Below, piece by piece: positions 1 through 64,000 of a stretch of DNA of 64,000 bases. Position 1 is the first letter of the stretch. Each line of letters starts with the position of its first letter. Location: the NCBI GenBank assembly GCA_900542045.1, contig UQMI01000007.1, forward strand, positions 1 through 64,000, given 5' to 3'. Below the pieces are notes generated by a model. The model did not search any database. It saw only the letters and a list, made by a program, of their open reading frames with translations, and was not told where the DNA came from. Origin of the DNA: an uncultured Blautia sp. GTDB lineage: Bacteria; Bacillota; Clostridia; Lachnospirales; Lachnospiraceae. Position numbers and translations under genes: made by a program.

Positions 1-92
1 ATAGCAACGCCGAAGACGCGGCTTGGGAAGGCGCAGGAACTGGCTTCCAGGGAGACTTATCTCAATCATCTATTTATCAGGGAGGTATCTAT

Positions 93-314
93 ACGAAAAA
101 AAGCGAGACATACGCATCCGTATTCAAAAACTATCCGGATGTTGTAACTGTAGAACAAATGAGTGAAATGTTAGGAATTAGTACTAAAACCGCCTATAAA
201 CTGCTTAAAGAAAATAAAATAAAGCATTTTATGATAGGGCGGATCTACAAAATTCCGAAATATTATATTCTAACCTATCTGGAAATTCTTGACCAGAACA
301 ATAGCAACAAGTAA
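93..314 (+). CDS. Excisionase-like helix-turn-helix protein, probable ACG start
   Basis: A 73-residue reading frame carries a winged-helix/excisionase type HTH: the stretch VEQMSEMLGISTKTAYKLLK is typical of Xis/MerR-like DNA-binding domains, followed by a basic, Tyr-rich tail. It sits 96 bp before the integrase, the usual xis-int order of Tn916-like and related elements, so it probably directs excision. No ATG begins the conserved N-terminus. A GGAGG at 81-85 is followed after 7 nt by ACG at 93, then Lys-Lys-Ser-Glu. The frame stays open to the left window edge, so an upstream start or fusion is also possible, and the first internal ATG falls inside the HTH. The HTH call is solid; the start is inferred. 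Confidence 0.65.
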   Translation, partial: TKKSETYASVFKNYPDVVTVEQMSEMLGISTKTAYKLLKENKIKHFMIGRIYKIPKYYILTYLEILDQNNSNK

Positions 315-346
315 TTTCTGTCACAGGTACTGCCAATTTTGTGCCA

Positions 347-366
347 GCATGGTATAATATCCATGC
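347..366 (+). promoter_or_regulatory. Integrase promoter -10 inside an inverted repeat
   Basis: GCATGG and CCATGC form a perfect 6-bp inverted repeat around TATAAT (353-358). A weak -35 (CTGCCA, 330-335) lies 17 bp upstream and the -10 is extended (TGG before TATAAT). The palindrome could be an operator for the HTH protein or another repressor; that part is inference. Confidence 0.5.
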
Positions 367-410
367 CAATACGTGAAGTTGACTGTTACCCTGTAAAGGA
401 GGTTTGAATT

Positions 411-1919
411 ATGGTAGCAGGTCATCTTCGAGAGCAGAATGGCATTTACCAAATGATATTATGTTACAAAGACACGAACAACAAGCGGTGCAGTAAATCA
501 ATCAGCACCGGGCTTCCGGTAAAAGGAAATAAAAAGAAGGCGGAAGCACTTCTGGCACAGACGAGAAAAGAGTTTATCCCTCCAATCTGGAATAAGGATA
601 CACACGTTCATGTGTTTCTAGTGGAGTGGATACAATATGCTCCTCTGGAGGCAGCCGAATTTTCTCAGTACAAGCACCATATCAACCGGTGGATTGTGCC
701 CTATTTTAAAGAGCATATCAGCAGCATCAGTGAGTTGTCCGTTCAAGAACTGGAACAGTATTTTTCCTCACTCAGAAAAGCCGACAATCCACAGATTGCT
801 GGTTCGCAACATTTAATCTCTACCAGTCATCACATTTTACTGATGGCCTTCAGCCATGCAGTTAGTAGTGGTTGGGTTGAAAAAAATCCTTTGGTTTCGA
901 TCAATCCGGAGACAGGGAAAGGTGAGATTCTGTTTGCAGACTTCATTTTGAAATGGCTTGCAGTCATCAAGTACAAGGTGCAAATTACAACATATGCAGG
1001 ATACCGCAGTAATGTAGAGAAAAGGATAGAACCCTATTTTCGTGAAAGAGGATACACGTTAAATGAGCTTTCAGACAATCCAGAGTTTATTCAGGACTAT
1101 TATACCTATGAACTGGAAGAACGGCATGTAAAGCCAAATACGGTCATCAGACGCCATGCTAACATCCATAAGTGTCTTGACTATGCTGTACAATTAAAAT
1201 TGCTAAAGGATAATCCAGCAGACCGGGTACAAAGACCAGAAGAGAACACTTATGAGGCTCAATACTATACAAACGAAGAAATGGTACAGCTTTTTAAAGC
1301 TGCTCATGGGGATCCGCTTGAAATCTGCATATTTCTTGCCGCATTTTATGGTATGCGTCGCAGCGAAGCACTTGGAGTGAAGTGGTCCAGAATTGATATG
1401 GTGAACAAGACCATCACTGTAAACCATGTGGTAACAGATATCTATATTGACGGGCATTGTCAGCGTGTCATCAAAGACAAGACAAAATCAAAATCAAGCA
1501 CACGCAAGCTACCATTAGTCCCGCCATTTGAGGCAGTCCTTAAATATGTTTATCAGAAGCAGCACTATCAGCAGTACGTCTGCGGCGATTCCTATTGTAA
1601 GGAATATCTGGATTACATCAATAAGACAGAAACCGGAGAACTTATAAAGCCAGGCTATGTGACGGATCACTTCCAGTTACTACTGAAAAAGAATGGTCTG
1701 CGACGGATCCGCTTTCATGATCTCCGCCATAGCTGTGCATCCTTATTGTATTCATATGGCGTTGACCTCAAGGCTATTCAGCATTGGTTAGGACACAGTA
1801 CGATCTCAACGACTGCAAACATTTATACACACTTTGATTACGACCAGAAGATAAACACAGCAAATGCAATGATCCAGTCCCTGCCCGCAAGTGTTTTTCC
1901 GGGCATAGGTGTGAACTAA
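411..1919 (+). CDS. Site-specific tyrosine recombinase (integrase)
   Basis: This 502-residue protein is a phage/ICE-type tyrosine integrase. An N-terminal arm-binding/AP2-like region (about 1-60) precedes SAM-like core-binding segments and a C-terminal catalytic domain. The catalytic set is visible: Arg316 in the GMRRSEALG motif, His436 and Arg439 in HDLRH, the LGHST motif near 460, and the nucleophile Tyr472 in IYTHFD. The start is an ATG with a strong AAAGGAGG at suitable spacing. Core-binding-like sequence appears twice (about 50-165 and 170-270), which makes the N-terminal part longer than in Tn916 Int (405 residues). The gene ends 44 bp before the 3' end of tRNA-Leu, which marks this as the right end of an integrated element extending off the left of the window. 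Confidence 0.93.
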   Translation: MVAGHLREQNGIYQMILCYKDTNNKRCSKSISTGLPVKGNKKKAEALLAQTRKEFIPPIWNKDTHVHVFLVEWIQYAPLEAAEFSQYKHHINRWIVPYFKEHISSISELSVQELEQYFSSLRKADNPQIAGSQHLISTSHHILLMAFSHAVSSGWVEKNPLVSINPETGKGEILFADFILKWLAVIKYKVQITTYAGYRSNVEKRIEPYFRERGYTLNELSDNPEFIQDYYTYELEERHVKPNTVIRRHANIHKCLDYAVQLKLLKDNPADRVQRPEENTYEAQYYTNEEMVQLFKAAHGDPLEICIFLAAFYGMRRSEALGVKWSRIDMVNKTITVNHVVTDIYIDGHCQRVIKDKTKSKSSTRKLPLVPPFEAVLKYVYQKQHYQQYVCGDSYCKEYLDYINKTETGELIKPGYVTDHFQLLLKKNGLRRIRFHDLRHSCASLLYSYGVDLKAIQHWLGHSTISTTANIYTHFDYDQKINTANAMIQSLPASVFPGIGVN

Positions 1920-1920
1920 A

Positions 1921-1953
1921 AAGAAAAAAGACTAAAACAATCTGTCTTAGTCT
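1921..1953 (-). terminator. Rho-independent terminator of the tRNA transcript
   Basis: On the minus strand GACTAAGAC and GTTTTAGTC pair around a short loop and are followed by TTTTTTCTT. It lies directly after the tRNA-Leu 3' end and before the convergent integrase stop. Confidence 0.7.
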
Positions 1954-1963
1954 CTTTACCAAA

Positions 1964-2049
1964 TGCCGGTGGCCGGACTCGAACCGGCACGGAAATTACT
2001 CTCCGAAGGATTTTAAGTCCTTTGCGTCTGCCAATTCCGCCACACCGGC
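1964..2049 (-). tRNA. tRNA-Leu (anticodon UAA)
   Basis: An 86-nt class II tRNA folds from the minus strand. The acceptor stem GCCGGTG pairs with CACCGGC, the anticodon loop is CTTAAAA (UAA), there is a long variable arm, and the T-arm contains GGTTCGAGTCC. CCA is not encoded. The 3' end faces the integrase 44 bp away, the classic layout for integration into a tRNA gene. Because a truncated tRNA-Leu 5' half lies just beyond, this copy may be carried by the element or may be the site that recombined. Confidence 0.95.
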
Positions 2050-2204
2050 AAATATGTGTACACCCAACCCGCTGTAAACAGCTACAAACACCTCAAATTT
2101 TGGAGGGATGTTTTGGAGGGATGCAAGCACATTTGCTAAATATGAAATTTTAAGATCCTTGATTTTTCAAGGAAAATCTGCCACAACTTAACAATCCATC
2201 CATT

Positions 2205-2246
2205 GGATTTTAAGTCCCGGGCGTCTGCCAGTTCCGCCACTGCGGC
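2205..2246 (-). pseudogene. Truncated tRNA-Leu(UAA), 5' half only
   Basis: On the minus strand a tRNA-Leu 5' half is clear: acceptor strand GCCGCAG, D-arm, and anticodon stem-loop with CTTAAAA, ending at GGACTTAAAATCC. After that the sequence diverges and no variable arm, T-arm or 3' acceptor strand follows. The 13-bp block ending the fragment (2205-2217) is identical to 2008-2020 in the intact tRNA-Leu anticodon arm. The 5' flanks also resemble each other (GGCAAAT then a TACACC run). The acceptor sequence differs from the intact copy, so this is not a simple duplicate of it. Confidence 0.8.
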
Positions 2247-2317
2247 AAATGCATACACCACTTTAAACCAGGGCCATACGCGCAAGCACTGTGCCACTTA
2301 AGCGATCGTGTATGCAA

Positions 2318-2399
2318 TGGACGGAGGTGGATTCGAACCACCGAAGCAATTTGCAGCAGATTTACAGTCTGTCCCCTTTGGCCACTCGGGAATCCGTCC
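2318..2399 (-). tRNA. tRNA-Tyr (anticodon GUA)
   Basis: An 82-nt class II tRNA on the minus strand. The acceptor GGACGGA pairs with TCCGTCC, the anticodon loop is CTGTAAA (GUA), a long variable arm is present, and the T-arm contains GGTTCGAATCC. It is the first gene of the Tyr-Leu tRNA transcript. CCA is not encoded. Confidence 0.95.
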
Positions 2400-2404
2400 A
2401 TATG

Positions 2405-2428
2405 CCTTGTCAAGTATCCCTGACAAGG
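2405..2428 (-). repeat. Hairpin in the tRNA-Tyr 5' leader
   Basis: CCTTGTCA and TGACAAGG form a perfect 8-bp inverted repeat with an 8-nt loop. It lies between the promoter and the tRNA-Tyr 5' end, so it would be transcribed and removed during 5' maturation. Confidence 0.6.
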
Positions 2429-2432
2429 CTTA

Positions 2433-2461
2433 ATTATATACGATATTCTCTGAAAATGCAA
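2433..2461 (-). promoter_or_regulatory. Sigma-A promoter of the tRNA-Tyr/tRNA-Leu transcript
   Basis: Minus-strand TTGCAT (2456-2461) and TATAAT (2433-2438) are separated by exactly 17 bp, about 33 bp upstream of mature tRNA-Tyr. Confidence 0.75.
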
Positions 2462-2508
2462 GATTTTTTTTGCGTCAAATGGATTTTCCTCAAACATGTA
2501 TTTCCATT

Positions 2509-4620
2509 CTATTCTTCTTCATCCTTATGATAAAGCAGAATAGCCGAATAAGGTGGAAGATTCAGCTCCAGAAAGCCGGCTTTTGTTTCGAATTGTCTGC
2601 CTCCCATATAATAGCTGTCTGCTCCGGTATAAAATACGCACTGCAGCTTCACATCATTCAGACGTCCCAGACCGGACAGCCATACGGGGATTTCCATATG
2701 TTTATCCGTTTCGCTGTTGTTCAATGCGATGATCATACGGTCTTCATGAGAAAACCGGCAATAGCTCAGGCCCTGGTGGTCATTCCACAGAAAACGGAGC
2801 GAACCGGAAACCAACACCTTATACTTCCTGTGTACCTGAATGATATCCCGGTGAAACGTCAGCAGATCCTGATCTTCCTGTCCCCACGGATAGGTACGTC
2901 GGTTGTCCGGATCTGTAAAACCGCAGACACCCGCTTCATCACCATAATAAATCGTAGGCGCACCCGGCCAGGTCATCTGGATCACAACAGCTTCCCGCAG
3001 CACAGCTTTATTAATTCCCTCGGCAGCCGCTTCCGGCCCCATATAGGACACCCTTCCCACCGTCCGATTCGTTCGGGTCAGAAAACGCGAATGGTCATGA
3101 TTGGACAATTCATTCATGGCCGTCTGCAGAGATGAAACATGAAAACTGGCCATATGGGTCCGCATGGCTCCAATAAAACTTTCGCTGTTGCCCAGCAGGT
3201 CTCCCCGGTATTCGTCGCTGTGTTTCTCCATTCCGGTCAAAAACCAGGTCACCGGCTCCATGAACGCATCGTAGTTCATAACCGTATCCCATTCATCCCC
3301 CTGAAGCCATCCTCTGGGATCTCCATAATGTTCCGCCAGGATCAGGGCATCCGGCTTCACAGATTTTACGGCCCGGCGGAAATCCTTCCAGAAACGGTGG
3401 TTAAACTCGTTACTGTGGCCCAGGTCCGCCGCCACATCCAGACGCCAGCCGTCAATGTTGTAAGGCGGAGATACCCATTTCTTCGCCACATCCAGAATAT
3501 ACTGATATAACTCCGGTGAAGCCTCGTAATTTAACTTGGGCAGCGTATCATGGGCCCACCAGCCGTCATATGTGGTATTGTAAGGCCACTGGCTTTCATC
3601 GTGAAATTTGAAATAGTTCCGATACGGGCTGTCCGCCGATATATAGGCTCCCTTGGCATATCCTTCCTGGTTCTCATAGATCCGTTCCCGGTCCAGCCAC
3701 TTGTTGAAGGAGCCGCAGTGGTTAAACACACCGTCCAGGATGATCTTCATCCCCCGCTTGTGTATCTCTTCCACCATTTTGATAAAGAGCTGATTGCTGG
3801 CTTCCAGGTTCTCCCGGTCCGTCACTCTTTTAATATATCTGGTCGCATGACTGTTGTCTCTGTCACCACTGTAGAGCAGCTCCCCGCCGTCGTTGACGAT
3901 CACGCCGTAATGGGGATCCACATAATCGTAATCCTGACTGTCATATTTGTGATTGCTGGGCGATACAAAGATCGGATTCAGATACAGAACTTCCACGCCC
4001 AGGGACTGCAGATAATCCAGTTTGTCTATGATTCCCTGGAGATCTCCGCCGTAGAATTCCCGGACTCCCATGGTCGCCGGAAATTTATTCCAGTCTTCTA
4101 CCCTTGTACTGATATCTCCGATATAGCAGTATTCTCCGGTCAGTACGTCATTGCTTTTATCTCCGTTATAAAAACGATCCACAAAAATCTGATAGATCAC
4201 CGCTCCTTTGGCCCAGTCCGGCGTTTTAAATCCCGGAACAATATGGAACGGATCATCCCTGGTCTTTTCCAGACAGACACCTTTCTTATTGTAATAACAA
4301 CAAATTCTTCCAAAATGAATCTCAAAACTATAGAAAAAATCTTCCCTTGTCATGGTGACGTTCATTGCGTAATAGTCAAACCCATGACTGCACTTTTCCC
4401 ACCGCATACGGATACGGCCAATGGAGGTGTTCATATATACTGCATCCACATTATTCCGCAATGTACGAAAACGAATCGTAACGATGTCTCCAACATCTGG
4501 TTCCATGGGACTTCGATAATTTTCCGTTTCGTCGCTGAATAATGCATCCTTGTTAAACACCGGTCTCATCTGCAGTATATACTGCTGCGCCTTTGCAGAA
4601 TAAGTATCAATGATTTCCAT
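2509..4620 (-). CDS. Glycoside hydrolase family 13 (neopullulanase/cyclomaltodextrinase type)
   Basis: This 703-residue protein has the size and layout of the neopullulanase/cyclomaltodextrinase branch of GH13: an N-terminal beta-sandwich (about 1-130, CBM34-like), a catalytic (beta/alpha)8 barrel and a C-terminal beta domain. The GH13 catalytic triad is visible: nucleophile Asp in DGWRLDVAADLGH, acid/base Glu in LILAEHYGD, and the transition-state Asp in ELSNHDHSRF. There is no signal peptide, so it probably acts in the cytoplasm on imported maltodextrins or cyclodextrins. The start ATG has AAAAGGGG at good spacing. It stands alone, with the tRNA operon downstream and ftsH upstream in the same orientation. 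Exact substrate preference is not decidable here. Confidence 0.88.
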   Translation of the reverse strand: MEIIDTYSAKAQQYILQMRPVFNKDALFSDETENYRSPMEPDVGDIVTIRFRTLRNNVDAVYMNTSIGRIRMRWEKCSHGFDYYAMNVTMTREDFFYSFEIHFGRICCYYNKKGVCLEKTRDDPFHIVPGFKTPDWAKGAVIYQIFVDRFYNGDKSNDVLTGEYCYIGDISTRVEDWNKFPATMGVREFYGGDLQGIIDKLDYLQSLGVEVLYLNPIFVSPSNHKYDSQDYDYVDPHYGVIVNDGGELLYSGDRDNSHATRYIKRVTDRENLEASNQLFIKMVEEIHKRGMKIILDGVFNHCGSFNKWLDRERIYENQEGYAKGAYISADSPYRNYFKFHDESQWPYNTTYDGWWAHDTLPKLNYEASPELYQYILDVAKKWVSPPYNIDGWRLDVAADLGHSNEFNHRFWKDFRRAVKSVKPDALILAEHYGDPRGWLQGDEWDTVMNYDAFMEPVTWFLTGMEKHSDEYRGDLLGNSESFIGAMRTHMASFHVSSLQTAMNELSNHDHSRFLTRTNRTVGRVSYMGPEAAAEGINKAVLREAVVIQMTWPGAPTIYYGDEAGVCGFTDPDNRRTYPWGQEDQDLLTFHRDIIQVHRKYKVLVSGSLRFLWNDHQGLSYCRFSHEDRMIIALNNSETDKHMEIPVWLSGLGRLNDVKLQCVFYTGADSYYMGGRQFETKAGFLELNLPPYSAILLYHKDEEE

Positions 4621-5001
4621 GACGATTCCCCTTTTGTATAAATTTGTGTAATGATAGAAGGAAGCAGATATCCGCCATCCACTTTCACTGTTTCCTGAGA
4701 AACACAGACGGCTTTGCAGCCGGCCGTATTCAATTTAAAGATTATAACATGAATATCACAAACAGGGCAAGCATACATTTTACATCCTTTTTACATTAAA
4801 AAAAATTCCTGAATCTGACCACAAGGAAAAAAGGCAGCCATCCGGCTGCCTTTTTGGAGAAGGTATTTCTTCTTATGGGGTGTAGCAAAAACTATATAAT
4901 GTATTGGGGGGTTTTTACGATTTGTATTATAGCAAAGTGCAACCAAAAAGTGTGCACAAACTTAACAAATTTTGCAATATTTTTTTGTGCACATCAGACA
5001 A
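4621..5001. other. Gene-free interval between ftsH and the GH13 gene
   Basis: The stretch contains the ftsH terminator (4827-4855) and, on its left, the GH13 promoter region. No convincing ORF or structured RNA was recognised in the remainder, which is A/T rich near 4920-4990. Confidence 0.5.
4827..4855 (-). terminator. Terminator downstream of ftsH
   Basis: AAGGCAGCC and GGCTGCCTT form a perfect stem with a 4-nt loop, flanked by A6 and T5 so that it can work on either strand. It lies about 150 nt beyond the ftsH stop. Confidence 0.85.
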
Positions 5002-6837
5002 TCAAACTGTTTCCACAGGCTGTTCTTCTTCGAAAAGAGCTTCAAATTCTGTTCTGTGCATCTTCTCATGTTCCAGAAGATAAGCCGCACATTTGTGAAG
5101 CACATCCTCATGGGCCAGAATAATCTCCTTTGCCTTCTTGTGACAGCCATCCACAATCCGATGAATCTCTTCGTCTATGGTCGTGGCTACGCTCTCGCTG
5201 TAATCCCTTGTATGGGCCAGATCTCTTCCAATGAATACCTCATTCTGATCGCTGCCATAGGTGATCAGACCGATCTTCTCAGACATGCCGTACCGCATGA
5301 CCATAGCTCTGGCCGTAGCTGTGGCCCGCTCAATATCATTGGAAGCGCCTGTGGTGATATCGTCAAAAATAATCTCTTCTGCCACACGGCCGCCCAGCAG
5401 TGTGGTGATATCCTGCAGCATCTTTCCTCTGGTATTAAATACCTCATCGTTTTCCGGCAGAGGCATGGTATAACCTGCGGCTCCCATTCCCGTAGGAATA
5501 ATGGAAATCGTATAGACCGGATCCATATCCGGCAGCACATGGAACAAAATGGCATGCCCCGCCTCATGGTAAGCTGTAATACGCTTTTCCTTGTCGGAGA
5601 TCACCTTGCTCTTCTTCTCCGCACCGATACCTACTTTAATAAAAGAAGATTTGATGTCCTGCTGAGTAATAAAACTGCGGTTCTCCTTGGCTGCCACGAT
5701 CGCCGCCTCGTTCAGCAGGTTTTCCAGATCCGCGCCGGTAAATCCTGCGGTGGTCTGAGCGATCTGCTTCAAATCCACATCGTCGCCCAACGGCTTGGTC
5801 CTGGCGTGTACCTTGAGGATTTCTTCTCTTCCTTTCACATCCGGACGCCCCACCGCTACTTTCCGGTCAAAACGTCCCGGACGGAGAATGGCCGGATCCA
5901 GTATATCCACACGGTTGGTGGCTGCCATCACGATAATGCCTTCATTGATACCAAAGCCATCCATTTCCACCAGAAGCTGATTCAGCGTCTGTTCTCTCTC
6001 ATCATGACCGCCTCCCATGCCGGTACCTCTCTGTCTGGCCACCGCATCGATCTCATCGATAAAAATGATACAGGGGGCATGTTTCTTTCCATCTTCAAAC
6101 AGATCTCTTACACGGGAAGCACCCACACCTACGAACATTTCCACGAAATCAGAACCGGAGATTGAGAAGAACGGAACGCCTGCTTCGCCGGCCACTGCCT
6201 TTGCCAACAGGGTCTTTCCTGTTCCCGGAGGCCCCACCAGAAGTACGCCTTTGGGAATCCTGGCTCCCACTTTCGTATATTTCTGAGGATCTTTCAGAAA
6301 ATCCACGACTTCCACCAGATCTTCTTTTTCTTCATCCAAACCCGCCACTTCCCGGAATGTGATATGCTTGTCTTCCGGACGGCTCATATGAGCACGGCTT
6401 TTCCCAAAGTTCATCATTTTGGCATTGCCGCCCCCGCCGGACATCTGTCGGTTCATAAACATAAAAATAAACAGCACCAGACCGCCTGTGAGAAGAACCG
6501 GAAGTATGGTAGTCAAAAATACATTTTCCTGAGGAACATTATACACTGTCGTATACACATCCGTTCCTTCCAGCAGATCCTGCACTTCTTCCACATCTGT
6601 TACATAAAAAACCACCTGTTCTCCGGAGGTCAGGATCGCGTTGATCCGCCCGGTGGGCACTTCCCTGTTGGGATGAATTTCCACCTGGGAAATCTGGTTC
6701 TCCTCCAACGCTTCTTCAAACTGCGTCAGGGTGAAGCTGGATTGGTTGTTTACCTGATCATTTAAGAAAAGGTAGGCAGCCACCAGCATAATGATCAGCC
6801 CCAGATACAGGCCAACTCTACTTGGTTGCTTATTCAC
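5002..6837 (-). CDS. ftsH: ATP-dependent zinc metalloprotease FtsH
   Basis: A 611-residue membrane-anchored AAA+ protease that degrades misfolded membrane proteins and regulatory substrates, forming hexamers in the cytoplasmic membrane. Two membrane segments (about 7-25 and 106-128) flank a small extracytoplasmic domain. The AAA module has Walker A GPPGTGKT at 202-209, Walker B IIFIDEID at 257-264 and the second region of homology GRFDR at 321-325. The zinc site HEAGH is at 424-428, with the third ligand Asp in the later [10 protein letters not shown] region. Length is normal for the family. It closes the spoIIE-tilS-hpt-ftsH block, the same order as in Bacillus subtilis. Confidence 0.98.
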
Positions 6838-6867
6838 TGAAATATCTCCTTTCCATGTACATCCATT

Positions 6868-7389
6868 TTATAATTCCAAAACTCCCACAAATGGGAGATT
6901 TCTGTATTTCTGAGCATAGTCCAGGCCATATCCCACTACAAACTCATCAGGAATCTCAAAACAGGTATAATCCACATCCACCTTTCTGACTCTGCGCTCC
7001 GGCTTGTCAAGAAGCGTACAAAGACGAAGGCTTGCCGGTTTGCGCCCTCTTAGAATTTCCATCAGATAACTCAGGGTACGGCCCGAATCGATGATATCTT
7101 CCACCACAATGACATCCTTTCCTTCCAGGGGCTCATCCAGATCTTTTACAATGCGCACCACACCGCTTGATTTTGTGTCATCTCCATAACTGGAAACCGA
7201 CATAAAATCAAGGGTTACCGGCACTGTTATCCGCTTGGAAAGTTCGCAGGCAAAAAAAACGCCGCCCTTGAGCACACAGATCAGATGCACCTGTTTGCCT
7301 CTGTAATCTGCACTGATCCTTGCTCCTATTTCGCGAACCTTTTCATTTACTTCTTCTTCACTGATCAAAACACGAATCTTCTCACTCAT
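6868..7389 (-). CDS. hpt: Hypoxanthine phosphoribosyltransferase
   Basis: A 173-residue cytoplasmic purine-salvage enzyme that joins hypoxanthine (and usually guanine) to PRPP to make IMP or GMP. The PRPP-binding motif VIVVEDIIDSGRT lies at about 93-105, and the flexible-loop region with SYGDDTKSSG is at about 67-76. Length matches bacterial Hpt. Its start overlaps the end of tilS by 8 nt, which suggests translational coupling. ftsH follows after 30 nt. Confidence 0.96.
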   Translation of the reverse strand: MSEKIRVLISEEEVNEKVREIGARISADYRGKQVHLICVLKGGVFFACELSKRITVPVTLDFMSVSSYGDDTKSSGVVRIVKDLDEPLEGKDVIVVEDIIDSGRTLSYLMEILRGRKPASLRLCTLLDKPERRVRKVDVDYTCFEIPDEFVVGYGLDYAQKYRNLPFVGVLEL

Positions 7390-8770
7390 TCCATGTTCCT
7401 CCTTGGTATATAATTTCCAAAACAGTCCGGGTCTCCTTCGATATCTTACAGGTCTCTCCCAGGCGTACTCCCACTGCCCACAAAACTTCCGGGCCGCTTG
7501 CGATCAACCACACGTTTCCCCTGTCGTCTCTTGGAATTTTTTCATTAATATAAAAATCTTTTAACTTTTTGCGTCCGCCTTCCTTTGTTACAGTAATATA
7601 ATCCCCCTGCATACGGCGGCGCACAGTGAGATTCTTACTTATTTTATCATAATCCAGCCATTTCGTATACTTTTTTTCTGCAATATCTTGGCCTGTATAG
7701 GGAAATATGCGGCAAAAGAAACGGCCGTTTGCGATTTCCGTCACACCGGGCACACACAGCTGCACCGGCGCATTTTCTTCTGCTCCTTTTCCCGACCGGA
7801 GTTCCTTCGTCAGAAGAACACCGTCATACCTGCGGATCCCATAAATTCCCTGATAAAATGGAAGCTGCTTTCCCACCGGCTTCTCTGCCAGCTGCAGGAT
7901 CCCTTCCATCTGCTTTCTGGTCAGATCCCGTTTGCCTGCAGCCAGATCTTCTGCTGCCTGGGCCAGTGCATACAGCTTCACGATGTGCGGCCCCTGAAAA
8001 AACGCCTGGGGCAGAAAAAGTCCTCCGGATACACGTTCGCTGTTCTGACGCAGATGAATTTCGCCCTGCTCCCGCAGAAACGCGTCTGCCTCACCGGCAA
8101 GAAAAGCAGCAGAAGCGATGTGCTCCACTGCTCTCCCGTTGATCTGCTCCGTCAGAAAGGGCAGAAGATGATGCCTTATCTTGTTCCTGGTATAGGCATC
8201 GGTGAGATTGGTGCTGTCCGTCCGGCAGACAATCTGATTTTCCTCTAAATATTGTTCAATTTCTTTCCTGTTTATACACAAAAACGGGTGAATCACCCGG
8301 CCATTAACCGGCTGGATCCCGGAAAGCCCCCGCAGACCGCAGCCTCTGGCCAGATGATGCAGCACCGTCTCTGCCAGATCGTCCCGGTGGTGGGCCATGG
8401 CGATCTTCGTGCCTCCCCACTGGGTACAATACGCTTCCATGGCTTCCCGCCTTGCCTCTCTTCCTGCCTCTTCTTCGCTGAGTCCCTTTCTGGCTGCCAG
8501 TTCCTTCACTCTGCAGAAAATACTTCTGCACGGAATCTCCATGCTCTGGCAGACGTTTTCCACAAACTGCTGGTCCTCCAGGGCTTCCTGTCCACGGATC
8601 CCGTGGTTGACGTGAACCACAGCCAGTTCGTAACCGCCCTTTTTTCGCAGAGCAGACAGCACATGAAGCAGGGCCATTGAATCCCCGCCTCCTGATACGC
8701 CCAGGACGATCCTGTCTCCCGGTACTGTCATCTGAAATTCCTGCATATAATTCCAAACCTTATCTTTCAA
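7382..8770 (-). CDS. tilS: tRNA(Ile)-lysidine synthase
   Basis: This enzyme uses ATP to attach lysine to C34 of the CAU-anticodon tRNA-Ile, changing its codon recognition to AUA. The PP-loop SGGGDS is at about 26-31. The adenine-binding and HR-type segments (HVNHGIRG, AMAHHRDDLAET) follow, and a C-terminal TilS substrate-binding domain ends the protein. I place the start at TTG (8770), which has AGGAG 5 nt upstream and clears the spoIIE stop. An alternative GTG at 8791 would overlap spoIIE by 13 nt and has no good ribosome site. With the TTG start the product is 462 residues, normal for the family. Confidence 0.93.
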   Translation of the reverse strand: MKDKVWNYMQEFQMTVPGDRIVLGVSGGGDSMALLHVLSALRKKGGYELAVVHVNHGIRGQEALEDQQFVENVCQSMEIPCRSIFCRVKELAARKGLSEEEAGREARREAMEAYCTQWGGTKIAMAHHRDDLAETVLHHLARGCGLRGLSGIQPVNGRVIHPFLCINRKEIEQYLEENQIVCRTDSTNLTDAYTRNKIRHHLLPFLTEQINGRAVEHIASAAFLAGEADAFLREQGEIHLRQNSERVSGGLFLPQAFFQGPHIVKLYALAQAAEDLAAGKRDLTRKQMEGILQLAEKPVGKQLPFYQGIYGIRRYDGVLLTKELRSGKGAEENAPVQLCVPGVTEIANGRFFCRIFPYTGQDIAEKKYTKWLDYDKISKNLTVRRRMQGDYITVTKEGGRKKLKDFYINEKIPRDDRGNVWLIASGPEVLWAVGVRLGETCKISKETRTVLEIIYQGGTWNE

Positions 8771-8778
8771 TTGTACTC

Positions 8779-10272
8779 CTATTTTTTCCACATGCCGGTC
8801 ACAAGAACGGTCATGTCATCCTTCGCTTCATATTCACAGTATCCCATGATCCGTTCCAGAATCTCCCTGGCCATTTCTTTCGGCGTCTGCACGTTCAGAT
8901 TCAGAATGATCTCTTTCATAGTCTCTTCCTCTTTTTCCTCCGGAAGAGCATCCAGTACCCCGTCCGTGATCATGATCACAAAATCTCCATGATACAGCTT
9001 TCGGGAGGCTACTTCAAAATCCAGCTGCTGGATCAGCCCCACCGCCAGACTGGTGGAGGAAATGGCCTCTACCCAATGATCTCTTCGAATAAATGTGGTA
9101 GAAGCTCCCGCTTTCAGAAAATCACAGATTCCTGTATACAGATCGATGGTACAGATATCCAGCGTAGAAAATCTTCCGTCCTCCCTCTGCAGCACCAGAG
9201 CAGAATTCAGCATCCGGACTGCCGTCTCCTTGGAAAAACCGGCTTCCAGAAACTGTTCCAGCAATTCCACCACCATTTCGCTCTCTTTGCTGGCCTCCAT
9301 TCCCGATCCCATTCCATCACTGAGACACATGAGAAAACTGCCGTTATCTTCCTGACAGCAGGAATAGTTGTCCCCGGAGATCAGCTCCTGCTCCTTGGTC
9401 ACCTTCGCCACCCCAAACAGAACGTGATAGCTCACATCCTCCTGGAAATGTACGGTATGATACTCTCCATTCAGAGTACAGCGGCTGTCCTGCACCGCAG
9501 TCATGGGACAATCCATCAGCTGGGACAGAACCTGGGCAATTTCCTGAATAGTCACACACTGGCCGTCCTTTGTCCGCATGTCCAGAAACATCTGCTTTCT
9601 TCCCTCTTCCCGGTCCACCATCCAGATATGACGCAGCAGGACATTTTTTTTCTTCAGCTTTTTCCGCAGCTGTTCCAGGAAAAACGGCTGTGCCGCCGAA
9701 ATTTCATAGAGATCCTCTGCCACTGTTCTCATTAAGTGGGATACTTCTGTCAGCTGCTGGCCCACCGCCTTCCGGCTCTCCGCCATCTGATTCTTCCATA
9801 TCAGATTCTGCTTCTCCTTTTGAAAAAAAAGCCAGGCCTCTTCATAGAACTGTCCGGAGCGCCCACACAGGCTCATCCAGTCATTCCTGGCTTTCCGAAC
9901 CGTTTCCTCTCTGCCGTCCTCCATGGCATAGATCAGCTCATAAGCGCCTTCCAGAGTCTGACGCCCCTGGTTCTGCCAGCATAGTTCTCTCTGATAACAC
10001 TTTCCGCAGACACCATCATGGCACTGCCGCAGGATCTGCTCTTTCTGCTCCTCCCCCAGTGTCTCTCTATAAGAAGGCAATTCATAAAAAGTATCTGCCA
10101 GTTTCTGAAAAGCCTCTGCATACCGTTCCACCCGCTCTTTCTGCGGGTGGCTTTCCAGCAGCGGCGCGCAGGCGGCTGCCTGCTCTGACTTTCCCGAAAA
10201 AACAGTTTTTGCCATGTCCCGTATTATCAGCAGGCCAATAATCACGAGCATGGCAATGATCCATTCCTTCAT
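8779..10272 (-). CDS. spoIIE: SpoIIE-type PP2C serine phosphatase with a minimal membrane anchor
   Basis: The 497-residue product matches the cytoplasmic part of SpoIIE, the phosphatase that dephosphorylates SpoIIAA and so frees sigma-F in the forespore. The C-terminal PP2C/SpoIIE domain (about 290-495) shows GDNYS, the SDGMGSG signature, ITDGV and DDMTV metal-site motifs. A Cys cluster (CHDGVCGKCYQRELCW) near 110-125 is also SpoIIE-like. Instead of the 10 membrane segments of B. subtilis SpoIIE (827 residues) there is one N-terminal segment (about 4-17). The gene is bounded by a good ribosome site and its own promoter (10366-10398), so the short form does not look like a frameshift product. 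Position before tilS supports orthology. Confidence 0.88.
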   Translation of the reverse strand: MKEWIIAMLVIIGLLIIRDMAKTVFSGKSEQAAACAPLLESHPQKERVERYAEAFQKLADTFYELPSYRETLGEEQKEQILRQCHDGVCGKCYQRELCWQNQGRQTLEGAYELIYAMEDGREETVRKARNDWMSLCGRSGQFYEEAWLFFQKEKQNLIWKNQMAESRKAVGQQLTEVSHLMRTVAEDLYEISAAQPFFLEQLRKKLKKKNVLLRHIWMVDREEGRKQMFLDMRTKDGQCVTIQEIAQVLSQLMDCPMTAVQDSRCTLNGEYHTVHFQEDVSYHVLFGVAKVTKEQELISGDNYSCCQEDNGSFLMCLSDGMGSGMEASKESEMVVELLEQFLEAGFSKETAVRMLNSALVLQREDGRFSTLDICTIDLYTGICDFLKAGASTTFIRRDHWVEAISSTSLAVGLIQQLDFEVASRKLYHGDFVIMITDGVLDALPEEKEEETMKEIILNLNVQTPKEMAREILERIMGYCEYEAKDDMTVLVTGMWKK

Positions 10273-10365
10273 GTATTTACCCCTCCCTGCTTAAAAGCTT
10301 TCTCACAGGCGGCACCTGTTTCTGCTTGGGCTGCCCGCCTGGCATGATTCCACTTCTAAGCATCT

Positions 10366-10399
10366 ATTATACAGGGGTTCTTCAGAAATCTTTGTCAAA
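10366..10399 (-). promoter_or_regulatory. spoIIE promoter with 21-bp spacer and Spo0A-box-like site
   Basis: Minus-strand TTGACA (10393-10398) and TATAAT (10366-10371) are perfect sigma-A hexamers but lie 21 bp apart. Plus-strand TTTGTCAAA (10391-10399) overlaps the -35 and matches the 0A-box consensus; a one-mismatch relative, TTTGTCTAA, sits on the minus strand near 10427-10435. B. subtilis spoIIE and spoIIG promoters have this same wide-spacer, Spo0A-dependent design (established knowledge). The functional claim here is inferred from that match. Confidence 0.8.
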
Positions 10400-10443
10400 T
10401 ACTGCCCTGCTTTGCCCAAAACTTTTAGACAAAAACAGGGAAT

Positions 10444-10782
10444 TTATTCCACTTCTTCAAATACAATTTCATTTTCCTTGATCAGACCCAGACGATTTCT
10501 TGCCACCTCTTCCGCGTATTCGTCCGTCTGCATATATTCTTTCAGATCTTCAATCTCCTGGGTACGATCCTGTTCTTCCTGGATCTGCTCCTCCAGTTCT
10601 GCTGTTCTGGTATCGTATTCATCCAGCCTTCCCTGCAGCGAATGGGTCTGCATCAGAAAAATTCCCAGGAGCAGCATTGTCACAAAGGTGATACTAAACA
10701 TTCCCAGACGATTTCGTATTCGCATTTTTGTCTGTTTTTTTCCTGTTTTTTTCAATTCTACATAACCTCTTATTGTTCCCAT
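10444..10782 (-). CDS. divIC: Septum formation initiator DivIC (FtsB family)
   Basis: A small bitopic division protein: basic cytoplasmic N-terminus, one membrane segment (about 27-45) and an extracytoplasmic coiled coil rich in Glu/Gln/Leu (about 50-85), followed by the conserved EEVARNRLGLIKENEIVF end. It would bridge FtsL and DivIB/FtsQ at the septum. Location between yabQ and spoIIE matches B. subtilis. The start is uncertain: the ATG at 10782 lacks a ribosome site; a TTG at 10755 has AGAGG 10 nt upstream; an ATG at 10725 is also possible. All choices overlap the 3' end of yabQ. Confidence 0.88.
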   Translation of the reverse strand: MGTIRGYVELKKTGKKQTKMRIRNRLGMFSITFVTMLLLGIFLMQTHSLQGRLDEYDTRTAELEEQIQEEQDRTQEIEDLKEYMQTDEYAEEVARNRLGLIKENEIVFEEVE

Positions 10783-11194
10783 TCTGTTTCGGCAGACACT
10801 TCCCCACGAGCCTGCATACGAAAATTTTACAACTTTTTATTACAAATAGCAACCTTTTTATGGCCAGGCAGCCATATTTTATGGGTATCTGAAACAAACG
10901 GACAAAAAAGTCAACAAAAAAAGGACTCAATGTGTAATGATAAAACAGCATTCCAAGTAAAATACCGGTAAATACGAAGCATCGTATCATACCGTGATTT
11001 TCCTGGTACATTTTCCCGAAAATGTACAGTGCGCTTACGATCCAATAACACAGGTCCTCAATGGTGATCCATATATTTCTATGGGGAATGATCCCCCGTA
11101 AGATCCGAAGAACATCGTAGACAATGAGAAGGAGGATGCCCATCCATAATGCATGCAGCAGAAGCAGCAGTTCCTGGTTCATAGAAGCACTCAT
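10694..11194 (-). CDS. yabQ: Spore cortex biosynthesis protein YabQ
   Basis: A 166-residue membrane protein with four to five hydrophobic segments (about 6-28, 38-58, 66-85, 90-105) and a long basic, Asn/Lys-rich tail. The size, topology and place between yabP and divIC identify YabQ, an outer-forespore-membrane protein needed for cortex formation in B. subtilis. Its C-terminal codons overlap the divIC start region by up to 89 nt, more than usual. The start follows the yabP stop by 5 nt. Confidence 0.85.
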   Translation of the reverse strand: MSASMNQELLLLLHALWMGILLLIVYDVLRILRGIIPHRNIWITIEDLCYWIVSALYIFGKMYQENHGMIRCFVFTGILLGMLFYHYTLSPFFVDFFVRLFQIPIKYGCLAIKRLLFVIKSCKIFVCRLVGKCLPKQNGNNKRLCRIEKNRKKTDKNANTKSSGNV

Positions 11195-11199
11195 CCGTT

Positions 11200-11484
11200 C
11201 TACTGAAACAGCCGTTTCATGAGCGATTCGTTCTTCCTGCCGCTGCCTTTCCGCTCCCCGTAGACCACACTGTCCACCTTTCCGGAAAGTTCCACTTCTC
11301 CTTTTTCCAGATCCAGCAGGTTTACATGCAGTCCCTCTCCCTTTATGGTGATCTGTCCCTCCTCCGTTGCCAGAAGAATCACTTTCTCATCAAATGATCT
11401 CACATCTTTCACGCCGCTTACCTGACCGCGGCTTCTCTTTTCCAGCACAAACCGGTGCTGCATTACACTCCTTTTCTCCTCCAC
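11200..11484 (-). CDS. yabP: Sporulation protein YabP
   Basis: A 94-residue YabP/YqfC-type protein with a small beta-rich fold seen in VSGVKDVRSFDEKVILLATEEGQITIKGEGLHV (given here only as its landmark region, about 20-55). YabP works with YabQ in spore cortex assembly. I choose the GTG at 11484, which has GGGGAGG about 6 nt upstream and gives the family-like N-terminus VEEKRSV. A TTG at 11505 with AAGGAG very close upstream would add seven residues. The yabQ gene follows after 5 nt. Confidence 0.82.
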   Translation of the reverse strand: MEEKRSVMQHRFVLEKRSRGQVSGVKDVRSFDEKVILLATEEGQITIKGEGLHVNLLDLEKGEVELSGKVDSVVYGERKGSGRKNESLMKRLFQ

Positions 11485-11561
11485 ACAGCCTTCCTCCCCT
11501 TTCAAACACTCCTTTCACATTCTATGTGCAGAAAGGGAAGTCTAGTACAGGGATCCGTTTT

Positions 11562-11801
11562 TTACAAATAGCGGTACAGGCTTTCCACTTCATCCTTCTT
11601 CACAGTTTCTTTTACGTCCAGCACCTCTACCTGTACGTTGCGGCTTCCGAACTGGATCTCGATCACATCCCCGGCTTTCACCTGGGCCGATGCTTTGGAG
11701 GGCTTGCCGTTGATCAGCACACGTCCGGCGTCACAGGCTTCATTGGCAACTGTACGGCGTTTGATCAGCCGGGATACTTTCAGATATTTATCTAATCTCA
11801 T
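11562..11801 (-). CDS. rqcP: S4-domain ribosome quality-control protein RqcP (YabO)
   Basis: A 79-residue, almost pure S4 RNA-binding domain: RLDKYLKVSRLIKRRTVA at the N-terminus and VLINGKPSKASAQVKAGD in the middle are the S4 signature. RqcP (formerly YabO) binds stalled 50S subunits with RqcH and helps add alanine tails. Its position between HU and yabP is the same as in B. subtilis. Confidence 0.9.
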   Translation of the reverse strand: MRLDKYLKVSRLIKRRTVANEACDAGRVLINGKPSKASAQVKAGDVIEIQFGSRNVQVEVLDVKETVKKDEVESLYRYL

Positions 11802-11907
11802 GTGTTTTCCTTTCTTCCGGCAAAGCAGATTTCCGGCATCCTCCTGTTCTTTCGGGGGCTGAAATACACCGCCAAAAGCTGCTTTGCTCTTCGTTTCGTT
11901 ATGATTA

Positions 11908-11938
11908 CAAAAGCCGGGGGAACTTTCGTTCTCCCGGC
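11908..11938 (-). terminator. Terminator downstream of hup
   Basis: Minus-strand GCCGGGAGAAC pairs with GTTCCCCCGGC across a GAAA loop and is followed by TTTTG. It separates hup from rqcP. Confidence 0.8.
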
Positions 11939-11953
11939 GATAAAGCTCTACTG

Positions 11954-12232
11954 TTATTTACCATTTACCATATCTTTTAAAGCTTTGCCTGCTTTAAACT
12001 TCGGTGCTTTGGATGCTTCGATCTTCATTGTATCACCTGTCTGAGGATTTCTTCCTTCTCTTGCGGCTCTCTTGCTTACTTCGAATGTACCGAATCCTAC
12101 CAACTGAACTTTACCATCATTTTTCAACTCTTTAGAAACAACATCAATAAATGACTTTAATACTGCCTCAACATCCTTCTTCGCTAAATTTGTCTCTTTG
12201 GTCATCGCTGCAACCAATTCTGTTTTATTCAT
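11954..12232 (-). CDS. hup: HU family DNA-binding protein
   Basis: A 92-residue nucleoid-associated protein that bends and compacts DNA non-specifically as a homodimer. The N-terminus NKTELVAAMTKETNLAKKD and the arm signature VGFGTFEVSKRAAREGRNPQTG with the Pro at its tip are clear HU features. The start is the ATG at 12232, preceded by GAGGAGG; an in-frame upstream codon would add nine residues without family support. It is a single-gene unit with its own terminator. Confidence 0.96.
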   Translation of the reverse strand: MNKTELVAAMTKETNLAKKDVEAVLKSFIDVVSKELKNDGKVQLVGFGTFEVSKRAAREGRNPQTGDTMKIEASKAPKFKAGKALKDMVNGK

Positions 12233-12406
12233 GATAGTTCCTCCTCTAAATCTTCTCAATTTCGTAGAGCCTGATAATCAAAGATACTCTATTATTCATT
12301 TATATACCTTTTCCCTATGTTTGTCAAGGATTTTCCCCATACGCAGGCATTAAATTCATGGTATTTTCAGGGTTTTCCATTTATTCCCATCTATTTTTCA
12401 GGCGTT

Positions 12407-14137
12407 TTACAGCATGGAATCTACCATATTCAGAATCACCTTGCCAAGCGCCTCAGATCTGGCATCTGCGTCCTCCAGAGAAGCGCCTTTGATACCGTAA
12501 TAGAATTTTACCTTCGGCTCTGTTCCGGACGGTCTTACGCACACCCATGCGTCATCTGTCAGCTCATAATACAGCACGTTGGAAGCCGGCAGCCCGGTAG
12601 AACTCACTGCTCCGGTGGCTGTATCCACAATGGTATCCAACTTATAATCTCTTACCGCTGTTACTTTGTACCCGCCGATCTCTGACGGAGGATTCTGCCG
12701 AAGCGTGTCCATGATCTCCTGGATCTTCTGCAGGCCCTCGATTCCCTTCAGGGTAACAGACTGGATGGCGTCTTTGTAATAGCCGTATTTCTCGTACATA
12801 TCGATCATGGCATCCCAGAGAGTCTTGCCCTGGGTCTTATAGTAAGCTGCTGCCTCACACAACGCCATAGTAGCCACGATCGCATCCTTGTCTCTTGCAT
12901 AGGTGCCGATCAGACAGCCATAACTCTCTTCAAATCCAAAGAGATAGGTGCCCTTGCCGCTGTTCTCAAATCCAAGGATCTGCTGGCCGATATATTTGAA
13001 TCCAGTCAGTACTTCGATAAGCTTCACTCCATAACCTCTGGCAATGGCGTCAGCCAGGTTGGTGGTAACGATGGTCTTGATCAGCGCACCGTCCTCCGGA
13101 AGTCCCTGCAGTGCCTTCTTCTGGCTGATCTCGTATTCTGCCAGAAGGCAGCCTGACATATTTCCTGTCAGATCATGATATTCGCCATTTTTGTCTCTTA
13201 CACGAACGCCCAGACGGTCTGCATCCGGGTCAGTAGCCAGGACCAGATCCGCATCGATCTCCCGGGCCATGGCCAGTCCCAGCGTAAAGGCTTCTTCCGC
13301 TTCCGGATTGGGATAGCTTACGGTGGGGAAATTGCCGTCCGGCAGTTCCTGTTCCTTTACCACATAAACATTTTCGAAACCAAGCTCTCTGAGGATACGG
13401 CGGGCCGGTATATTTCCGGTTCCGTGCAGCGGAGTATACACAATCTTCAGATTCTTTCCCTCTGCTTCAATGGCATCCATATGGAGTACCTGCTTTTTCA
13501 GTTCTTCCATATAAGCATCATCAATGGCCTGTCCGATCACTGTATATAAGCCGGCTTTCATGGCATCTTCTTTGTCCATGGTCTTCACCGTATTAAAATC
13601 TGTTACTTTCTTCACCTCATCCATAATCCCTTTGTCATGCGGAGGTGTGATCTGAGCGCCGTCTTCCCAATATACTTTATATCCATTGTATTCCGGTGGA
13701 TTATGACTTGCCGTGATGTTGATTCCGGCAGCACAGCCAAGCTTGCGCAGGGCAAAAGAAAGTTCCGGTGTGGGTCTTAAAGATTCGAAAATATACGCCC
13801 GGATCCCATTAGCAGCCAGACATAACGCTGCCTCCTGGGCAAATTCCGGCGACATACGTCTGGAATCATAAGCGATGGCCACACCCTGCTTTTCCTTTCC
13901 AAGAGCCAGAATGTAATTAGCCAACCCCTGTGTGGTCTTACGTACCACATAGATGTTCATGCGGTTTGTTCCTGCTCCGATGATCCCACGAAGGCCGGCT
14001 GTTCCAAATTCCAGCTCTGTATAAAATCTTTCTTTTATTTCTTTCTCATCCCCTGCAATAGCCTGCAGTTCAGCTTTCGTGTTCTCGTCGAAGTATGGGT
14101 TACTAAGCCATTCCTGATATACTTCTCTGTAATCCAT
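12407..14137 (-). CDS. Phospho-sugar mutase (phosphoglucomutase)
   Basis: A 576-residue alpha-D-phosphohexomutase that interconverts glucose 1-phosphate and glucose 6-phosphate, linking glycogen and cell-wall precursor metabolism to glycolysis. Four domains show the expected loops: catalytic Ser144 in TASHNPPEYNG, metal loop DPDADR near 300, sugar loop GFEESYG, and phosphate loop RPSGTEPK near the C-terminus. The length fits the PgcA/Pgm2 type of Firmicutes. It is a single-gene unit between cotS-like and hup. Mannose-phosphate activity cannot be excluded. Confidence 0.93.
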   Translation of the reverse strand: MDYREVYQEWLSNPYFDENTKAELQAIAGDEKEIKERFYTELEFGTAGLRGIIGAGTNRMNIYVVRKTTQGLANYILALGKEKQGVAIAYDSRRMSPEFAQEAALCLAANGIRAYIFESLRPTPELSFALRKLGCAAGINITASHNPPEYNGYKVYWEDGAQITPPHDKGIMDEVKKVTDFNTVKTMDKEDAMKAGLYTVIGQAIDDAYMEELKKQVLHMDAIEAEGKNLKIVYTPLHGTGNIPARRILRELGFENVYVVKEQELPDGNFPTVSYPNPEAEEAFTLGLAMAREIDADLVLATDPDADRLGVRVRDKNGEYHDLTGNMSGCLLAEYEISQKKALQGLPEDGALIKTIVTTNLADAIARGYGVKLIEVLTGFKYIGQQILGFENSGKGTYLFGFEESYGCLIGTYARDKDAIVATMALCEAAAYYKTQGKTLWDAMIDMYEKYGYYKDAIQSVTLKGIEGLQKIQEIMDTLRQNPPSEIGGYKVTAVRDYKLDTIVDTATGAVSSTGLPASNVLYYELTDDAWVCVRPSGTEPKVKFYYGIKGASLEDADARSEALGKVILNMVDSML

Positions 14138-14205
14138 TCCGGTACCTCCCTAATTTCATAATTTACGTTTATTATATACCAATCAGAAATAAAAATAAAT
14201 TCTTT

Positions 14206-15318
14206 TTACAAATTACCAAAGCATTTTTTACCAAAATTTTCCCATGCTTCCTGCTGTTCCACCAGGTGTTTCAGCTTCTCAATAGTTTTGCCGGAAATCC
14301 AGGCTTTGTTATGGGTATAATAGTAATTGGCCAGTTTCCAGTATTTTTCCGGATAACAGAACCTGACGCGCAGATTTTCCCATTCCTCCGGAGAAAGAGG
14401 CCTTATTTTGTCATACACGGCAAACATCTGCTGGGCCAGTCGTTCTTCCCAGTTGTATTTTTCCAGAATCTTCCGCATAAACCGATACAAATCTGCCGTC
14501 TGTATATCATAATTCCACTGTTCAAAATTTGTAATAGCTTCTTTTCCCGGAGACAGAAGCACATTGTGCTGATTCATCTCCCCATGACAGATGCAGCCTT
14601 CCTGGAGGCAGCGGCTGCGCAGGCCGTCGTATCCGGTATGTTCCAAAAGAGCTGCCGCCTGCTCTCCCTGTTCCAGAAACCAGTCCGCGCTGGAAAGGAA
14701 AAGTGATTCGAAGCCATTTTTTTTGCGTTTCTGCCGGACAAACTTCCGTATTCTTCGGAGTTCCCGGTTGTGGCGCCCGAATTCTTCCTTCAGAGACTGC
14801 GCTGCATAATCCATGACCAACGGCAAATGCATCCCTTTATGTATTCTGGCCAGTGCTGCCACACTGCGTAAAATATTTTCTCTGGATCGGGTATCACACT
14901 CCTTTGCCTCAAACCAGTGACGCACCACATAGGGGATCCCTTCTCCGTCCACAGAGATCAGCTGCCCCTCCTGGTTAGGCAGGATCACATCGACTCCCAC
15001 TTCCTGCTCTTCCTGGATCTGCAGCAGAATTTTCTGCTGGAGAGCCAGTTTTTTTTCGGAGCCCAGAAATTCCCGCACCAGCAAAAGTCCCCGGTCTGTC
15101 CGGCACAGAAGAGCCCCTCTTCCGCGATAACTGTCCTTTACCACAACCTCGTACTGTTCCAACACGCTCAGGCCATAATCATACAATGACAAACTCCCCC
15201 TCATAGATTCCTGCCACATTGCCAGGCTCTTCCGCAGCACTCCGGGAAATAGCATCCGACGCTCTGACGGGATGCCTGGTAAAGTATACTTTCTATATCT
15301 ATGAAAGGGAGTCTTCAA
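14206..15318 (-). CDS. CotS-family kinase-like spore coat protein
   Basis: The 370-residue product has the choline/aminoglycoside-kinase fold of the CotS/YutH family, which are spore-coat associated in Bacillus. Recognisable parts are the N-lobe Gly-rich RGRGALL (about 65-71), the catalytic-loop equivalent CHGEMNQHN (244-252) and the metal-loop equivalent NFEQWNYD (264-271). In active kinases these are HGD and DFD; here both Asp are replaced (Glu247, Asn264), so catalysis is doubtful. The TTG start directly abuts the cca stop; an internal ATG at residue 39 fits homologs better. Function is inferred from family only. Confidence 0.8.
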   Translation of the reverse strand: MKTPFHRYRKYTLPGIPSERRMLFPGVLRKSLAMWQESMRGSLSLYDYGLSVLEQYEVVVKDSYRGRGALLCRTDRGLLLVREFLGSEKKLALQQKILLQIQEEQEVGVDVILPNQEGQLISVDGEGIPYVVRHWFEAKECDTRSRENILRSVAALARIHKGMHLPLVMDYAAQSLKEEFGRHNRELRRIRKFVRQKRKKNGFESLFLSSADWFLEQGEQAAALLEHTGYDGLRSRCLQEGCICHGEMNQHNVLLSPGKEAITNFEQWNYDIQTADLYRFMRKILEKYNWEERLAQQMFAVYDKIRPLSPEEWENLRVRFCYPEKYWKLANYYYTHNKAWISGKTIEKLKHLVEQQEAWENFGKKCFGNL

Positions 15319-16722
15319 TCATTCATTTCTGTTTCTATTATTTTTGCAGATCCCGGCTTCTCTCTCCGGCTGATCCGGATGGCCGGCCATCTCTTCCAGC
15401 TTTTCTTCTGCCCGTTTCCGCAGCCATTCACTCTCATTCCTGGACGGCTCCTCCAGGATCTCCTCCAGGAGTTCATCAAGGATACGCCCGATTCCAGGAC
15501 CTGGCTGGGCGCCAAGCTCCAGAAGCTCTTTTCCGCTGATGCGCATCTCTTTCAGAGACACACACTGTTTCTCATCTGTAATCTTCCGATACAGCTTTTC
15601 CACCTGCTCCAGCCGGCTTCTTTTCTCTTCTCTCTGATACAGACTCTGGGCCAGCATATCTGCCCGCTGTACCTGCAGATAAAATGGAAACAGATCTGCT
15701 CCAATCCGGGCTATCGCCCGGCGAACCTGTCTTTCTTCCGGCAGGGGCCGGTCATCATGCCATTTTACCAGACGACATACCTTTCGAATGGTATCGTTGT
15801 CAAATTTCAATCTCCGCAAAATGCTTCCCGCCATTTTTTCGCCGGCCTGGGCATGGCCCTTAAAATGATCCCGCCCCTGCCCGTCTGTGGTACGAACCGC
15901 CGGCTTGCCCACATCATGCAGGAGCATGGCCAGGCGCAGCACTTTATCCGGAGAGATCAGCGGCAGACTGCACAGGGTATGCTCTCCCACTGTGTAACAA
16001 TGATGAGGCGTATTCTGTTCCGTTTCCATCATCCGGTCAAATTCCGGAAGAAACCGGGCTGTGATCCCTGTTTCCCAGGCCACCCGCAGATAATCCGGAT
16101 GGGGAGACACCAGAAGCTTGACCAGCTCCACCTGGATCCGCTCTGCGCTCACATGAACCAGATTCGGTGCCATCCAGGCCAAAGCCTCCCGTGTCTTGTC
16201 TTCAATCCGAAAACCCAGCTGTGCAGAAAACCGCACAGCCCGCAGGATGCGGAGCGCGTCTTCCGTGAACCGTTCCCGGGCATCTCCCACACAGCGGATC
16301 ACCCTGCGCTGCAGATCTTCCATTCCGCCGAACAGATCCACCAGTCCGGCCTGGGGATGGTATGCCATGGCATTGATGGTGAAATCCCGCCGTTTCAGAT
16401 CCTCTTCCAAACTGGCAGTAAACGCCACTTCTCTGGGATGCCGCCCGTCTTCATATTCGCCGTCAATGCGGTAAGTGGTTACTTCATAGCCCTCACCGCC
16501 CATCAGCACCGTTACCGTCCCATGCTGAAGTCCCGTATCCACTGTCCTGTGAAACACTGCCTTCACTTCTTCCGGTCTGGCAGATGTGGTAACATCCCAG
16601 TCATCCGGCTCGCGCCCCAGTATGGAGTCCCGGACACATCCGCCCACTACAAACGCTTCATACCCATGAGCCGTCAATACATCTAAAATTCCCTTTACTT
16701 TCACAGGAATTTCCAGTTTCAT
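15319..16722 (-). CDS. cca: CCA tRNA nucleotidyltransferase with HD domain
   Basis: A 467-residue class II nucleotidyltransferase that adds or repairs the tRNA 3' CCA, which is needed here because the tRNAs in this window do not encode CCA. The head domain has VVGGCVRDSILGREPDDWDV at about 25-44, with catalytic Asp41 and Asp43. The RRDFTINAMAYHP motif follows, then a tRNA-binding neck, and an HD phosphohydrolase domain with LLHDVGKP near 265. It lies 34 nt after proS and is directly followed by the CotS-like gene. Confidence 0.95.
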   Translation of the reverse strand: MKLEIPVKVKGILDVLTAHGYEAFVVGGCVRDSILGREPDDWDVTTSARPEEVKAVFHRTVDTGLQHGTVTVLMGGEGYEVTTYRIDGEYEDGRHPREVAFTASLEEDLKRRDFTINAMAYHPQAGLVDLFGGMEDLQRRVIRCVGDARERFTEDALRILRAVRFSAQLGFRIEDKTREALAWMAPNLVHVSAERIQVELVKLLVSPHPDYLRVAWETGITARFLPEFDRMMETEQNTPHHCYTVGEHTLCSLPLISPDKVLRLAMLLHDVGKPAVRTTDGQGRDHFKGHAQAGEKMAGSILRRLKFDNDTIRKVCRLVKWHDDRPLPEERQVRRAIARIGADLFPFYLQVQRADMLAQSLYQREEKRSRLEQVEKLYRKITDEKQCVSLKEMRISGKELLELGAQPGPGIGRILDELLEEILEEPSRNESEWLRKRAEEKLEEMAGHPDQPEREAGICKNNRNRNE

Positions 16723-16756
16723 TCTGTCACCTCCAGCATTTCAGGAACGGGTCTTT

Positions 16757-18196
16757 TTAATATGCACGTCCCCAGTAAACCATTTTCTTCGCCGGTTTTC
16801 CGCAGCATACACATACATCGGAAATCTGTTCCTGCTCAAATGGCATACAGCGTGATGTAGCCTGCAGATCTTCTTTGATCTTGTCCTCACACTCCCGGCA
16901 GCCGCACCACATAGCTTTCACAAAGCCGGGCTTTTCTTCGATGGTCTTCTTGAATTCTTCGTAGTTCGAAGCTGTATACGTATGGGTATCTCTGTGTGTT
17001 CTGGCACGTTCCAGCATCTCTTTCTGCATGGTATCCAGAGTCTCCTGTACTTTCTCAGCCAGTTCTTCGAAGGAAGCGGTGATCTTTTCTCTGGTATCTC
17101 TCCTTACGATCACTGCCTGCCCCTGTTCGATATCCTTGGGACCGCATTCGATCCGCACCGGAATCCCTCTCATTTCCTGTTCAGAGAATTTCCATCCCGG
17201 GCTCTTGTCTGAAGCATCCACTTTCACACGGATTCCGGCAGCTTTCAGTGCCGCTTCCATTTCTGCTGCCTTCTCCAGAACTCCTTCTTTTCTCTGCTGG
17301 ATCGGAATGATCATAGCCTGTACCGGAGCAATTCTTGGAGGAAGCACCAGTCCGCTGTTGTCGCCGTGCACCATGATGATCGCACCGATGATACGTGTAC
17401 TCATTCCCCAGGAAGTCTGATGTACATACTGCAGCTTGTTTTCCTTATCGGTATACTGGATATTGAATGCTCTGGCAAATCCGTCTCCAAAGTTATGGCT
17501 GGTTCCGGACTGCAGCGCCTTGCCATCATGCATCAGCGCCTCAATGGTGTAGGTGGATTCTGCTCCTGCAAATTTTTCCTTATCTGTTTTCTGTCCCTTG
17601 ATCACCGGAATGGCCAGAACTTCTTCACAGAAATCCGCATAGACATTCAGCATCTGAATGGTCCTCTCCTCTGCCTCCTGGGCTGTGGCATGGGCAGTAT
17701 GCCCCTCCTGCCACAGGAACTCTCTGGAACGAAGGAAAGGACGGGTGGTCTTCTCCCAGCGAACTACAGAACACCACTGGTTATATACTTTCGGCAGATC
17801 TCTGTGGGACTGGATATCCTTTGCATAGAAATCACAGAACAGGGTCTCTGAAGTAGGACGCACGCAGAGACGCTCCTGCAGCTGCTCCATTCCGCCGTGG
17901 GTCACCCAGGCCACCTCCGGCGCAAAGCCTTCTACATGATCTTTTTCTTTCTGGAGAAGTCCCTCCGGAATAAACAAAGGCATGTATACATTCTGCACGC
18001 CTGTCTCTTTAAATCTCCGGTCCAGTTCATGCTGGATATTTTCCCAAAGCGCATAGCCGGCCGGTTTGATCACCATACAGCCCTTTACGCTGGTATAATC
18101 AATGAGCTCTGCTTTTTTCACCACATCGGTATACCATTGGGCAAAATCCTCTTCCATTGAAGTAATCTCTTCGACTAATTTTTTCTCCTTTGCCAT
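16757..18196 (-). CDS. proS: Prolyl-tRNA synthetase, archaeal/eukaryotic type
   Basis: A 479-residue class II aminoacyl-tRNA synthetase charging tRNA-Pro. Class II motifs are visible (motif 2 around [21 protein letters not shown], motif 3 near the dimer-proximal [10 protein letters not shown]). The C-terminal zinc-binding-like domain keeps Cys pairs CGCREC and CVCCG and the Tyr terminus typical of the short ProS3 form. The ATG at 18196 has AAAGGAGAAAAG upstream. In-frame codons further up lie inside the T-box terminator and are leader. Expression is probably controlled by the T-box at 18245-18540. Confidence 0.95.
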
Positions 18197-18244
18197 ATCT
18201 TTTCTCCTTTTTTGTTTTATCACTTTGCTGTTTCGGATCCTGCG

Positions 18245-18540
18245 GCGGCGCATAAAAAAGCCTTCGTTCCCCAAAGGGACCGAAGGCTTCGGCGGTACCA
18301 CCCTAATTAGTGCACGCTTCGCGCACACTCTCCTCTTATCCGTTAACGCCGGATCCGCGCTCTGCTTTCACAGAGAACTCCGAGGCAGGTTCCACTGTTC
18401 ACGCACAGAGCCTTCACACCAACCGGCTCCTCTCTTTGGATTGCTCCCAGTGTACTATTCTCATCATCGCCATAATCTCTTATTCTGCTGCCTGAGCCAC
18501 AAAATATTCCACTTCCGTAGCTCTGCTGCTCTTCGATTCA
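18245..18540 (-). ncRNA. T-box leader (proline) controlling proS
   Basis: The minus-strand leader carries the T-box AGGGTGGTACCGCCG (18290-18304). A rho-independent terminator follows in which GCCTTCG and CGAAGGC (18260-18287) precede TTTTTT. A Stem III-type AGAGAG block with GGTGTGAAGGCTC lies around 18400-18440. In known T-boxes uncharged tRNA pairs with the T-box bulge and prevents termination; with proS downstream the effector should be tRNA-Pro. I could not fix the specifier codon by eye. Confidence 0.92.
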
Positions 18541-18546
18541 TTTCCC

Positions 18547-18575
18547 ATTCTATTGGAAAAAAACAGGGTTGTCAA
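18547..18575 (-). promoter_or_regulatory. Promoter of the proS T-box transcript
   Basis: Minus-strand TTGACA (18570-18575) and TAGAAT (18547-18552) are 17 bp apart, placing the transcript start near 18540. Confidence 0.85.
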
Positions 18576-18625
18576 GAGGCAACTCCGGATTCTGCCCGCG
18601 TAATCTATCACCTGGTTCTGTTTCT

Positions 18626-19120
18626 CTATACCTGGAGACTAATCTCCCTTCCTGTAGGCGTATATCTGTAATAACGTACGCCTGCGGCATTCAGCATTTT
18701 TTTGGAGGCCATCACCGAAGGGGTATCCTGGTACTTGTCACAGTCATAGATGATCGTCTTGATGCCCGCCTGGATAATGGCTTTGGCGCATTCATTGCAG
18801 GGGAACAGGGAGACATAGAGCTTTGCCCCTTCCAGACTTCCTCCCCTGTAATTCAGGATCGCATTCAGTTCGCTGTGGGTCACATAGAGGTATTTGGTCT
18901 CCATGGGATCGCCTTCCCTGCTCCATGGAAACTCATCATCTGAACAGCCTCTGGGGAACCCGTTATAACCGATGGACAAAATTTTATTGTCCTCACTGAC
19001 AATACAGGAACCCACCTGGGAATTGGGATCTTTGGAGCGCATCCCTGCCAGCTTCGCCACTCCCATAAAATATTCATCCCAGGTAATATAATCGTCTCTT
19101 TTCTCACTTTTATTTATCAT
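18626..19120 (-). CDS. Deoxycytidylate (dCMP) deaminase
   Basis: A 164-residue cytidine/deoxycytidylate deaminase-family zinc enzyme, most likely making dUMP from dCMP for dTMP synthesis. The zinc-site motifs are VTHSELNAIL (His and catalytic Glu) and FPCNECAK (two Cys). The insertion GFPRGCSDDEFPW is characteristic of dCMP deaminases and includes the second metal site. The ATG at 19120 follows GGAGGTGTGTT; the longer in-frame extension to 19183 lacks family support. rpiB lies 74 nt upstream in the same direction. A ComEB-type role is less likely in this context. Confidence 0.92.
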   Translation of the reverse strand: MINKSEKRDDYITWDEYFMGVAKLAGMRSKDPNSQVGSCIVSEDNKILSIGYNGFPRGCSDDEFPWSREGDPMETKYLYVTHSELNAILNYRGGSLEGAKLYVSLFPCNECAKAIIQAGIKTIIYDCDKYQDTPSVMASKKMLNAAGVRYYRYTPTGREISLQV

Positions 19121-19194
19121 AACACACCTCCGCTGGATCACGGAGCCCTGCGGTTCGTCCCACTGCTGTCTGACAGACCGCATACCGTCCGTTT

Positions 19195-19626
19195 CTAGTC
19201 CTGTTCTATCATTGCAATCCGTCTCTTGTGACGCTCATCCTGTGAAAACGGCGTATGCAAAAAGGTATCTACAATTTTCAGGGCCAGCCCCGGTCCCACT
19301 ACTCGGCCTCCCAGAGCCAGTATATTGGCATCGTTGTGAAGCCTTGTGGCCTCTGCACAGAAGCAGTCCGTACATACAGCAGCCCGGATCCCCGGTATCT
19401 TATTGGCTGTAATGGAAATGCCGATACCAGTTCCGCAGATCACAATCCCCCGGTCGCATGTTCCCTCCGCCACAGCGTGGGCCACAGCCTTTCCATATAC
19501 CGGATAATCCACAGACTCCGTACTGTCGCAGCCAAAATCCCGATACTCCAGTCCCTGGCTTTCCAGATAACGGATAATCTCGCATTTCAGCTCATATCCT
19601 CCATGATCACATCCAATTCCTATCAT
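19195..19626 (-). CDS. rpiB: Ribose 5-phosphate isomerase B
   Basis: A 143-residue RpiB/LacAB-family isomerase of the pentose phosphate pathway, converting ribulose 5-phosphate and ribose 5-phosphate. The N-terminal GCDHGGYELK and active-site GIVICGTGIGISITANK with its Cys are diagnostic, and the ARLHNDANILALGGR-like segment follows. Normal length. Ribosome site GAGGAGG precedes the ATG. Confidence 0.95.
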   Translation of the reverse strand: MIGIGCDHGGYELKCEIIRYLESQGLEYRDFGCDSTESVDYPVYGKAVAHAVAEGTCDRGIVICGTGIGISITANKIPGIRAAVCTDCFCAEATRLHNDANILALGGRVVGPGLALKIVDTFLHTPFSQDERHKRRIAMIEQD

Positions 19627-19671
19627 TTCCGTTTCCTCCTCTTCCTGTTATTTGCTGTTCCTATTTTATCA

Positions 19672-19703
19672 TAAAATCTGAACGAAACGTTCTGCCTTCC
19701 TGA
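19672..19703. repeat. Dispersed palindromic repeat, copy C (partial)
   Basis: AGATTTT-like flank, then CTGAACGAAACGTTCTGCC TTCCTG, resembles the core of the palindromes at 29054-29104 and 47793-47832 (AGAACGAAACGTTCTGCTTTCCTG), but the outer left arm is missing. It lies between the rpiB start and the Sua5 stop. Confidence 0.55.
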
Positions 19704-19828
19704 GCAAAGCGGGCAGGCACACATCAACTTTCCCTAAATCATAAAGGGTGCCGCACATCCGGAAAATATCCGCTCTGCCCCGCCGGAACGAAGCCGGTAC
19801 CTTCCCGGCAGCCGCCGGACAGCCGGGT

Positions 19829-20878
19829 TCACACCTGGATCACTTTATGTCCTGCCGCTTTCAGCAGCCGGTTCATGATTGCCTGTCCCATCCGGGGCGT
19901 ATCAAAGGCTTCTGAATAAATGCAGCTCACATCGGAGCTGTCAAATTCCCGCAGCACCTCATAGAGATGATGGGCAATGGTCTCTTCCTGCTGCCGGCTT
20001 CCGATACATTTTACCAGACCTTCCGGATATGCCTGCCGGGATTCTTCCGTACAGATGACCCCGACTGTTTCTCCCAGTTCCTTCTTTTCCTGTACCAGTC
20101 CATTGATTCTGTCAATGACACGTTCCATGGGTCCTTCCACTATGGTCAGCTCTGCCCGGGGCGCATAATGCCTGTATTTCATACCCGGCGCCTTGGGCCG
20201 GACTTTTTCTTCGGTACGCAGCAGCCCCTGATCCACACGCACCTCTCCCAGAAGCGCCTGCAGATCTCCGAGAGAAATATATCCCGGACGCAGGATGGTG
20301 GGGATTTCCTCTGTCAGATCCACGATCGTGGACTCAATGCCGATCCCCACCTGGCCGCCATCCACGATCATATCAATGCTTTCTCCCAAGTCCTCCTCCA
20401 CATGGGCCGCGGTCGTAGGACTGGGACGCCCGGAAGTGTTGGCGCTTGGCGCCGCGATATAACCGCCGCCGGCCTCAATCAGCTTGCGGGCCACCGGATG
20501 GCTGGGCATGCGGATGGCCACACTTTCCAGTCCCCCGGTAGTCTCCAGCGGTACGGCTGCCCCTCTGGGCAGTATCATGGTCAGCGGTCCCGGCCAGAAA
20601 TGCCTTGCCAGTATTTTGGCGCTTTCCGGCACCTCTGCCGCAATTTTCTTCATATCTTCCACATGGGCAATATGCACGATCAGCGGATTATCCGATGGTC
20701 TTCCTTTGGCTGCGTATATTTTTCTGGAGGCCTGGGAATCCAGTGCATTGCCGCCCAGCCCATATACAGTCTCTGTGGGAAATGCCACCAGACCGCCTTT
20801 TTTCAATATCTCTCCCGCACGGGCAATTTTTTTCTCATCCTCAGGCAGCCCCTGTATTTTTATAATCTCTGCTTTCAT
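19829..20878 (-). CDS. L-threonylcarbamoyladenylate synthase (Sua5/YwlC)
   Basis: A 349-residue two-domain protein that makes threonylcarbamoyl-AMP from threonine, bicarbonate and ATP, the first step of tRNA t6A modification. The YrdC domain (about 10-200) contains GGLVAFPTETVYGLG, the KGRPSDNPLIVH motif and the APSANTSGRPSPT region. A linker with PGMKYRHYAPRAELTI leads into the C-terminal Sua5 domain. I start at the ATG at 20878, preceded by GGAGAGGAAAAG; an ATG at 20908 would overlap the DUF2298 stop. It is probably translated from the cwlD-GT2-DUF2298 transcript. Confidence 0.93.
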   Translation of the reverse strand: MKAEIIKIQGLPEDEKKIARAGEILKKGGLVAFPTETVYGLGGNALDSQASRKIYAAKGRPSDNPLIVHIAHVEDMKKIAAEVPESAKILARHFWPGPLTMILPRGAAVPLETTGGLESVAIRMPSHPVARKLIEAGGGYIAAPSANTSGRPSPTTAAHVEEDLGESIDMIVDGGQVGIGIESTIVDLTEEIPTILRPGYISLGDLQALLGEVRVDQGLLRTEEKVRPKAPGMKYRHYAPRAELTIVEGPMERVIDRINGLVQEKKELGETVGVICTEESRQAYPEGLVKCIGSRQQEETIAHHLYEVLREFDSSDVSCIYSEAFDTPRMGQAIMNRLLKAAGHKVIQV

Positions 20879-20897
20879 CTTCTTTTCCTCTCCGCCA

Positions 20898-23207
20898 TCA
20901 GCCTTCATTTTCCACTTTTACAATAAACGTTCCATAAGCACTGTCCTCATAAACCACTTTTCCGTAACTTCGCAGCGTGTCTGTCTGGATATCCATATAT
21001 TTTTCCCGTTCCATGCTTCCCACAAAAATATAGGAAACATCATATTTTTCCAGAAGGGCTCTCACCGTTTCTGTATCTGTGGAAGTATAAATCGTCTTCA
21101 CATCTTCGCTCTTCGCATTGATGTCCGGTACATCGCTGCGCCAGAGCCACTCATGCACATACCAGCCCAGTATCGTGGGCAGTCCGGTCATGGCCGAAAC
21201 TCTTTCATAGTCTGTATAGCTGTCTCCATTGGCTTCCAGCACCACAGGACTTCCTTCTATATTTTCCTTCAGCCACCGGATTGCTCCTGCATCCTCCGGA
21301 AAATCCTCTTCCAGAAATGCAGTTGCATCCAGTCCCTGGTATTCCGAGGGTTTCCAGACTTCTCCGAACCAGGAATGCACTGCATTTCCAAAATATCCAA
21401 AGGTAGACAGAAGAAGCACCGTACACACAACTCCCCAGATACGCAGCGCTTTTCTGCGGCACACGGTCATCAGCTGGAACAGAATATAACTCATGGAAAT
21501 CCCGAACATCAGATACCCCTGATACGTAAGCTTAAACATGGTATTGGCACGGGCACTTCCCTCTTCATAAATATCCCGGACATAGACAATCTCCGGCAGC
21601 AGGATCAGACCCATGGCACACAGAGAAAGGATCACCACAAACAGATCCGCCGCTGTCAGCTGCTGCAGCAGGCCTGCCAGAATATTTGGTTCCGCGCTTC
21701 GCTCCTCCACTTCCTGCATTTGCACACCGGCCCCCTGCAGGACTGCCAGCTCTTCTCTGCGCCGCTTCCGGGCACCGGAAAACTGCACGGCCAGAAACGT
21801 GATGCAGACTGCAAAGGGAAGCCCCCACAGCACCAGAAGCTGGTAAAACCTGGAGTGATTCTCACACAGAGCCACCCCCTGCACCATCGTCTGGAAATTC
21901 ACATTGAATGGCAGCGCCGCCGCCATTGCCAGGACCATGATCTCCGCCGCCTGCAGCAGCGTCGTTGCCAGGATCCGCCGTACACTGTCCTGGTGCCGGA
22001 TCACATTGACAAACAGATAGGTACCGCCGGCCACCACATAGTAGATCACAAAATCCCAGTAGTTTGTCCACTGGAACATTCCCAGCAGCCAGCCCACCAT
22101 CAGAAGATGCGGCTGCAGAAGTTCTCCCTTCAGCCACTCCCTGCGGCCGGAATACTGCACCGTTCCCTGTCTGCGCGCGCCCTTGAACCAGGCGTACAAA
22201 AGCCCAATGCACAGACACACAAACATCAGATTCACCACATGGGCATGCAAATCCCCCAGAACGAAGGAATAGCAGGGAAACTCATGGATCGTATGATCCG
22301 GAACCTCCGGATTGTAGCCAATATACCGGGTCGCATCGGGGAACCAGTAGTGATCCGTTTCCCCTGACAGGATCCCCAGCTTCTGCAGCAGAGGGATAAT
22401 TTTTGAGTAGATGACATAATGCATATTCCCAGCCATAGTCACCGCGCCTCCGGCCAGCAGGCCTCCCAGCCAGGGAATCCACTTCCGCCCTCTAACTTTT
22501 CCTTTTCTCCGGTCCCACAGCAGCTGGTATACCAGGCTGCAGGGCATGGCAAAAGTAAACGCCGCTACCAGCGTCCGCATGAGATTATAGGTTTCCTCTA
22601 CCCGTGTAAACGTAAGCTTCGTGAGAAAGACCGCAAAATACTGTCCACCGTAATAGTAATTGATGGGGGCCTCTGAATACCACATATCTGTGGCCGGGAG
22701 CGTTGTGCTGCGCATCATGGCTTCCATAAATCCGTAGTCCATGAATTTCTCGGTTCCATAGGCAGCCGGATGAAAACCGGCCAGATAAGTCCACATCAAA
22801 AAAATCATAAAAAAGCAGAACTCTTCCCAGAAAATCAGGGAAGCCTGTCCTTCCGGAAGGTAATCCTTCTTTTTTTTCACCAGATGCCATCCCAGTCCCA
22901 GATTGGCAAGGACGCACACCAGCGTCACACCCACACAGGCCTGCCAGGTAAAGGGCAGAATCCCGCCCACACATAGCGCCCACATCACATATCCGCAGAC
23001 CGCTACACCCAGCGCCTTCGAAAAAATCCATCCCTTATCTCTAAAATTCCGGAACAGTCTTCCGCACACCGGAAGAAATCCAACCCCCATAAAGGCCATA
23101 AGCATCCACCATGTCAGAAAAGGGAGGCTGTCCTCTCTTAGAAGAAATACAGAAAATCCTATGGCCATCACTGCCAGTATTAGTTTGATACTCCATTGTC
23201 TTTTCAT
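20898..23207 (-). CDS. DUF2298 polytopic membrane protein
   Basis: A 769-residue protein with about 12-15 hydrophobic segments, belonging to the DUF2298 (YYY) family of uncharacterised membrane proteins. A family landmark is the extracytoplasmic NYYYGGQYFAVFLTKL motif near 190-205, resembling GT-C-fold glycosyltransferases, with further polar loops containing PEVPDHTIHEFP. The C-terminal soluble portion (about 650-769) follows the last membrane segment. It is next to a GT2 (15-nt gap), so a lipid-linked or surface-glycan role is plausible, but this is inference. No function is established for the family here. Confidence 0.8.
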   Translation of the reverse strand: MKRQWSIKLILAVMAIGFSVFLLREDSLPFLTWWMLMAFMGVGFLPVCGRLFRNFRDKGWIFSKALGVAVCGYVMWALCVGGILPFTWQACVGVTLVCVLANLGLGWHLVKKKKDYLPEGQASLIFWEEFCFFMIFLMWTYLAGFHPAAYGTEKFMDYGFMEAMMRSTTLPATDMWYSEAPINYYYGGQYFAVFLTKLTFTRVEETYNLMRTLVAAFTFAMPCSLVYQLLWDRRKGKVRGRKWIPWLGGLLAGGAVTMAGNMHYVIYSKIIPLLQKLGILSGETDHYWFPDATRYIGYNPEVPDHTIHEFPCYSFVLGDLHAHVVNLMFVCLCIGLLYAWFKGARRQGTVQYSGRREWLKGELLQPHLLMVGWLLGMFQWTNYWDFVIYYVVAGGTYLFVNVIRHQDSVRRILATTLLQAAEIMVLAMAAALPFNVNFQTMVQGVALCENHSRFYQLLVLWGLPFAVCITFLAVQFSGARKRRREELAVLQGAGVQMQEVEERSAEPNILAGLLQQLTAADLFVVILSLCAMGLILLPEIVYVRDIYEEGSARANTMFKLTYQGYLMFGISMSYILFQLMTVCRRKALRIWGVVCTVLLLSTFGYFGNAVHSWFGEVWKPSEYQGLDATAFLEEDFPEDAGAIRWLKENIEGSPVVLEANGDSYTDYERVSAMTGLPTILGWYVHEWLWRSDVPDINAKSEDVKTIYTSTDTETVRALLEKYDVSYIFVGSMEREKYMDIQTDTLRSYGKVVYEDSAYGTFIVKVENEG

Positions 23208-23222
23208 GATCGCCTCCAGTTT

Positions 23223-23957
23223 TTATCTGTTCTTCCTGCTGCGCAGTTCTATGTCGTATTTTCTTCGCAGACGCAGAAAATCTTTCAGCGCCTGACAGCC
23301 GATCTTGACAATTTTAAGAAAATTAATGGAATTGACGCCGCCCTGCCTGGGCCGAAAGGTAATGGGGTAATACGAAACTCCCATCCGGAATTTTTCATAG
23401 ATCACCGTCATCAGTACATTGGTCAGATTAAAATTCCCGGGAATCCGATCCAGCACCTCCCGCAGCTGTTTCGTCCGCATCAGCCGAAAAGGTGTATTTG
23501 CATCCAGAGTCCAGACCCCAAAAGAAAACCACAGGACCATCCGCAGCACCCTGGTCACAAAAACTCTTGCACTGCCATCCTGCCTTTTTTTTCGATATCC
23601 GATCAGCAGACCGCAGTTTTTTCTGTCTCTCCAAAGCGGCCAGAATTCCTCCGGCACTGTCTGTCCATCGGAATCGGTCTGAAACACATAATCCACTCCA
23701 TGGGTGACCGCATAACGATAGCCCCGAAGAATTGTAGCGCCATGCCCCCGGTTCTCCTGATCCAAAGAAATCAGCCGGGGACAGCTTTCCTCCAGTTCCC
23801 GCACCTTTTCATACGTACTGTCTCTGCTTCCATCATTGATGACCACCAGACGGCTCTCTCCCCCGATCCGTTCCACTATGGGATACCACTGCCGGATTAC
23901 TGTCTGTATATTCGCCGCTTCATTATAGGCAGGTATCACAATATATAAACAACTCAT
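23223..23957 (-). CDS. Family 2 glycosyltransferase
   Basis: A 244-residue GT-A glycosyltransferase resembling dolichyl-phosphate-mannose synthase-type enzymes. The N-terminus YIVIPAYNEAANIQTV starts the nucleotide-binding fold, VVINDGSRDSTYEKV follows, and the DXD metal-binding motif appears as QTDSDGQTVPEEF. It lacks C-terminal membrane segments. The ATG at 23957 has AAAGGA upstream; the longer frame to 24095 would run into cwlD. It probably hands a sugar to a polyprenyl phosphate, and the neighbouring DUF2298 membrane protein is a natural partner; that pairing is inferred. Confidence 0.88.
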   Translation of the reverse strand: MSCLYIVIPAYNEAANIQTVIRQWYPIVERIGGESRLVVINDGSRDSTYEKVRELEESCPRLISLDQENRGHGATILRGYRYAVTHGVDYVFQTDSDGQTVPEEFWPLWRDRKNCGLLIGYRKKRQDGSARVFVTRVLRMVLWFSFGVWTLDANTPFRLMRTKQLREVLDRIPGNFNLTNVLMTVIYEKFRMGVSYYPITFRPRQGGVNSINFLKIVKIGCQALKDFLRLRRKYDIELRSRKNR

Positions 23958-24075
23958 GTTCTCTGAATCCTTTCTCTGATACAGGAGCCGGCAGAAGCCC
24001 ATCGCCTCTGCCGTCCTCCCTGTTTTTCCCATTATAACAAATGTTGCTGTTTCTGCATAGCTTTTCCCCAAATTC

Positions 24076-24762
24076 CTAACCCCTGGGCTCCTCACTCAGA
24101 TACTGCCGGATTCCCAGACACAGCGCATCTGCCACTTTCTGCTGATACGCTTCCTCCTGCAACAGCTCTGCCTCCTTCGGATTTGTCAGAAATCCGCATT
24201 CCACAATATTCAGGACTCCCTCGCTTCGTTTCAGCAGATAATAACTGTCATTCCCTTTGGCTTTGCGGCCGTTATCTACAGAAAGTGCCTGATTCAGAAC
24301 TTCCTGCAGCACTTCTGCCAGCCGCTTTCCCTCCTGGGAGGTGCTGTAATAGAACACCTGAGGTCCGCAGACCGAAGGATCTGTATAGCTGTTCTGATGA
24401 ATACTCACAGTCAGAGCCGGACTGGCCTCCGCAATGATCTTGCAGCGATTCTGAAGATCCTGCACCTTTTTCTGGCTGCTTCCCTCTTCATAGAGTCCCT
24501 CATCCCCTTCCCGGGTCATGATCACTTCAAATCCACTGTCTTTCAGCGCATCTCTCAGCTTCCATGCAATGGACAGATTAATATCTTTTTCATCCACACC
24601 GTCTGTACCTGCCATACCGCCGTCCACACCGCCATGCCCCGCATCCACCACGATCACCGTTTTTGTTTCCGCCATATTGGAAACGGCCGCCGCTTCCCGG
24701 GACAGAAGCCAGACACAGACCAACAATACTGCCGTCATGGCCAGTTCTATGTATCTTTTCAT
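24076..24762 (-). CDS. cwlD: N-acetylmuramoyl-L-alanine amidase CwlD
   Basis: A 228-residue Amidase_3 enzyme with an N-terminal signal-anchor (about 5-24). Zinc ligands are seen in VVDAGHGGVDGG (His), the Glu of the DKDINL-type segment and SIHQNSY (His), and the catalytic Glu in NIVECGFLTN. CwlD prepares muramic-delta-lactam in spore cortex peptidoglycan with PdaA, marking the cortex for germination enzymes. Size and hydrophobic N-terminus favour CwlD over a vegetative amidase. It heads the cwlD-GT2-DUF2298-Sua5 string. Confidence 0.88.
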   Translation of the reverse strand: MKRYIELAMTAVLLVCVWLLSREAAAVSNMAETKTVIVVDAGHGGVDGGMAGTDGVDEKDINLSIAWKLRDALKDSGFEVIMTREGDEGLYEEGSSQKKVQDLQNRCKIIAEASPALTVSIHQNSYTDPSVCGPQVFYYSTSQEGKRLAEVLQEVLNQALSVDNGRKAKGNDSYYLLKRSEGVLNIVECGFLTNPKEAELLQEEAYQQKVADALCLGIRQYLSEEPRG

Positions 24763-24834
24763 AAAAAAATCACCTCTGAATGGTATATTCTTTACTAATA
24801 TATGCCATCCGGAAATGATTTACCATAAAAGTCC

Positions 24835-24892
24835 CGGACAGTGTCTGTGCATATGAACAAACCCACTTGCTCAAATGCACAGACATTGTCCG
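24835..24892. repeat. Long inverted repeat between the DivIVA-like gene and cwlD
   Basis: Arms CGGACAGTGTCTGTGCAT (24835-24852) and ATGCACAGACATTGTCCG (24875-24892) match at 17 of 18 positions around a 22-nt loop. No long T-run follows on the minus strand beyond a TTTT, so it may be a terminator/attenuator or a protein-binding site. Confidence 0.75.
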
Positions 24893-24910
24893 CTGCAGAG
24901 CCATTGAAAA

Positions 24911-25534
24911 CTATTCCTCTTCTTCCCCCAGAATACTTTCCATATGTTCCACTAATTCCTGATCCGCACTGATTTCCTGGAGTTCTTCCTCTTCCAGATC
25001 CCGAAGAGACTCCGGCATGGTATCCACAATGCGATGTACTTCTTTGTAAGATTCCATAAACCGTTTCTGCGCCTGATTGATCAGATCCACAATGGCGTTC
25101 ATCTCCTCCTGAACAGCCATGTAATGTTTCTTTCCCTCAGCCAGCTTCCGGTCCACCTCGCTTTGGACAATAAAGACACGGTTTCTTCCTTCCTCCTCCG
25201 CATTTTTCCGAATGGAATCAGCCTCTTTCTGCGCCTGGGCAATAATCTCATCAGCCTTTAACTGTGCCTCAAACACCAGTTTTCCAATACTCTCATAATT
25301 ATCCACGTATTTCTGATACTTCTCTTTGATTTCGCTTTCCAGACGGGCATACTGGTCATCCTTCAATTCCAGCCGCTTCTTCAGCTGATTGATCTTATCT
25401 TCCCTGTCTTCAATTTCCCGGTGGAGCTTCTCCTGGGCTTCCCACGCCTCTGCCTTCAAACGCTCCACATGCGCAAGGACATCTTCCTTGTCAAATCCCC
25501 CAAGTAACGTGCTTTTAAATAATTCTTCTGCCAT
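24911..25534 (-). CDS. DivIVA-like coiled-coil protein
   Basis: A 207-residue protein with a short N-terminal FKSTLLGGFDKEDVLAHVERL segment of DivIVA/GpsB type, followed by almost continuous coiled coil (about 25-165) rich in Glu, Lys and Gln, and an acidic tail ending EEEE. DivIVA-family proteins mark membrane curvature at poles or septa. The AQKEADSIRKNAEEE stretch is typical of the family. No membrane segment is present. Which partner it recruits cannot be told. It precedes cwlD and follows a GH18 gene, all in the same direction. Confidence 0.75.
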   Translation of the reverse strand: MAEELFKSTLLGGFDKEDVLAHVERLKAEAWEAQEKLHREIEDREDKINQLKKRLELKDDQYARLESEIKEKYQKYVDNYESIGKLVFEAQLKADEIIAQAQKEADSIRKNAEEEGRNRVFIVQSEVDRKLAEGKKHYMAVQEEMNAIVDLINQAQKRFMESYKEVHRIVDTMPESLRDLEEEELQEISADQELVEHMESILGEEEE

Positions 25535-25558
25535 TTACATACTCCCCTTCTGTATTTT

Positions 25559-27214
25559 TTATCCCTGAAGTCCTTCAGAGATCACCGACCAGATATCCGC
25601 ATTCTCCAGTCCCAGCTTCCAGGCTGCCACACCCGCCAGATCATAACTGGAGATCAGCTTCATTTTCTCTGCAATGGAATCCGCGTCCTCCAGCCATATC
25701 TGATACGTATCATTATTCACTGTAACGCTTCCATAATTCTGACTGGTTGTTTTTTCCCAATAAGTCTCTATTTTATTTTCTTTTACAAAATCAGCCGCTT
25801 CGTCCATACCCACAGCTTCACTGGTCACAATTCCGGCAGAAGTCTTCCATATTCTTGTATAGAAAGGAATTCCGTTGATCACTTTATTGGCCGGGACCTC
25901 GGAAAGAGTATCCTGAATTCCCTGTTCCACCCACGGAAGAGAGGCCACCGAACCGGCTTCCGTATCGCCTCGATAGTGTTCATCGTATCCCATGATAATG
26001 ATATAATCTGCAACTCTTCCCTGTTCCCCTCTGTCATAATACACGGTATACCCTTCCGGTACCGGATTATCCACAGACAGTACCAGATTATTCTTATGCG
26101 TCACAATAGACAATTCCCTCAAAAACTGCAGAAAATGCGGAATGGCTTCTTCACTCATACTCTCAAAATCCACATTGATCCCATCGATTCCGCAGTTCAC
26201 CGCTTCCTTCACCAGTGTTTCTATGATATTGGCACGGGCAGATTCCTTCGCCAGTACCGTCTCCGTCTGGATCTCTTCACTGAAATTATCGATCAACGCC
26301 CATACCTGCAGCCCTTTTGCGTGGGCTTTATTCACATAATCCGCCTCTGCCAGAGATGTCAGATTCCCATCATTGTCTGCAATGGAGAACCAGGTGGGAG
26401 AAATCACATTCACCCCTGTCATATCTGCCACCGCATCATCAAAAGTCGCATTGGCATCTGTGGAAGTCACCTGGTGCCATACCAGGTTCACCGGCTCCTC
26501 CATGGCGAGCTGCGTAAAGGTCTCTTCTTCGATTCCTGTCCGCTCCTCAGAGATCACTCCCAGATCTTCCACATCTGAAAGCTGCACATATCCCACATAA
26601 CCGTCCTGTGTGGCTACTTCCACCCAATTATCAAAAGTCTCCAGCAGCCGGACCTGATCTCCTTCCTGCAGGGTAGTCAGAATGGGGCTCTTAATCCCGC
26701 CCTGATACCGGACTTCTGTTGCGGTCTTGGCCTGTCCGGCCCTGTAATTTTCCCAGGTCTTCTGGACCACCAGACGATTGGGATTCTCATAAATACTGTA
26801 CTCAATATCCGTGTACTCCGCCACATATGAAATATCCACATATACACTGTCCTGGTACAGGATCACCCGGGCGGAAGTTCCATCTCCGGGTTCCTGCCGC
26901 AGTGTCTCCTCCGTGGTACTGTACAGCAGCGCCTGTGCTTCCTGATCCCAATAAAACCGTTTATTCAGAGACGCATTTACCGTATCCAGCGAAACATACG
27001 CGTTTCCATTTTGAAAAATCCCTCTCTGTTCCAATATCTCTGTATCAATCATGATCGGAATTTCTTCGTCACTCATTTCTCCATAATATTGACCCGGATC
27101 CATGACCTCCTTCGTCGGGGTATACTTCCGAATCAGGTGTGTTACAACGCCCGCGACTCCCACTACAAAGATCAGCAGCAGTACAACCAGTACGGGCACC
27201 AGCTTTTTCTTCAT
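25559..27214 (-). CDS. Secreted GH18-family hydrolase with SH3 domain
   Basis: The 551-residue protein has an N-terminal signal anchor (about 4-28). A region resembling a copper-amine-oxidase-like N-terminal domain (about 50-160) is followed by a bacterial SH3 domain (about 165-220, with LLETFDNWVEVATQDGYVGYV). A GH18 barrel (about 235-550) carries the catalytic motif DGINVDFES with the acid Glu near 351. The combination resembles spore-cortex or cell-wall glycosidases of the YaaH/YdhD/SleL group. It probably acts on the cell envelope outside the membrane. Only 24 nt separate it from the DivIVA-like gene. Confidence 0.85.
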   Translation of the reverse strand: MKKKLVPVLVVLLLIFVVGVAGVVTHLIRKYTPTKEVMDPGQYYGEMSDEEIPIMIDTEILEQRGIFQNGNAYVSLDTVNASLNKRFYWDQEAQALLYSTTEETLRQEPGDGTSARVILYQDSVYVDISYVAEYTDIEYSIYENPNRLVVQKTWENYRAGQAKTATEVRYQGGIKSPILTTLQEGDQVRLLETFDNWVEVATQDGYVGYVQLSDVEDLGVISEERTGIEEETFTQLAMEEPVNLVWHQVTSTDANATFDDAVADMTGVNVISPTWFSIADNDGNLTSLAEADYVNKAHAKGLQVWALIDNFSEEIQTETVLAKESARANIIETLVKEAVNCGIDGINVDFESMSEEAIPHFLQFLRELSIVTHKNNLVLSVDNPVPEGYTVYYDRGEQGRVADYIIIMGYDEHYRGDTEAGSVASLPWVEQGIQDTLSEVPANKVINGIPFYTRIWKTSAGIVTSEAVGMDEAADFVKENKIETYWEKTTSQNYGSVTVNNDTYQIWLEDADSIAEKMKLISSYDLAGVAAWKLGLENADIWSVISEGLQG

Positions 27215-27444
27215 TTGTCCTACCTCCTACGGACATCATTATAACATACTTTCCTGATTCGTCATTATTAAAATTCGACATTTTACACTTTTTTCATATT
27301 CACTGCCGCACGTTTTCCCGGGCGGATTTCCATTTTATCCGGCAAGGATTCCTGTTTTCTTTTCTCATGCAGGGAAGAGATCCTGCAAATGGTTATGGCT
27401 GTGGGGAACACTCCTGATCCAGAAACTCTTCCCTGGCAGTATCA

Positions 27445-27696
27445 TTACCCTCTATTACCTTGATGATCCTCTTCTGCTACATAGCAGAAATCAATCTCGG
27501 CCACACCTCCCTTCTGGTCAGGAATATAGTCCCGCATGTAGCTTCCCTGTTCGGCAACCACGTGGGCAGCTGCAATTTCTCCCGGGCTGCTGGGGCGCCC
27601 GTTCATGCGAAGAAGAATACCTTTCTTCTTCATCTCTTTCAGCTCTTTTTTCAGGAAATCTCTTTCCTTCTTTTTTCGTGATATATTATGCCCCGT
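27445..27696 (-). CDS. Small conserved protein, probable ACG start
   Basis: The frame encodes a basic N-terminal helix rich in Lys/Glu (ERDFLKKELKEMKKKGI) followed by a compact domain with NGRPSSPGEIAAAHVV and SYMRDYIPDQKG. I recognise this layout as a small uncharacterised protein common in Lachnospiraceae; its function is unknown. The first in-frame ATG (27633) would remove most of the helix and has no clear ribosome site. The only well-placed initiator is ACG at 27696, exactly 7 nt after GGAGG (27704-27708), with an in-frame TAG a few codons upstream. Product from ACG: 83 residues. Start is inference. Confidence 0.6.
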   Translation of the reverse strand, partial: TGHNISRKKKERDFLKKELKEMKKKGILLRMNGRPSSPGEIAAAHVVAEQGSYMRDYIPDQKGGVAEIDFCYVAEEDHQGNRG

Positions 27697-27952
27697 CTGC
27701 GTTCCTCCTTCCTATCCATATGGTTTCTGAAAACACTACACAGGTTCCCGAAAAGAGAAACACAGACCAGCCTTCCTTATCTTTTTCCATACCTGCGGAC
27801 AGGTACAGCTACACTCTGACTCTTCACCTCTGGTATTAAAATAAAAAATGGAAAATCCGGCAGAGACTTCTGCCTGTTAATCAGGAAATGCAAAAAAATG
27901 TTTCACAATCTTGAAATGTTCCGGCGGCCGGCGGCCTCTCTTTTCATAGATC

Positions 27953-27980
27953 ATTATACTATATTACAAAAAAACCGCAA
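27953..27980 (-). promoter_or_regulatory. Promoter toward the small conserved gene
   Basis: Minus-strand TTGCGG (27975-27980) and TATAAT (27953-27958) are 16 bp apart, implying a leader of about 250 nt. Confidence 0.55.
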
Positions 27981-28052
27981 TAGCTTTCGTCAATTTGTGT
28001 AAAATTTCCCAATTCGTTTCCAAATATTTTATAATTAGGAATTCGTAAATTC

Positions 28053-28082
28053 TTTACATATTAGAGTATACTGGTATATAAT
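28053..28082 (+). promoter_or_regulatory. mecA promoter
   Basis: TTTACA (28053-28058) and TATAAT (28077-28082) are 18 bp apart, giving a leader of about 135 nt. Within it ATG at 28166 opens a 17-codon frame that ends at TGA 28217-28219, just before the mecA ribosome site. Confidence 0.65.
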
Positions 28083-28225
28083 ATATGAATAGTATTATCT
28101 GAAAGCATTTACGTATGCCGCGGCAGGCAGATGCGGCAGGATATTTGCCATCAGATAGGCGGAGGTATGAAGTCATATACTGGTGTGTTGCCATTTCAAT
28201 ACACAAAGAATAGGATGTGATATTT

Positions 28226-28981
28226 ATGAAAATAGAAAAGATCAACGACAACCAAATCAAATGCACTCTCACCAGAGAAGATCTGGAACAGCATCAGATT
28301 CGATTAAGTGAACTGGCTTACGGCACTGAAAAGGCCAAAAAACTGTTTCGTAATATGATGCAGGAAGCATATTCCCGGTTTGGCTTCGAAGCAGACAACA
28401 TTCCTCTGATGATTGAAGCCATTCCCATGCAGGGCGGCACGATCACTCTGATCATTACAAAAGTAGAAGATCCGGAAGAACTGGATACCCGTTTTTCACG
28501 GTTTGCTCCGGGAAATGCCACCCAGGAAGAGAATCCTATCCAGTTCGACGGCGCAGACAGCATTATAGATATTTTCCAGAAAATATACGAAGCAAAGATG
28601 AAAGGCTCCGGCAAAAAGCCCAATACTGTGGATTCCAGCGAAACTTCCGGGGATGCAGCCCGGAATTCTGCTGCAGAACCATCCGTCAATCTGGTCCATA
28701 TGTATGAATTTCCAGACCTGGATACTGTCATTCATGCCGCTCATGGTCTGAACGGTTTTTATTCCGGCGTCAACTCTTTATATAAAGATACCCGCAAAAA
28801 TCTTTACCAACTGGTTATACATCAGACTTCCTACACTCCGGAAGAATTTAACAAGATCTGCAACATCCTCTCTGAATACGGCACAGGAAGGCCCTATGCC
28901 AATTCCGGAGAGGCATACCTGATGGAGCATTGCGAGACTATCTTACCGCAGACTGCGCTCCAGCAGCTTACCAGGCTTTAA
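28226..28981 (+). CDS. mecA: Adaptor protein MecA
   Basis: A 251-residue adaptor that delivers substrates to the ClpC AAA+ unfoldase. The N-terminal substrate-binding domain starts MKIEKINDNQIKCTLTREDL, the middle is a charged and Ser/Pro-rich linker (about 90-150), and the C-terminal ClpC-binding domain contains YKDTRKNLYQLVIHQT and EYGTGRPYANSGEAYLMEH. The ATG at 28226 is favoured over GTG 28217 because AGGA is 10 nt upstream of the ATG but only 1 nt from the GTG. It is a monocistronic unit with a strong terminator. Confidence 0.92.
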   Translation: MKIEKINDNQIKCTLTREDLEQHQIRLSELAYGTEKAKKLFRNMMQEAYSRFGFEADNIPLMIEAIPMQGGTITLIITKVEDPEELDTRFSRFAPGNATQEENPIQFDGADSIIDIFQKIYEAKMKGSGKKPNTVDSSETSGDAARNSAAEPSVNLVHMYEFPDLDTVIHAAHGLNGFYSGVNSLYKDTRKNLYQLVIHQTSYTPEEFNKICNILSEYGTGRPYANSGEAYLMEHCETILPQTALQQLTRL

Positions 28982-28989
28982 TATTCCAG

Positions 28990-29026
28990 ACCGCCGGCAG
29001 AGCCCTTCAGGCTTGCCGGCGGTTTT
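28990..29026 (+). terminator. Terminator of mecA
   Basis: ACCGCCGGCA and TGCCGGCGGT form a long GC stem with inner AGCC/GGCT pairing, followed by TTTTG. Confidence 0.9.
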
Positions 29027-29053
29027 GCATGCGGATGCACCGGCGGGACGTTT

Positions 29054-29104
29054 TTATGTGACAGGAAAGCCAGAACGAAAAGTTCTGCTTTCCTGTCAAC
29101 ATAA
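29054..29104. repeat. Dispersed palindromic repeat, copy A (complete)
   Basis: Left arm TTATGTGACAGGAAAGC and right arm GCTTTCCTGTCAACATAA are complementary apart from one extra base, with inner CAGAAC/GTTCTG around GAAAA. Related copies lie at 47793-47832, 54090-54138 and 19672-19703. Confidence 0.8.
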
Positions 29105-29105
29105 G

Positions 29106-29149
29106 AAAAGGCCGGATCCTGCTCTCCTGGAGCAGGCACCCGGCCTTTA
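29106..29149. terminator. Bidirectional terminator between mecA and the DUF1858 gene
   Basis: AAAGGCCGG/CCGGCCTTT outer stem and CCTGCTC/GAGCAGG inner stem; flanking A and T tracts let it act on both strands. It lies 36 nt beyond the DUF1858 stop. Confidence 0.85.
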
Positions 29150-29184
29150 TTCACCCTTTCACGCCCGCAGGCGGTCCAGACTTC

Positions 29185-29388
29185 TTATTTGTTTGCCAAA
29201 AAATCATTGATCTGTGCAACCAGTACATCTGCATCCAGACCATGTACCATTGCTGCTTCCTCCAGGGATTCTCCCTGTGCAGAAGGGCAACCCAGACAAT
29301 GCATGCCTGCCCTCATGAGAATCGGCGCAATGTTTGCATCTACTCTCAACAGCTGTCCAATCAACATGTCCTTTGTAACCTGTGCCAT
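29185..29388 (-). CDS. DUF1858 domain protein
   Basis: A 67-residue single-domain DUF1858 protein. It shows the family signature ending [19 protein letters not shown] with a CxxC-type Cys pair, followed by a helical [16 protein letters not shown] end. DUF1858 is often fused to hybrid-cluster or redox proteins, and the Cys pair hints at redox or metal chemistry, but no function is established. The start is the ATG at 29388 (AAAGGAGG nearby); an in-frame extension to 29454 lacks family support. It is divergent from a ferredoxin gene, which may or may not be a partner. Confidence 0.85.
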
Positions 29389-29530
29389 TGTTTTTCCTCC
29401 TTTATATGGGCCTGCGAACCGATGATACAGCATTCTCTGCCAGTACCCGGTCACTTCCTTTTCTTATACCGTATGGCTATTATAATCCTTTTTTACTCCA
29501 GAATCAACCGAAGATTTATAAATTTTTTAC

Positions 29531-29583
29531 TTGTAATATAATCCACGATATATTAGAATGGTGATGAACCTAATCAAATTAGG
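29531..29583 (+). promoter_or_regulatory. Ferredoxin promoter with downstream inverted repeat
   Basis: TTGTAA (29531-29536) and TAGAAT (29554-29559) are 17 bp apart. CCTAAT-CAA-ATTAGG (29569-29583), a perfect 6-bp inverted repeat, falls at about +5 to +20, a typical repressor position. Confidence 0.6.
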
Positions 29584-29594
29584 AAGTTATCTAA

Positions 29595-29780
<186 letters not shown>

Positions 29781-29802
29781 TTTTTTATCTTCTGGCAGTA
29801 AC

Positions 29803-29835
29803 GGGGATGTGGCACCAGGCAACATCCCCTGTTTT
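29803..29835 (+). terminator. Terminator of the ferredoxin gene
   Basis: GGGGATGT and ACATCCCC form an 8-bp stem followed by TGTTTTT, just before the convergent MerR gene. Confidence 0.85.
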
Positions 29836-29839
29836 TCTG

Positions 29840-30436
29840 TTATATTCTATTCTGTTTTTTCTTTTTTCTCAGCTTTCTTCGAGAACCCCGTTTCCTTTCT
29901 GCAGCAGCCGCTGCCTGTTTCCTGGATTCCTGATGCATCCGGATCGCCTCATCCAATGAACGGCATCTGCGCTCTTCATGGGTTCTCTCCTGTATTCCCT
30001 GGCGGATCAGTCTTTCCAGTATACTCTGAAACTGCTCCATCCTCTGGCGCTGTTCTTTCTCCGAAACCTTTTCCTCGCTCCGGTTGTTACCTTCTGTATT
30101 TCCATCAGCTGTCTCCTTGCCGGTACCCGGCTCCGGATCTTTTGGCCCATCTGTTTTGCTGTCTGTTTCCAGAAGTTTTATTTTGCTGCCGGAAGCACCT
30201 GGCCCCTTTCTGGAAATCCTGGGGACCAGTTCCTTGATCGCACGAAGCTGTAAACCACGGCTCTTTAGTTCCTTAATGTTCAGAAACATCTGCACATCAT
30301 ATCTGGTGTAGCATCGGTGTCCCAAGGCATTTCTGCCAATGACAAGCTCCAACTCCTCTTCCCAGTACCGAAGCACATGACCTTTGATTCCAGTCAGATT
30401 TTCTACCTGAGAGACGGTATAGTGCTCTTCCTCCAT
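29840..30436 (-). CDS. MerR-family transcriptional regulator
   Basis: A 198-residue protein with a MerR-type winged HTH at the N-terminus (YTVSQVENLTGIKGHVLRYW, about 6-25, then the wing with RCYTRYDVQMF). After the HTH, a charged linker (about 80-125) and a basic C-terminal helix rich in Arg/Lys follow. There is no obvious metal- or drug-binding motif. The DUF and HTH resemble the short MerR proteins found near replication genes in Clostridia. The target is unknown. ATG has GGAGGGG upstream. It is convergent with the ferredoxin gene. Confidence 0.8.
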   Translation of the reverse strand: MEEEHYTVSQVENLTGIKGHVLRYWEEELELVIGRNALGHRCYTRYDVQMFLNIKELKSRGLQLRAIKELVPRISRKGPGASGSKIKLLETDSKTDGPKDPEPGTGKETADGNTEGNNRSEEKVSEKEQRQRMEQFQSILERLIRQGIQERTHEERRCRSLDEAIRMHQESRKQAAAAAERKRGSRRKLRKKKKQNRI

Positions 30437-30586
30437 ACTACCCCTCCTTCAGACATTGTTCCGCCAATACGTATCTGCCCGGAAAATCAGGCAGAAGCAA
30501 TACCATCGCCATCGTACCCAGCTATTTTTCATTATAGCAAACAAGTCCAGGATTGCAATGAAATCTCATCGACAGATTCTTACAAG

Positions 30587-30630
30587 AAGAAGAACTCCAT
30601 CTGCCGGTGCACTGCAGACGGAGTTCTTTT
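30587..30630 (-). terminator. Terminator downstream of dnaB
   Basis: Minus-strand AAGAACTCC and GGAGTTCTT flank inner pairing TCTGC/GCAGA, ending TCTT. It lies 15 nt beyond the dnaB stop. Confidence 0.8.
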
Positions 30631-30644
30631 TATCATTTTCTGAC

Positions 30645-31973
30645 TTATTTTTTCAGATTGACAAACTGTGTATATTTGGACAACCAGGCCAGATCCACCG
30701 TGCCTATGGGGCCGTTTCTCTGTTTTGCTATGATGATTTCCGCCTGATTTTTTTTCTCGGAATCTTTGTGATAGTACTCATCCCGGTATATAAACATTAC
30801 CACGTCTGCATCCTGCTCAATGGCTCCGGACTCTCGCAGGTCCGAAAGCATGGGTCTGTGATCCGGTCTCTGCTCCACAGCACGGCTTAACTGGGACAGG
30901 GCCACCACCGGCACATTCAGTTCCCTGGCGATTGCCTTCAGAGAACGGGAAATATCAGAAATTTCCTGCTGTCTGGAATCCGACCGGCCGCTGCCGCTCA
31001 TCAGCTGCAGATAGTCGATAAAGATAATCCCCAGATTCTGCTCCAGCTTGTATTTCCGGCATTTGGAACGCAGCTCCGAAACGGAGATACCAGGCGTATC
31101 GTCAATAATCAGATTGGAACGGCCAATGACATCCGCTCCCTCTGCCAGCTTCACCCAGTCTTCATCTTTCAGGTTTCCTGTTCGCATATTCTGCGAATCC
31201 ACCCGGGATTCCATGGCCAGCAGACGGTTCACCAACTGCTCTTTGGACATTTCCAGACTAAAGATTGCCACTGTCACCTGGCTCCGGAAAGCCATATACT
31301 GAGCAATATTCAGAGCAAATGCCGTCTTTCCCATGGATGGCCTGGCTGCAATCAGGATCAGATCCGACGGCTGCATACCGGACGTTTTATAATCCAGATC
31401 CACAAAACCCGTGGCAAGACCTGTCACATTTCCTTTGGTCCGGGAGGCTTTTTCAATTTTGTTAATGGTGTTAAGCACGATTTTCTGAATAGGGACAAAC
31501 TCTTCGGCGGATTTTCTCTGCAGAAGCTGGAACATTTTTTTCTCCGTTTCCTCCAGGATCATATCCGTGCTCTCCTTATCCAGATAACAGGTATTGGCTA
31601 TCTCTTCCGTAGCCTTGATCAGCCGCCGCAGGATTGCTTTCTCGCTGACAATATTTGCATAATACTTTACATTGGCTGATGTGGGAACTGCCGCCACCAG
31701 ATCCCTTACATATTCCATACTGGTAATTTCCGGAGGAAGGTCTTTTTCCTTCAGACGGTTCTGCAGTGTGACCAGATCCACTGGCTGCCCTTCATTGCAC
31801 AATTCCACCATAGAATCAAAGATGATCCCATACTGCCGCTGATAAAAGTCCTCTCCGGTAATCACCTCGGAAGCAACCAGAATAGCGTCCCGGTCCATGA
31901 TCATGGCGCCAATCACCGACTGTTCCGCCTCCAGACTGTGGGGCAGGATCCTCTTGATCAGGGCTTCATCCAT
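30645..31973 (-). CDS. dnaB: Replicative DNA helicase
   Basis: The 442-residue hexameric helicase unwinds DNA ahead of the replisome. It has the N-terminal DnaB domain (about 8-110) and a RecA-like C-terminal domain with Walker A AARPSMGKT (209-217). Also visible are the EMSKEQLVNRLLA block and the H4 motif around IIFIDYLQLM and DLRESGAIEQDADVV. Length is normal; no intein is present. The order gdpP-rplI-dnaB is conserved in Firmicutes, where the gene is called dnaC in B. subtilis. Confidence 0.97.
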   Translation of the reverse strand: MDEALIKRILPHSLEAEQSVIGAMIMDRDAILVASEVITGEDFYQRQYGIIFDSMVELCNEGQPVDLVTLQNRLKEKDLPPEITSMEYVRDLVAAVPTSANVKYYANIVSEKAILRRLIKATEEIANTCYLDKESTDMILEETEKKMFQLLQRKSAEEFVPIQKIVLNTINKIEKASRTKGNVTGLATGFVDLDYKTSGMQPSDLILIAARPSMGKTAFALNIAQYMAFRSQVTVAIFSLEMSKEQLVNRLLAMESRVDSQNMRTGNLKDEDWVKLAEGADVIGRSNLIIDDTPGISVSELRSKCRKYKLEQNLGIIFIDYLQLMSGSGRSDSRQQEISDISRSLKAIARELNVPVVALSQLSRAVEQRPDHRPMLSDLRESGAIEQDADVVMFIYRDEYYHKDSEKKNQAEIIIAKQRNGPIGTVDLAWLSKYTQFVNLKK

Positions 31974-31998
31974 GTTACTGCCTCCTTAACCCATCTGT

Positions 31999-32445
31999 CT
32001 ATGATTCTTTCACCACTACTTTCAATTCCCCGGTCACCTTTGGATGAAGCTTCACCGGCACCATTGTTGTCCCCAGAGATTTGATGGGAGACGGGAGATG
32101 CAGTTTTTTCTTGTCGATATCCAGTCCTAGCTGCTCTTTGGCCGCCTCTGAGATTTCCTTGGAGGAAACAGATCCAAAGGTCTTTCCGCCTTCTCCCACC
32201 TTCAAAGTGAGCACCACCTGCTTGCCTTCCAGGCCTTTCGCAAATTCTCTGGCCGCTTCCAGATTCTCTTTTGCGACTTTTTCTTCGTTTGCCTTCTTCA
32301 GTTTCAGGTCATTCAGATTCTTGGGAGTTGCCTCCACACCCAGCTTTTTGGGCAGGATCATGTTTCTTGCATAACCGTCACTTACATTTACAATATCTCC
32401 CTGTTTTCCCAGGGATTTTACATCTGTCAGTAAAATTACTTTCAT
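31999..32445 (-). CDS. rplI: 50S ribosomal protein L9
   Basis: A 148-residue ribosomal protein with the L9 N-terminal signature [16 protein letters not shown] and linker helix, and a C-terminal domain with [30 protein letters not shown] as landmark. The ATG overlaps the gdpP stop (ATGA), so translation is likely coupled. Confidence 0.97.
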
Positions 32446-34490
32446 TCCAGTTCTCCTTCTTTGTACATTTCATCGATAACATCCTTCAGCATCTGCACTG
32501 TTTCCTCTGCCGAATGGCCCGGAACCTGGGCTCCGGCGATATTCATATGGCCGCCTCCGCCCAGCTTTTCCATCATAACCTGCACATTGATCTCGTCCAT
32601 GGCCCTGGCGCTGATGTAGATCACATTATTGTAAGCAGTCAGCACAAAGGATGCCTTAATGCCTGCAATGTTCAGCAGCTCATTGGATGCCTGGGCTCCC
32701 ACCACAGTGGGACTTTCCAGACCTTCGCTGGGACATACGGCAATGGCAAATACTTCCCGGTAAATTTCCGCCGTGCGGATTGCCTCCGCTCTGGCTTTAT
32801 AGGACTCGATGTTGTCCCGCAGCATCTTCCGCACACGGGTCACATCAGCTCCGCATCTCCGCAGGAAGGCCGCCGCTTCAAATGTGCGGACTCCGGCCTT
32901 GGCTGTAAAATTATTGGTATCGATCATGATACCTGCGTAGATACTGTCTGCCTCCAGACTGCGGATCCGTATCCCATCGGAAAAATACTGCAATACTTCC
33001 GCCACCATTTCACAGGTAGAAGAAGCATAGGGCTCCACATAGGAGAGCACCGCATTCTGGATCACTTCACTTCCTCTTCGGTGATGATCCAGTACCACGA
33101 TGGTTTTGGTCTTATACAGCAGATCCTCACATTCCGTATAGCTTGGCTTATTGGTATCCACCACCACCACGCAGGTGTTGGCGTCCACCAGTTCTTTTGC
33201 CTCCTGGCTGGATACAAACATATTGTCCTCATATTCCGGACTGTTGAGAAATCCTGCCATCAGAGGCCGGATTGAGCTTGTGGGATCATTAATGACAATG
33301 TGCACCGCTTTTCCCAGGGTCTTGCCCGCACGGTAAATCCCGATAGCCGCACCGAAGGCATCCACATCGGTGATCTTATGTCCCATGACAACCACCCGGT
33401 CCCTGGTACTGATAAACTCTTTGAGGGCCTGAGCCTTCACTCTTGCTTTTACCCGGGTAGTCTTTTCCATCTGCTGAGATTTTCCGCCGAAATAAGAGAT
33501 CTTATCCTCTCCCTTAATAACGGCCTGATCGCCGCCGCGGCCCAGGGCCATCTCTATGGCAATTCGGGAATATTCATATTTCTGGATATAAGTACTGCCG
33601 TCTACACCCACACCGATACTCAATGTCACTGCCATCTCGTTGCCGATATTTACACTTTTCACTTCTTCCAGGATATGGAAGCGCTGATGGATCAGCTGAT
33701 CCAGGGAACGCTGCCGCATCACCAGAAAATACTTGTCTTTCTCAATCTTTTTTACCAGACCGTCAATACCGGTAAAATATTTGTTGATCTTCCGGTCGAT
33801 CAGGGCCACCAGAAGGGAGCGCCGTACTTCTTCCACGCTCTCCAGCGCCTCATCATAATTGTCCAGATAGGCAAGCGCCACCACCAGTTTTTCTTCTTCA
33901 TTCCTGCGGATGTACTCATTGATCTCCGTCACATCGTGGAAAAACACAGTCAAAACGCTTTCAGCCGCATTGGCGCCTTCCAGCCAGGGTGTATTTTTTA
34001 TCAGATCCGCCAGAGAAACACGGCGGATCACTGTACGATAGTCCTTTCCCTCATAGCTTACGATCACTTCCGATGCGTTGTCCCCTGTGGGACGGGCAGA
34101 AGCATCCAGCTCCGGAAAAATCCCTTCGATAACCTTCGGATGATGCCGGTCTGTTCCGATCATTTCCTGAAACGCCTGATTTTCCCAAAGGATTTTTCCG
34201 TTTTCATCCAATATGAGAAAGGGAATCTCCATCTGATCGATCATACGCTGCTGCACCTGTTGATAACTGCTGGCAAAAGCCACAAGCTCTTTCAGGATCT
34301 GCGGTCTGTTGTAGGTGAACAGGATCAGTGACAGTGCCACATAGATTGCTATACCGATCGTCATCACGATCCCGGCTCTGTAATCCAGGGCATAGATCAG
34401 TACATTCACAACACACAGCAGCAGCGTCAGAAACAGAGGCCATTGCATAAATCTTTTTAATTGTCCCCTAAGTTTTATTTTATCTTTCAT
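32442..34490 (-). CDS. gdpP: Cyclic-di-AMP phosphodiesterase GdpP
   Basis: A 682-residue membrane protein that hydrolyses c-di-AMP to pApA and tunes osmolyte and cell-wall homeostasis. Two N-terminal membrane segments (about 15-55) are followed by a PAS domain (about 80-170), a degenerate GGDEF domain, and DHH/DHHA1 catalytic domains with motifs [28 protein letters not shown] and [11 protein letters not shown]. Length and domain order match GdpP/YybT. It precedes rplI with a 4-nt overlap. Confidence 0.96.
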
Positions 34491-34538
34491 TTTCTCTCCG
34501 TCCAGCCTGTTATTGCTTTAAAAACCTGTTACTTACTG

Positions 34539-37265
34539 CTAACGGTTTCCCCTCAGACTTCCGTCACTATTGAAAGTATAAGTCACTCCGCCGATTTTAT
34601 ACTTTCCGGTCACCATATGACCGCTGGAGTTAAAATAATACCATTTGCTGCTGATCTTCTGCCACCCTTTATGGATCGCTCCGTTACTTTCAAAATAGTA
34701 ATAATAGGATCCGACCTTTTTCTTGCCGGTATACATGGCCCCATTGGAACCAAAGTAACGTTTGATACCGTCATCCGGTGTCTCCCATCCGGTCTGCATC
34801 AGGCCCGTATCGTCGAAATAATACCATTTGCTGCCAATTTTCTTCAGACCTTTATAGATCACGCCATTGGAACCAAAATAATACTTTCCTTTGGTATTGG
34901 TCAGCCAGTAATTGGTGTGCATATAGCACCCCATCTTGGTATTGGTTCCCAGATAATACATCTTGCCATTAATCGTACGTTTGCCATAGACAGCCTGTCC
35001 CAGGGAATTAAAATAAAATTTCTTGCCCTGAATGGTCCCCCATCCCTTGTACGCTCCCTTGAAAGAAGACGGGGAATCTCCCAGCTTCATAAAATACCAT
35101 CGTCCGTCAACTTTCATCCAGTTCTTATAGCAGTATCCATCGGAGTCAAAGCAGAAGGTCTTGCCGTTGATGGTAATACACTCATCTTCTGCAATATCTC
35201 TGCTGTTATAATAATCCGTCCTGTATTTCCATTTCGTCCCGTTGCTGTATTCATACCATCTGCCCCACTTGGCATAAAGCCGCATATTGCCGGTCACCGG
35301 CTGAGAGAAATCATACGCCTTGGTACATTTTTCATCCGTATACCAGCCCAGAAATACCCAGTTATCGCTGATCGTAGAGGGATCCACTGGCTGCGGCACT
35401 GTCTCTCCGTATTCTACCACTGCTGTGGTATATTTTGTCCCGCTGGGATTTTTGATAAACACCACCTGGGAAGGAAGATTCTCCGCAGGAGTTCCATAGG
35501 CCTTGATATTCAGGTTGCAGGTGAAGCCTGCACCCAGATCTGCCATATCATACCAGCATTTGTCATCACCGCTGTAGAGATAACTCTGCCCCTCCTCAAA
35601 GCTGGTGGTTGCTCTTACCAGAGAGTTTCCGGATGACATGGCCGTACCGCTCACCGGCTCATGGGGAATGTATCCATTGGAACCGGCATTGGTGTATTCC
35701 AGTGCCACTGCAAATTTCTCCCCGGCCTTTATGGGTACCTGTTCGCTCAGATCCAGAGTATAATAACCAGCGTAATCCAGGGAGCCGCGGATAGTATCGG
35801 TCAGCACACCGCTGGAGGGATCGTCTTCCACATTTTTGTATATTTTTACTTCATATTCCAGGCCATTGGCCGGCGCATAGATGGCTACCTGCTTCAGATA
35901 CTGATCCTGACTGGCTGTAAACACATTGGCACCTGCCATGCTTCCATTGCTTCCCGCAGAGATATAGGAACCGTAACCCGTACCATCCAGCTGATTGCTG
36001 ATAGTGGTGTCTTCGCTGTCTGAAAGCTCTCCTTCATATACGGTGGGATAACGCATGCTCTTATCATAGTAGGAAATCCAGTAATAACCATTGTCCCCGG
36101 AGGAAGTTCCCCAGCTGTTCTTGAATAGAAATGCGCCGGGCTCACTGGCTCCGGTCTCTTTGCTGTCATCCCAGCCCACAAGAAGAACCGAGTGATTCGG
36201 TGTCCTTCTGACACTGGAATAGTAGACATTGGCTGATGCGCTGTTCAGGGAAGTCTCTTCTTCCGGATCCACTGCTTCAAACTCTTCTTCCGCGTCTGTG
36301 TTCTGGAAATCCATGGACTCCTCTTCTGCAGCAAAGCCCCCTTCCCCGGAAGCATCTCCCGTGTTCTCTTCCGCACCTGTCTCTGCTGTATCTGTATCCT
36401 CTGCCGCAAAACCGGAAGACAGCAAACCGCTCTGTTCGCTCCAGCTCTCTTCTGTCTCCTGCAGCACTTCCATATCCTGTCCCCGGGCCGAACTCTGGTT
36501 CCGTCCTGTAGTAGGTGTTCCGGCATAAAATCCCACTTCCACACCGCCGTATTCCATAATGGCCTGCTTTACATTGTTCAGGGCCCATTCCCGGAATTCT
36601 CCTGTCATATCTGCGGTGCTGCTGTAGCGTGTGATCTCCGGCAGCCAGAGACTGTTGACCAGACGCACATCCTGGGCTTTCTGTTCTACCGCTCCGGGAT
36701 TGCCAAGCTGCGAACTGCCGCCGTAACGGGACTCATTCACCGCCCCATACCACCGGGCCAGCGTACCTGTGGTGAGGATCCGGTTGCCTCCTACAGAAGT
36801 CCAGGTTCCTCTCTCCGCAGAATATGTCTCATTCCTGGTTCCATCACTGCTGTCCTGGTTGGTCCCGTAGAAGGTATTGTAAGCCAGATGCCCTTCCGAC
36901 AGATCCGTGGAGGAACCAGCCTGACCGGTGATCATCAGATTGGATTCCAGGGCTGCCATGGCAGAATAAGACCAGCACAGTCCATTGCTGCCCTGATTCT
37001 TCACAGACGTCACATACTGCAGACTATAGGGGCGGGAATTATAAGAAGACGGCAGACTTCCCGCCCGCAGCATACCCATACTGCTCTCATAGTTCTCTGT
37101 CTCTTCCACATCATCTTCCAGGGAGATATAACCGCTGTCCGCATCTCCGCTCACTTCCAGATTATGCATTTCAAACCCGGAAGCCCAGACAGGAGTATAT
37201 GTACCCAGACCCAGCAAAAAGCCCAGTCCCAGGACCAGACCCAGTTTTGTATTTCTTTTTTTCAT
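34539..37265 (-). CDS. Secreted papain-family (C1A) protease with choline/glucan-binding-like repeats
   Basis: A 908-residue surface protein. A signal peptide (about 1-29) ends in PVWASG. The C1A protease domain has NQGSNGLCWSYS (Cys near 96), NHSVLLVGWDD (His near 357) and KNSWGTSSGDNGYYW (Asn near 383). Between Cys and His lies a long acidic, Ser/Glu-rich insert. A C-terminal-of-protease lectin-like region follows, then an InlB B-repeat-like segment (FLGWYTDEKCTKAY). Six to eight CW-binding-type repeats (GxKxYYFxSNGxM) run to the end. It may degrade proteins at or near the cell wall. I start at ATG 37265 (AAAGGA upstream). Confidence 0.85.
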   Translation of the reverse strand: MKKRNTKLGLVLGLGFLLGLGTYTPVWASGFEMHNLEVSGDADSGYISLEDDVEETENYESSMGMLRAGSLPSSYNSRPYSLQYVTSVKNQGSNGLCWSYSAMAALESNLMITGQAGSSTDLSEGHLAYNTFYGTNQDSSDGTRNETYSAERGTWTSVGGNRILTTGTLARWYGAVNESRYGGSSQLGNPGAVEQKAQDVRLVNSLWLPEITRYSSTADMTGEFREWALNNVKQAIMEYGGVEVGFYAGTPTTGRNQSSARGQDMEVLQETEESWSEQSGLLSSGFAAEDTDTAETGAEENTGDASGEGGFAAEEESMDFQNTDAEEEFEAVDPEEETSLNSASANVYYSSVRRTPNHSVLLVGWDDSKETGASEPGAFLFKNSWGTSSGDNGYYWISYYDKSMRYPTVYEGELSDSEDTTISNQLDGTGYGSYISAGSNGSMAGANVFTASQDQYLKQVAIYAPANGLEYEVKIYKNVEDDPSSGVLTDTIRGSLDYAGYYTLDLSEQVPIKAGEKFAVALEYTNAGSNGYIPHEPVSGTAMSSGNSLVRATTSFEEGQSYLYSGDDKCWYDMADLGAGFTCNLNIKAYGTPAENLPSQVVFIKNPSGTKYTTAVVEYGETVPQPVDPSTISDNWVFLGWYTDEKCTKAYDFSQPVTGNMRLYAKWGRWYEYSNGTKWKYRTDYYNSRDIAEDECITINGKTFCFDSDGYCYKNWMKVDGRWYFMKLGDSPSSFKGAYKGWGTIQGKKFYFNSLGQAVYGKRTINGKMYYLGTNTKMGCYMHTNYWLTNTKGKYYFGSNGVIYKGLKKIGSKWYYFDDTGLMQTGWETPDDGIKRYFGSNGAMYTGKKKVGSYYYYFESNGAIHKGWQKISSKWYYFNSSGHMVTGKYKIGGVTYTFNSDGSLRGNR

Positions 37266-37340
37266 ATCTGCATTCCTTTCCACTGTCTGTTTAATCGCAT
37301 ACTTGGTGTTAGTATAACAGATTTTGGCCGGTTTTGCACT

Positions 37341-37379
37341 AAAAAAATACGCACTCCGGAGAACTCTCTCCGAAGTGCG
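37341..37379 (-). terminator. Terminator of the feoB operon
   Basis: Minus-strand CGCACTTCGGAGA and TCTCCGGAGTGCG form a stem with one mismatch, followed by TATTTTTTT. It lies 13 nt beyond the small FeoB-associated gene. Confidence 0.88.
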
Positions 37380-37391
37380 CAGATTTAAAAT

Positions 37392-37538
37392 TCATTCTGC
37401 CCGTTTATGGTGACACATTCCGCAGGCCCCGCAGTTCCCGCCGCAGCTTGCCCTGCCGTTCTTTTTGTCCCGGCGGATGCTGCAGATGGCCAGAGCCACG
37501 GCCGCCACCACCAGAGCGCCCACTATTATTGTTCCCAT
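37392..37538 (-). CDS. FeoB-associated Cys-rich membrane protein
   Basis: A 48-residue protein with one membrane segment (about 3-20), a basic RRDKKN stretch, and a Cys-rich tail CGGNCGACGMCHH, typical of the FeoB-associated Cys-rich family. It probably helps FeoB or binds Fe(II) at the cytoplasmic face. Its ATG overlaps the feoB stop by one base (TAATG), so it is translationally coupled. Below typical length cutoffs. Confidence 0.88.
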   Translation of the reverse strand: MGTIIVGALVVAAVALAICSIRRDKKNGRASCGGNCGACGMCHHKRAE

Positions 37539-39682
37539 TAAGCTTTCGCCATTCCTTTCACTTTCATTGTCAAATGCGAAGATTCCTTTGCCGGACGGAA
37601 CAGAAGATACAGAAATACAACCAGGATCACAATTGCCGCCACTGTGCCAATGCCGAATCCGCCGCCTGTGAACAGGGTGCCGAACTGGTAGATACACAGA
37701 GATACCGCATATGCCAGAACAGTCTGATATCCAATGGCGAACCAGGTCCATTTCGCATTGTTCATTTCACGCTTAATGGCACCGATTGCCGCAAAACAGG
37801 GAGCGCACAGCAGGTTGAACACCAGAAAGCTGTATGCGGATACGGTAGTAAAGCTGGATGCCAGTGTTCCCCAGATTTCCTGACCATCCTCCGCCACTTC
37901 TGCAAAACCATACAGAATACCGAAAGTACCTACTACATTTTCTTTTGCTACCAGGCCGGTGATGGCTGCCACTGCCGCTCTCCAGTTGCCCCATCCAAGA
38001 GGAGCAAACAGGAATGCAATGGCGCTTCCGATATTGGCCAGGATACCGTCACTGAGATCATCAACCATACCGAACTGTCCGTCCACAAATCCAAAGCTGG
38101 AGGTAAACCAGATCACAATAGTCGAAAGAAGGATAACCGTTCCGGCCTTCTTGATAAAGGACCAGCCTCTTTCCCACATACTGCGGAGCACATTTCCCAC
38201 AGTAGGCAAATGATAAGCCGGCAGCTCCATTACGAAGGGAGCCGGATCTCCAGCAAACATTTTTGTTTTTTTCAGGATGATACCAGAGCAGATAATTGCC
38301 GCAATTCCCACAAAATACGCGCTGGGTGCCACCCAGGATGCCCCGTCGAACAACGCGCCCGCGATCAGCGCAATGATCGGAAGCTTTGCGCCGCAGGGAA
38401 TAAAAGTTGTAGTCATGATCGTCATCTTGCGGTCTCTGTCATTTTCAATGGTACGGGAAGCCATTACACCGGGAACACCGCAGCCGGTACCAATGAGCAT
38501 CGGAATGAAAGACTTTCCGGAAAGACCAAATCTGCGGAAAATACGGTCCATGATAAAGGCAATACGAGCCATATAACCACAAGATTCCAGAAATGCCAGA
38601 AAGATGAACAATACCAGCATCTGCGGCACAAACCCCAGAACAGCGCCCACACCGGCAACAATGCCGTCCAGGATCAGGCCCTGGAGCCAGGCGGCGCAGT
38701 TGATGCTTACCAGAAAGCTCTCTACCGCCGGCGGAATGATCTCTCCAAACAGCACATCATTTGTCCAGTCTGTCACAAAGGTTCCCACTGTAGTAACCGA
38801 AATATAATATACCAGCCACATAACCACTGCAAAGATCGGAAGAGCCGCCCAGCGGTTGGTCACAATCCGGTCAATCTTATCTGATATGGTCATCTGTCCT
38901 TTGTTTTTCTTTTGATAGCTGTCATCAATGATCCTGGAAATATAAGAATAGCGCTCGTTGGTGATAATGCTTTCCGCATCGTCATCCATCTCATCTTCTG
39001 CCTTTTTGATGATGCTTTCCACATTTGGCGCAGAGGTCATGGATGCCTGGATCTTATCATCCCGTTCAAACAGTTTTACCGCATAAAACCGCCTCTGTCC
39101 TGCCGGAATATTGCCGGGAAGCATATCTTCGATCGTCTGAAGAATATCTTCCACTTTCTGATCAAATGTATGTACCGGAGCATCTGCCTTTTTGCTTTTT
39201 GCGGCTTCCACAGCAGCCCGGGCAGCCTCTGTTACGCCCGTTCCTTTCAGCGCGGAAATCTCCACGATCCTGCAGCCCAGATCTTTGCCCAGATTCCTGA
39301 TATTGATCTGATCTCCGTTCTTTTCTACAATATCCATCATGTTGATGGCCATCACCACCGGAATTCCCAGCTCCATCAACTGTGTGGTCAGATACAGGTT
39401 TCGCTCCAGATTTGTTCCGTCTACAATATTCAGTATAGCATCCGGCTTTTCATTGAGCAAATAATTTCTGGCCACCACTTCCTCAAGGGTATATGGCGAT
39501 AACGAATAAATCCCCGGAAGGTCTGTAATAATCACATCTTTATGATTCTTTAATTTGCCTTCCTTTTTTTCAACCGTAACTCCCGGCCAGTTACCCACAA
39601 ACTGATTGGATCCGGTAAGTGCGTTAAATAATGTCGTTTTTCCACTGTTCGGATTACCAGCCAATGCAATTTTTAATGACAT
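37538..39682 (-). CDS. feoB: Ferrous iron transporter FeoB
   Basis: A 714-residue inner-membrane Fe(II) uptake protein. The N-terminal GTPase has G1 GNPNSGKTTLFNALTG (9-24), G2/G3 with GVTVEKK and DLPGIYSL, and NMMD as G4. A helical GDI-like domain follows (about 170-270), then the membrane gate domains with conserved Cys (GTGCGVPG, IPCGAKLP, LCAPCFA). Length is normal. It has its own promoter and operator at 39791-39819, separate from the two feoA genes upstream. Confidence 0.97.
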   Translation of the reverse strand: MSLKIALAGNPNSGKTTLFNALTGSNQFVGNWPGVTVEKKEGKLKNHKDVIITDLPGIYSLSPYTLEEVVARNYLLNEKPDAILNIVDGTNLERNLYLTTQLMELGIPVVMAINMMDIVEKNGDQINIRNLGKDLGCRIVEISALKGTGVTEAARAAVEAAKSKKADAPVHTFDQKVEDILQTIEDMLPGNIPAGQRRFYAVKLFERDDKIQASMTSAPNVESIIKKAEDEMDDDAESIITNERYSYISRIIDDSYQKKNKGQMTISDKIDRIVTNRWAALPIFAVVMWLVYYISVTTVGTFVTDWTNDVLFGEIIPPAVESFLVSINCAAWLQGLILDGIVAGVGAVLGFVPQMLVLFIFLAFLESCGYMARIAFIMDRIFRRFGLSGKSFIPMLIGTGCGVPGVMASRTIENDRDRKMTIMTTTFIPCGAKLPIIALIAGALFDGASWVAPSAYFVGIAAIICSGIILKKTKMFAGDPAPFVMELPAYHLPTVGNVLRSMWERGWSFIKKAGTVILLSTIVIWFTSSFGFVDGQFGMVDDLSDGILANIGSAIAFLFAPLGWGNWRAAVAAITGLVAKENVVGTFGILYGFAEVAEDGQEIWGTLASSFTTVSAYSFLVFNLLCAPCFAAIGAIKREMNNAKWTWFAIGYQTVLAYAVSLCIYQFGTLFTGGGFGIGTVAAIVILVVFLYLLFRPAKESSHLTMKVKGMAKA

Positions 39683-39790
39683 TTCTCCCTATCCTCCATT
39701 TTCCATTCATTCTTACAGCTTTTTCCCGCAGATCATTTTGTATCTCACCTAAACAGCTGGACAAAATATTCTGCTCTCTGTCCAGCCAGG

Positions 39791-39819
39791 AAGTTAGCAT
39801 TTTCTAACTCCATCTGCAA
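39791..39819 (-). promoter_or_regulatory. feoB promoter with GTTAG-N6-CTAAC operator
   Basis: Minus-strand TTGCAG (39814-39819) and TAACTT (39791-39796) are 17 bp apart. The inverted repeat GTTAGAAAATGCTAAC (39793-39808 on plus) fills the spacer, its right half overlapping the -10. The same layout recurs at feoA. Confidence 0.75.
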
Positions 39820-39820
39820 A

Positions 39821-39838
39821 AGAAAAAGCCTTTTGGCT
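39821..39838 (-). terminator. Short terminator after the second feoA
   Basis: AGCC and GGCT around AAAA, followed by TTTTTC on the minus strand; the stem overlaps the feoA stop codon. It may be leaky, allowing read-through to feoB. Confidence 0.55.
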
Positions 39839-40058
39839 ACTGTACTTCAATCATCTCTGCGTCGGCTTTCCGCAAAGACAGTTCGTATCCGCGGACCGTC
39901 ACTTCCACCGGATCGCCCAAAGGGGCCACCTTTCTGACGTAAACCTCTGTGCCCTTGGTGATTCCCATATCCATGATCCGACGCTTTACCGCCCCTTCGC
40001 CATGGAGCTTCACCACTCGTACAGTGCTTCCACACTGCGTTTCCCTCAATGTCTGCAT
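39837..40058 (-). CDS. feoA: FeoA family protein (downstream copy)
   Basis: A 73-residue SH3-like FeoA, a cytoplasmic partner that binds FeoB's GTPase region. The sequence VRVVKLHGEGAVKRRIMDMGITKGTEVYV and the final VTVRGYELSLRKADAEMIEV strand pattern are canonical FeoA (landmarks, about 12-60). It lies 23 nt after another FeoA gene. The protein has no Cys near the N-terminus except one. Confidence 0.92.
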   Translation of the reverse strand: MQTLRETQCGSTVRVVKLHGEGAVKRRIMDMGITKGTEVYVRKVAPLGDPVEVTVRGYELSLRKADAEMIEVQ

Positions 40059-40081
40059 AATTCAGCTGCTCCTTCCTGTGT

Positions 40082-40291
40082 CTATATCATAATTTTGTTC
40101 GCCATCTCGCGGCTGATCGCAATCCTCGTATCTTTTACATTGACGATCACGTTACCATTGTTCTCTGATACCAGTGTAACCTGGCCGCCCACCACAAATC
40201 CCAGGGTCTCCAGAAAACGACGAACCTCTTCTTTGCCGCCAATCCGTTTAATACTATTGCTCTCGCCTGTTTTGGCCATTGTTAAAGGCAT
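40082..40291 (-). CDS. feoA: FeoA family protein (upstream copy)
   Basis: A 69-residue FeoA paralogue with MPLTMAKTGESNSIKRIGG at the start and a core that matches FeoA less closely (RRFLETLGFVVGGQVTLVS, then ISREMANKIMI). It heads the iron operon. Two FeoA genes before FeoB are common in Clostridia and suggest non-identical roles. The promoter and operators lie directly upstream at 40355-40410. Confidence 0.9.
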   Translation of the reverse strand: MPLTMAKTGESNSIKRIGGKEEVRRFLETLGFVVGGQVTLVSENNGNVIVNVKDTRIAISREMANKIMI

Positions 40292-40354
40292 AATAACAAT
40301 CCCTCCTTCTGGGTGTACGCCGAAAATCTGTCAATCTCCGGCCATAAACTTCAA

Positions 40355-40370
40355 GTTAGATTCCTCTAAC
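40355..40370 (-). promoter_or_regulatory. Operator GTTAGA-TTCC-TCTAAC upstream of feoA
   Basis: Perfect 6-bp inverted repeat with a 4-bp centre, fitting the GTTAG-N6-CTAAC pattern of the other two sites. It lies just downstream of the presumed feoA transcription start. Confidence 0.7.
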
Positions 40371-40381
40371 CTCCTTGTTAT

Positions 40382-40410
40382 AGGTTAGCACTTGCTAACC
40401 CTTTTGTCAA
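40382..40410 (-). promoter_or_regulatory. feoA promoter with GTTAG-N6-CTAAC operator
   Basis: Minus-strand TTGACA (40405-40410) and TAACCT (40382-40387) are 17 bp apart. GGTTAGCA-CT-TGCTAACC (40383-40400) is a perfect 8-bp inverted repeat that fills the spacer, its half-site overlapping the -10, exactly as at feoB. DtxR/IdeR/MntR-family sites have this kind of TTAG...CTAA palindrome (established). Confidence 0.8.
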
Positions 40411-40568
40411 CCCTATTTTTCATTTTTTACCATATAAGTTACTGCCGCTCCCACAGACAAAACGCTGCTGCAACAGCAACTTCTGACAGCAAAACTGACT
40501 GTTTGGCATCCATCGGCAAAGGCAGCTCTGAACTGGGACTGCTTTTACGAGTTCCTTCTTTTTTACAT

Positions 40569-40597
40569 TTGTATTTCCCGCAAAAACATGATATGAT
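40569..40597 (+). promoter_or_regulatory. Promoter of the DtxR-family regulator
   Basis: TTGTAT (40569-40574) and TATGAT (40592-40597) are 17 bp apart, placing a start near 40605, immediately before the hairpin at 40611-40642. Confidence 0.55.
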
Positions 40598-40610
40598 ATT
40601 CTGGTTAAAA

Positions 40611-40642
40611 GATACCAGGCATGGGCCATATTACCTGGTATC
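40611..40642 (+). repeat. Hairpin in the regulator leader
   Basis: GATACCAGG and CCTGGTATC are a perfect 9-bp inverted repeat with a 14-nt loop. It would lie at the very 5' end of the regulator mRNA. Confidence 0.7.
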
Positions 40643-40687
40643 ACAGTGTACGAATATAACTTTGCATGTGATTGGAGTGTCTGTGAA

Positions 40688-41062
40688 TTGAAAATTCAGG
40701 AATCTGCAGAAAATTATTTAGAATCAATCCTGGTCCTGAGCAAACGTCAGTCTCAGGTCCGTTCCATCGATGTGGTGAACGATCTGGGATTTTCCAAGCC
40801 CAGCGTCAGCGTCGCCATGAAAAATCTTCGTGAAAATGGATATATCCGCATGGACAGCGATGGATTCATTACTTTGACGGATGCGGGACGTGAGATCGCT
40901 GAAATGATCTACGAACGGCATACGCTTCTGACCGACTGGCTGGTCCGTCTGGGTGTGGACGAAGAAACTGCACAGGAAGATGCCTGCCGTATGGAACATG
41001 TGATCAGCAAAAAAAGCTTCGAAGCGATCAAGCGCCACGCTGCTGCGCAAACTGCAAAATAA
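40688..41062 (+). CDS. DtxR/MntR-family metal-dependent regulator
   Basis: A 124-residue protein with an N-terminal winged HTH of the DtxR/MntR type (ESAENYLESILVL start, then VRSIDVVNDLGFSKPSVSVAMKNL as recognition region) and a short dimerisation/metal domain with EDACRMEHVISKKSFEAIKRH, matching the E...EH metal-site pattern of MntR. The SH3-like C-terminal domain of DtxR is absent. I choose the TTG at 40688 with GGAG upstream, since family members begin at this Lys-Ile-Gln; a longer frame from ATG 40646 adds 14 residues inside the promoter leader. It is divergent from feoAAB and is the obvious candidate to bind the GTTAG-N6-CTAAC sites. Confidence 0.85.
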   Translation: MKIQESAENYLESILVLSKRQSQVRSIDVVNDLGFSKPSVSVAMKNLRENGYIRMDSDGFITLTDAGREIAEMIYERHTLLTDWLVRLGVDEETAQEDACRMEHVISKKSFEAIKRHAAAQTAK

Positions 41063-41073
41063 ACAGCCATTTT

Positions 41074-41119
41074 AAAAGGACGCCTGCTGCCGGATACCGG
41101 CTGACAGATGTCCTTTTTC
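41074..41119. terminator. Convergent terminator between the regulator and the HAD gene
   Basis: AAAAGGAC and GTCCTTTTT outer arms enclose a GCCGG/CCGGC inner stem. T-runs at both ends let it serve both genes. Confidence 0.75.
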
Positions 41120-41138
41120 TTTTTAGCCTGATCTTCTT

Positions 41139-41792
41139 TTATTTTTTCCCCGCGATCACATCTCTTGCTTCCAGCAGAGAATCTGCCATGCAGTATACTT
41201 TTTCCTGCAATTCCCGTGACGGCATCTTCATATCCGGCACACAGATACAATCGATCCCTGCCGCGCAGGCCGCAGCGATCCCCGCTTCCGAATCTTCCAG
41301 CACCCAGGCCTCCTGCGGCATACAGCCCAGCTTCTCACAGCCCTTCAGAAAAATGTCCGGATTCGGCTTTCCCCGCTCCACTTCATCTCCGCAGATCAGC
41401 TCCTGAAAATAGTCTGACACTCCAGCCAGCCTCAGTATCTCCTCTACACGCTCTCTTCCGCTGGAAGTGGCCACCATAGTTTTCATTCCTGCCTGCTTCA
41501 CATATTCCAGGATCTCATCCAGGCCTTTCTTCTTCGGCACCCCCTGGGTCCGAAACCGACGGTCCAGATAAGCATGAACCTTTCCGATTCCCTCATCCAG
41601 AGGAAACTTTCCCTGAAATTCTTCTGTCAGAAATTTTCTGGCTGTGGGCAGAGGACATCCCAGCATTTTTTTATAAAATTCCAGTGTCATCTCACAGCCA
41701 TATTCCCGGCACACCTCAATATATCCTTCATAGGTAGCCCTCTCACTGTCAAACATCAGTCCATCCATGTCAAAAATAACCGCTTTTTTCAT
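41139..41792 (-). CDS. HAD-superfamily hydrolase (beta-phosphoglucomutase-like)
   Basis: A 217-residue HAD phosphatase, subfamily with a helical cap. Motif I is FDMDGLMFDSE with nucleophile and acid Asp, motif II is ATSSGRERVE, motif III is RGKPNPDIF and motif IV is LEDSEAGIAAA. The GYIEV cap start resembles beta-phosphoglucomutases and sugar-phosphate phosphatases. Placement after two alpha-glucosidases suggests it handles a sugar phosphate from that pathway, but the substrate is unknown. ATG at 41792 has AGAGGATACAGG upstream. Confidence 0.85.
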   Translation of the reverse strand: MKKAVIFDMDGLMFDSERATYEGYIEVCREYGCEMTLEFYKKMLGCPLPTARKFLTEEFQGKFPLDEGIGKVHAYLDRRFRTQGVPKKKGLDEILEYVKQAGMKTMVATSSGRERVEEILRLAGVSDYFQELICGDEVERGKPNPDIFLKGCEKLGCMPQEAWVLEDSEAGIAAACAAGIDCICVPDMKMPSRELQEKVYCMADSLLEARDVIAGKK

Positions 41793-41883
41793 CGTCCTGT
41801 ATCCTCTCTGTGTGGTTTCCATGGGTTTTCCGAAGGGCGCCAAAACTGTGGAGCGTACAGCAGACAGCAGCGGAGAACTCCTC

Positions 41884-43557
41884 TCACATCTGGTATACTA
41901 CCGCTTCATAAGGCCGCAGCTTCAAATCCCGGCAGCAGACAGCATCCGCATAATTGGAAATCAGTATCCTGCCCTTCTCCGGCACAAATTCCTCCGGTAC
42001 AGTACATGCTACCTCATTTTCCGTAAAATTGCAAACCACAAATAAGGTTTCTTCCGCATCCCTGCGCAGATAAGCAAACAGTTCTTTGCTTTCCGGCCAC
42101 AGCAGCGTAAAATCCCCATACACGATACACAGATGCTCTTTCCGCAGGCGAATCAGTTTCTGATAGTAATGGAAAATAGAATCCGGATCTTTCCTCTGCG
42201 CTTCTGCATTGATGGTTTTATAATTGGGATTCATGGCGATCCACGGCGTTCCCGCAGTAAAACCGCCGCCCGCTTCTCCGTTCCACTGCATAGGGGTACG
42301 TGCATTGTCCCGGCTTTTCTTATGAATGTAGCGCATCATATCTTCCGGAGATACGCCCCGTTCTTCCGTAAATTCCCGATATACATTGAGGGTCTCGATG
42401 TCTCGGTACTCTTCGATGCTCTCAAAGGCCACATTGGTCATGCCAATCTCTTCTCCCTGATATATATAGGGAGTCCCCTGCATCATATGCAGACAGGTTC
42501 CCAGCATTTTGGCCGATTTTTCCCAATATGGTCCATCGTTTCCAAACCGGGAGACCACCCGGGGCTGATCATGGTTATTCCAGTACAGGCTGTTCCATCC
42601 CTGCCCCTTCAACCCAGTCTGCCATTTTGCCAGGATTGCCTTGAGCTGCACCAGATCAAAGGTTTTGTCGGTCCACTTTGTACCATTTTCACTGTCCACA
42701 TCCATATGTTCAAACTGGAAGACCATGTTCAACTCCTGCCGGTCTTCTCCGGTATATTCCCGTGCCAGCTCCACTGTTACTCCCGGCGTCTCTCCCACCG
42801 TCATCACATCGTATCCGGAAAGAGCTTTCCGGTTCATCTCCTGGAGAAATTCGTGAATCCTGGGCCCGTTGGCTGTATAGGGACCACTGTTGCCATAAGG
42901 TGTTCCCGGGATTGGTTCCCCATCCGGCAATCCCGGTGTCTTGGAGATCAGGTTAATCACATCCATACGGAAACCATCCACACCTTTATCCAGCCACCAG
43001 CGCATCATCCGATAGACTTCTTCCCGCACAGCCTCATTTTCCCAATTCAGATCCGGCTGTTTTCTGGAAAACAGATGAAGATAATACATGTCTGTATTTG
43101 CATCGTATTCCCATGCAGGCCCGCTGAAGTTCGATTCCCAGTTGTTTGGGCAGCCCCCGTTTTTACCTTCTCTCCAGATATAATAATCCCGATAGGGATT
43201 CTCTCTGGAACTGCGGCTTTCCACAAACCAGGCATGCTCATCTGAGGTATGATTTACCACCAGATCCATTACAATCCGGATTCCGTTCGCATGGGCGGTC
43301 TCCAGCAGCTCATCAAAATCCTCCATCGTACCGAATTCTTTCATGATTTTCTGATAATCGCTGATGTCATATCCATTGTCATCGTTGGGCGACTGATAGA
43401 CCGGAGACAGCCAGACAACATCGATCCCAAGTTCCCTTAAATAACCAATTTTTCCGGTAATCCCCTGCAGGTCCCCAATTCCGTCTCCATTGCTGTCGCA
43501 AAAACTCCGGGGATAAATCTGATAAATTACACTTTCCTTCCACCAAGTCCGTTTCAT
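41884..43557 (-). CDS. GH13 alpha-glucosidase/oligo-1,6-glucosidase (copy 1)
   Basis: A 557-residue cytoplasmic enzyme of the GH13_31-like group. It begins WWKESVIYQIYPRSFCDSNGDGIGDL, the family signature. Catalytic residues: Asp in DGFRMDVINLISK, Glu in TVGETPGV, Asp in WNNHDQPR. It releases glucose from isomaltose, panose or trehalose-like oligosaccharides. It has no signal peptide. ATG at 43557 has AAAGGAGAAA upstream; the longer frame to 43635 is not family-like. It follows copy 2 in the same operon. Confidence 0.9.
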   Translation of the reverse strand: MKRTWWKESVIYQIYPRSFCDSNGDGIGDLQGITGKIGYLRELGIDVVWLSPVYQSPNDDNGYDISDYQKIMKEFGTMEDFDELLETAHANGIRIVMDLVVNHTSDEHAWFVESRSSRENPYRDYYIWREGKNGGCPNNWESNFSGPAWEYDANTDMYYLHLFSRKQPDLNWENEAVREEVYRMMRWWLDKGVDGFRMDVINLISKTPGLPDGEPIPGTPYGNSGPYTANGPRIHEFLQEMNRKALSGYDVMTVGETPGVTVELAREYTGEDRQELNMVFQFEHMDVDSENGTKWTDKTFDLVQLKAILAKWQTGLKGQGWNSLYWNNHDQPRVVSRFGNDGPYWEKSAKMLGTCLHMMQGTPYIYQGEEIGMTNVAFESIEEYRDIETLNVYREFTEERGVSPEDMMRYIHKKSRDNARTPMQWNGEAGGGFTAGTPWIAMNPNYKTINAEAQRKDPDSIFHYYQKLIRLRKEHLCIVYGDFTLLWPESKELFAYLRRDAEETLFVVCNFTENEVACTVPEEFVPEKGRILISNYADAVCCRDLKLRPYEAVVYQM

Positions 43558-43662
43558 AATTTCTCCTTTTCTGTAATTGCTCTGCGTGGATTCTGCCGCA
43601 CACAGCAGACTGCCGGCGGCAGCCTCCCCCTGCATGCAGAAAATCTGTCATCGCAAATTTTT

Positions 43663-45333
43663 TTATAATTCCAGCACTACCGCCTGGTAGCCTTCCAGCA
43701 GCAGGCATTCCTCCTGCAGCTGCAGCCCGGCTGCATTGTTCAGCAACACGTTCCGCACAGCTCCCGGAAGTTTCACTTCTTGTTCCTCTTTCTGGAAATT
43801 CCCCAGCACCAGGATATCTTTCTCCCCTTTCCGGTGATACGCCATAAGATTTTTCTGCTCCGCCAGATAGGGCACGGTTTCTCCATAAACCAGAGTCTCC
43901 TGATATGCCGGATCCTTCCGCAGACGGATCAGTTTCTGATAAAAACGAAAGACCGAATCGTCTGTTTCCAGCTGCTTCTTCACATTAATCTGCCGGTAAT
44001 TCGGATTCACCCGCAGCCAGGGTGTTCCCGTGGTAAATCCTCCATGTTCCGATGCATCCCACTGCATGGGCGTCCGGGCATTATCCCGGCTGTAAAGTCC
44101 CACTGCTGCCATGGCTTCCTCTTCTGTCTTGCCTGCGTCGATAGCCACCTGGTATTCATTACGGGCAGAAATATCATCGATTTCCTCATAAGTGACCCCA
44201 TTGATATTTTCCATGCCGATTTCCTGTCCCTGGTAGATAAACGGAATGCCACGCAGCAGAAAATACAGCGCCGCCAGCATCTTTTTACTCCTGTCCGTAC
44301 ATTCTCCATGGGGGATATAATAGCTTACTCCCCTGGGTTCATCATGATTTTCAATGATATTCGAGAGAAATCCCACATCTTTCGCCATTTCCTGAGAAGA
44401 AAAACAGCATTTTTTGTATTCCTCCGGCGTGATCCTCTGGTTGTCGTACCAGCCTTTTTCACTTTTTCCGTACACAGTTCCGGCAAAATCAAAAATGCTG
44501 GAAAAATACCCGTCCTCTCCGATAAAGTCTTTCAGCTCTGCCGGATCGTTGTTAAACACCTCACCCACAGAAAAAGCCTGATGGGGCGCAAACGTCTCTC
44601 TTTGCATTTCTCCCAGGAATTCACCGATTCCCTTCGCCTGGTGCAGCATCTGCTCAATATTGCACAATCCATCTTCACGATCCGCCGGATAATCTTCAAA
44701 GGGCAGTTTCTTTTTGATATTGATAATGGCATCCACCCGAAAACCACCCAGTCCCTTATCCAGCCACCAGTTCATATTCCGGTAAACTTCTCTGCGGACC
44801 TCTTCGTTTTCCCAGTTCAGATCCGGCTGTTTTTTATGGAATACATGTAGATAGAGACGATCCGGATGCCCGGGCAGTTCTTCCCACACCGGTCCGCCAA
44901 AATAGCTTCTCCAGTTGCAGGGAAGCTTTCCGTCCGGCTGCTTCTTCCTGATATAAAAGTATTTCCCGTATTTTCCATCCGGATCCTCGCAGGCCTTTCG
45001 AAACCACTCATGCTCATCGGAACAGTGATTGACCACCAGATCCATCAGAATATACATATCCCTTTCTTTTGCCTGACGGATCAATTCTTCCATATCCTCC
45101 AGGGTGCCAAAACGAGGATCGATCTTGTAATAATCTGAAATATCATAACCCTGGTCTGCCAGAGGCGATGCATAGACCGGAGAAATCCAGAGAAGATCCA
45201 CCCCCAGTTCCTTCAGATAATCCAGTTTTGCAAGAATCCCCTGAATATCCCCAATGCCATCTCCATTGGAATCATAAAAACTTTTGGGATAAATCTGATA
45301 TGCCACTTTATTATGCCACCACTGTCTTTTCAT
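43663..45333 (-). CDS. GH13 alpha-glucosidase/oligo-1,6-glucosidase (copy 2)
   Basis: A 556-residue paralogue of the next gene with the same start signature (WWHNKVAYQIYPKSFYDSNGDGIGDI) and catalytic motifs GGFRVDAIINIKK, SVGEVFNNDP and IENHDEPRG. The regions after the nucleophile (INLISKTPG versus IINIKKKLP) and loop lengths differ, so substrate specificity probably differs too. ATG at 45333 has GAGGAGG upstream. It lies 105 nt before copy 1 and 128 nt after the AraC regulator. Confidence 0.9.
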   Translation of the reverse strand: MKRQWWHNKVAYQIYPKSFYDSNGDGIGDIQGILAKLDYLKELGVDLLWISPVYASPLADQGYDISDYYKIDPRFGTLEDMEELIRQAKERDMYILMDLVVNHCSDEHEWFRKACEDPDGKYGKYFYIRKKQPDGKLPCNWRSYFGGPVWEELPGHPDRLYLHVFHKKQPDLNWENEEVRREVYRNMNWWLDKGLGGFRVDAIINIKKKLPFEDYPADREDGLCNIEQMLHQAKGIGEFLGEMQRETFAPHQAFSVGEVFNNDPAELKDFIGEDGYFSSIFDFAGTVYGKSEKGWYDNQRITPEEYKKCCFSSQEMAKDVGFLSNIIENHDEPRGVSYYIPHGECTDRSKKMLAALYFLLRGIPFIYQGQEIGMENINGVTYEEIDDISARNEYQVAIDAGKTEEEAMAAVGLYSRDNARTPMQWDASEHGGFTTGTPWLRVNPNYRQINVKKQLETDDSVFRFYQKLIRLRKDPAYQETLVYGETVPYLAEQKNLMAYHRKGEKDILVLGNFQKEEQEVKLPGAVRNVLLNNAAGLQLQEECLLLEGYQAVVLEL

Positions 45334-45461
45334 TTCATTCCTCCTCAGCCGCAAAGCTGTCACCGGCCGTCTGACTGCCTCACTGCTTTTCTTTCTTTTT
45401 CTTTCACAAGGGTACCACAGATTCTACGGATTTTCTTCCATTACTTTGATTAAAAACTACA

Positions 45462-46502
45462 CTATTTTGACTTTTTATCCTGACACCATTTCCGATACTG
45501 CAGAGGTGTCGTTTCTGTTAAACGTCTGAATTCCCGGAGATAATTACCCAGATTGTGAAAGCCGCATTCCAGACTGATCTCCATCACCGTCCGGTCTGTA
45601 TCCCGCAGGAGCGCCATGGAGCAGCGCACCCGATACTCATTGACATAGGCCATAGGCGATTTGCCAATGACCTTTTTAAAAAAACGGCAGAAATATTGTT
45701 CGTTCATTCCCGCTTTGTCTGCCAGCTGCCGCAGATAAATCTTCTCACGGTAATGCTCTCTGACATAAGACAGGCTCCCCTTCAGGGCTTCCATGCGAAA
45801 GTTGCTTTCCGGTACATTCTCCCGGAAAAGGCCGCTTTCCCACAGAATTCCCAGAATCTTCAGAAGCCCCGCCTTCACAAGGATCTGACAGCCCGGATCT
45901 GAACGCTGATTACGAGGCGATTCTTTTTCCGGAATTTCCTCCTGACTTTGGAACAATTCTTTTTCCGGAATCTCCTCCTGATTTTGGAACAACTCTTTTT
46001 CCGGAATTTCCATACCCGGAGAATTTTCCTCTGTCTCCCCTGCGCCTCTCTTTCGTTCTACCAGCAGAAATTGTTCCCGGATATCCAGATATTCTCTTTT
46101 GATCCGGTCAAATACAGGATTTCCTGCTTCCACCATGCGTGGGAGGGCCAGATTCCCGCTGCTTAATGGCGCCAGCAGCCGGCTCTGCACCAGATCATAG
46201 CTGTCAAAATTCAGCATGCGCAGGTGGAATACCACTGCGCTCTCCTCACAGGGCCTCCGTGCCAGCAGGGAATGCAGCTCCCCCGGATTGATAAACCAGA
46301 AGCTTTCCCTGTCTCCACGATAACTGTCCATTCCCACCTGTATCTCATAGCTGCCACCGCGGAAATAGATCATCTCCAGTTCTTCATGCCAATGGTGCTT
46401 CACTTCCAGTTTTTCCCCTTCTTCTCCCATGTCATAGAACGCACAGGGAAATTCCGTAGTCCCGTGATATCGTTCCTCTTTCAGATAAGGCTTATTCTTC
46501 AT
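45462..46502 (-). CDS. AraC-family transcriptional regulator
   Basis: A 346-residue regulator with an N-terminal cupin/ligand-binding domain (about 1-120, with HHWHEELEMIYFRGGSYEI) and a C-terminal AraC double HTH (about 245-340, with YLRQLADKAGMNEQYFCRFFK and MEISLECGFHNLGNYLREFRR). Between them a linker carries a 36-bp tandem repeat encoding EIPEKELFQNQE-type units (2.5 copies). It is upstream of the alpha-glucosidase genes in the same direction and likely senses a sugar. I use ATG 46502 with AAAGGAG upstream; a much longer frame to 46646 lacks family support. Confidence 0.88.
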   Translation of the reverse strand: MKNKPYLKEERYHGTTEFPCAFYDMGEEGEKLEVKHHWHEELEMIYFRGGSYEIQVGMDSYRGDRESFWFINPGELHSLLARRPCEESAVVFHLRMLNFDSYDLVQSRLLAPLSSGNLALPRMVEAGNPVFDRIKREYLDIREQFLLVERKRGAGETEENSPGMEIPEKELFQNQEEIPEKELFQSQEEIPEKESPRNQRSDPGCQILVKAGLLKILGILWESGLFRENVPESNFRMEALKGSLSYVREHYREKIYLRQLADKAGMNEQYFCRFFKKVIGKSPMAYVNEYRVRCSMALLRDTDRTVMEISLECGFHNLGNYLREFRRLTETTPLQYRKWCQDKKSK

Positions 46503-46737
46503 TCCGTCTCCTTTGCCTCCCCTCATCCTGCGTTCTCCGCTTCCTGTGTTCTCCATCTTTCCAAAAATATTAAAAGAAAGGATACCAGGCGGATCCTCCC
46601 GTTTGTCCCTGGTATTTTCTCTATCTTCCAGAATATCTTTATTCATTGGCTTTGATCAATTTTATGTATTAAGATTGACCGCCCCCAATTATTGATTCAA
46701 TCAATTCGTGTTATCGACATATGGTAAATTTATATTA

Positions 46738-46773
46738 TTGACATAAGTCAATTTAGTTATTGACATAAGTCAA
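46738..46773 (+). promoter_or_regulatory. Tandem TTGAC-N4-GTCAA operators before nifX
   Basis: TTGACATAAGTCAA occurs at 46738-46751 and again at 46760-46773, 22 bp apart (two helical turns). The pattern TTGAC-N4-GTCAA resembles Crp/Fnr-family sites (FNR: TTGAT-N4-ATCAA). The identity of the binding protein is unknown. Confidence 0.75.
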
Positions 46774-46788
46774 AAATAGTCTTACAAT
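46760..46788 (+). promoter_or_regulatory. nifX promoter overlapped by the second operator
   Basis: TTGACA (46760-46765), which is part of the second palindrome, and TACAAT (46783-46788) are 17 bp apart. A bound protein would block RNA polymerase. Confidence 0.75.
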
Positions 46789-46824
46789 AAGAACAATCAA
46801 GATCATCCATGGGAGGTATTCTAT

Positions 46825-47229
46825 ATGAAAATTGCAGTTACGTATGAAAACGGCCAGATTTTTCAGCATTTCGGCCATTGTGAAACATTCAAGATCTATA
46901 ATGTGGAAAACCAGACCATTCAGTCCTCTGAAATCGTCAGCGCTGTCGGTTCCGGTCACGGCGCTTTAGCCGGCTTCCTGCAGACCCACGGTGTGGACAC
47001 CCTGATCTGCGGCGGCATCGGCGGAGGCGCCCGGACCGCACTGGCTTCCGCCGGCATCACCCTTTACCCCGGCGCGTCAGGCAATGCAGATGACAATGTA
47101 AACGCACTGCTTCAGGGCAATCTCCGTTACAATCCGGATACGGTATGCAGCCATCACCACCACGAAGAAGGTCACTCCTGCGGCGAACATCACTGCGGAG
47201 AAGACAAACATGGCTGTGCTGGCAATTAA
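46825..47229 (+). CDS. NifX/NifB-like dinitrogenase iron-molybdenum cofactor-binding family protein
   Basis: A 134-residue protein of the Nitro_FeMo-Co fold, matching NifX/NafY-like single domains (about 1-105: MKIAVTYENGQIFQHFGHCE, GGIGGGARTALASAGI). No nif cluster is near, so a role in nitrogen fixation is unlikely; small free-standing members bind Fe-S or Fe-Mo-type clusters or act in sensing. The C-terminal tail (about 109-134) is dense in His and Cys (CSHHHHEEGHSCGEHHC...), a probable metal site. GGGAGG precedes the ATG. It ends in a gap filled by the first 53-bp repeat array. Confidence 0.83.
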   Translation: MKIAVTYENGQIFQHFGHCETFKIYNVENQTIQSSEIVSAVGSGHGALAGFLQTHGVDTLICGGIGGGARTALASAGITLYPGASGNADDNVNALLQGNLRYNPDTVCSHHHHEEGHSCGEHHCGEDKHGCAGN

Positions 47230-47339
47230 TGGTCTGCTCTCTATTATAGAGGGAGATTCCAGTTCCGGCAAGACAATGGGAAGGGACTTGCTGCAGAATA
47301 ACAGGAGGAAATTTCTGTTTTCTGTCGGTCTCTTCCCTT

Positions 47340-47604
47340 TTTGTTCGGCACTGACGGCAGTTTCCGGCTTTTCTACAGTGCTTCTACTCCTCTTTGTTCG
47401 GCACTGGCAGCTATTTTCGGTTTCTCCACGGTACTTCTTCGCCTCTTTGTTCGGCACTGACGGCAGTTTTCGGCTTCTTCACGGTACTCCTGGCCGCTTT
47501 GGTTCGGCACTGGCAGCAGTTTTCGGCTTTTCCACGGTACTCCTGGCCGCTTTGGTTCGGCACTGACGGCAGTTTCCGACTTCTCCACGGTACTCCTGCC
47601 CTTC
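47340..47604. repeat. 53-bp tandem repeat array, locus 1
   Basis: Five units of exactly 53 bp. The anchor GTTCGGCAC starts at 47343, 47396, 47449, 47502 and 47555, and each unit contains a TTCGGC-type block and CCACGGTAC or a close variant. Because 53 is not a multiple of 3, all three frames cycle through the array; the frames stay open by repetition, not selection. It lies in the convergent nifX/rpsR gap. Confidence 0.95.
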
Positions 47605-47792
47605 TAAGCCCCCGCGTAACACAGATCCCAGACACGGTACAAGCCCCTGCCACGCAGGCTTCTCCGCCTGCGGCAAGCTGCTTCTGAAATATTCTTTCTC
47701 TTCGATGCAGTGCAGTCTCCATTCCACTCCGACCGGCGCAAAGCAGATGCCCGCCGGACATCTGCTTTGCGCCCCCATGGATTATTTTTATA

Positions 47793-47832
47793 CGACAGGA
47801 AAGTCAGAACAAAACGTCCTGCTTTCCTGCCA
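47793..47832. repeat. Dispersed palindromic repeat, copy B
   Basis: CGACAGGAAAGTCAGAAC and GTCCTGCTTTCCTGCCA form imperfect arms around AAAAC, a close relative of the palindrome at 29054-29104. It sits between array 1 and the rpsR terminator. Confidence 0.75.
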
Positions 47833-47833
47833 C

Positions 47834-47870
47834 AAAAAAGGCTGAATCCGTTTCCGGATCCAGCCTTTTG
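47834..47870 (-). terminator. Terminator of the rpsF-ssb-rpsR operon
   Basis: Minus-strand AAAGGCTGGATCCG pairs with CGGATTCAGCCTTTT with one mismatch, then TTTTTT. It lies 8 nt from the rpsR stop. Confidence 0.92.
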
Positions 47871-47878
47871 CTTCTCAA

Positions 47879-48142
47879 TTAGTCCTGTACGTAAGGCATC
47901 AGGGCAAGATGTCTTGCTCTCTTGATAGCCACTGTCAGAGCTCTCTGATGTTTTGCACAGTTTCCTGTGATTCTTCTGGGAAGGATTTTTCCTCTCTCAG
48001 AGATGTATCTTTTCAGTTTGTTTACGTCCTTGTAATCGATCTCGTTATTTTCTTTGCCACAGAATACACATACTTTTTTTCTTCTGCGTCCGCCTCTTCT
48101 CTTCATTGGAGAGTCTGGTCTTTCGCCTTTATTGTAAGCCAT
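47879..48142 (-). CDS. rpsR: 30S ribosomal protein S18
   Basis: An 87-residue S18 with a Cys-containing N-terminal [16 protein letters not shown] and the conserved C-terminal [25 protein letters not shown]. It binds S6 in the small subunit. It is the last gene of the operon with ssb and rpsF. Confidence 0.97.
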
Positions 48143-48230
48143 GAGTTTTTCCTCCTTCTATACTTTATCAGGCAGCTCATCTTCTTCCGCAGGCACGGCC
48201 GGTGAACTGCTTCCATTCATTCTTCCATTC

Positions 48231-48695
48231 CTAGTTAAATGGGAGTTCCTCATCAATCCCATCCGGAATATTCATAAATCCATCCACAGATGCAGTTTCC
48301 GGTGCCGGCATAGACGGCATTGCTCCCGACTGTGCACTGGTATTGCGGTGAGAAGCAGCATAAGAATCGCTGGCAGATTTGCTCTCGGCAAATTCCTGCT
48401 CTTCCACCACTACTTCTGTGGTGTAAACCTTCACGCCATCCCGATTGGTATAGCTGCCGGTCTGAATCCTTCCGCTTACCACGATACGGATTCCCTGATG
48501 AAAATACTTCTCTGCAAACTCTGCAGTACGGCCAAAAGATACACAGTTGATAAAGTCTGCGGTAGCTTCTCCGTCCCGACGGAATCTGCGGTCAACAGCC
48601 AGTGTATATCTGGCTATGGCAAGAGCATTCTCCCCAGCGGAATATCTTACTTCCGGATCTCTTGTTAAACGTCCCATTAAAATAACTTTATTCAT
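48231..48695 (-). CDS. ssb: Single-stranded DNA-binding protein
   Basis: A 154-residue SSB with an N-terminal OB-fold (MNKVILMGRLTRDPEVRYSAGENA through VVEEQEF, about 1-105), a Ser/Ala/Asn-rich linker, and the acidic tip DGIDEELPFN that docks partner proteins. ATG at 48695 has GGTGG upstream; the three-codon upstream extension is not needed. Tetramer-forming bacterial type. Between rpsF and rpsR as in most Firmicutes. Confidence 0.97.
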   Translation of the reverse strand: MNKVILMGRLTRDPEVRYSAGENALAIARYTLAVDRRFRRDGEATADFINCVSFGRTAEFAEKYFHQGIRIVVSGRIQTGSYTNRDGVKVYTTEVVVEEQEFAESKSASDSYAASHRNTSAQSGAMPSMPAPETASVDGFMNIPDGIDEELPFN

Positions 48696-48777
48696 AAATA
48701 CCACCTTTCTTCATGTATCCGGCATGCGCCGGCACACCAAGCGCATATTTATGTGTAGTGTTCCTGAATATCGAAGC

Positions 48778-49065
48778 TTATGCGTCTTTTCTGACAACAA
48801 GATATCTCAGAACATTGTCCATGATGCGAACGTGTCTTTCCACTTCCGCAGGACAAGTTGCATCTGCTTCAAACTGGATAAAGTAGTAGAAGCCTTCGTG
48901 CATTTTCTGAATTTCGTAAGCTAATCTCTTCTTACCCCATTCTTCCACTTCTGTGATGTTGCCGTTGTAACGGGTGATGTAGCCCTTTGCTTTCTCAACT
49001 ACAGCATCGCGCACTTCATCCTCAACTTTGGCACTCACAACTAATGCTAACTCATACTTGTTCAT
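48778..49065 (-). CDS. rpsF: 30S ribosomal protein S6
   Basis: A 95-residue S6 with NKYELALVVSAKVEDEV start and the FEADATCPAEVERHVRIMDNVLRYLVV end. It forms the S6:S18 heterodimer and is the first gene of the operon. Confidence 0.97.
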   Translation of the reverse strand: MNKYELALVVSAKVEDEVRDAVVEKAKGYITRYNGNITEVEEWGKKRLAYEIQKMHEGFYYFIQFEADATCPAEVERHVRIMDNVLRYLVVRKDA

Positions 49066-49187
49066 GCTTGTTTACCTCCTTATGGTCTTAATGGCCCCCT
49101 GACCTGGCAGGGAACAAGGATATATAATCTCAGGCTTCCCTTTGTCTCTTCTGCTGACAAATGGGCAATAATATATCACGGTTCTCT

Positions 49188-49216
49188 ATTCTAGCATAGG
49201 AATCTCCGGGAATCAA
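49188..49216 (-). promoter_or_regulatory. Promoter of rpsF-ssb-rpsR
   Basis: Minus-strand TTGATT (49211-49216) and TAGAAT (49188-49193) are 17 bp apart, giving a leader of about 115 nt. Its -35 overlaps the end of the upstream DUF951 gene. An S6:S18 autoregulatory leader is possible but not demonstrated. Confidence 0.75.
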
Positions 49217-49404
49217 GGATTTTTTTGAAGTTTTCTTGTATTCTTTTCCACCAGCTTCCGGGGCACCATGATCTGATGGCCGCAGCCCGCACACTTCAGC
49301 CGGAAATCAGCTCCCACCCGCAGGATCTCCCAATCCTGACTGCCGCAGGGATGCTTTTTCTTCAGGGTCACCACATCACCCACTTCGTATAGATATCCTG
49401 CCAT
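49213..49404 (-). CDS. DUF951 domain protein
   Basis: A 63-residue protein of the DUF951 family: YLYEVGDVVTLKKKHPCGS then WEILRVGADFRLKCAGCGHQIMVPR, with a Cys set (C..C..C) that looks like a zinc knuckle. Small OB/SH3-like fold inferred. Function unknown; often beside ribosomal or translation genes. It lies 4 nt after the sirtuin gene. Confidence 0.88.
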   Translation of the reverse strand: MAGYLYEVGDVVTLKKKHPCGSQDWEILRVGADFRLKCAGCGHQIMVPRKLVEKNTRKLQKNP

Positions 49405-49408
49405 CGCT

Positions 49409-50140
49409 TTACCTCACCTCAATCTGTGCAAATGTTTCTCCAATGGGCGCCTGTATCAGCAAATCCGCCTGTTTGTCTCTGGGAGTGGGGGACTTGTTGA
49501 TCACCACCAGGTATTTTCCACGGAAATAATCGATGAGGCTGGCAGCCGGATATACTGCCAGGCTGGTTCCCCCGATGATCAGCATCTGGGCTTCTGAAAT
49601 GGCCTGGACAGACCGGGTCAGGACATCTGCATCCAACGCTTCCTCATACAGCACCACGTCCGGCTTGATGATTCCTCCGCATTCGCATCTGGGAATGCCG
49701 CTGGCCGCCTTCATATGGGCAAATCCATAAAACTTTCCGCATTTCATGCAGTAATTGCGGTATACCGATCCGTGCAGTTCCAGCACATTTTCGCTGCCTG
49801 CCATCTGATGCAGGTTGTCAATATTCTGGGTGATCACTGCCCGGAGCTTTCCTGCCTTCTCCAGCTCGGCCAGCTTCTCATGAGCCGCATTGGGCTTCGC
49901 CTTGTCATACAGCATCTTATTGGAATAGAACCGGAAAAATTCACCGGTATTTCGCATAAAAAAGCTGTGGCTTAAGATCGTCTCCGGCGGATAATCATAC
50001 TGCTGGTTATACAGGCCGTCTACGCTGCGGAAATCCGGAATCCCGCTTTCCGTGGAAACGCCTGCTCCGCCAAAAAACACAATATTCTCACATTCATCCA
50101 CAAATCTCTGCAATTTTTCCACTGCCTGTTCCATTCTCAT
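49409..50140 (-). CDS. cobB: NAD-dependent protein deacetylase, SIR2 family
   Basis: A 243-residue class III (sirtuin) lysine deacylase. Rossmann landmarks are GAGVSTESGIPDFRS (about 25-39) and QNIDNLHQMAG (about 106-116). The catalytic His is in LELHGSVY. A zinc module has CMKCGKF and PRCECGG. It removes acyl groups from lysines and produces O-acyl-ADP-ribose. Start ATG 50140 with GAGGG upstream. In a string srtB-cobB-DUF951 with 4- to 17-nt gaps. Confidence 0.95.
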   Translation of the reverse strand: MRMEQAVEKLQRFVDECENIVFFGGAGVSTESGIPDFRSVDGLYNQQYDYPPETILSHSFFMRNTGEFFRFYSNKMLYDKAKPNAAHEKLAELEKAGKLRAVITQNIDNLHQMAGSENVLELHGSVYRNYCMKCGKFYGFAHMKAASGIPRCECGGIIKPDVVLYEEALDADVLTRSVQAISEAQMLIIGGTSLAVYPAASLIDYFRGKYLVVINKSPTPRDKQADLLIQAPIGETFAQIEVR

Positions 50141-50157
50141 CCCTCCTGTTTTTCTTC

Positions 50158-50955
50158 TTACACTTCATCAATCCGGATTGCCTGCACCACATAGCGGGTA
50201 GACTCATTCCCCGTGCAGGTGGACAGTGTGATCACCTTGTCCTTCACATCCACTTCCATATCTCTAGTCTCAATCTCAGAATTTTCCTTCATGGCTTCCA
50301 CATATTCCTGGAATTCCTTATCCGGACCTTTGAATAAAGTATACGTGTCACTGTTCACCGGAGTGACATAAGCTGAAAAAATCTCGTACCGGTAATCTCC
50401 TTCTGGCGTCAGGATCCATATGTAGGGACTTTTCCCGTAGGCATCTTCCCGAAATTCCTTCAGCTTGCCGAACATGGATCCATTCTTCATATTATGTCCG
50501 TAAATAATCGTATTGCAGTCACTGAAATCTCCCTGATTCGTATACTCCAAAAAGATGGATCCGGCAAAATTATAGGTGCCTTCATAAGTATGATGCAGGT
50601 ACTCGTCGTTATCCTCTCCCTGCACCACCGGATAACTGACATCGATTCCTTCTATATATATCCATCCCACCACATCAGGATTGATCTTCTTCAGTTCTTC
50701 AAAATCCACCGTAATAGGCGGCTGAGGGGTATCCTCTTCTTCCTCTGTTTCTTCTTCATCTGCCTGCTTCTGATTGGGATTCTCCGATACGGCAAGCTCT
50801 TCCAGCTGGTTGTATTCATCCACGCCTTTCTTATATTCAGAATAGATTGAATAAAGCTGATATGCGGCAAATAAAAATACCCCTATGGCAATCACCAGCA
50901 GAAACGTCAGCAGAAAATCGGTAAACGTTTTCTTTTTATTTTGCTTTTTCTTCAT
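50158..50955 (-). CDS. Class B sortase
   Basis: A 265-residue membrane-anchored transpeptidase that attaches substrates to peptidoglycan. N-terminal basic segment and one membrane helix (about 12-35). The sortase B core includes VDFEELKKINPDVVGWIYI, the catalytic His in TIIYGHNMKNGSMFGKLK, and TLSTCTGNESTRYVVQAIR with the catalytic Cys and Arg. ATG at 50955 with AAGGAG is preferred over GTG 50961. No typical sortase-B substrate gene lies next to it. Confidence 0.92.
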   Translation of the reverse strand: MKKKQNKKKTFTDFLLTFLLVIAIGVFLFAAYQLYSIYSEYKKGVDEYNQLEELAVSENPNQKQADEEETEEEEDTPQPPITVDFEELKKINPDVVGWIYIEGIDVSYPVVQGEDNDEYLHHTYEGTYNFAGSIFLEYTNQGDFSDCNTIIYGHNMKNGSMFGKLKEFREDAYGKSPYIWILTPEGDYRYEIFSAYVTPVNSDTYTLFKGPDKEFQEYVEAMKENSEIETRDMEVDVKDKVITLSTCTGNESTRYVVQAIRIDEV

Positions 50956-51363
50956 CGTCACACTCCTTTTCGTTCTATTATAATGACTGTGCTTTTATCT
51001 GGCAAGAAAAAAAGGAACCCCTCCGCTGCATGTTCCGTTTTTCTCCCTTTCCGGTACCGAATAATTTCTTGTGCTTCCCTGATTTATCGTGTATAATTCA
51101 AGTAACAATTTCTTAACATTTCGGTCTTTTCCACAGCAGCCGCAAAAAGTCAGCCATACTTTCACAAACATATCTCGACTGCAAAGCTCTACTCCTGACC
51201 GAACAATCGACCGGAGGGAAAACAGCTTCCCGCTGCTGCCGACTGTCTGTAACACATCGCCTGCAGAATCAGGAACTCTTTTCCTTCTGATCTGTTTTTT
51301 GTTACCCGTATAATACCCGTTGTTTCATCTTAATTCACAAGCAAAAAAAGAGGCATTTGATTC
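50956..51363. other. Intergenic region between sortase and the Big2 protein
   Basis: It holds the srtB promoter (minus-strand TTGCCA 51000-51005, TATAAT 50977-50982, 17-bp spacer) and a GGAAC/GTTCC hairpin near 51010-51040. A TATAAT near 51309-51314, before the Big2 gene, has a weak -35. No gene was recognised. Confidence 0.6.
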
Positions 51364-54039
51364 ATGAAACGACTTTTTTCCATTTTCCTGACCGTGACTT
51401 TATGTACGGGGCTGCTCACCACTGCCGCTGCAGGGAGCTTTCAGCCAGAACTCCCGGCAGAGCAGGAGGGATTTTCTGTGGCAACAGAATCTGACGATTT
51501 CTCCACATCTGACAACGATACGGACACAGAGGGATTCTCCGCTTCGTCGGAAGAAGACGAGGGCAATTTGCTGGCGGAGACAGTGGCTCAGGTAAATTAT
51601 CTGGATTACGATGCAGATACAGGCCAATTTGTCACCGCTCAGGCAGAAAATGTAATTGTTATTGATGAAAATACGACCACATGGGGAGATAGTGGTAAAG
51701 AAACCTGGTATCTGGCCAGAGGAACGGTGACGATTCCTGACATGGTCACGGTCAACGGTACTGTAAATCTGATCCTGGAAGACGGATGCAATCTGACATC
51801 TGTGCAAAATATTTACATGCCTGCTGCTCCCCGAGACTCCACTACTACACTTAACATCTATGCCCAAAGCGAGGGAGATTCCATGGGGAGCCTGACGGCA
51901 TCCGGCGCTCCCACTAGCAATTCAAATGAATTCTACTCTGCCATCGGTAACAGAGCCCCGCTTCAGGGCAGCGGCTACAGCCTTTACGACAGCGCTCTGT
52001 GTGTCTACGGCGGCATTGTGACTGCAAATTCTCCGGACTATGCTGCAAATAACAATGAACAATTTGGTATTCTCTTGGATAAAATAGATATCTACGGCGG
52101 CATTGTCAATGCCTATGGTAGCAATTGTGCTGTTTCTTCCCAGATTATTGCTTCTGTATATTACAGCCAGCTTACTGTCCATGGCGGCACCCTCAATGCC
52201 GAAGGTGGGATGTATGGCATTGCCTATTTTTCCCTTACTCTCAACGGCGGAACTGTCAACGCATCCGGAACTACCAGCGCTGTCTATGCTGCTGAAAGCA
52301 GTGCCGAAGACGGAATTTGTATAAACGACGGCACTCTGAACGCCACCGGCGGTTCTTATGGTATCCAGGTTTATGACACCAATTTTCAAGTGAAGGGAGG
52401 GACAGTCAATACCTCCGGTCGTGAAGCGGGGACTCACCTGTACATCAGCCAGTTCAACATTACTGGCGGAACAGTAAACTCCTCCAGCGACCAAACTGGC
52501 ATCATCAGTGAAAGATCGACATTAAACATTAACGGAGGAATTGTCAATGTCCTTGGCAATCTGTCCGGAGGAACTTATGCCGGTATAGATCTTAATGAAA
52601 TAGACCACTCTCCCGGTGTCAGTGAATCACCCTCTCTTATCGTCGACGGCGGTATTCTGGTCGCAGAGGGAGAACCGCCTGTCAATGTACAGCAAGGAAG
52701 CTCTGAATATAAGAATGGTATTGTCATGGAAAACACCGCTGGGACTGTCTACGCCACTGAGACGCCAGACAGCTTTACCCTGACGACAGACTGGACACTG
52801 GAGGAGAACAAAACTCTGCATGTCCCCGAGAACGTCACTCTGACCATCCAGGAAGGCACAACTCTGACAGTCGAAGGCGCCCTTAACATTTTAGGCACAG
52901 TACGCAATGAGGGCGATGTTTATATAGACGGTGACAGCGGTCAGATAACCGGCACCGGAACTTTTGAAGGAAATTCAGCTGTACAGCTTGGTATCAGCCT
53001 GGACCGCACTTCCCTTTCTCTTACCACTGGAAACACTTCCCAGCTGACAGCCACAGTTTTTCCCGCTGATACCCCGGTCACCTGGTCTTCCAGCAATACC
53101 GACGTAGCAACGGTCAGCGGATCCGGTACAGTCACAGCAGTGGGCCCGGGCACTGCTGTCATCACCGCAAGCGCCGGCGGCTGCACTGCCACATGCACAG
53201 TAACCGTCTCCGTTCCCATCACCGGCATTACCTTGAGCCCGGCCACACTGGATCTGGCTGTGAACGGCCAGGAAACTCTCACTGCTGCTGTGGAACCGGC
53301 AGATGCCGACCAGACTGTCACATGGACTTCTGATAATCCGGCAGTAGCTTCCGTGGACGCCTCCGGCACCGTTACAGGTGTGGGCAAGGGAACTGCTGTC
53401 GTTACCGCAACTACTGCAGACGGAGCCTACCAGGCTTCCTGTACCGTTACAGTACCGGCCCAGCCTGCCTCCACTGTCTTGTCCGTCACTGACCACACCA
53501 CTTCCTCCGTTACTCTTTCCTGGGATGCTGTAGAGGAAGCTGAGGGCTATACTATCTGGTACCGTTCCGAAGACGATACCGATATGCGCCGTACCATTAT
53601 CTGGGATAAGGACACCACTTCCTGGACCAGAAACGGACTGGAGCCCGGCACCAAATATTTCTTTGCCATTCGTTCCTGGGTCACTGATGCTGACGGGAAT
53701 TACATCTTCAGCGATGTATCCCCCACCCAGCGAGGCACCACAAAACCAGAGGCCGCCAGTATCCAGTCCGTATCCGTATCCGATGGATATGTGAAAGTAC
53801 GGCTGGACGGTGAAGCCGAAGGAGCCGAAAGATATTCCATGTGCTATGCTTCCCGCTCCAATGGGTTCACCAGCGGAAACTTCCAGGTAGGCATCCATAC
53901 TTCCTATACCATCCGTACCATGACAGAACCTCTGGACAAAGGCACCTGGTATATCTGTGTGAAATCCTATCGGAATCTTGGAAACAGCAAGCGCGTATAC
54001 GGCGACTGGTCCAACGTGGTGAAGATCACCGTAGAATAA
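51364..54039 (+). CDS. Secreted surface protein: repeat-rich beta-solenoid, two Big2 domains and Fn3
   Basis: An 891-residue protein with a signal peptide (about 1-25). Residues about 60-440 form Gly/Asn/Val-rich repeats of the type GGTVNASG or GGIVNAYG, suggesting a right-handed beta-helix adhesin. Two Big2 (bacterial Ig-like) domains follow at about 535-615 and 615-695 (motifs VTWSSSNTDVATVSGSG, VTWTSDNPAVASVDASG), then an Fn3 domain (about 700-795, VTLSWDAVEEAEGYTIWYRS). There is no LPXTG motif or C-terminal anchor. The start has GAGG upstream. Probably an adhesin, but that is inference. Confidence 0.82.
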   Translation: MKRLFSIFLTVTLCTGLLTTAAAGSFQPELPAEQEGFSVATESDDFSTSDNDTDTEGFSASSEEDEGNLLAETVAQVNYLDYDADTGQFVTAQAENVIVIDENTTTWGDSGKETWYLARGTVTIPDMVTVNGTVNLILEDGCNLTSVQNIYMPAAPRDSTTTLNIYAQSEGDSMGSLTASGAPTSNSNEFYSAIGNRAPLQGSGYSLYDSALCVYGGIVTANSPDYAANNNEQFGILLDKIDIYGGIVNAYGSNCAVSSQIIASVYYSQLTVHGGTLNAEGGMYGIAYFSLTLNGGTVNASGTTSAVYAAESSAEDGICINDGTLNATGGSYGIQVYDTNFQVKGGTVNTSGREAGTHLYISQFNITGGTVNSSSDQTGIISERSTLNINGGIVNVLGNLSGGTYAGIDLNEIDHSPGVSESPSLIVDGGILVAEGEPPVNVQQGSSEYKNGIVMENTAGTVYATETPDSFTLTTDWTLEENKTLHVPENVTLTIQEGTTLTVEGALNILGTVRNEGDVYIDGDSGQITGTGTFEGNSAVQLGISLDRTSLSLTTGNTSQLTATVFPADTPVTWSSSNTDVATVSGSGTVTAVGPGTAVITASAGGCTATCTVTVSVPITGITLSPATLDLAVNGQETLTAAVEPADADQTVTWTSDNPAVASVDASGTVTGVGKGTAVVTATTADGAYQASCTVTVPAQPASTVLSVTDHTTSSVTLSWDAVEEAEGYTIWYRSEDDTDMRRTIIWDKDTTSWTRNGLEPGTKYFFAIRSWVTDADGNYIFSDVSPTQRGTTKPEAASIQSVSVSDGYVKVRLDGEAEGAERYSMCYASRSNGFTSGNFQVGIHTSYTIRTMTEPLDKGTWYICVKSYRNLGNSKRVYGDWSNVVKITVE

Positions 54040-54089
54040 AGCGTACACAGAAATTCCATTTGGGAACAAGAATATCACGCCGGTGCCTC

Positions 54090-54138
54090 TCCACAGGAAG
54101 GCATCGGCTGCCGGTAAATTCTGCTTTCCTGACATAAA
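54090..54138. repeat. Dispersed palindromic repeat, copy D
   Basis: Left half CCACAGGAAGGC and right half TTCTGCTTTCCTGACATAAA match the outer parts of the family, but the inner AGAACGAAAC section is replaced. Confidence 0.6.
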
Positions 54139-54206
54139 AAAGAGACAATCCTGTAGAATCCAGACTTTTTCAATATCCTGGATTTCTATAAGAATTGTCT
54201 CTTTTT
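54136..54206. terminator. Large hairpin after the Big2 gene
   Basis: Outer arms AAAAAGAGACAAT and ATTGTCTCTTTTT and inner arms TAGAATCCAG and CTGGATTTCTA build a long stem ending in TTTTTC. It can end transcription of the Big2 gene; its symmetry suits both strands. Confidence 0.8.
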
Positions 54207-54310
54207 CATTTCCTTTTAAATTCAGAACGGTCTTATGTCGCTTTTATCTGTATTCTGGTGATCTCTATACAGTCCTCAATTAAAATTGCTGATCCGTGCC
54301 ATGCCGAAAA

Positions 54311-54740
54311 CTTTTTGTTCAGCACGGATCCCAATTTCCGGCCTTCCCACTGTACTCATAAACGGTTTGGTTCGGCACTCATTCCGGTTTCCGGCTTTTC
54401 CACTGTACTCATGGCCGGGTTCGTTCGGCACTCATTCCGGTTTCCGGCTTTTCCACTGTACTTATGGCCGGGTTCGTTCGGCACAGATCCCAATTTCCGG
54501 CTTTTCCACTGTACTCATGAACGGTTCGGTTCGGCACTCATTCCGGTTTCCGGCTTTTCCACTGTACTCATGACCGGGTTCGTTCGGCACAGATCACGAT
54601 TTCCATGATTTCCCCCGTATATCATGCCGGATTCGTTCGGCACAAACAGCAATTTTCAAATTTCCCACCGTATGACAAAATCAAAAATACGGTACAAATT
54701 CCAACTTTTAAGATTCCCACTGTACGACAGTATTAAAAAA
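54311..54740. repeat. 53-bp tandem repeat array, locus 2
   Basis: GTTC(A/G)GCAC anchors occur at 54317, 54370, 54423, 54476, 54529, 54582 and 54635: seven units spaced exactly 53 bp, with an eighth degraded unit beyond. The consensus shares TTCGGCAC, TTTCCGGCTTTTCCAC and GTACT-type blocks with locus 1. It lies between the Big2 gene and the convergent tRNA-fMet. Confidence 0.95.
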
Positions 54741-54899
54741 TACAACTCTGACAAATTTGGAACGGGAATTTCTACTCCGCGGGAAATTCCATCCCATAGA
54801 ATCCTGGAAATAAAACAAATCCCTGCTGTAAAACATTCAGCTTTCCTTTCACATAAAAGAAAAAAGCCCGGGCTCTTGGCCGGACTGCATGCATAAAAA

Positions 54900-54973
54900 T
54901 AGCGGGGACAGGATTTGAACCTGCGACCTTCGGGTTATGAGCCCGACGAGCTTCCAGACTGCTCCACCCCGCG
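54900..54973 (-). tRNA. Initiator tRNA-fMet (CAU)
   Basis: A 74-nt tRNA on the minus strand. The acceptor starts CGCGGGG with the unpaired position 1:72 (C/U here) of initiators. The anticodon loop is CTCATAA (CAU) closed by three G:C pairs, and the D-arm and T-arm follow. CCA is not encoded. Confidence 0.96.
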
Positions 54974-55288
54974 TCATCTTTTATATAATATATTCACTAG
55001 AATTAATTATATTCCTGTAAAATACATTTGTCAACGATATGCCGACACTTTTTTCAAAAAATTATTGCTGTCGCATACAAATATACCCGGAATATCCACA
55101 CACCTTACTGCCTGGAGATATTCCTACATCATATTGCCTGGGATTATTCAAAAACCGTACTGCCAGGGGACATCCAATCACCATCTGTCTGTACCCCTGA
55201 CCGTACGGTCTTTGTTGAAAGTCAATATTCCGCCGTTCCGCAAACGCAGGCGCAGCCTGAGCTTTTACTCTGCTATCTTATAAAAAAC
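54974..55288. other. Region between tRNA-fMet and pxpA
   Basis: Contains the tRNA-fMet promoter (55006-55034). No gene or recognised structure is seen in the rest; the pxpA stop is at its right edge with no clear terminator. Confidence 0.55.
55006..55034 (-). promoter_or_regulatory. tRNA-fMet promoter
   Basis: Minus-strand TTGACA (55029-55034) and TATAAT (55006-55011), a consensus sigma-A promoter with 17-bp spacer. Confidence 0.9.
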
Positions 55289-56062
55289 TTATTTCTCCAC
55301 AAGCTCGTCCAGGGAACAGATCTCGATTCCTTCTGCTGTAAGAGTGTTCCGGATTTTTTCCACAAAAGCAAGCGCCTTGGCTCCGTCTCCGTGCACACAG
55401 ATAGAATCTGCCTGAATGGGAATATCCTTACCGGTGATGGCGGTCACTTTCTTCTCCTTGATCATGCGGACTACCCGGGCAACCGCTTCGTCCTCATCTG
55501 TGATCATGGAACCTTCTTTTCTGCGGTTCACCAGTGTGCCGTCCTCTTCATAGGCGCGATCCGCAAATACTTCCATAGCAGTGCGCAGTCCCATATCCTT
55601 CGCTGCCCTTGCCAGTTCTCCGCCGGACAGCGCCAGCACGATCAATTCCGGGTCAATGGCCTTTATGGCTTCACAGATGGCCCTGGACAGCTCATAGTCC
55701 TTGGCCGCCATATTATACAGTGCCCCATGGGGTTTCACATGCTGCAGCTTCACACCTGCAGCTTTGCAGAAGCCCTGAAGAGCTCCGATCTGATACAGGG
55801 TATAAGCCTTTGCCTCAGCCGGGCTGACCTTCATTTCTCTCCGGCCAAAGCCCATAAGATCCGGAAATCCGGGATGGGCACCCACACGAATACCTGCTTC
55901 CTTTGCCATGGCAATGGTCTTCTCCATCACCACGGGATCCGATGCATGATATCCACAGGCCACATTGGCCGAGGTGATCAGCGGAATCACTTTATCATCC
56001 ATTCCCAGTTTATAATTTCCAAAGCTCTCTCCCAGATCACTGTTCAAGTCCACACGATACAT
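55289..56062 (-). CDS. pxpA: 5-oxoprolinase subunit A (LamB/YcsF family)
   Basis: A 257-residue LamB/YcsF protein. The family core VDLNSDLGESFGNYKLG is at the start, then SANVACGYHASDP, GAHPGFPDLMGFGRREM and VKPHGALYN. With PxpB and PxpC it hydrolyses 5-oxoproline (pyroglutamate) to glutamate using ATP, repairing this damaged metabolite. It is separated from pxpB/pxpC by accC and accB in the operon. Confidence 0.93.
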   Translation of the reverse strand: MYRVDLNSDLGESFGNYKLGMDDKVIPLITSANVACGYHASDPVVMEKTIAMAKEAGIRVGAHPGFPDLMGFGRREMKVSPAEAKAYTLYQIGALQGFCKAAGVKLQHVKPHGALYNMAAKDYELSRAICEAIKAIDPELIVLALSGGELARAAKDMGLRTAMEVFADRAYEEDGTLVNRRKEGSMITDEDEAVARVVRMIKEKKVTAITGKDIPIQADSICVHGDGAKALAFVEKIRNTLTAEGIEICSLDELVEK

Positions 56063-56078
56063 AAATCTTTCCCCTTTC

Positions 56079-57425
56079 TCAGCTGATATTCATAATGGTT
56101 TCGATAAATCCCGTATCTGCTCTTCCGTCGCAGAAAACAGGATGGCGCAGAATCTGATACTGGAAATCCAGATTGGTCTCCACCCCCATAATCAGCATTT
56201 CATCCAGCGCGGACCGCATCTTCTGCAGAGCCGCTTCCCGGTCGGGCGCATGAACGATTACCTTTGCGATCATGGAATCGTATTCGGACGGGATCCGATA
56301 GCCGGTATACAATCCCGTATCCACACGCACTCCGTTGCCTGCCGGCAGATGCATGTGCTGAATCACACCGGGACTGGGCATGAAATTCTTCTCCGGGATC
56401 TCCGCATTAATCCGGCATTCAATGGCATGGCCCCGGATCTGAATGTCCTCCTGACGAAAGCTCAGCGGCTCTCCCATGGCAACCCGGATCTGCTCAATGA
56501 TCAGATCGGTTCCGGTCACCATTTCCGTTACCCCGTGCTCCACCTGGATCCTGGTGTTCATTTCCATAAAATAAAACTGTCCGCTGGTATCCACAATAAA
56601 CTCAATGGTACCCGCATTGGTATATCCCACTGTCTTTGCCGCCAGGACCGCGCAGCGGTTCATTTCCTGCCGGGTTTCCTCTGTAATGGCCGGAGACGGC
56701 GATTCCTCGATCAGCTTCTGATGATTTCTCTGTACGGAACAGTCTCTCTCTCCCAGAGCCACCACATTTCCCTGGGTATCTGCCATGATCTGTATCTCCA
56801 CATGACGGGGATTCTGAATAAACCGCTCAATATACATGGTGTCATCCCCAAAGGCGTTGGCAGACTCTCTCTGTGCCATGTTGAACTGAAATTCGAATTC
56901 ATCTTCTGACTGTGCCACACGCATACCCTTGCCGCCGCCTCCGGAAGAAGCTTTGATCATCACCGGATATCCGATTTCTCTGGCCAGAGCTTTTCCCACT
57001 TCTGCGTCATAGACCGGCTCTTTGGTGCCGGGTACCACAGGCACGCCCGCTTCCATCATGGTCCGGCGGGCCTGGGATTTATTTCCCATTTTATCAATGA
57101 CATCGGCTTCAGGACCGATAAACGTAATGCCGTTTTCCTTGCATCGCCTTACGAATTCACTGTTTTCCGACAAAAAACCAAAACCGGGATGGATCGCATC
57201 CGCTCCCATATTTCTGGCTGCCGTAATAATCTGATCCATATTCAGGTAACTGTTTTTCGCAGGTCCCTCGCCAATGCAGATCCGCTGATCTGCCAGCTGC
57301 ACATGGAGGCTTTTGGTATCTTCCTTGGAATAGACAGCCACACTGCGAATGCCCATATTTCTGCAGGCACGGATGATACGAACTGCAATTTCTCCACGGT
57401 TGGCAATCAAAATCTTATTAAACAC
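56079..57425 (-). CDS. accC: Biotin carboxylase subunit (AccC type)
   Basis: A 448-residue ATP-grasp biotin carboxylase. Landmarks: MFNKILIANRGEIAVRIIRACR, SGGGGKGMRV (Gly-rich loop, about 163-172), MYIERFIQNPRHVEIQI, EMNTRIQVEHGVTEM. It carboxylates biotin on AccB with bicarbonate. No carboxyltransferase (AccA/AccD or acyl-CoA type) is present next to it; it stands between accB and pxpA, so a special role with oxoprolinase is possible. Confidence 0.93.
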   Translation of the reverse strand: MFNKILIANRGEIAVRIIRACRNMGIRSVAVYSKEDTKSLHVQLADQRICIGEGPAKNSYLNMDQIITAARNMGADAIHPGFGFLSENSEFVRRCKENGITFIGPEADVIDKMGNKSQARRTMMEAGVPVVPGTKEPVYDAEVGKALAREIGYPVMIKASSGGGGKGMRVAQSEDEFEFQFNMAQRESANAFGDDTMYIERFIQNPRHVEIQIMADTQGNVVALGERDCSVQRNHQKLIEESPSPAITEETRQEMNRCAVLAAKTVGYTNAGTIEFIVDTSGQFYFMEMNTRIQVEHGVTEMVTGTDLIIEQIRVAMGEPLSFRQEDIQIRGHAIECRINAEIPEKNFMPSPGVIQHMHLPAGNGVRVDTGLYTGYRIPSEYDSMIAKVIVHAPDREAALQKMRSALDEMLIMGVETNLDFQYQILRHPVFCDGRADTGFIETIMNIS

Positions 57426-57447
57426 AGTTCCAACCTCCTTTGTCCTC

Positions 57448-57894
57448 CTATAATTTCTTCACACGGAACAGAGGCTGGCCATATTCCACCTTCTGTTCGT
57501 TGCTCACCAGCACTGCTTCAATCTCACAGTCAAATTCACTCTGAATCTCATTCATCAGTTTCATGGCTTCCAGGATACAAACCGTCTGGCCATTTTTCAC
57601 CTGATCTCCCACCTTTACGAAGGCCGGCGCATCCGGTGCAGGTGCAGAATAAAAAGTCCCTACAATAGGAGAAGTAATAAAGAGCTTTTCATCCTCTTCT
57701 GTCTCTGGCGCCTGTGTTTCGGCCTGAGGTGCCGCTGCCGGCACAGGTGCTCCCATGGGAACGCCCGGCGCGATTACCGGCGGATGATCCAGTTTGCTCA
57801 TGGTGATCTTCACATCTCCCTCTTTGTAAGTAAATTCCGTCAGAGAAGAATTTTCAATTATCTTAACAAGGCTTTCAATTTTTTCTAAATCCAT
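57448..57894 (-). CDS. accB: Biotin carboxyl carrier protein (AccB type)
   Basis: A 148-residue BCCP. Residues about 1-40 are the helical N-terminus, then a Pro/Ala linker (35-70), then the biotinyl domain (about 75-148) with EAMKLMNE (109-116), Lys112 being the biotinylated residue. ATG at 57894 has AAAGGAG upstream; a longer frame to 57981 is not family-like. Adjacent to accC (22-nt gap). Confidence 0.94.
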   Translation of the reverse strand: MDLEKIESLVKIIENSSLTEFTYKEGDVKITMSKLDHPPVIAPGVPMGAPVPAAAPQAETQAPETEEDEKLFITSPIVGTFYSAPAPDAPAFVKVGDQVKNGQTVCILEAMKLMNEIQSEFDCEIEAVLVSNEQKVEYGQPLFRVKKL

Positions 57895-58001
57895 GCGTAT
57901 TTCTCCTTTTCTATCATGATGGGCGCCGTGCAGCTTCCCAGGACAAACACCTGGCCACACTGCTCCGCACCGGTTCCTCACTTACAGCTGCCATTTTTTC
58001 T

Positions 58002-59009
58002 TTACTCTTCAAACAGCTTCGCCAGTCGTTTTGCCACCAGACGGCAGTCCAGCACTTCCTTACAGGGCTGATGGATGATCGTGCGCATCTCATCCAATTC
58101 CCTGACCTCTTCCAGATACAGCCGTTGTGCCTCTTCCACGGTAATGGCCTGGAAACGGATCTTATGGTCTGTCTTCCTCTGTACCAGCTTGGGAATATCC
58201 ACCGACGCTACTGTGGCAATCTTGGCATATCCTCCTGTAGTCTGCCGGTCAGACAGCAGAATAATGGGTTTTCCATGAGAAGGCACCTGTACAGAGCCAA
58301 ATGCAATTCCGTCAGAAATAATATCAGACGTTTCCTTCGGCGCAATGAACGGTCCTTCCAGTCTGCAGCCCATACGGTCAAAATCACTGGTTACCGTATA
58401 TTCGCTGTTCAGAAATGTCTCAATCCCCTGTCTGCTGAATACATCATCCTGTGGCCCCATGACTACCCGAAGCACAGCCTCTTCCTGGTCGAATTCATCC
58501 AGATCCAGCTTTCTGGATAAAAAGAAGGGAAGATAACGTCTCTTGATCCGGAAATTCATATAATCTCCTGCCTGCAGTTTTCTTCCTTTAAAACCGCCCA
58601 ACCTGCTCTTCATATTGGTACAGCGGCTTCCCATGACCACCGGAATATCCAGATAGCTGGAAAAAGCCACATAGCCGCGGCTGCCCGTTCTGGCACTGGA
58701 AAACTTCAGAATGTCTCCTTTATTCATATAGATTGCCGTATACATGGGGGCCGGATCTCCATTGATCGTTGGCTGAAAATCGCCTCCTGTAATGGCAATA
58801 ATGGTCGCGGATGTAAACTCTAACGTAGGTCCGATCAGGGTAAATTCCAGAACCGCTTCGTTCTCCGGATTGTCCAGAAGCAGATTTGCGATCTTAAAGG
58901 AACGTACATCCATCACGCCTGCCACGGAAAATCCCTGACTTTGATATCCGGTACGGCCCAGATCCTGCACCGTTGTCAGCATTCCGCCTTTAAGTATGCG
59001 AATTCCCAT
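58002..59009 (-). CDS. pxpC: 5-oxoprolinase subunit C (KipA/biotin-dependent carboxylase domain)
   Basis: A 335-residue protein of the KipA/AHS2 family: MGIRILKGGMLTTVQDLGRTGYQSQG, then NLLLDNPENEAVLEFT, DRMGCRLEG and DRQTTGGYAKIATV. With PxpB it forms the catalytic pair for 5-oxoproline cleavage. The pxpB stop lies 1 nt upstream, so translation is coupled. Confidence 0.93.
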   Translation of the reverse strand: MGIRILKGGMLTTVQDLGRTGYQSQGFSVAGVMDVRSFKIANLLLDNPENEAVLEFTLIGPTLEFTSATIIAITGGDFQPTINGDPAPMYTAIYMNKGDILKFSSARTGSRGYVAFSSYLDIPVVMGSRCTNMKSRLGGFKGRKLQAGDYMNFRIKRRYLPFFLSRKLDLDEFDQEEAVLRVVMGPQDDVFSRQGIETFLNSEYTVTSDFDRMGCRLEGPFIAPKETSDIISDGIAFGSVQVPSHGKPIILLSDRQTTGGYAKIATVASVDIPKLVQRKTDHKIRFQAITVEEAQRLYLEEVRELDEMRTIIHQPCKEVLDCRLVAKRLAKLFEE

Positions 59010-59010
59010 T

Positions 59011-59739
59011 TTACACCTCTCCTTCGTGAACGATACACTGATATTCCCCGCGGTCTACCAGCTCTTTGATCCGTTTGTACTCTTCCTCATCAACAGGAAC
59101 AAACCGGATATAATCTCCTGCTTCCACCAGGATCGGTGTCTCCCGTTCCGGGTCATAGGTCTTGACCGGAGTCATTCCCATAAGCTGCCAGCCTCCCGGT
59201 GAATCCAGAGGATAAATACCTGTCTGGGAGCCACCGATCCCCACACTGCCTGCGCTGATCTTAATTCTGGGATTAGCAAGCCGGGGTGTATGAATCCTTT
59301 CATCCAATCCGCCCAGATAACAAAAGCCTGGCAGAAAGCCCAGCATATAAATCAGATAGTCTCTGGAAGAATGGATTTTGATCACTTCTTCCGGTGTCAG
59401 TCCTGCATGCTCTGCTATATTTCCCAGATCCGGCCCATACTCTCCTCCATAACATACGGGAATTTCAAAAATCCTTTTTGAGCCTTCGGAAGCGGAAGTT
59501 TCCAGCTTCAGCAATGACTGAATTCTCTCTTTGATCGCTTCGTAACCGATGACGCGGGGATCATAATTGATCAACAGAGAGCAGAAAGCCGGAATCACAT
59601 CCACCACACCTTCAATATTCTGTGCTTTCATAAGCTGCACAGTGGCTGTAATTTTCCGGTTGATCTCCGGATTGATCTCCTTTCCGAATTCAACCAGAAG
59701 GGACGAATCTCCCGCCGTCAGAATCCTGATATTTGACAT
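59011..59739 (-). CDS. pxpB: 5-oxoprolinase subunit B (KipI family)
   Basis: A 242-residue KipI/AHS1 protein: ILTAGDSSLLVEFG, IPVCYGGEYGPDLGNIAEHAGLT, YLIYMLGFLPGFCYLGGLDERIHTPR, GSVGIGGSQTGIYPLDSPGGWQL. In B. subtilis KipI also inhibits the sporulation kinase KinA; whether that holds here is unknown. ATG at 59739 follows GGAGGAATGAC. Confidence 0.93.
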   Translation of the reverse strand: MSNIRILTAGDSSLLVEFGKEINPEINRKITATVQLMKAQNIEGVVDVIPAFCSLLINYDPRVIGYEAIKERIQSLLKLETSASEGSKRIFEIPVCYGGEYGPDLGNIAEHAGLTPEEVIKIHSSRDYLIYMLGFLPGFCYLGGLDERIHTPRLANPRIKISAGSVGIGGSQTGIYPLDSPGGWQLMGMTPVKTYDPERETPILVEAGDYIRFVPVDEEEYKRIKELVDRGEYQCIVHEGEV

Positions 59740-59812
59740 GTCATTCCTCCAATCGCTGCACTGGTGCACAGGGAAGATCAATTCTCACCAATGCCGGCTG
59801 TTTTCCTGTAAC

Positions 59813-59825
59813 GGACCAATGGTCC
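59813..59825. promoter_or_regulatory. Palindromic operator candidate before pxpB
   Basis: GGACCAATGGTCC (minus: GGACCATTGGTCC) is a near-perfect palindrome with one central base. A TACAAT -10 (59828-59833 minus) lies just upstream, so the site covers the transcription start of the pxp genes. The -35 (59851-59856) is weak. Confidence 0.6.
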
Positions 59826-59882
59826 TTATTGTAATGATCTATCTATATACACAGAAAGGCGTTCCCGCCTGTTCTGCCGTTT

Positions 59883-59918
59883 AAAAAAGGAGTGCAACCC
59901 CTGCGCGATTGCACCCCT
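59883..59918 (-). terminator. Terminator of the Nramp-like gene
   Basis: Minus-strand GGGGTGCAA and TTGCACTCC form a stem, followed by TTTTTT. It separates the transporter transcript from pxpB. Confidence 0.8.
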
Positions 59919-59947
59919 TTCGTGCACCGGCTTCTGATACGCCGGAA

Positions 59948-61156
59948 TTATACAAGCAAGCTTCCCAGGTTGCTGACAAAGGTAGTAATTCCCAGATAAG
60001 CAGACAGAATTACCACAATGATTCCCAGAATCAGCAGCCATACAGGATGATGATAATCATTTCCCATAATGGATTTCTTCTGAGACGCGATCAGACAGAT
60101 TGCCAGCGTGATCGGCAGGATCAGTCCATTCAGCGCACCTGCCAGCACCAGCAAGGTTGCAGGCTGTCCCAGGAGCAACATAATGATTGTAGAAACAGCA
60201 ATAAATCCGATGGTTACCCAGTTCTCATTTTTCTCAATTCCTTTATGGAAAGTCTTGAGGAATGTAACAGAAGTATATGCCGCGCCAATAATGGATGTAA
60301 GGGCTGCACACAGAAGCACCAGACCGGAAAAACGATAGCCAATTTCACCGGCTCCCTGACGGAACGCATCTGCTGCCGGATTGCTGGTATCCAGAGTCGC
60401 ACCCGTTACAACCACACCCAGTACGGCCAGGAACAGGAACACTCGAACAATAGCCGCGATCACGATTCCCATGATAGAACTTTTCTGAATCTCTTTCAGG
60501 TTCTCTTTTTTGGTGATCCCTGCATCGATCAGACGATGGGCGCCGGCAAAGGTGATATAACCGCCCACGGTACCGCCCAGCAATGTGATAATAGCCGGAA
60601 ACAGATTCGTCACTCCTGCGGAAGGAATAAAGGTGTTCTTCAATGCATCTCCCACCGGCGGTTTTACTACGATAATGACTACAAAAATAACAATAATCAT
60701 AATCGCACCCAATACTTTGGTTACCGTATCCATGGCTGCCTTGGCGTTCTTCAGAAGGAAGATCAAAATTGCCAACACACCGGAAAGAATATATCCCACA
60801 TTGGTGGGGATTCCCAGCAGTGTATTAAAACCAAGCGCACCGCCTCCTACGTTACCAATGTTAAATACCAGACCACCGACTACGATCAGAAAGGCAACCA
60901 GGTAGCCCAGACCCGGAAGCAGCTTATTGGCCACATCCTGTCCACGAAAACCGGACACGCAAAGTACCCGCCAGATATTTATCTGAGCAATAACAGATAA
61001 GATAATGGATACCAGAATAACGAAACCAAAGCTTGCGCCATAGGTACCGGTAAACTGTGCCGTCTGGGTCAGGAATCCAGGCCCGATAGCAGATGTCGCC
61101 ATGAGGAATGCAGCTCCCAATAAGGCTCCGCCGCCGTTCTTTTTTGTCTTACTCAT
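59948..61156 (-). CDS. Nramp-related transporter (YcsG-like) of the oxoprolinase cluster
   Basis: A 402-residue polytopic membrane protein with about 11 hydrophobic segments, of the NRAMP/YcsG family. In B. subtilis, ycsG lies with ycsF and kip genes, matching this cluster. The DPGN metal-ligand motif of true Nramp is replaced by GPGF (25-28), so it may not carry divalent metal; uptake of 5-oxoproline or an amino acid is possible, but inferred. It is the first gene after the promoter; 5' leader hairpins lie at 61193-61257. Confidence 0.85.
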   Translation of the reverse strand: MSKTKKNGGGALLGAAFLMATSAIGPGFLTQTAQFTGTYGASFGFVILVSIILSVIAQINIWRVLCVSGFRGQDVANKLLPGLGYLVAFLIVVGGLVFNIGNVGGGALGFNTLLGIPTNVGYILSGVLAILIFLLKNAKAAMDTVTKVLGAIMIIVIFVVIIVVKPPVGDALKNTFIPSAGVTNLFPAIITLLGGTVGGYITFAGAHRLIDAGITKKENLKEIQKSSIMGIVIAAIVRVFLFLAVLGVVVTGATLDTSNPAADAFRQGAGEIGYRFSGLVLLCAALTSIIGAAYTSVTFLKTFHKGIEKNENWVTIGFIAVSTIIMLLLGQPATLLVLAGALNGLILPITLAICLIASQKKSIMGNDYHHPVWLLILGIIVVILSAYLGITTFVSNLGSLLV

Positions 61157-61192
61157 ATGTTTTCCCCCTTTTCTCTTTGATAATCCTCCATG

Positions 61193-61257
61193 AAGCGGAT
61201 ATACGCAGTCTGTATCCGCTGCCTGCGGATAACCGGACTGCCGCTTCGCGTCCGGTT
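61193..61257 (-). repeat. Two hairpins in the transporter 5' leader
   Basis: TAACCGGAC and GTCCGGTTA (61229-61257) form a perfect 9-bp stem; AGCGGATA and TATCCGCT (61193-61219) form a second. They lie between the -10 (61308-61313) and the gene start. No known riboswitch was matched. Confidence 0.65.
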
Positions 61258-61307
61258 AAACTGTCGGAGTATTATCGTTATTAAAAATATTACAAATAAT
61301 TAGTTCT

Positions 61308-61313
61308 ATTGTA
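61308..61313 (-). promoter_or_regulatory. -10 of the Nramp-like gene
   Basis: Minus-strand TATGGTACAAT is an extended -10 (TG one base before TACAAT); no clear -35. Confidence 0.5.
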
Positions 61314-61415
61314 CCATACTTTCCTTTATTTACCTAGCAAAATTTTAACGTATAAAATTGTTTTTTATTTGCTTTTGTTTTTCTATGGCAATCCGCCAGA
61401 CAATCGGATCCGGAT

Positions 61416-61505
61416 GTCAAAATCTCCCCGCCGGATAATCGGCTTTGAATGCCAAAATCTCCCCGCCGGATAATCGGCTTTGAATGCCAAAATCTCCCCG
61501 CCGGA
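61416..61505. repeat. 35-bp tandem repeat in the divergent transporter/pfp region
   Basis: Units G(T/C)CAAAATCTCCCCGCCGGA plus TAATCGGCTTTGAAT are repeated at 61416-61450, 61451-61485 and partly 61486-61505. The two full units differ at one position. A degenerate half unit precedes. The period is not a multiple of 3. Confidence 0.9.
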
Positions 61506-61590
61506 TCCCTGCCTTATTCGCCCGGTACCCGGATTCAGGAAAAAATCAGGAAATTTTACTTTTTTGTTTTTCTGCAGCCTGTTTTTATGG

Positions 61591-61596
61591 TACAAT
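61591..61596 (+). promoter_or_regulatory. -10 of pfp
   Basis: ATGGTACAAT is an extended -10 like that of the divergent transporter; the -35 (TTTCTG, 61569-61574) is weak. The leader is about 60 nt. Confidence 0.5.
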
Positions 61597-61661
61597 CTTC
61601 CCGTTAATCAGTTAACACTTATTGCCGCAGCAAATGCGGCGGATCGGAGGAAATATATATT

Positions 61662-62891
61662 ATGAAGCAAATGAATTTAATCGTAGGACAGTCCGGCGGT
61701 CCTACCGCAGTGATCAACAGCAGTCTGTACGGCGTTGTGTCAGAGGGCTTCCGGCATCCGGATGCCATCGGTCATGTATACGGCATGGTAAACGGCATCG
61801 CCGGCTTTCTGGAAGGCAATGTTCTGGACTTTGCCCAGGAACTGCCCGGCAGCCAGCTGGAACAGCTGAAGACTACTCCCGGCGCCTATCTGGGATCCTG
61901 CCGCTATAAACTGCCGGAAGATCTGGAGGATCCGGTATATCCCCAGCTCTTTGCCCGTTTCGAAGAACTGAATATCGGTTACTTCTTCTATATCGGGGGC
62001 AACGACTCTATGGATACCGTAAGCAAGCTTTCCCGCTACGCACGTAAGACAGGCAGCAGCCTCATTGTCCTGGGCGAGCCCAAAACCATCGACAACGATC
62101 TGATTCTCACAGATCACACCCCCGGCTACGGCAGTGCCGCCCGTTATGTAGCCAGCACCGTACGGGAAATTGCCACCGATGCCAGCGTATACAATGCCAA
62201 TTCCGTTACAATCGTAGAAATCATGGGACGCCACGCCGGATGGCTTACTGCCGCCGGTGCCCTTGCCCGGAGATTCCCGGAAGACAATCCCCGGCTCCTG
62301 TACCTCCCGGAGACTGCTTTTGACGAAGAAGAATTCCTGGCCCGGATTCAGGATGCCTTTTCTTCCACCAAAACCGTTGTGGTCTGTGTTTCTGAAGGCA
62401 TCCACGATGCTTCCGGAAAATTCATCTGTGAATACGAAAATTCCGTCGGCACAGACACCTTTGGCCACAAAATGCTGGCCGGCTGCGGAAAATATCTGGA
62501 AAATCTGGTTCGCAGCCGTCTGGGTGTAAAAGCCCGCTCCATTGAACTGAATGTTCCCCAGCGCTGCTCTGCGGCCCTCATGTCAAAGACCGACCAACAG
62601 GAAGCCATCCTGGCAGGCCAGTTCGGCGTGCAGGCTGCCCTGAAGGGCGAAACCGGCAAAATGATTGCCTTCTCCCGCAGCAGCCAGTCGCCTTATCAGC
62701 TCCATTGCACACTGGAGGATGTGGACCGGATCTGCAATCAGGAAAAAACCGTTCCGATGGACTGGATCACCGAAGACGGTTCCGATGTGACCGGCGATTT
62801 CCTGGAATATGCCCTTCCGCTGATCCAGGGAACCGTGGAAATTCCCATGGATGACCAGGGACTTCCCGCTTTCATTTACCGCAGCAAATAA
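61662..62891 (+). CDS. 6-phosphofructokinase, PPi-dependent type
   Basis: A 409-residue phosphofructokinase: N-terminal IVGQSGGPTAVINSSL, IGGNDSMDT (111-119), GEPKTIDNDL (138-147), TPGYGSAARY, and MGRHAGWLTAAG. PPi-using enzymes carry Asp and Lys where ATP enzymes have Gly in the GGDGS and PGTIDND motifs; here Asp115 and Lys141 fit the PPi type. However, the residue before Asp115 is Asn114, where most have Asp. It phosphorylates fructose 6-phosphate in glycolysis, reversible with PPi. ATG follows GGAGG. Confidence 0.9.
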   Translation: MKQMNLIVGQSGGPTAVINSSLYGVVSEGFRHPDAIGHVYGMVNGIAGFLEGNVLDFAQELPGSQLEQLKTTPGAYLGSCRYKLPEDLEDPVYPQLFARFEELNIGYFFYIGGNDSMDTVSKLSRYARKTGSSLIVLGEPKTIDNDLILTDHTPGYGSAARYVASTVREIATDASVYNANSVTIVEIMGRHAGWLTAAGALARRFPEDNPRLLYLPETAFDEEEFLARIQDAFSSTKTVVVCVSEGIHDASGKFICEYENSVGTDTFGHKMLAGCGKYLENLVRSRLGVKARSIELNVPQRCSAALMSKTDQQEAILAGQFGVQAALKGETGKMIAFSRSSQSPYQLHCTLEDVDRICNQEKTVPMDWITEDGSDVTGDFLEYALPLIQGTVEIPMDDQGLPAFIYRSK

Positions 62892-62935
62892 ATCCTGACC
62901 GGCCCCACGCCGGGCACCACATCCAGGGATCATAT

Positions 62936-62979
62936 ATACGGTGGGAATTTCGTTTTTCCGAATTCCCACCGTATTTTTT
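62936..62979 (+). terminator. Terminator of pfp
   Basis: ATACGGTGGGAATT and AATTCCCACCGTAT form a perfect 14-bp stem extended by TCG/CGA, followed by TTTTT. The right arm sequence recurs twice in the next 110 bp. Confidence 0.93.
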
Positions 62980-63085
62980 AGCCGGCGTTACGGGTGGGGC
63001 TCCACTTTTCTTGATTTTCACCGTATATTCTGACCGGGCGTTATGGGCGCAATCCCACTTCTTTCGATTCCCACCGTATAGCCCC
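62959..63085. repeat. 53-bp period repeat, locus 3
   Basis: CACCGTAT-type blocks preceded by GATT(C/T)(C/T)C repeat at 62969, 63021 and 63074 (intervals 52 and 53). Between them, CCGG(G)CGTTA(C/T)GGG resembles the linker of arrays 1 and 2. It lies in the convergent pfp/dehydrogenase gap. Confidence 0.8.
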
Positions 63086-63088
63086 CGA

Positions 63089-64000
63089 TTACAGCACTTC
63101 GTTTTTCAAAATATTTCCTTCCATATAATCTCTGGCATTTTCCAGAGTGGTCCTTGCAATGGCGCTTAAGGCTTCCTCTGTGAAAAAACCCTGATGGGAA
63201 GTCAGCATGACATTGGGGAAGGACAGCAGCCGTGCCATGGTGGAATGGGGCATGATCCGTTCAGACATATCCTCGTATACAAAATCCGTCTCCTCTTCAT
63301 ATACATCCAGGCCCACAGCAAAAAATTTATGATCCCGAATGCCGTTGATGAGATCTTCTGTCTTGATCAGGCCGCCCCGGGATGTATTTACCAGGATTAC
63401 CCCATCCTTCATCTGGGAAATAGTTTCTTCGTTGATCAGATGATGGGTATCGTCTGTCAGTGGGCAGTGCAGACTGATCAGGTCACTTCTTTTCAGAAGC
63501 TCTTCCAGAGAAACATACTCCAGAAAATCCAGGGCATCATTGGGGTACGCATCGTAGCCGATCACCTTCATGCCGAACCCCCGGCAGATACGCGCCATGG
63601 CCTGTCCGATCTTTCCGGTTCCCACGATTCCCGCCGTTTTTCCATAGAGGGTTACACCCATCAGACCATTCAGGGCAAAATTGTTCTCCCTGCATTTGAT
63701 ATAGGCTTTATGTGTGCGGCGATTGGCCGTAAGGGCCAGTGCCATGGCATGTTCCGCCACCGCCTCCGGAGAATAGCTGGGTACACGCAGGATCCGGATC
63801 CCGTATTTCTTCGCCGTTTCCAGATCCACATTGTTGTAGCCGGCACAGCGCATGAGGATCAGCTTCACACCGGTCTCATGCAGAACTTCCATTACATCCC
63901 GGCCCAGGTCTGCATTTACAAAGGCGCAGATAGCGTCATAGCCCCTGGCCAGCCAGGCTGTCTCTTCATGAATATTTGCTTCTATAAATTTCATCTGAAT
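63089..64000 (-). CDS. D-lactate dehydrogenase-like 2-hydroxyacid dehydrogenase, 5' end outside window
   Basis: 301 residues from the first in-window ATG, open to the right edge (an Ile-Gln codon pair precedes that ATG), so the start probably lies beyond. Rossmann motif GIVGTGKIGQAMA, catalytic Arg in VNTSRGG, Glu downstream, and His in SHQGFFTEEAL are present. N-terminal sequence (KFIEANIHEETAWLARGYDAICAFVN) matches the interior of D-lactate dehydrogenases of about 330 residues. It probably reduces pyruvate to D-lactate; other 2-oxoacids are possible. Confidence 0.88.
   Translation of the reverse strand: MQMKFIEANIHEETAWLARGYDAICAFVNADLGRDVMEVLHETGVKLILMRCAGYNNVDLETAKKYGIRILRVPSYSPEAVAEHAMALALTANRRTHKAYIKCRENNFALNGLMGVTLYGKTAGIVGTGKIGQAMARICRGFGMKVIGYDAYPNDALDFLEYVSLEELLKRSDLISLHCPLTDDTHHLINEETISQMKDGVILVNTSRGGLIKTEDLINGIRDHKFFAVGLDVYEEETDFVYEDMSERIMPHSTMARLLSFPNVMLTSHQGFFTEEALSAIARTTLENARDYMEGNILKNEVL

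Follow-up and report, generated by a model that had tools for sequence, protein, structure and literature searches.

Tandem 53-bp repeat arrays of an uncultured Blautia share a dyad frame with arrays in related genomes and may be protein-binding sites

The 64,000-nucleotide stretch of an uncultured Blautia sp. genome analysed here (hereafter the window) holds three tandem arrays with a period of 53 bp, each in a gap between converging transcription units, and the question it raises is what such arrays do and whether they belong to convergent gaps at all. Array A1 (47344..47608, + strand) lies between the 3′ ends of a gene for a NifX-like protein (Nitro_FeMo-Co; 46825..47229, +) and of rpsR, encoding ribosomal protein S18 (47879..48142, −). 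A2 (54318..54730, +) is enclosed by the 3′ ends of a Big_2/fn3 protein gene (51364..54039, +) and a tRNA-Met gene (CAT; 54900..54973, −), and A3 (62937..63078, +) by those of pfp, of the phosphofructokinase family (61662..62891, +), and a D-isomer 2-hydroxyacid dehydrogenase gene (63089..63994, −). This bears out the initial annotation, which had placed a 53-bp repeat family in exactly these three gaps. With 31 gaps of at least 100 bp called in the window, four of them convergent, a random draw would put all three arrays into convergent gaps with a probability of about 0.0009. Convergent gaps of any length number six, and those at 28982-29184 (203 bp), 41063-41138 (76 bp) and 1920-1962 (43 bp) are free of arrays. 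Several hairpins surround the arrays. An inverted repeat between the Big_2 gene and A2 (54131..54212, no strand assigned; 22-nt arms, 38 nt apart) has a T-rich second arm and is possibly a terminator, although the terminator scan gave it no score. A terminator-like hairpin with a T run lies between tRNA-Met and A2 (54865..54886, −), and the terminator-like hairpin 3′ of pfp (62927..62983, no strand assigned; 23-nt arms, 83% complementary, a T run behind CCGTA) contains unit 1 of A3.

The three arrays differ in how well they preserve the repeated unit. A1 consists of five 53-nt units in a 37+16 frame with a 16-nt spacer; its left box is TTCGG and its right box CGGTA, replaced by CAGTG in unit 1. 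A2 has seven clear 53-nt units and a degenerate eighth as its tail, which starts TACGGTAC; its left box is TTCGG (TTCAG in unit 1) and its right box CTGTA (CCGTA in units 6 and 7). A3 comprises three units with arms TACGG-N27-CCGTA and spacers of 15 and 16 nt, the left arm of unit 3 being TATGG. The periodicity of A1 and A2 is confirmed, since their self-identity at lag 53 (0.81 and 0.76) far exceeds the shuffle maxima (0.43 and 0.36, respectively). The shorter, three-unit A3 reaches 0.54 at this lag versus a shuffle maximum of 0.53, is matched by the unit profile at E 0.17 only and received no call from Tandem Repeats Finder run on the window; it is identified by its boxes, as the pattern TACGG-N27-CCGTA-N15-TACGG, derived from relatives, is found in A3 on both strands and in 0 of 100 shuffles. 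Box positions in the window arrays fit the 37+16 frame of the relatives. Inverted repeats were not significant in A1 (p 0.92) or A2 (p 0.38), so the dyad within the window rests on A3: A1 and A2 have kept the period and the box positions but not the inverted-repeat symmetry, which A3 retains. No Rfam family reached its gathering score on the window arrays or on ten array loci; matches elsewhere in the window and these loci were to tRNAs and one distant T-box only.

Searched for without its architecture, the array family looked unique to this strain. The entry P0001 is not a second strain but a reading frame of the window with TGA translated as tryptophan. The window-specific pattern had no matches in genome contigs or in viral contigs, BLAST returned nothing for A1 against plasmids or for A2 against phages, and an A1 search in 8 genomes of Blautia relatives was likewise empty. 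Searching 397 genomes with the A2 DNA sequence turned up two weak matches, neither of which proved to be an array. Arms of the form TACGGTT were absent from viral contigs, and 80 phosphofructokinase loci showed neither an excess of dyads (4 versus 6 controls) nor, with the TRF settings applied, an array of period 53. A profile built from A1 and A2 produced 28 matches in 25 of 397 relative genomes at E <= 0.01. Among the 20 matches inspected as loci, arrays were present only in the two strongest (L087 and L088), 53-nt arrays from two other genomes; the third profile match of genome G097 (L109) sits in a coding repeat and was rejected. These two arrays provided the shared frame: a dyad of 36-37 bp, TACGG...CCGTA, with a 16-bp spacer behind it. 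Searched as a pattern, the frame gave at least six matches in 17 of the 397 sampled family genomes, compared with at most two per genome in the reversed control; the richest genome had up to 40 forward and 38 reverse matches versus 0 in its reversed control, and Blautia sp. An81 (G004) had 22/22. In a class-level sample, 4 of 291 genomes were rich in matches to the TACGG/CCGTA pattern (control up to 3 in one genome), two of them also in the 397-genome set. The spread is patchy: within one genus, 7 of 20 genomes are rich in arrays and 13 have no match. Most arrays were found by a pattern fixing exact arms, a span of 36-38 and a spacer of 15-17 (one search fixed spans and arms only), so that the uniformity of arms and lengths is in part a product of the search and other arm families are under-counted. 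The array of L212 is present also in sample stretch L216, and Blautia-genus arrays are partly orthologous and hence not independent.

The geometry was measured over array intervals with no length limit. CCGTA and the next TACGG are separated by exactly 16 nt in 216 of 256 instances and by 15 nt in another 29, and 254 of 277 TACGG...CCGTA dyads measure 36 or 37 nt. Among 135 single-step spacings in the relatives, 128 correspond to a period of 52 or 53. The arms are also the part of the unit that resists change. Of 11 aligned pairs of orthologous arrays from related species, two were dropped before pooling against a double-counted locus, while the pair L188/L197 was kept despite its poor alignment. 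In the nine pooled alignments, where the second species' arms are not fully independent of the exact-arm search pattern, substitutions affect 3 of 374 positions in the 5-nt arms and 83 of 465 in the spacers (p = 2e-19, with alignment columns that are not independent). The corresponding figures are 18/150 for arm positions 6-7, 110/875 between the arms and 371/5886 in gene-containing flanks. Furthermore, the two arms covary in the manner of an inverted repeat. Complementary bases occupy arm position 6 in 30 of the 36 array entries and position 7 equally often, compared with 20.1 and 18.5 for permuted partners, and none of 5000 permutations reached the observed values. Arm agreement is 0.66 within a genome versus 0.42 between genomes. 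One genome, G665, has three arm families, two of period 53 and one of period 55. In the relatives, then, a dyad of defined geometry recurs over arrays and genomes, with conserved and covarying arms.

As to placement, none of the 66 arrays is coding, defined as an overlap of over 100 bp with a called gene, and a terminator-like hairpin precedes the array at 47 of 75 gene 3′ ends, versus 19 in shuffled gaps; the 28 ends without one include both A3 ends and the left A2 end. The arrays are thus located outside called genes, often beyond a terminator-like hairpin. The confinement to convergent gaps claimed by the initial annotation breaks down in the relatives. Outside the window we examined 63 arrays in 19 genomes, eight of them at contig ends; the remaining 55 were typed as 19 convergent (L155 and L161 through tRNA genes), 29 same-strand and 7 divergent, where types may be wrong owing to weak short gene calls for L163, L165, L172, L173, L176, L187, L189 and L190. 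Two arrays of L108 were rejected as convergent, their apparent partner genes being antisense ORFs by a codon-usage gene caller. Two divergent arrays have Pfam matches on both sides, cyanate lyase/SbcD-like in L159 and tRNA-synthetase-like/DNA polymerase III delta in L168. Enrichment in convergent gaps does hold overall (p = 4e-6; 19/55 arrays versus 16/200 other gaps). The excess, however, comes from five Blautia-genus genomes (15/31), whereas the others show no significant bias (4/24, p = 0.24). In the half-sampled G665, 0 of 9 arrays are convergent, two of the nine sharing one called gap of ~1.9 kb in which genes were possibly missed. The idea that arrays specifically separate converging units, blocking polymerase collisions or read-through, would account for the window (3/3) and for the Blautia genus. 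Yet 36 of the 55 typed arrays of relatives are same-strand or divergent, and because arrays are not confined to convergent gaps, a dedicated anti-collision device is quite unlikely as their general function.

The explanation we favour, with confidence about evenly balanced, is that the arrays are putative binding-site arrays for a sequence-specific DNA-binding protein. They would act as double-stranded DNA platforms carrying rows of inverted half-sites, with half-site centres at alternating distances of 31-32 bp, about three turns of the helix, and 21 bp, or two turns. Because half-sites would be spaced by three and two turns and the 52-53 bp period corresponds to five, all boxes would lie on one face of the helix, where dimers bound in a row could form a single nucleoprotein block. 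The protein presumably comes from a family with genome-specific specificity, and the block may anchor or insulate DNA at transcription-quiet places. The three arm families of G665 would require either several paralogous proteins or one structure-specific protein. A bound protein had been proposed initially, and it remains the best reading, but the neighbourhood does not point to a candidate: among the families listed (25 of 139) from a scan of 84 of the 88 flanking proteins, none that binds DNA sequence-specifically recurs, so that a neighbouring gene as the source of the partner protein is unsupported. Enzymes and ribosomal protein S9 make up most of the listed families common to at least two flanking proteins, and HhH-GPD occurs twice.

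Other explanations account for part of these observations. The arrays might be neutral or selfish satellites that arise by tandem duplication and survive in promoter-less gaps, their arms persisting by slippage or conversion and not by binding. Such an origin agrees with the array-specific consensus of the units, which is unlike that of other arrays, with the avoidance of coding DNA, the frequent position behind terminator-like hairpins and the patchy occurrence within one genus. However, homogenisation would hit all positions alike, whereas spacers diverge ~20-fold more than arms in the same orthologous arrays, and the near-constant period also speaks against neutrality; we therefore consider it rather unlikely. 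Somewhat less likely still is a function at the RNA level, with transcribed arrays serving as repeated small-RNA hairpins or sponges. Bacillus coagulans 52-nt repeats are reported, from RNA-seq, to be transcribed (PMC8161180, PMC8625621). Stems of 7-10 bp could form between the arms, and G-U mispairs slightly outnumber A-C ones on the flanking-gene strand (29 to 17), a weak signal in the RNA direction. On the other hand, most flanking gene ends have a terminator-like hairpin ahead of the array, the folding energies of A1 and A2 on both strands equal those of shuffles (z 0.09 to 0.92), and loop and spacer lengths stay constant within about one base while their sequences vary, a constancy that a hairpin loop does not need.

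We also considered a clostridial counterpart of REP/BIME, with palindromes at the 3′ ends of genes as recruitment sites for gyrase or a comparable topology enzyme. The REP/BIME elements of enterobacteria are palindromic extragenic repeats that form regular composite arrays, are bound by proteins, and are associated with a GTAG tag and a RAYT transposase. The arrays described here resemble them in consisting of tandem, palindromic and regularly spaced extragenic units, and the enrichment in convergent gaps within one genus would fit as well. They differ in their 52-53 bp period and in lacking a conserved GTAG tag (the base after CCGTA is G at an average frequency of 0.26 in 24 arrays with 37-nt dyads), and no transposase is among the listed families common to at least two of the 84 flanking proteins. 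Moreover, arms that differ between genomes are not what the site of a conserved enzyme should look like, which makes this alternative improbable. CRISPR arrays, with identical repeats and unique spacers, likewise combine conserved and variable parts at a constant period. Here, in contrast, repeats are non-identical (in relatives' arrays units vary even inside the arms), spacers are alike within an array, there are many arrays per genome and the unit is 37+16.

The closest known counterpart is another one, the 52-nt satellites of Firmicutes, reportedly first described by Subirana and Messeguer (J Bacteriol 2020). These satellites are non-coding tandem repeats of constant size (51-53 nt), mostly with 4-10 units, and the presumption that no family of this period had been described was mistaken (PMC8161180). 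The search for them required at least four repeats per array; a genome may have several families of one size and different sequence, with short signals and their reverses within the repeat, and satellites are present in some related species and absent from others (PMC8161180). Our arrays belong to this published kind. Their period is the same (53 in the window, 52 or 53 in nearly all spacings of relatives), they are non-coding, A1 with five units and A2 with seven reach four repeats, A3 with three falling below this cut-off, and several families coexist in at least one relative, G665. They depart in one respect: satellite sequences are described as species-specific, without conservation between species (PMC8161180), while TACGG/CCGTA is common to many genomes of the family and the inner parts differ. 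We take the lack of conservation as an observation on the published sets and not as a criterion of membership. Inverted repeats are not foreign to those sets, as one is present at p < 0.05 relative to base shuffles, with more varied spans, in 15 of 27 consensus repeats from the published Table 1 (PMC8161180). Tentatively, the 52/53-nt satellites of Firmicutes might be the visible half of a chromosome system built on a family of DNA-binding proteins that diversifies fast; a genome would have several of these proteins, each matched to a different arm sequence, and their one-sided blocks of five-turn pitch behind terminators would mark the boundaries of transcription or supercoiling domains. Arms changing with the protein at a fixed geometry would explain the published paradox that satellite size is constant while the sequence varies, in satellites for which the publications cited here establish no function. 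Array-rich and array-free species within one genus offer a direct route to the gene of such a protein. Compared with the published satellites, the arrays stand out by their 37+16 geometry and the conservation of their arms. A 37+16 bp dyad in which the arms are conserved and the other letters free turns satellite function into a testable question, namely which protein binds TACGG...CCGTA at this spacing.

All three 53-nt repeat arrays reported in the window by the initial annotation are indeed present, and they fit one common frame. A1 (47344-47608) and A2 (54318-54730) are plain; A3 (62937-63078) is short and diverged, yet its units keep this frame and show the box pattern, which none of 100 shuffles contained. 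With asymmetric boxes (TTCGG on one side, CTGTA or CGGTA on the other), neither A1 nor A2 has a significant inverted repeat. Each of the three arrays lies between converging genes; with 4 convergent gaps among the window's 31 gaps of at least 100 bp, such a placement is unlikely by chance (about 0.0009, by simple arithmetic). A terminator-like hairpin after pfp encloses the first unit of A3. The predicted protein P0002 (144 aa), from another short contig, is 65% identical over 72% of a read-through of A2 and is probably an array translated by a gene caller. The predicted protein P0001 corresponds to a frame of the window itself in which TGA is translated as tryptophan.

The window holds further repeats and elements. 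A near-perfect inverted repeat (47735-47773; 19-nt arms, 95%, 1 nt between them) lies between A1 and rpsR. Upstream of the NifX-like gene, a 22-nt repeat whose core, TTGACATAAGTCAA, is palindromic recurs about three times (46701-46773); these copies overlap a promoter-like site and are perhaps a regulator's operator. A different array, of period 35 (61393-61506; 3.3 copies, 91% matches), lies where the Nramp gene and pfp diverge, a 36-nt repeat (45920-46011; 2.6 copies) lies within an AraC-family regulator gene, and a T-box leader scores above the Rfam gathering score at 18272-18476 on the minus strand.

A window-specific pattern had no match in the genome_contigs collection, in which the closest phosphofructokinase found, from Blautia and relatives, is 75% identical. 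When a sequence-only profile built from A1 and A2 units was searched against 397 genomes of Blautia's family, the top matches were two true arrays, one in genome G097, where a 52-nt unit recurs 14.5 times, and the other in genome G395, with a 53-nt unit. Their sequences are largely different, and both have the reverse-complementary boxes TACGG and CCGTA at a fixed distance. The dyad pattern derived from these boxes (TACGG-N26..28-CCGTA-N15..17-TACGG, counted on both strands) matched at least once in 42 of the 397 genomes and at least six times in 17, with no more than two matches per genome for its reversed control. In a class-level sample it was present in 9/291 genomes, four of them rich (two also belonging to the 397); the reversed control reached three matches, in one genome. 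Among 20 genomes from the genus of Blautia sp. An81, 7 are array-rich and 13 have zero matches.

The consensus drawn from 36 array entries of at least three dyads each (12 genomes; one array entered as two pieces) is a dyad of 36-37 nt, mostly TACGGTT...AACCGTA, and then a spacer of little conservation. Positions of the dyad near 10-12, 18-21 and 26-28 are A/T-rich. Counted without a length limit, the spacer measures exactly 16 nt in 216/256 cases and the dyad spans 36 or 37 nt in 254/277, a uniformity to be read with the caveat that most arrays were originally found by a pattern fixing such lengths. Box centres alternate at distances of 31-32 and 21 bp, that is, three and two helical turns. 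Tandem arrays with a period of 50-56 numbered 63 in the loci examined and the window; 44 of them have an inverted repeat (p ≤ 0.05), including 8 of the 11 arrays devoid of TACGG, and A1 and A2 are among the other three of these 11. A 53-nt array of Blautia sp. An81 (locus L177, 8742-9057), in a convergent gap, is degenerate like A1 and A2 and has no significant inverted repeat.

Several arrays occupy the same place in related species, and substitutions pooled over nine such pairs show that the outer arms are conserved: their five outermost bases differ at 3/374 sites, arm positions 6-7 at 18/150, bases between the arms at 110/875, spacers at 83/465 and flanks at 371/5886. The arms also covary, positions 6 and 7 each being complementary in 30/36 entries (20.1 and 18.5 for permuted arms). 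Within a genome, the arms tend to share a single version, which is TACGGTT/AACCGTA for the most part in the Blautia group, TACGGACT/AGTCCGTA for genome G319 and TACGGGTC/GACCCGTA for genome G665. The latter genome has two more arm families without TACGG, GTAGAGTGG/CCACTCTAC (period 53) and GATGGTGGTGG/CCACCACCATC (period 55), at loci L222, L223, L230 and L249. Together with the inverted repeats in 44/63 arrays, these differing families indicate that symmetry and pitch are mostly retained while the arm letters vary.

Confinement to convergent gaps, proposed in the initial annotation, does not extend to the family. According to a codon-usage gene caller and ARAGORN, the 66 arrays (three in the window, 63 from 19 genomes) comprise 22 convergent, 29 same-strand and 7 divergent cases, with 8 at contig ends untyped. 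The outcome that the initial annotation named as refuting its proposal is thus partly borne out: divergent copies exist, but coding copies do not (0/66). For background, the other gaps of 100 bp or more in these loci comprised 16 convergent, 134 same-strand and 50 divergent ones. Convergent enrichment did persist with the window left out (19/55 versus 16/200, p = 4e-6), but it stems from genomes of the Blautia genus (15/31), where arrays are partly orthologous; elsewhere the count is 4/24 (p = 0.24). In an even half-sample of G665, none of 9 arrays was convergent, five were same-strand and four divergent, the other gaps numbering 26, 145 and 60, respectively. Of 75 gene ends facing an array across a distance of 30 nt or more, 6 of which belong to the window, 47 are separated from the array by a terminator-like hairpin and 28 are not; for shuffled gaps, the number with a hairpin is 19.

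Near-constant box spacing, free sequence in between, strong conservation of the boxes only, frequent placement past terminator-like hairpins and the lack of any RNA fold found for A1 and A2 argue for DNA recognised by a protein. Going beyond the observed geometry, conservation, covariation and placement, we infer that such a protein, which may itself have diversified, would bind inverted half-sites along a single face of the helix, forming a row over the array, and that the resulting block could be an anchor or insulator within transcription-quiet DNA. Either this role or a tolerance of arrays in places lacking promoters would account for the convergent bias in Blautia.

Non-coding 52-nt satellites, whose size is constant and whose sequence varies, are known in Firmicutes from the work of Subirana and Messeguer (PMC8161180), and the arrays of the window and its relatives belong to this kind. 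Nucleoid proteins or small RNAs have been suggested for them (PMC8161180, PMC8625621). The kind of array is already known, whereas its architecture seems undescribed in the literature searched, where we found no account of the 37+16 dyad, arm covariation or selection on the arms. It was noted, though, that one repeat often holds short signals plus their reverse (PMC8161180). In our own test of Table 1 of that paper, 15/27 repeats contain a significant inverted repeat (p < 0.05), suggesting that the architecture may be general, although spans vary more in the published repeats than in the arrays described here.
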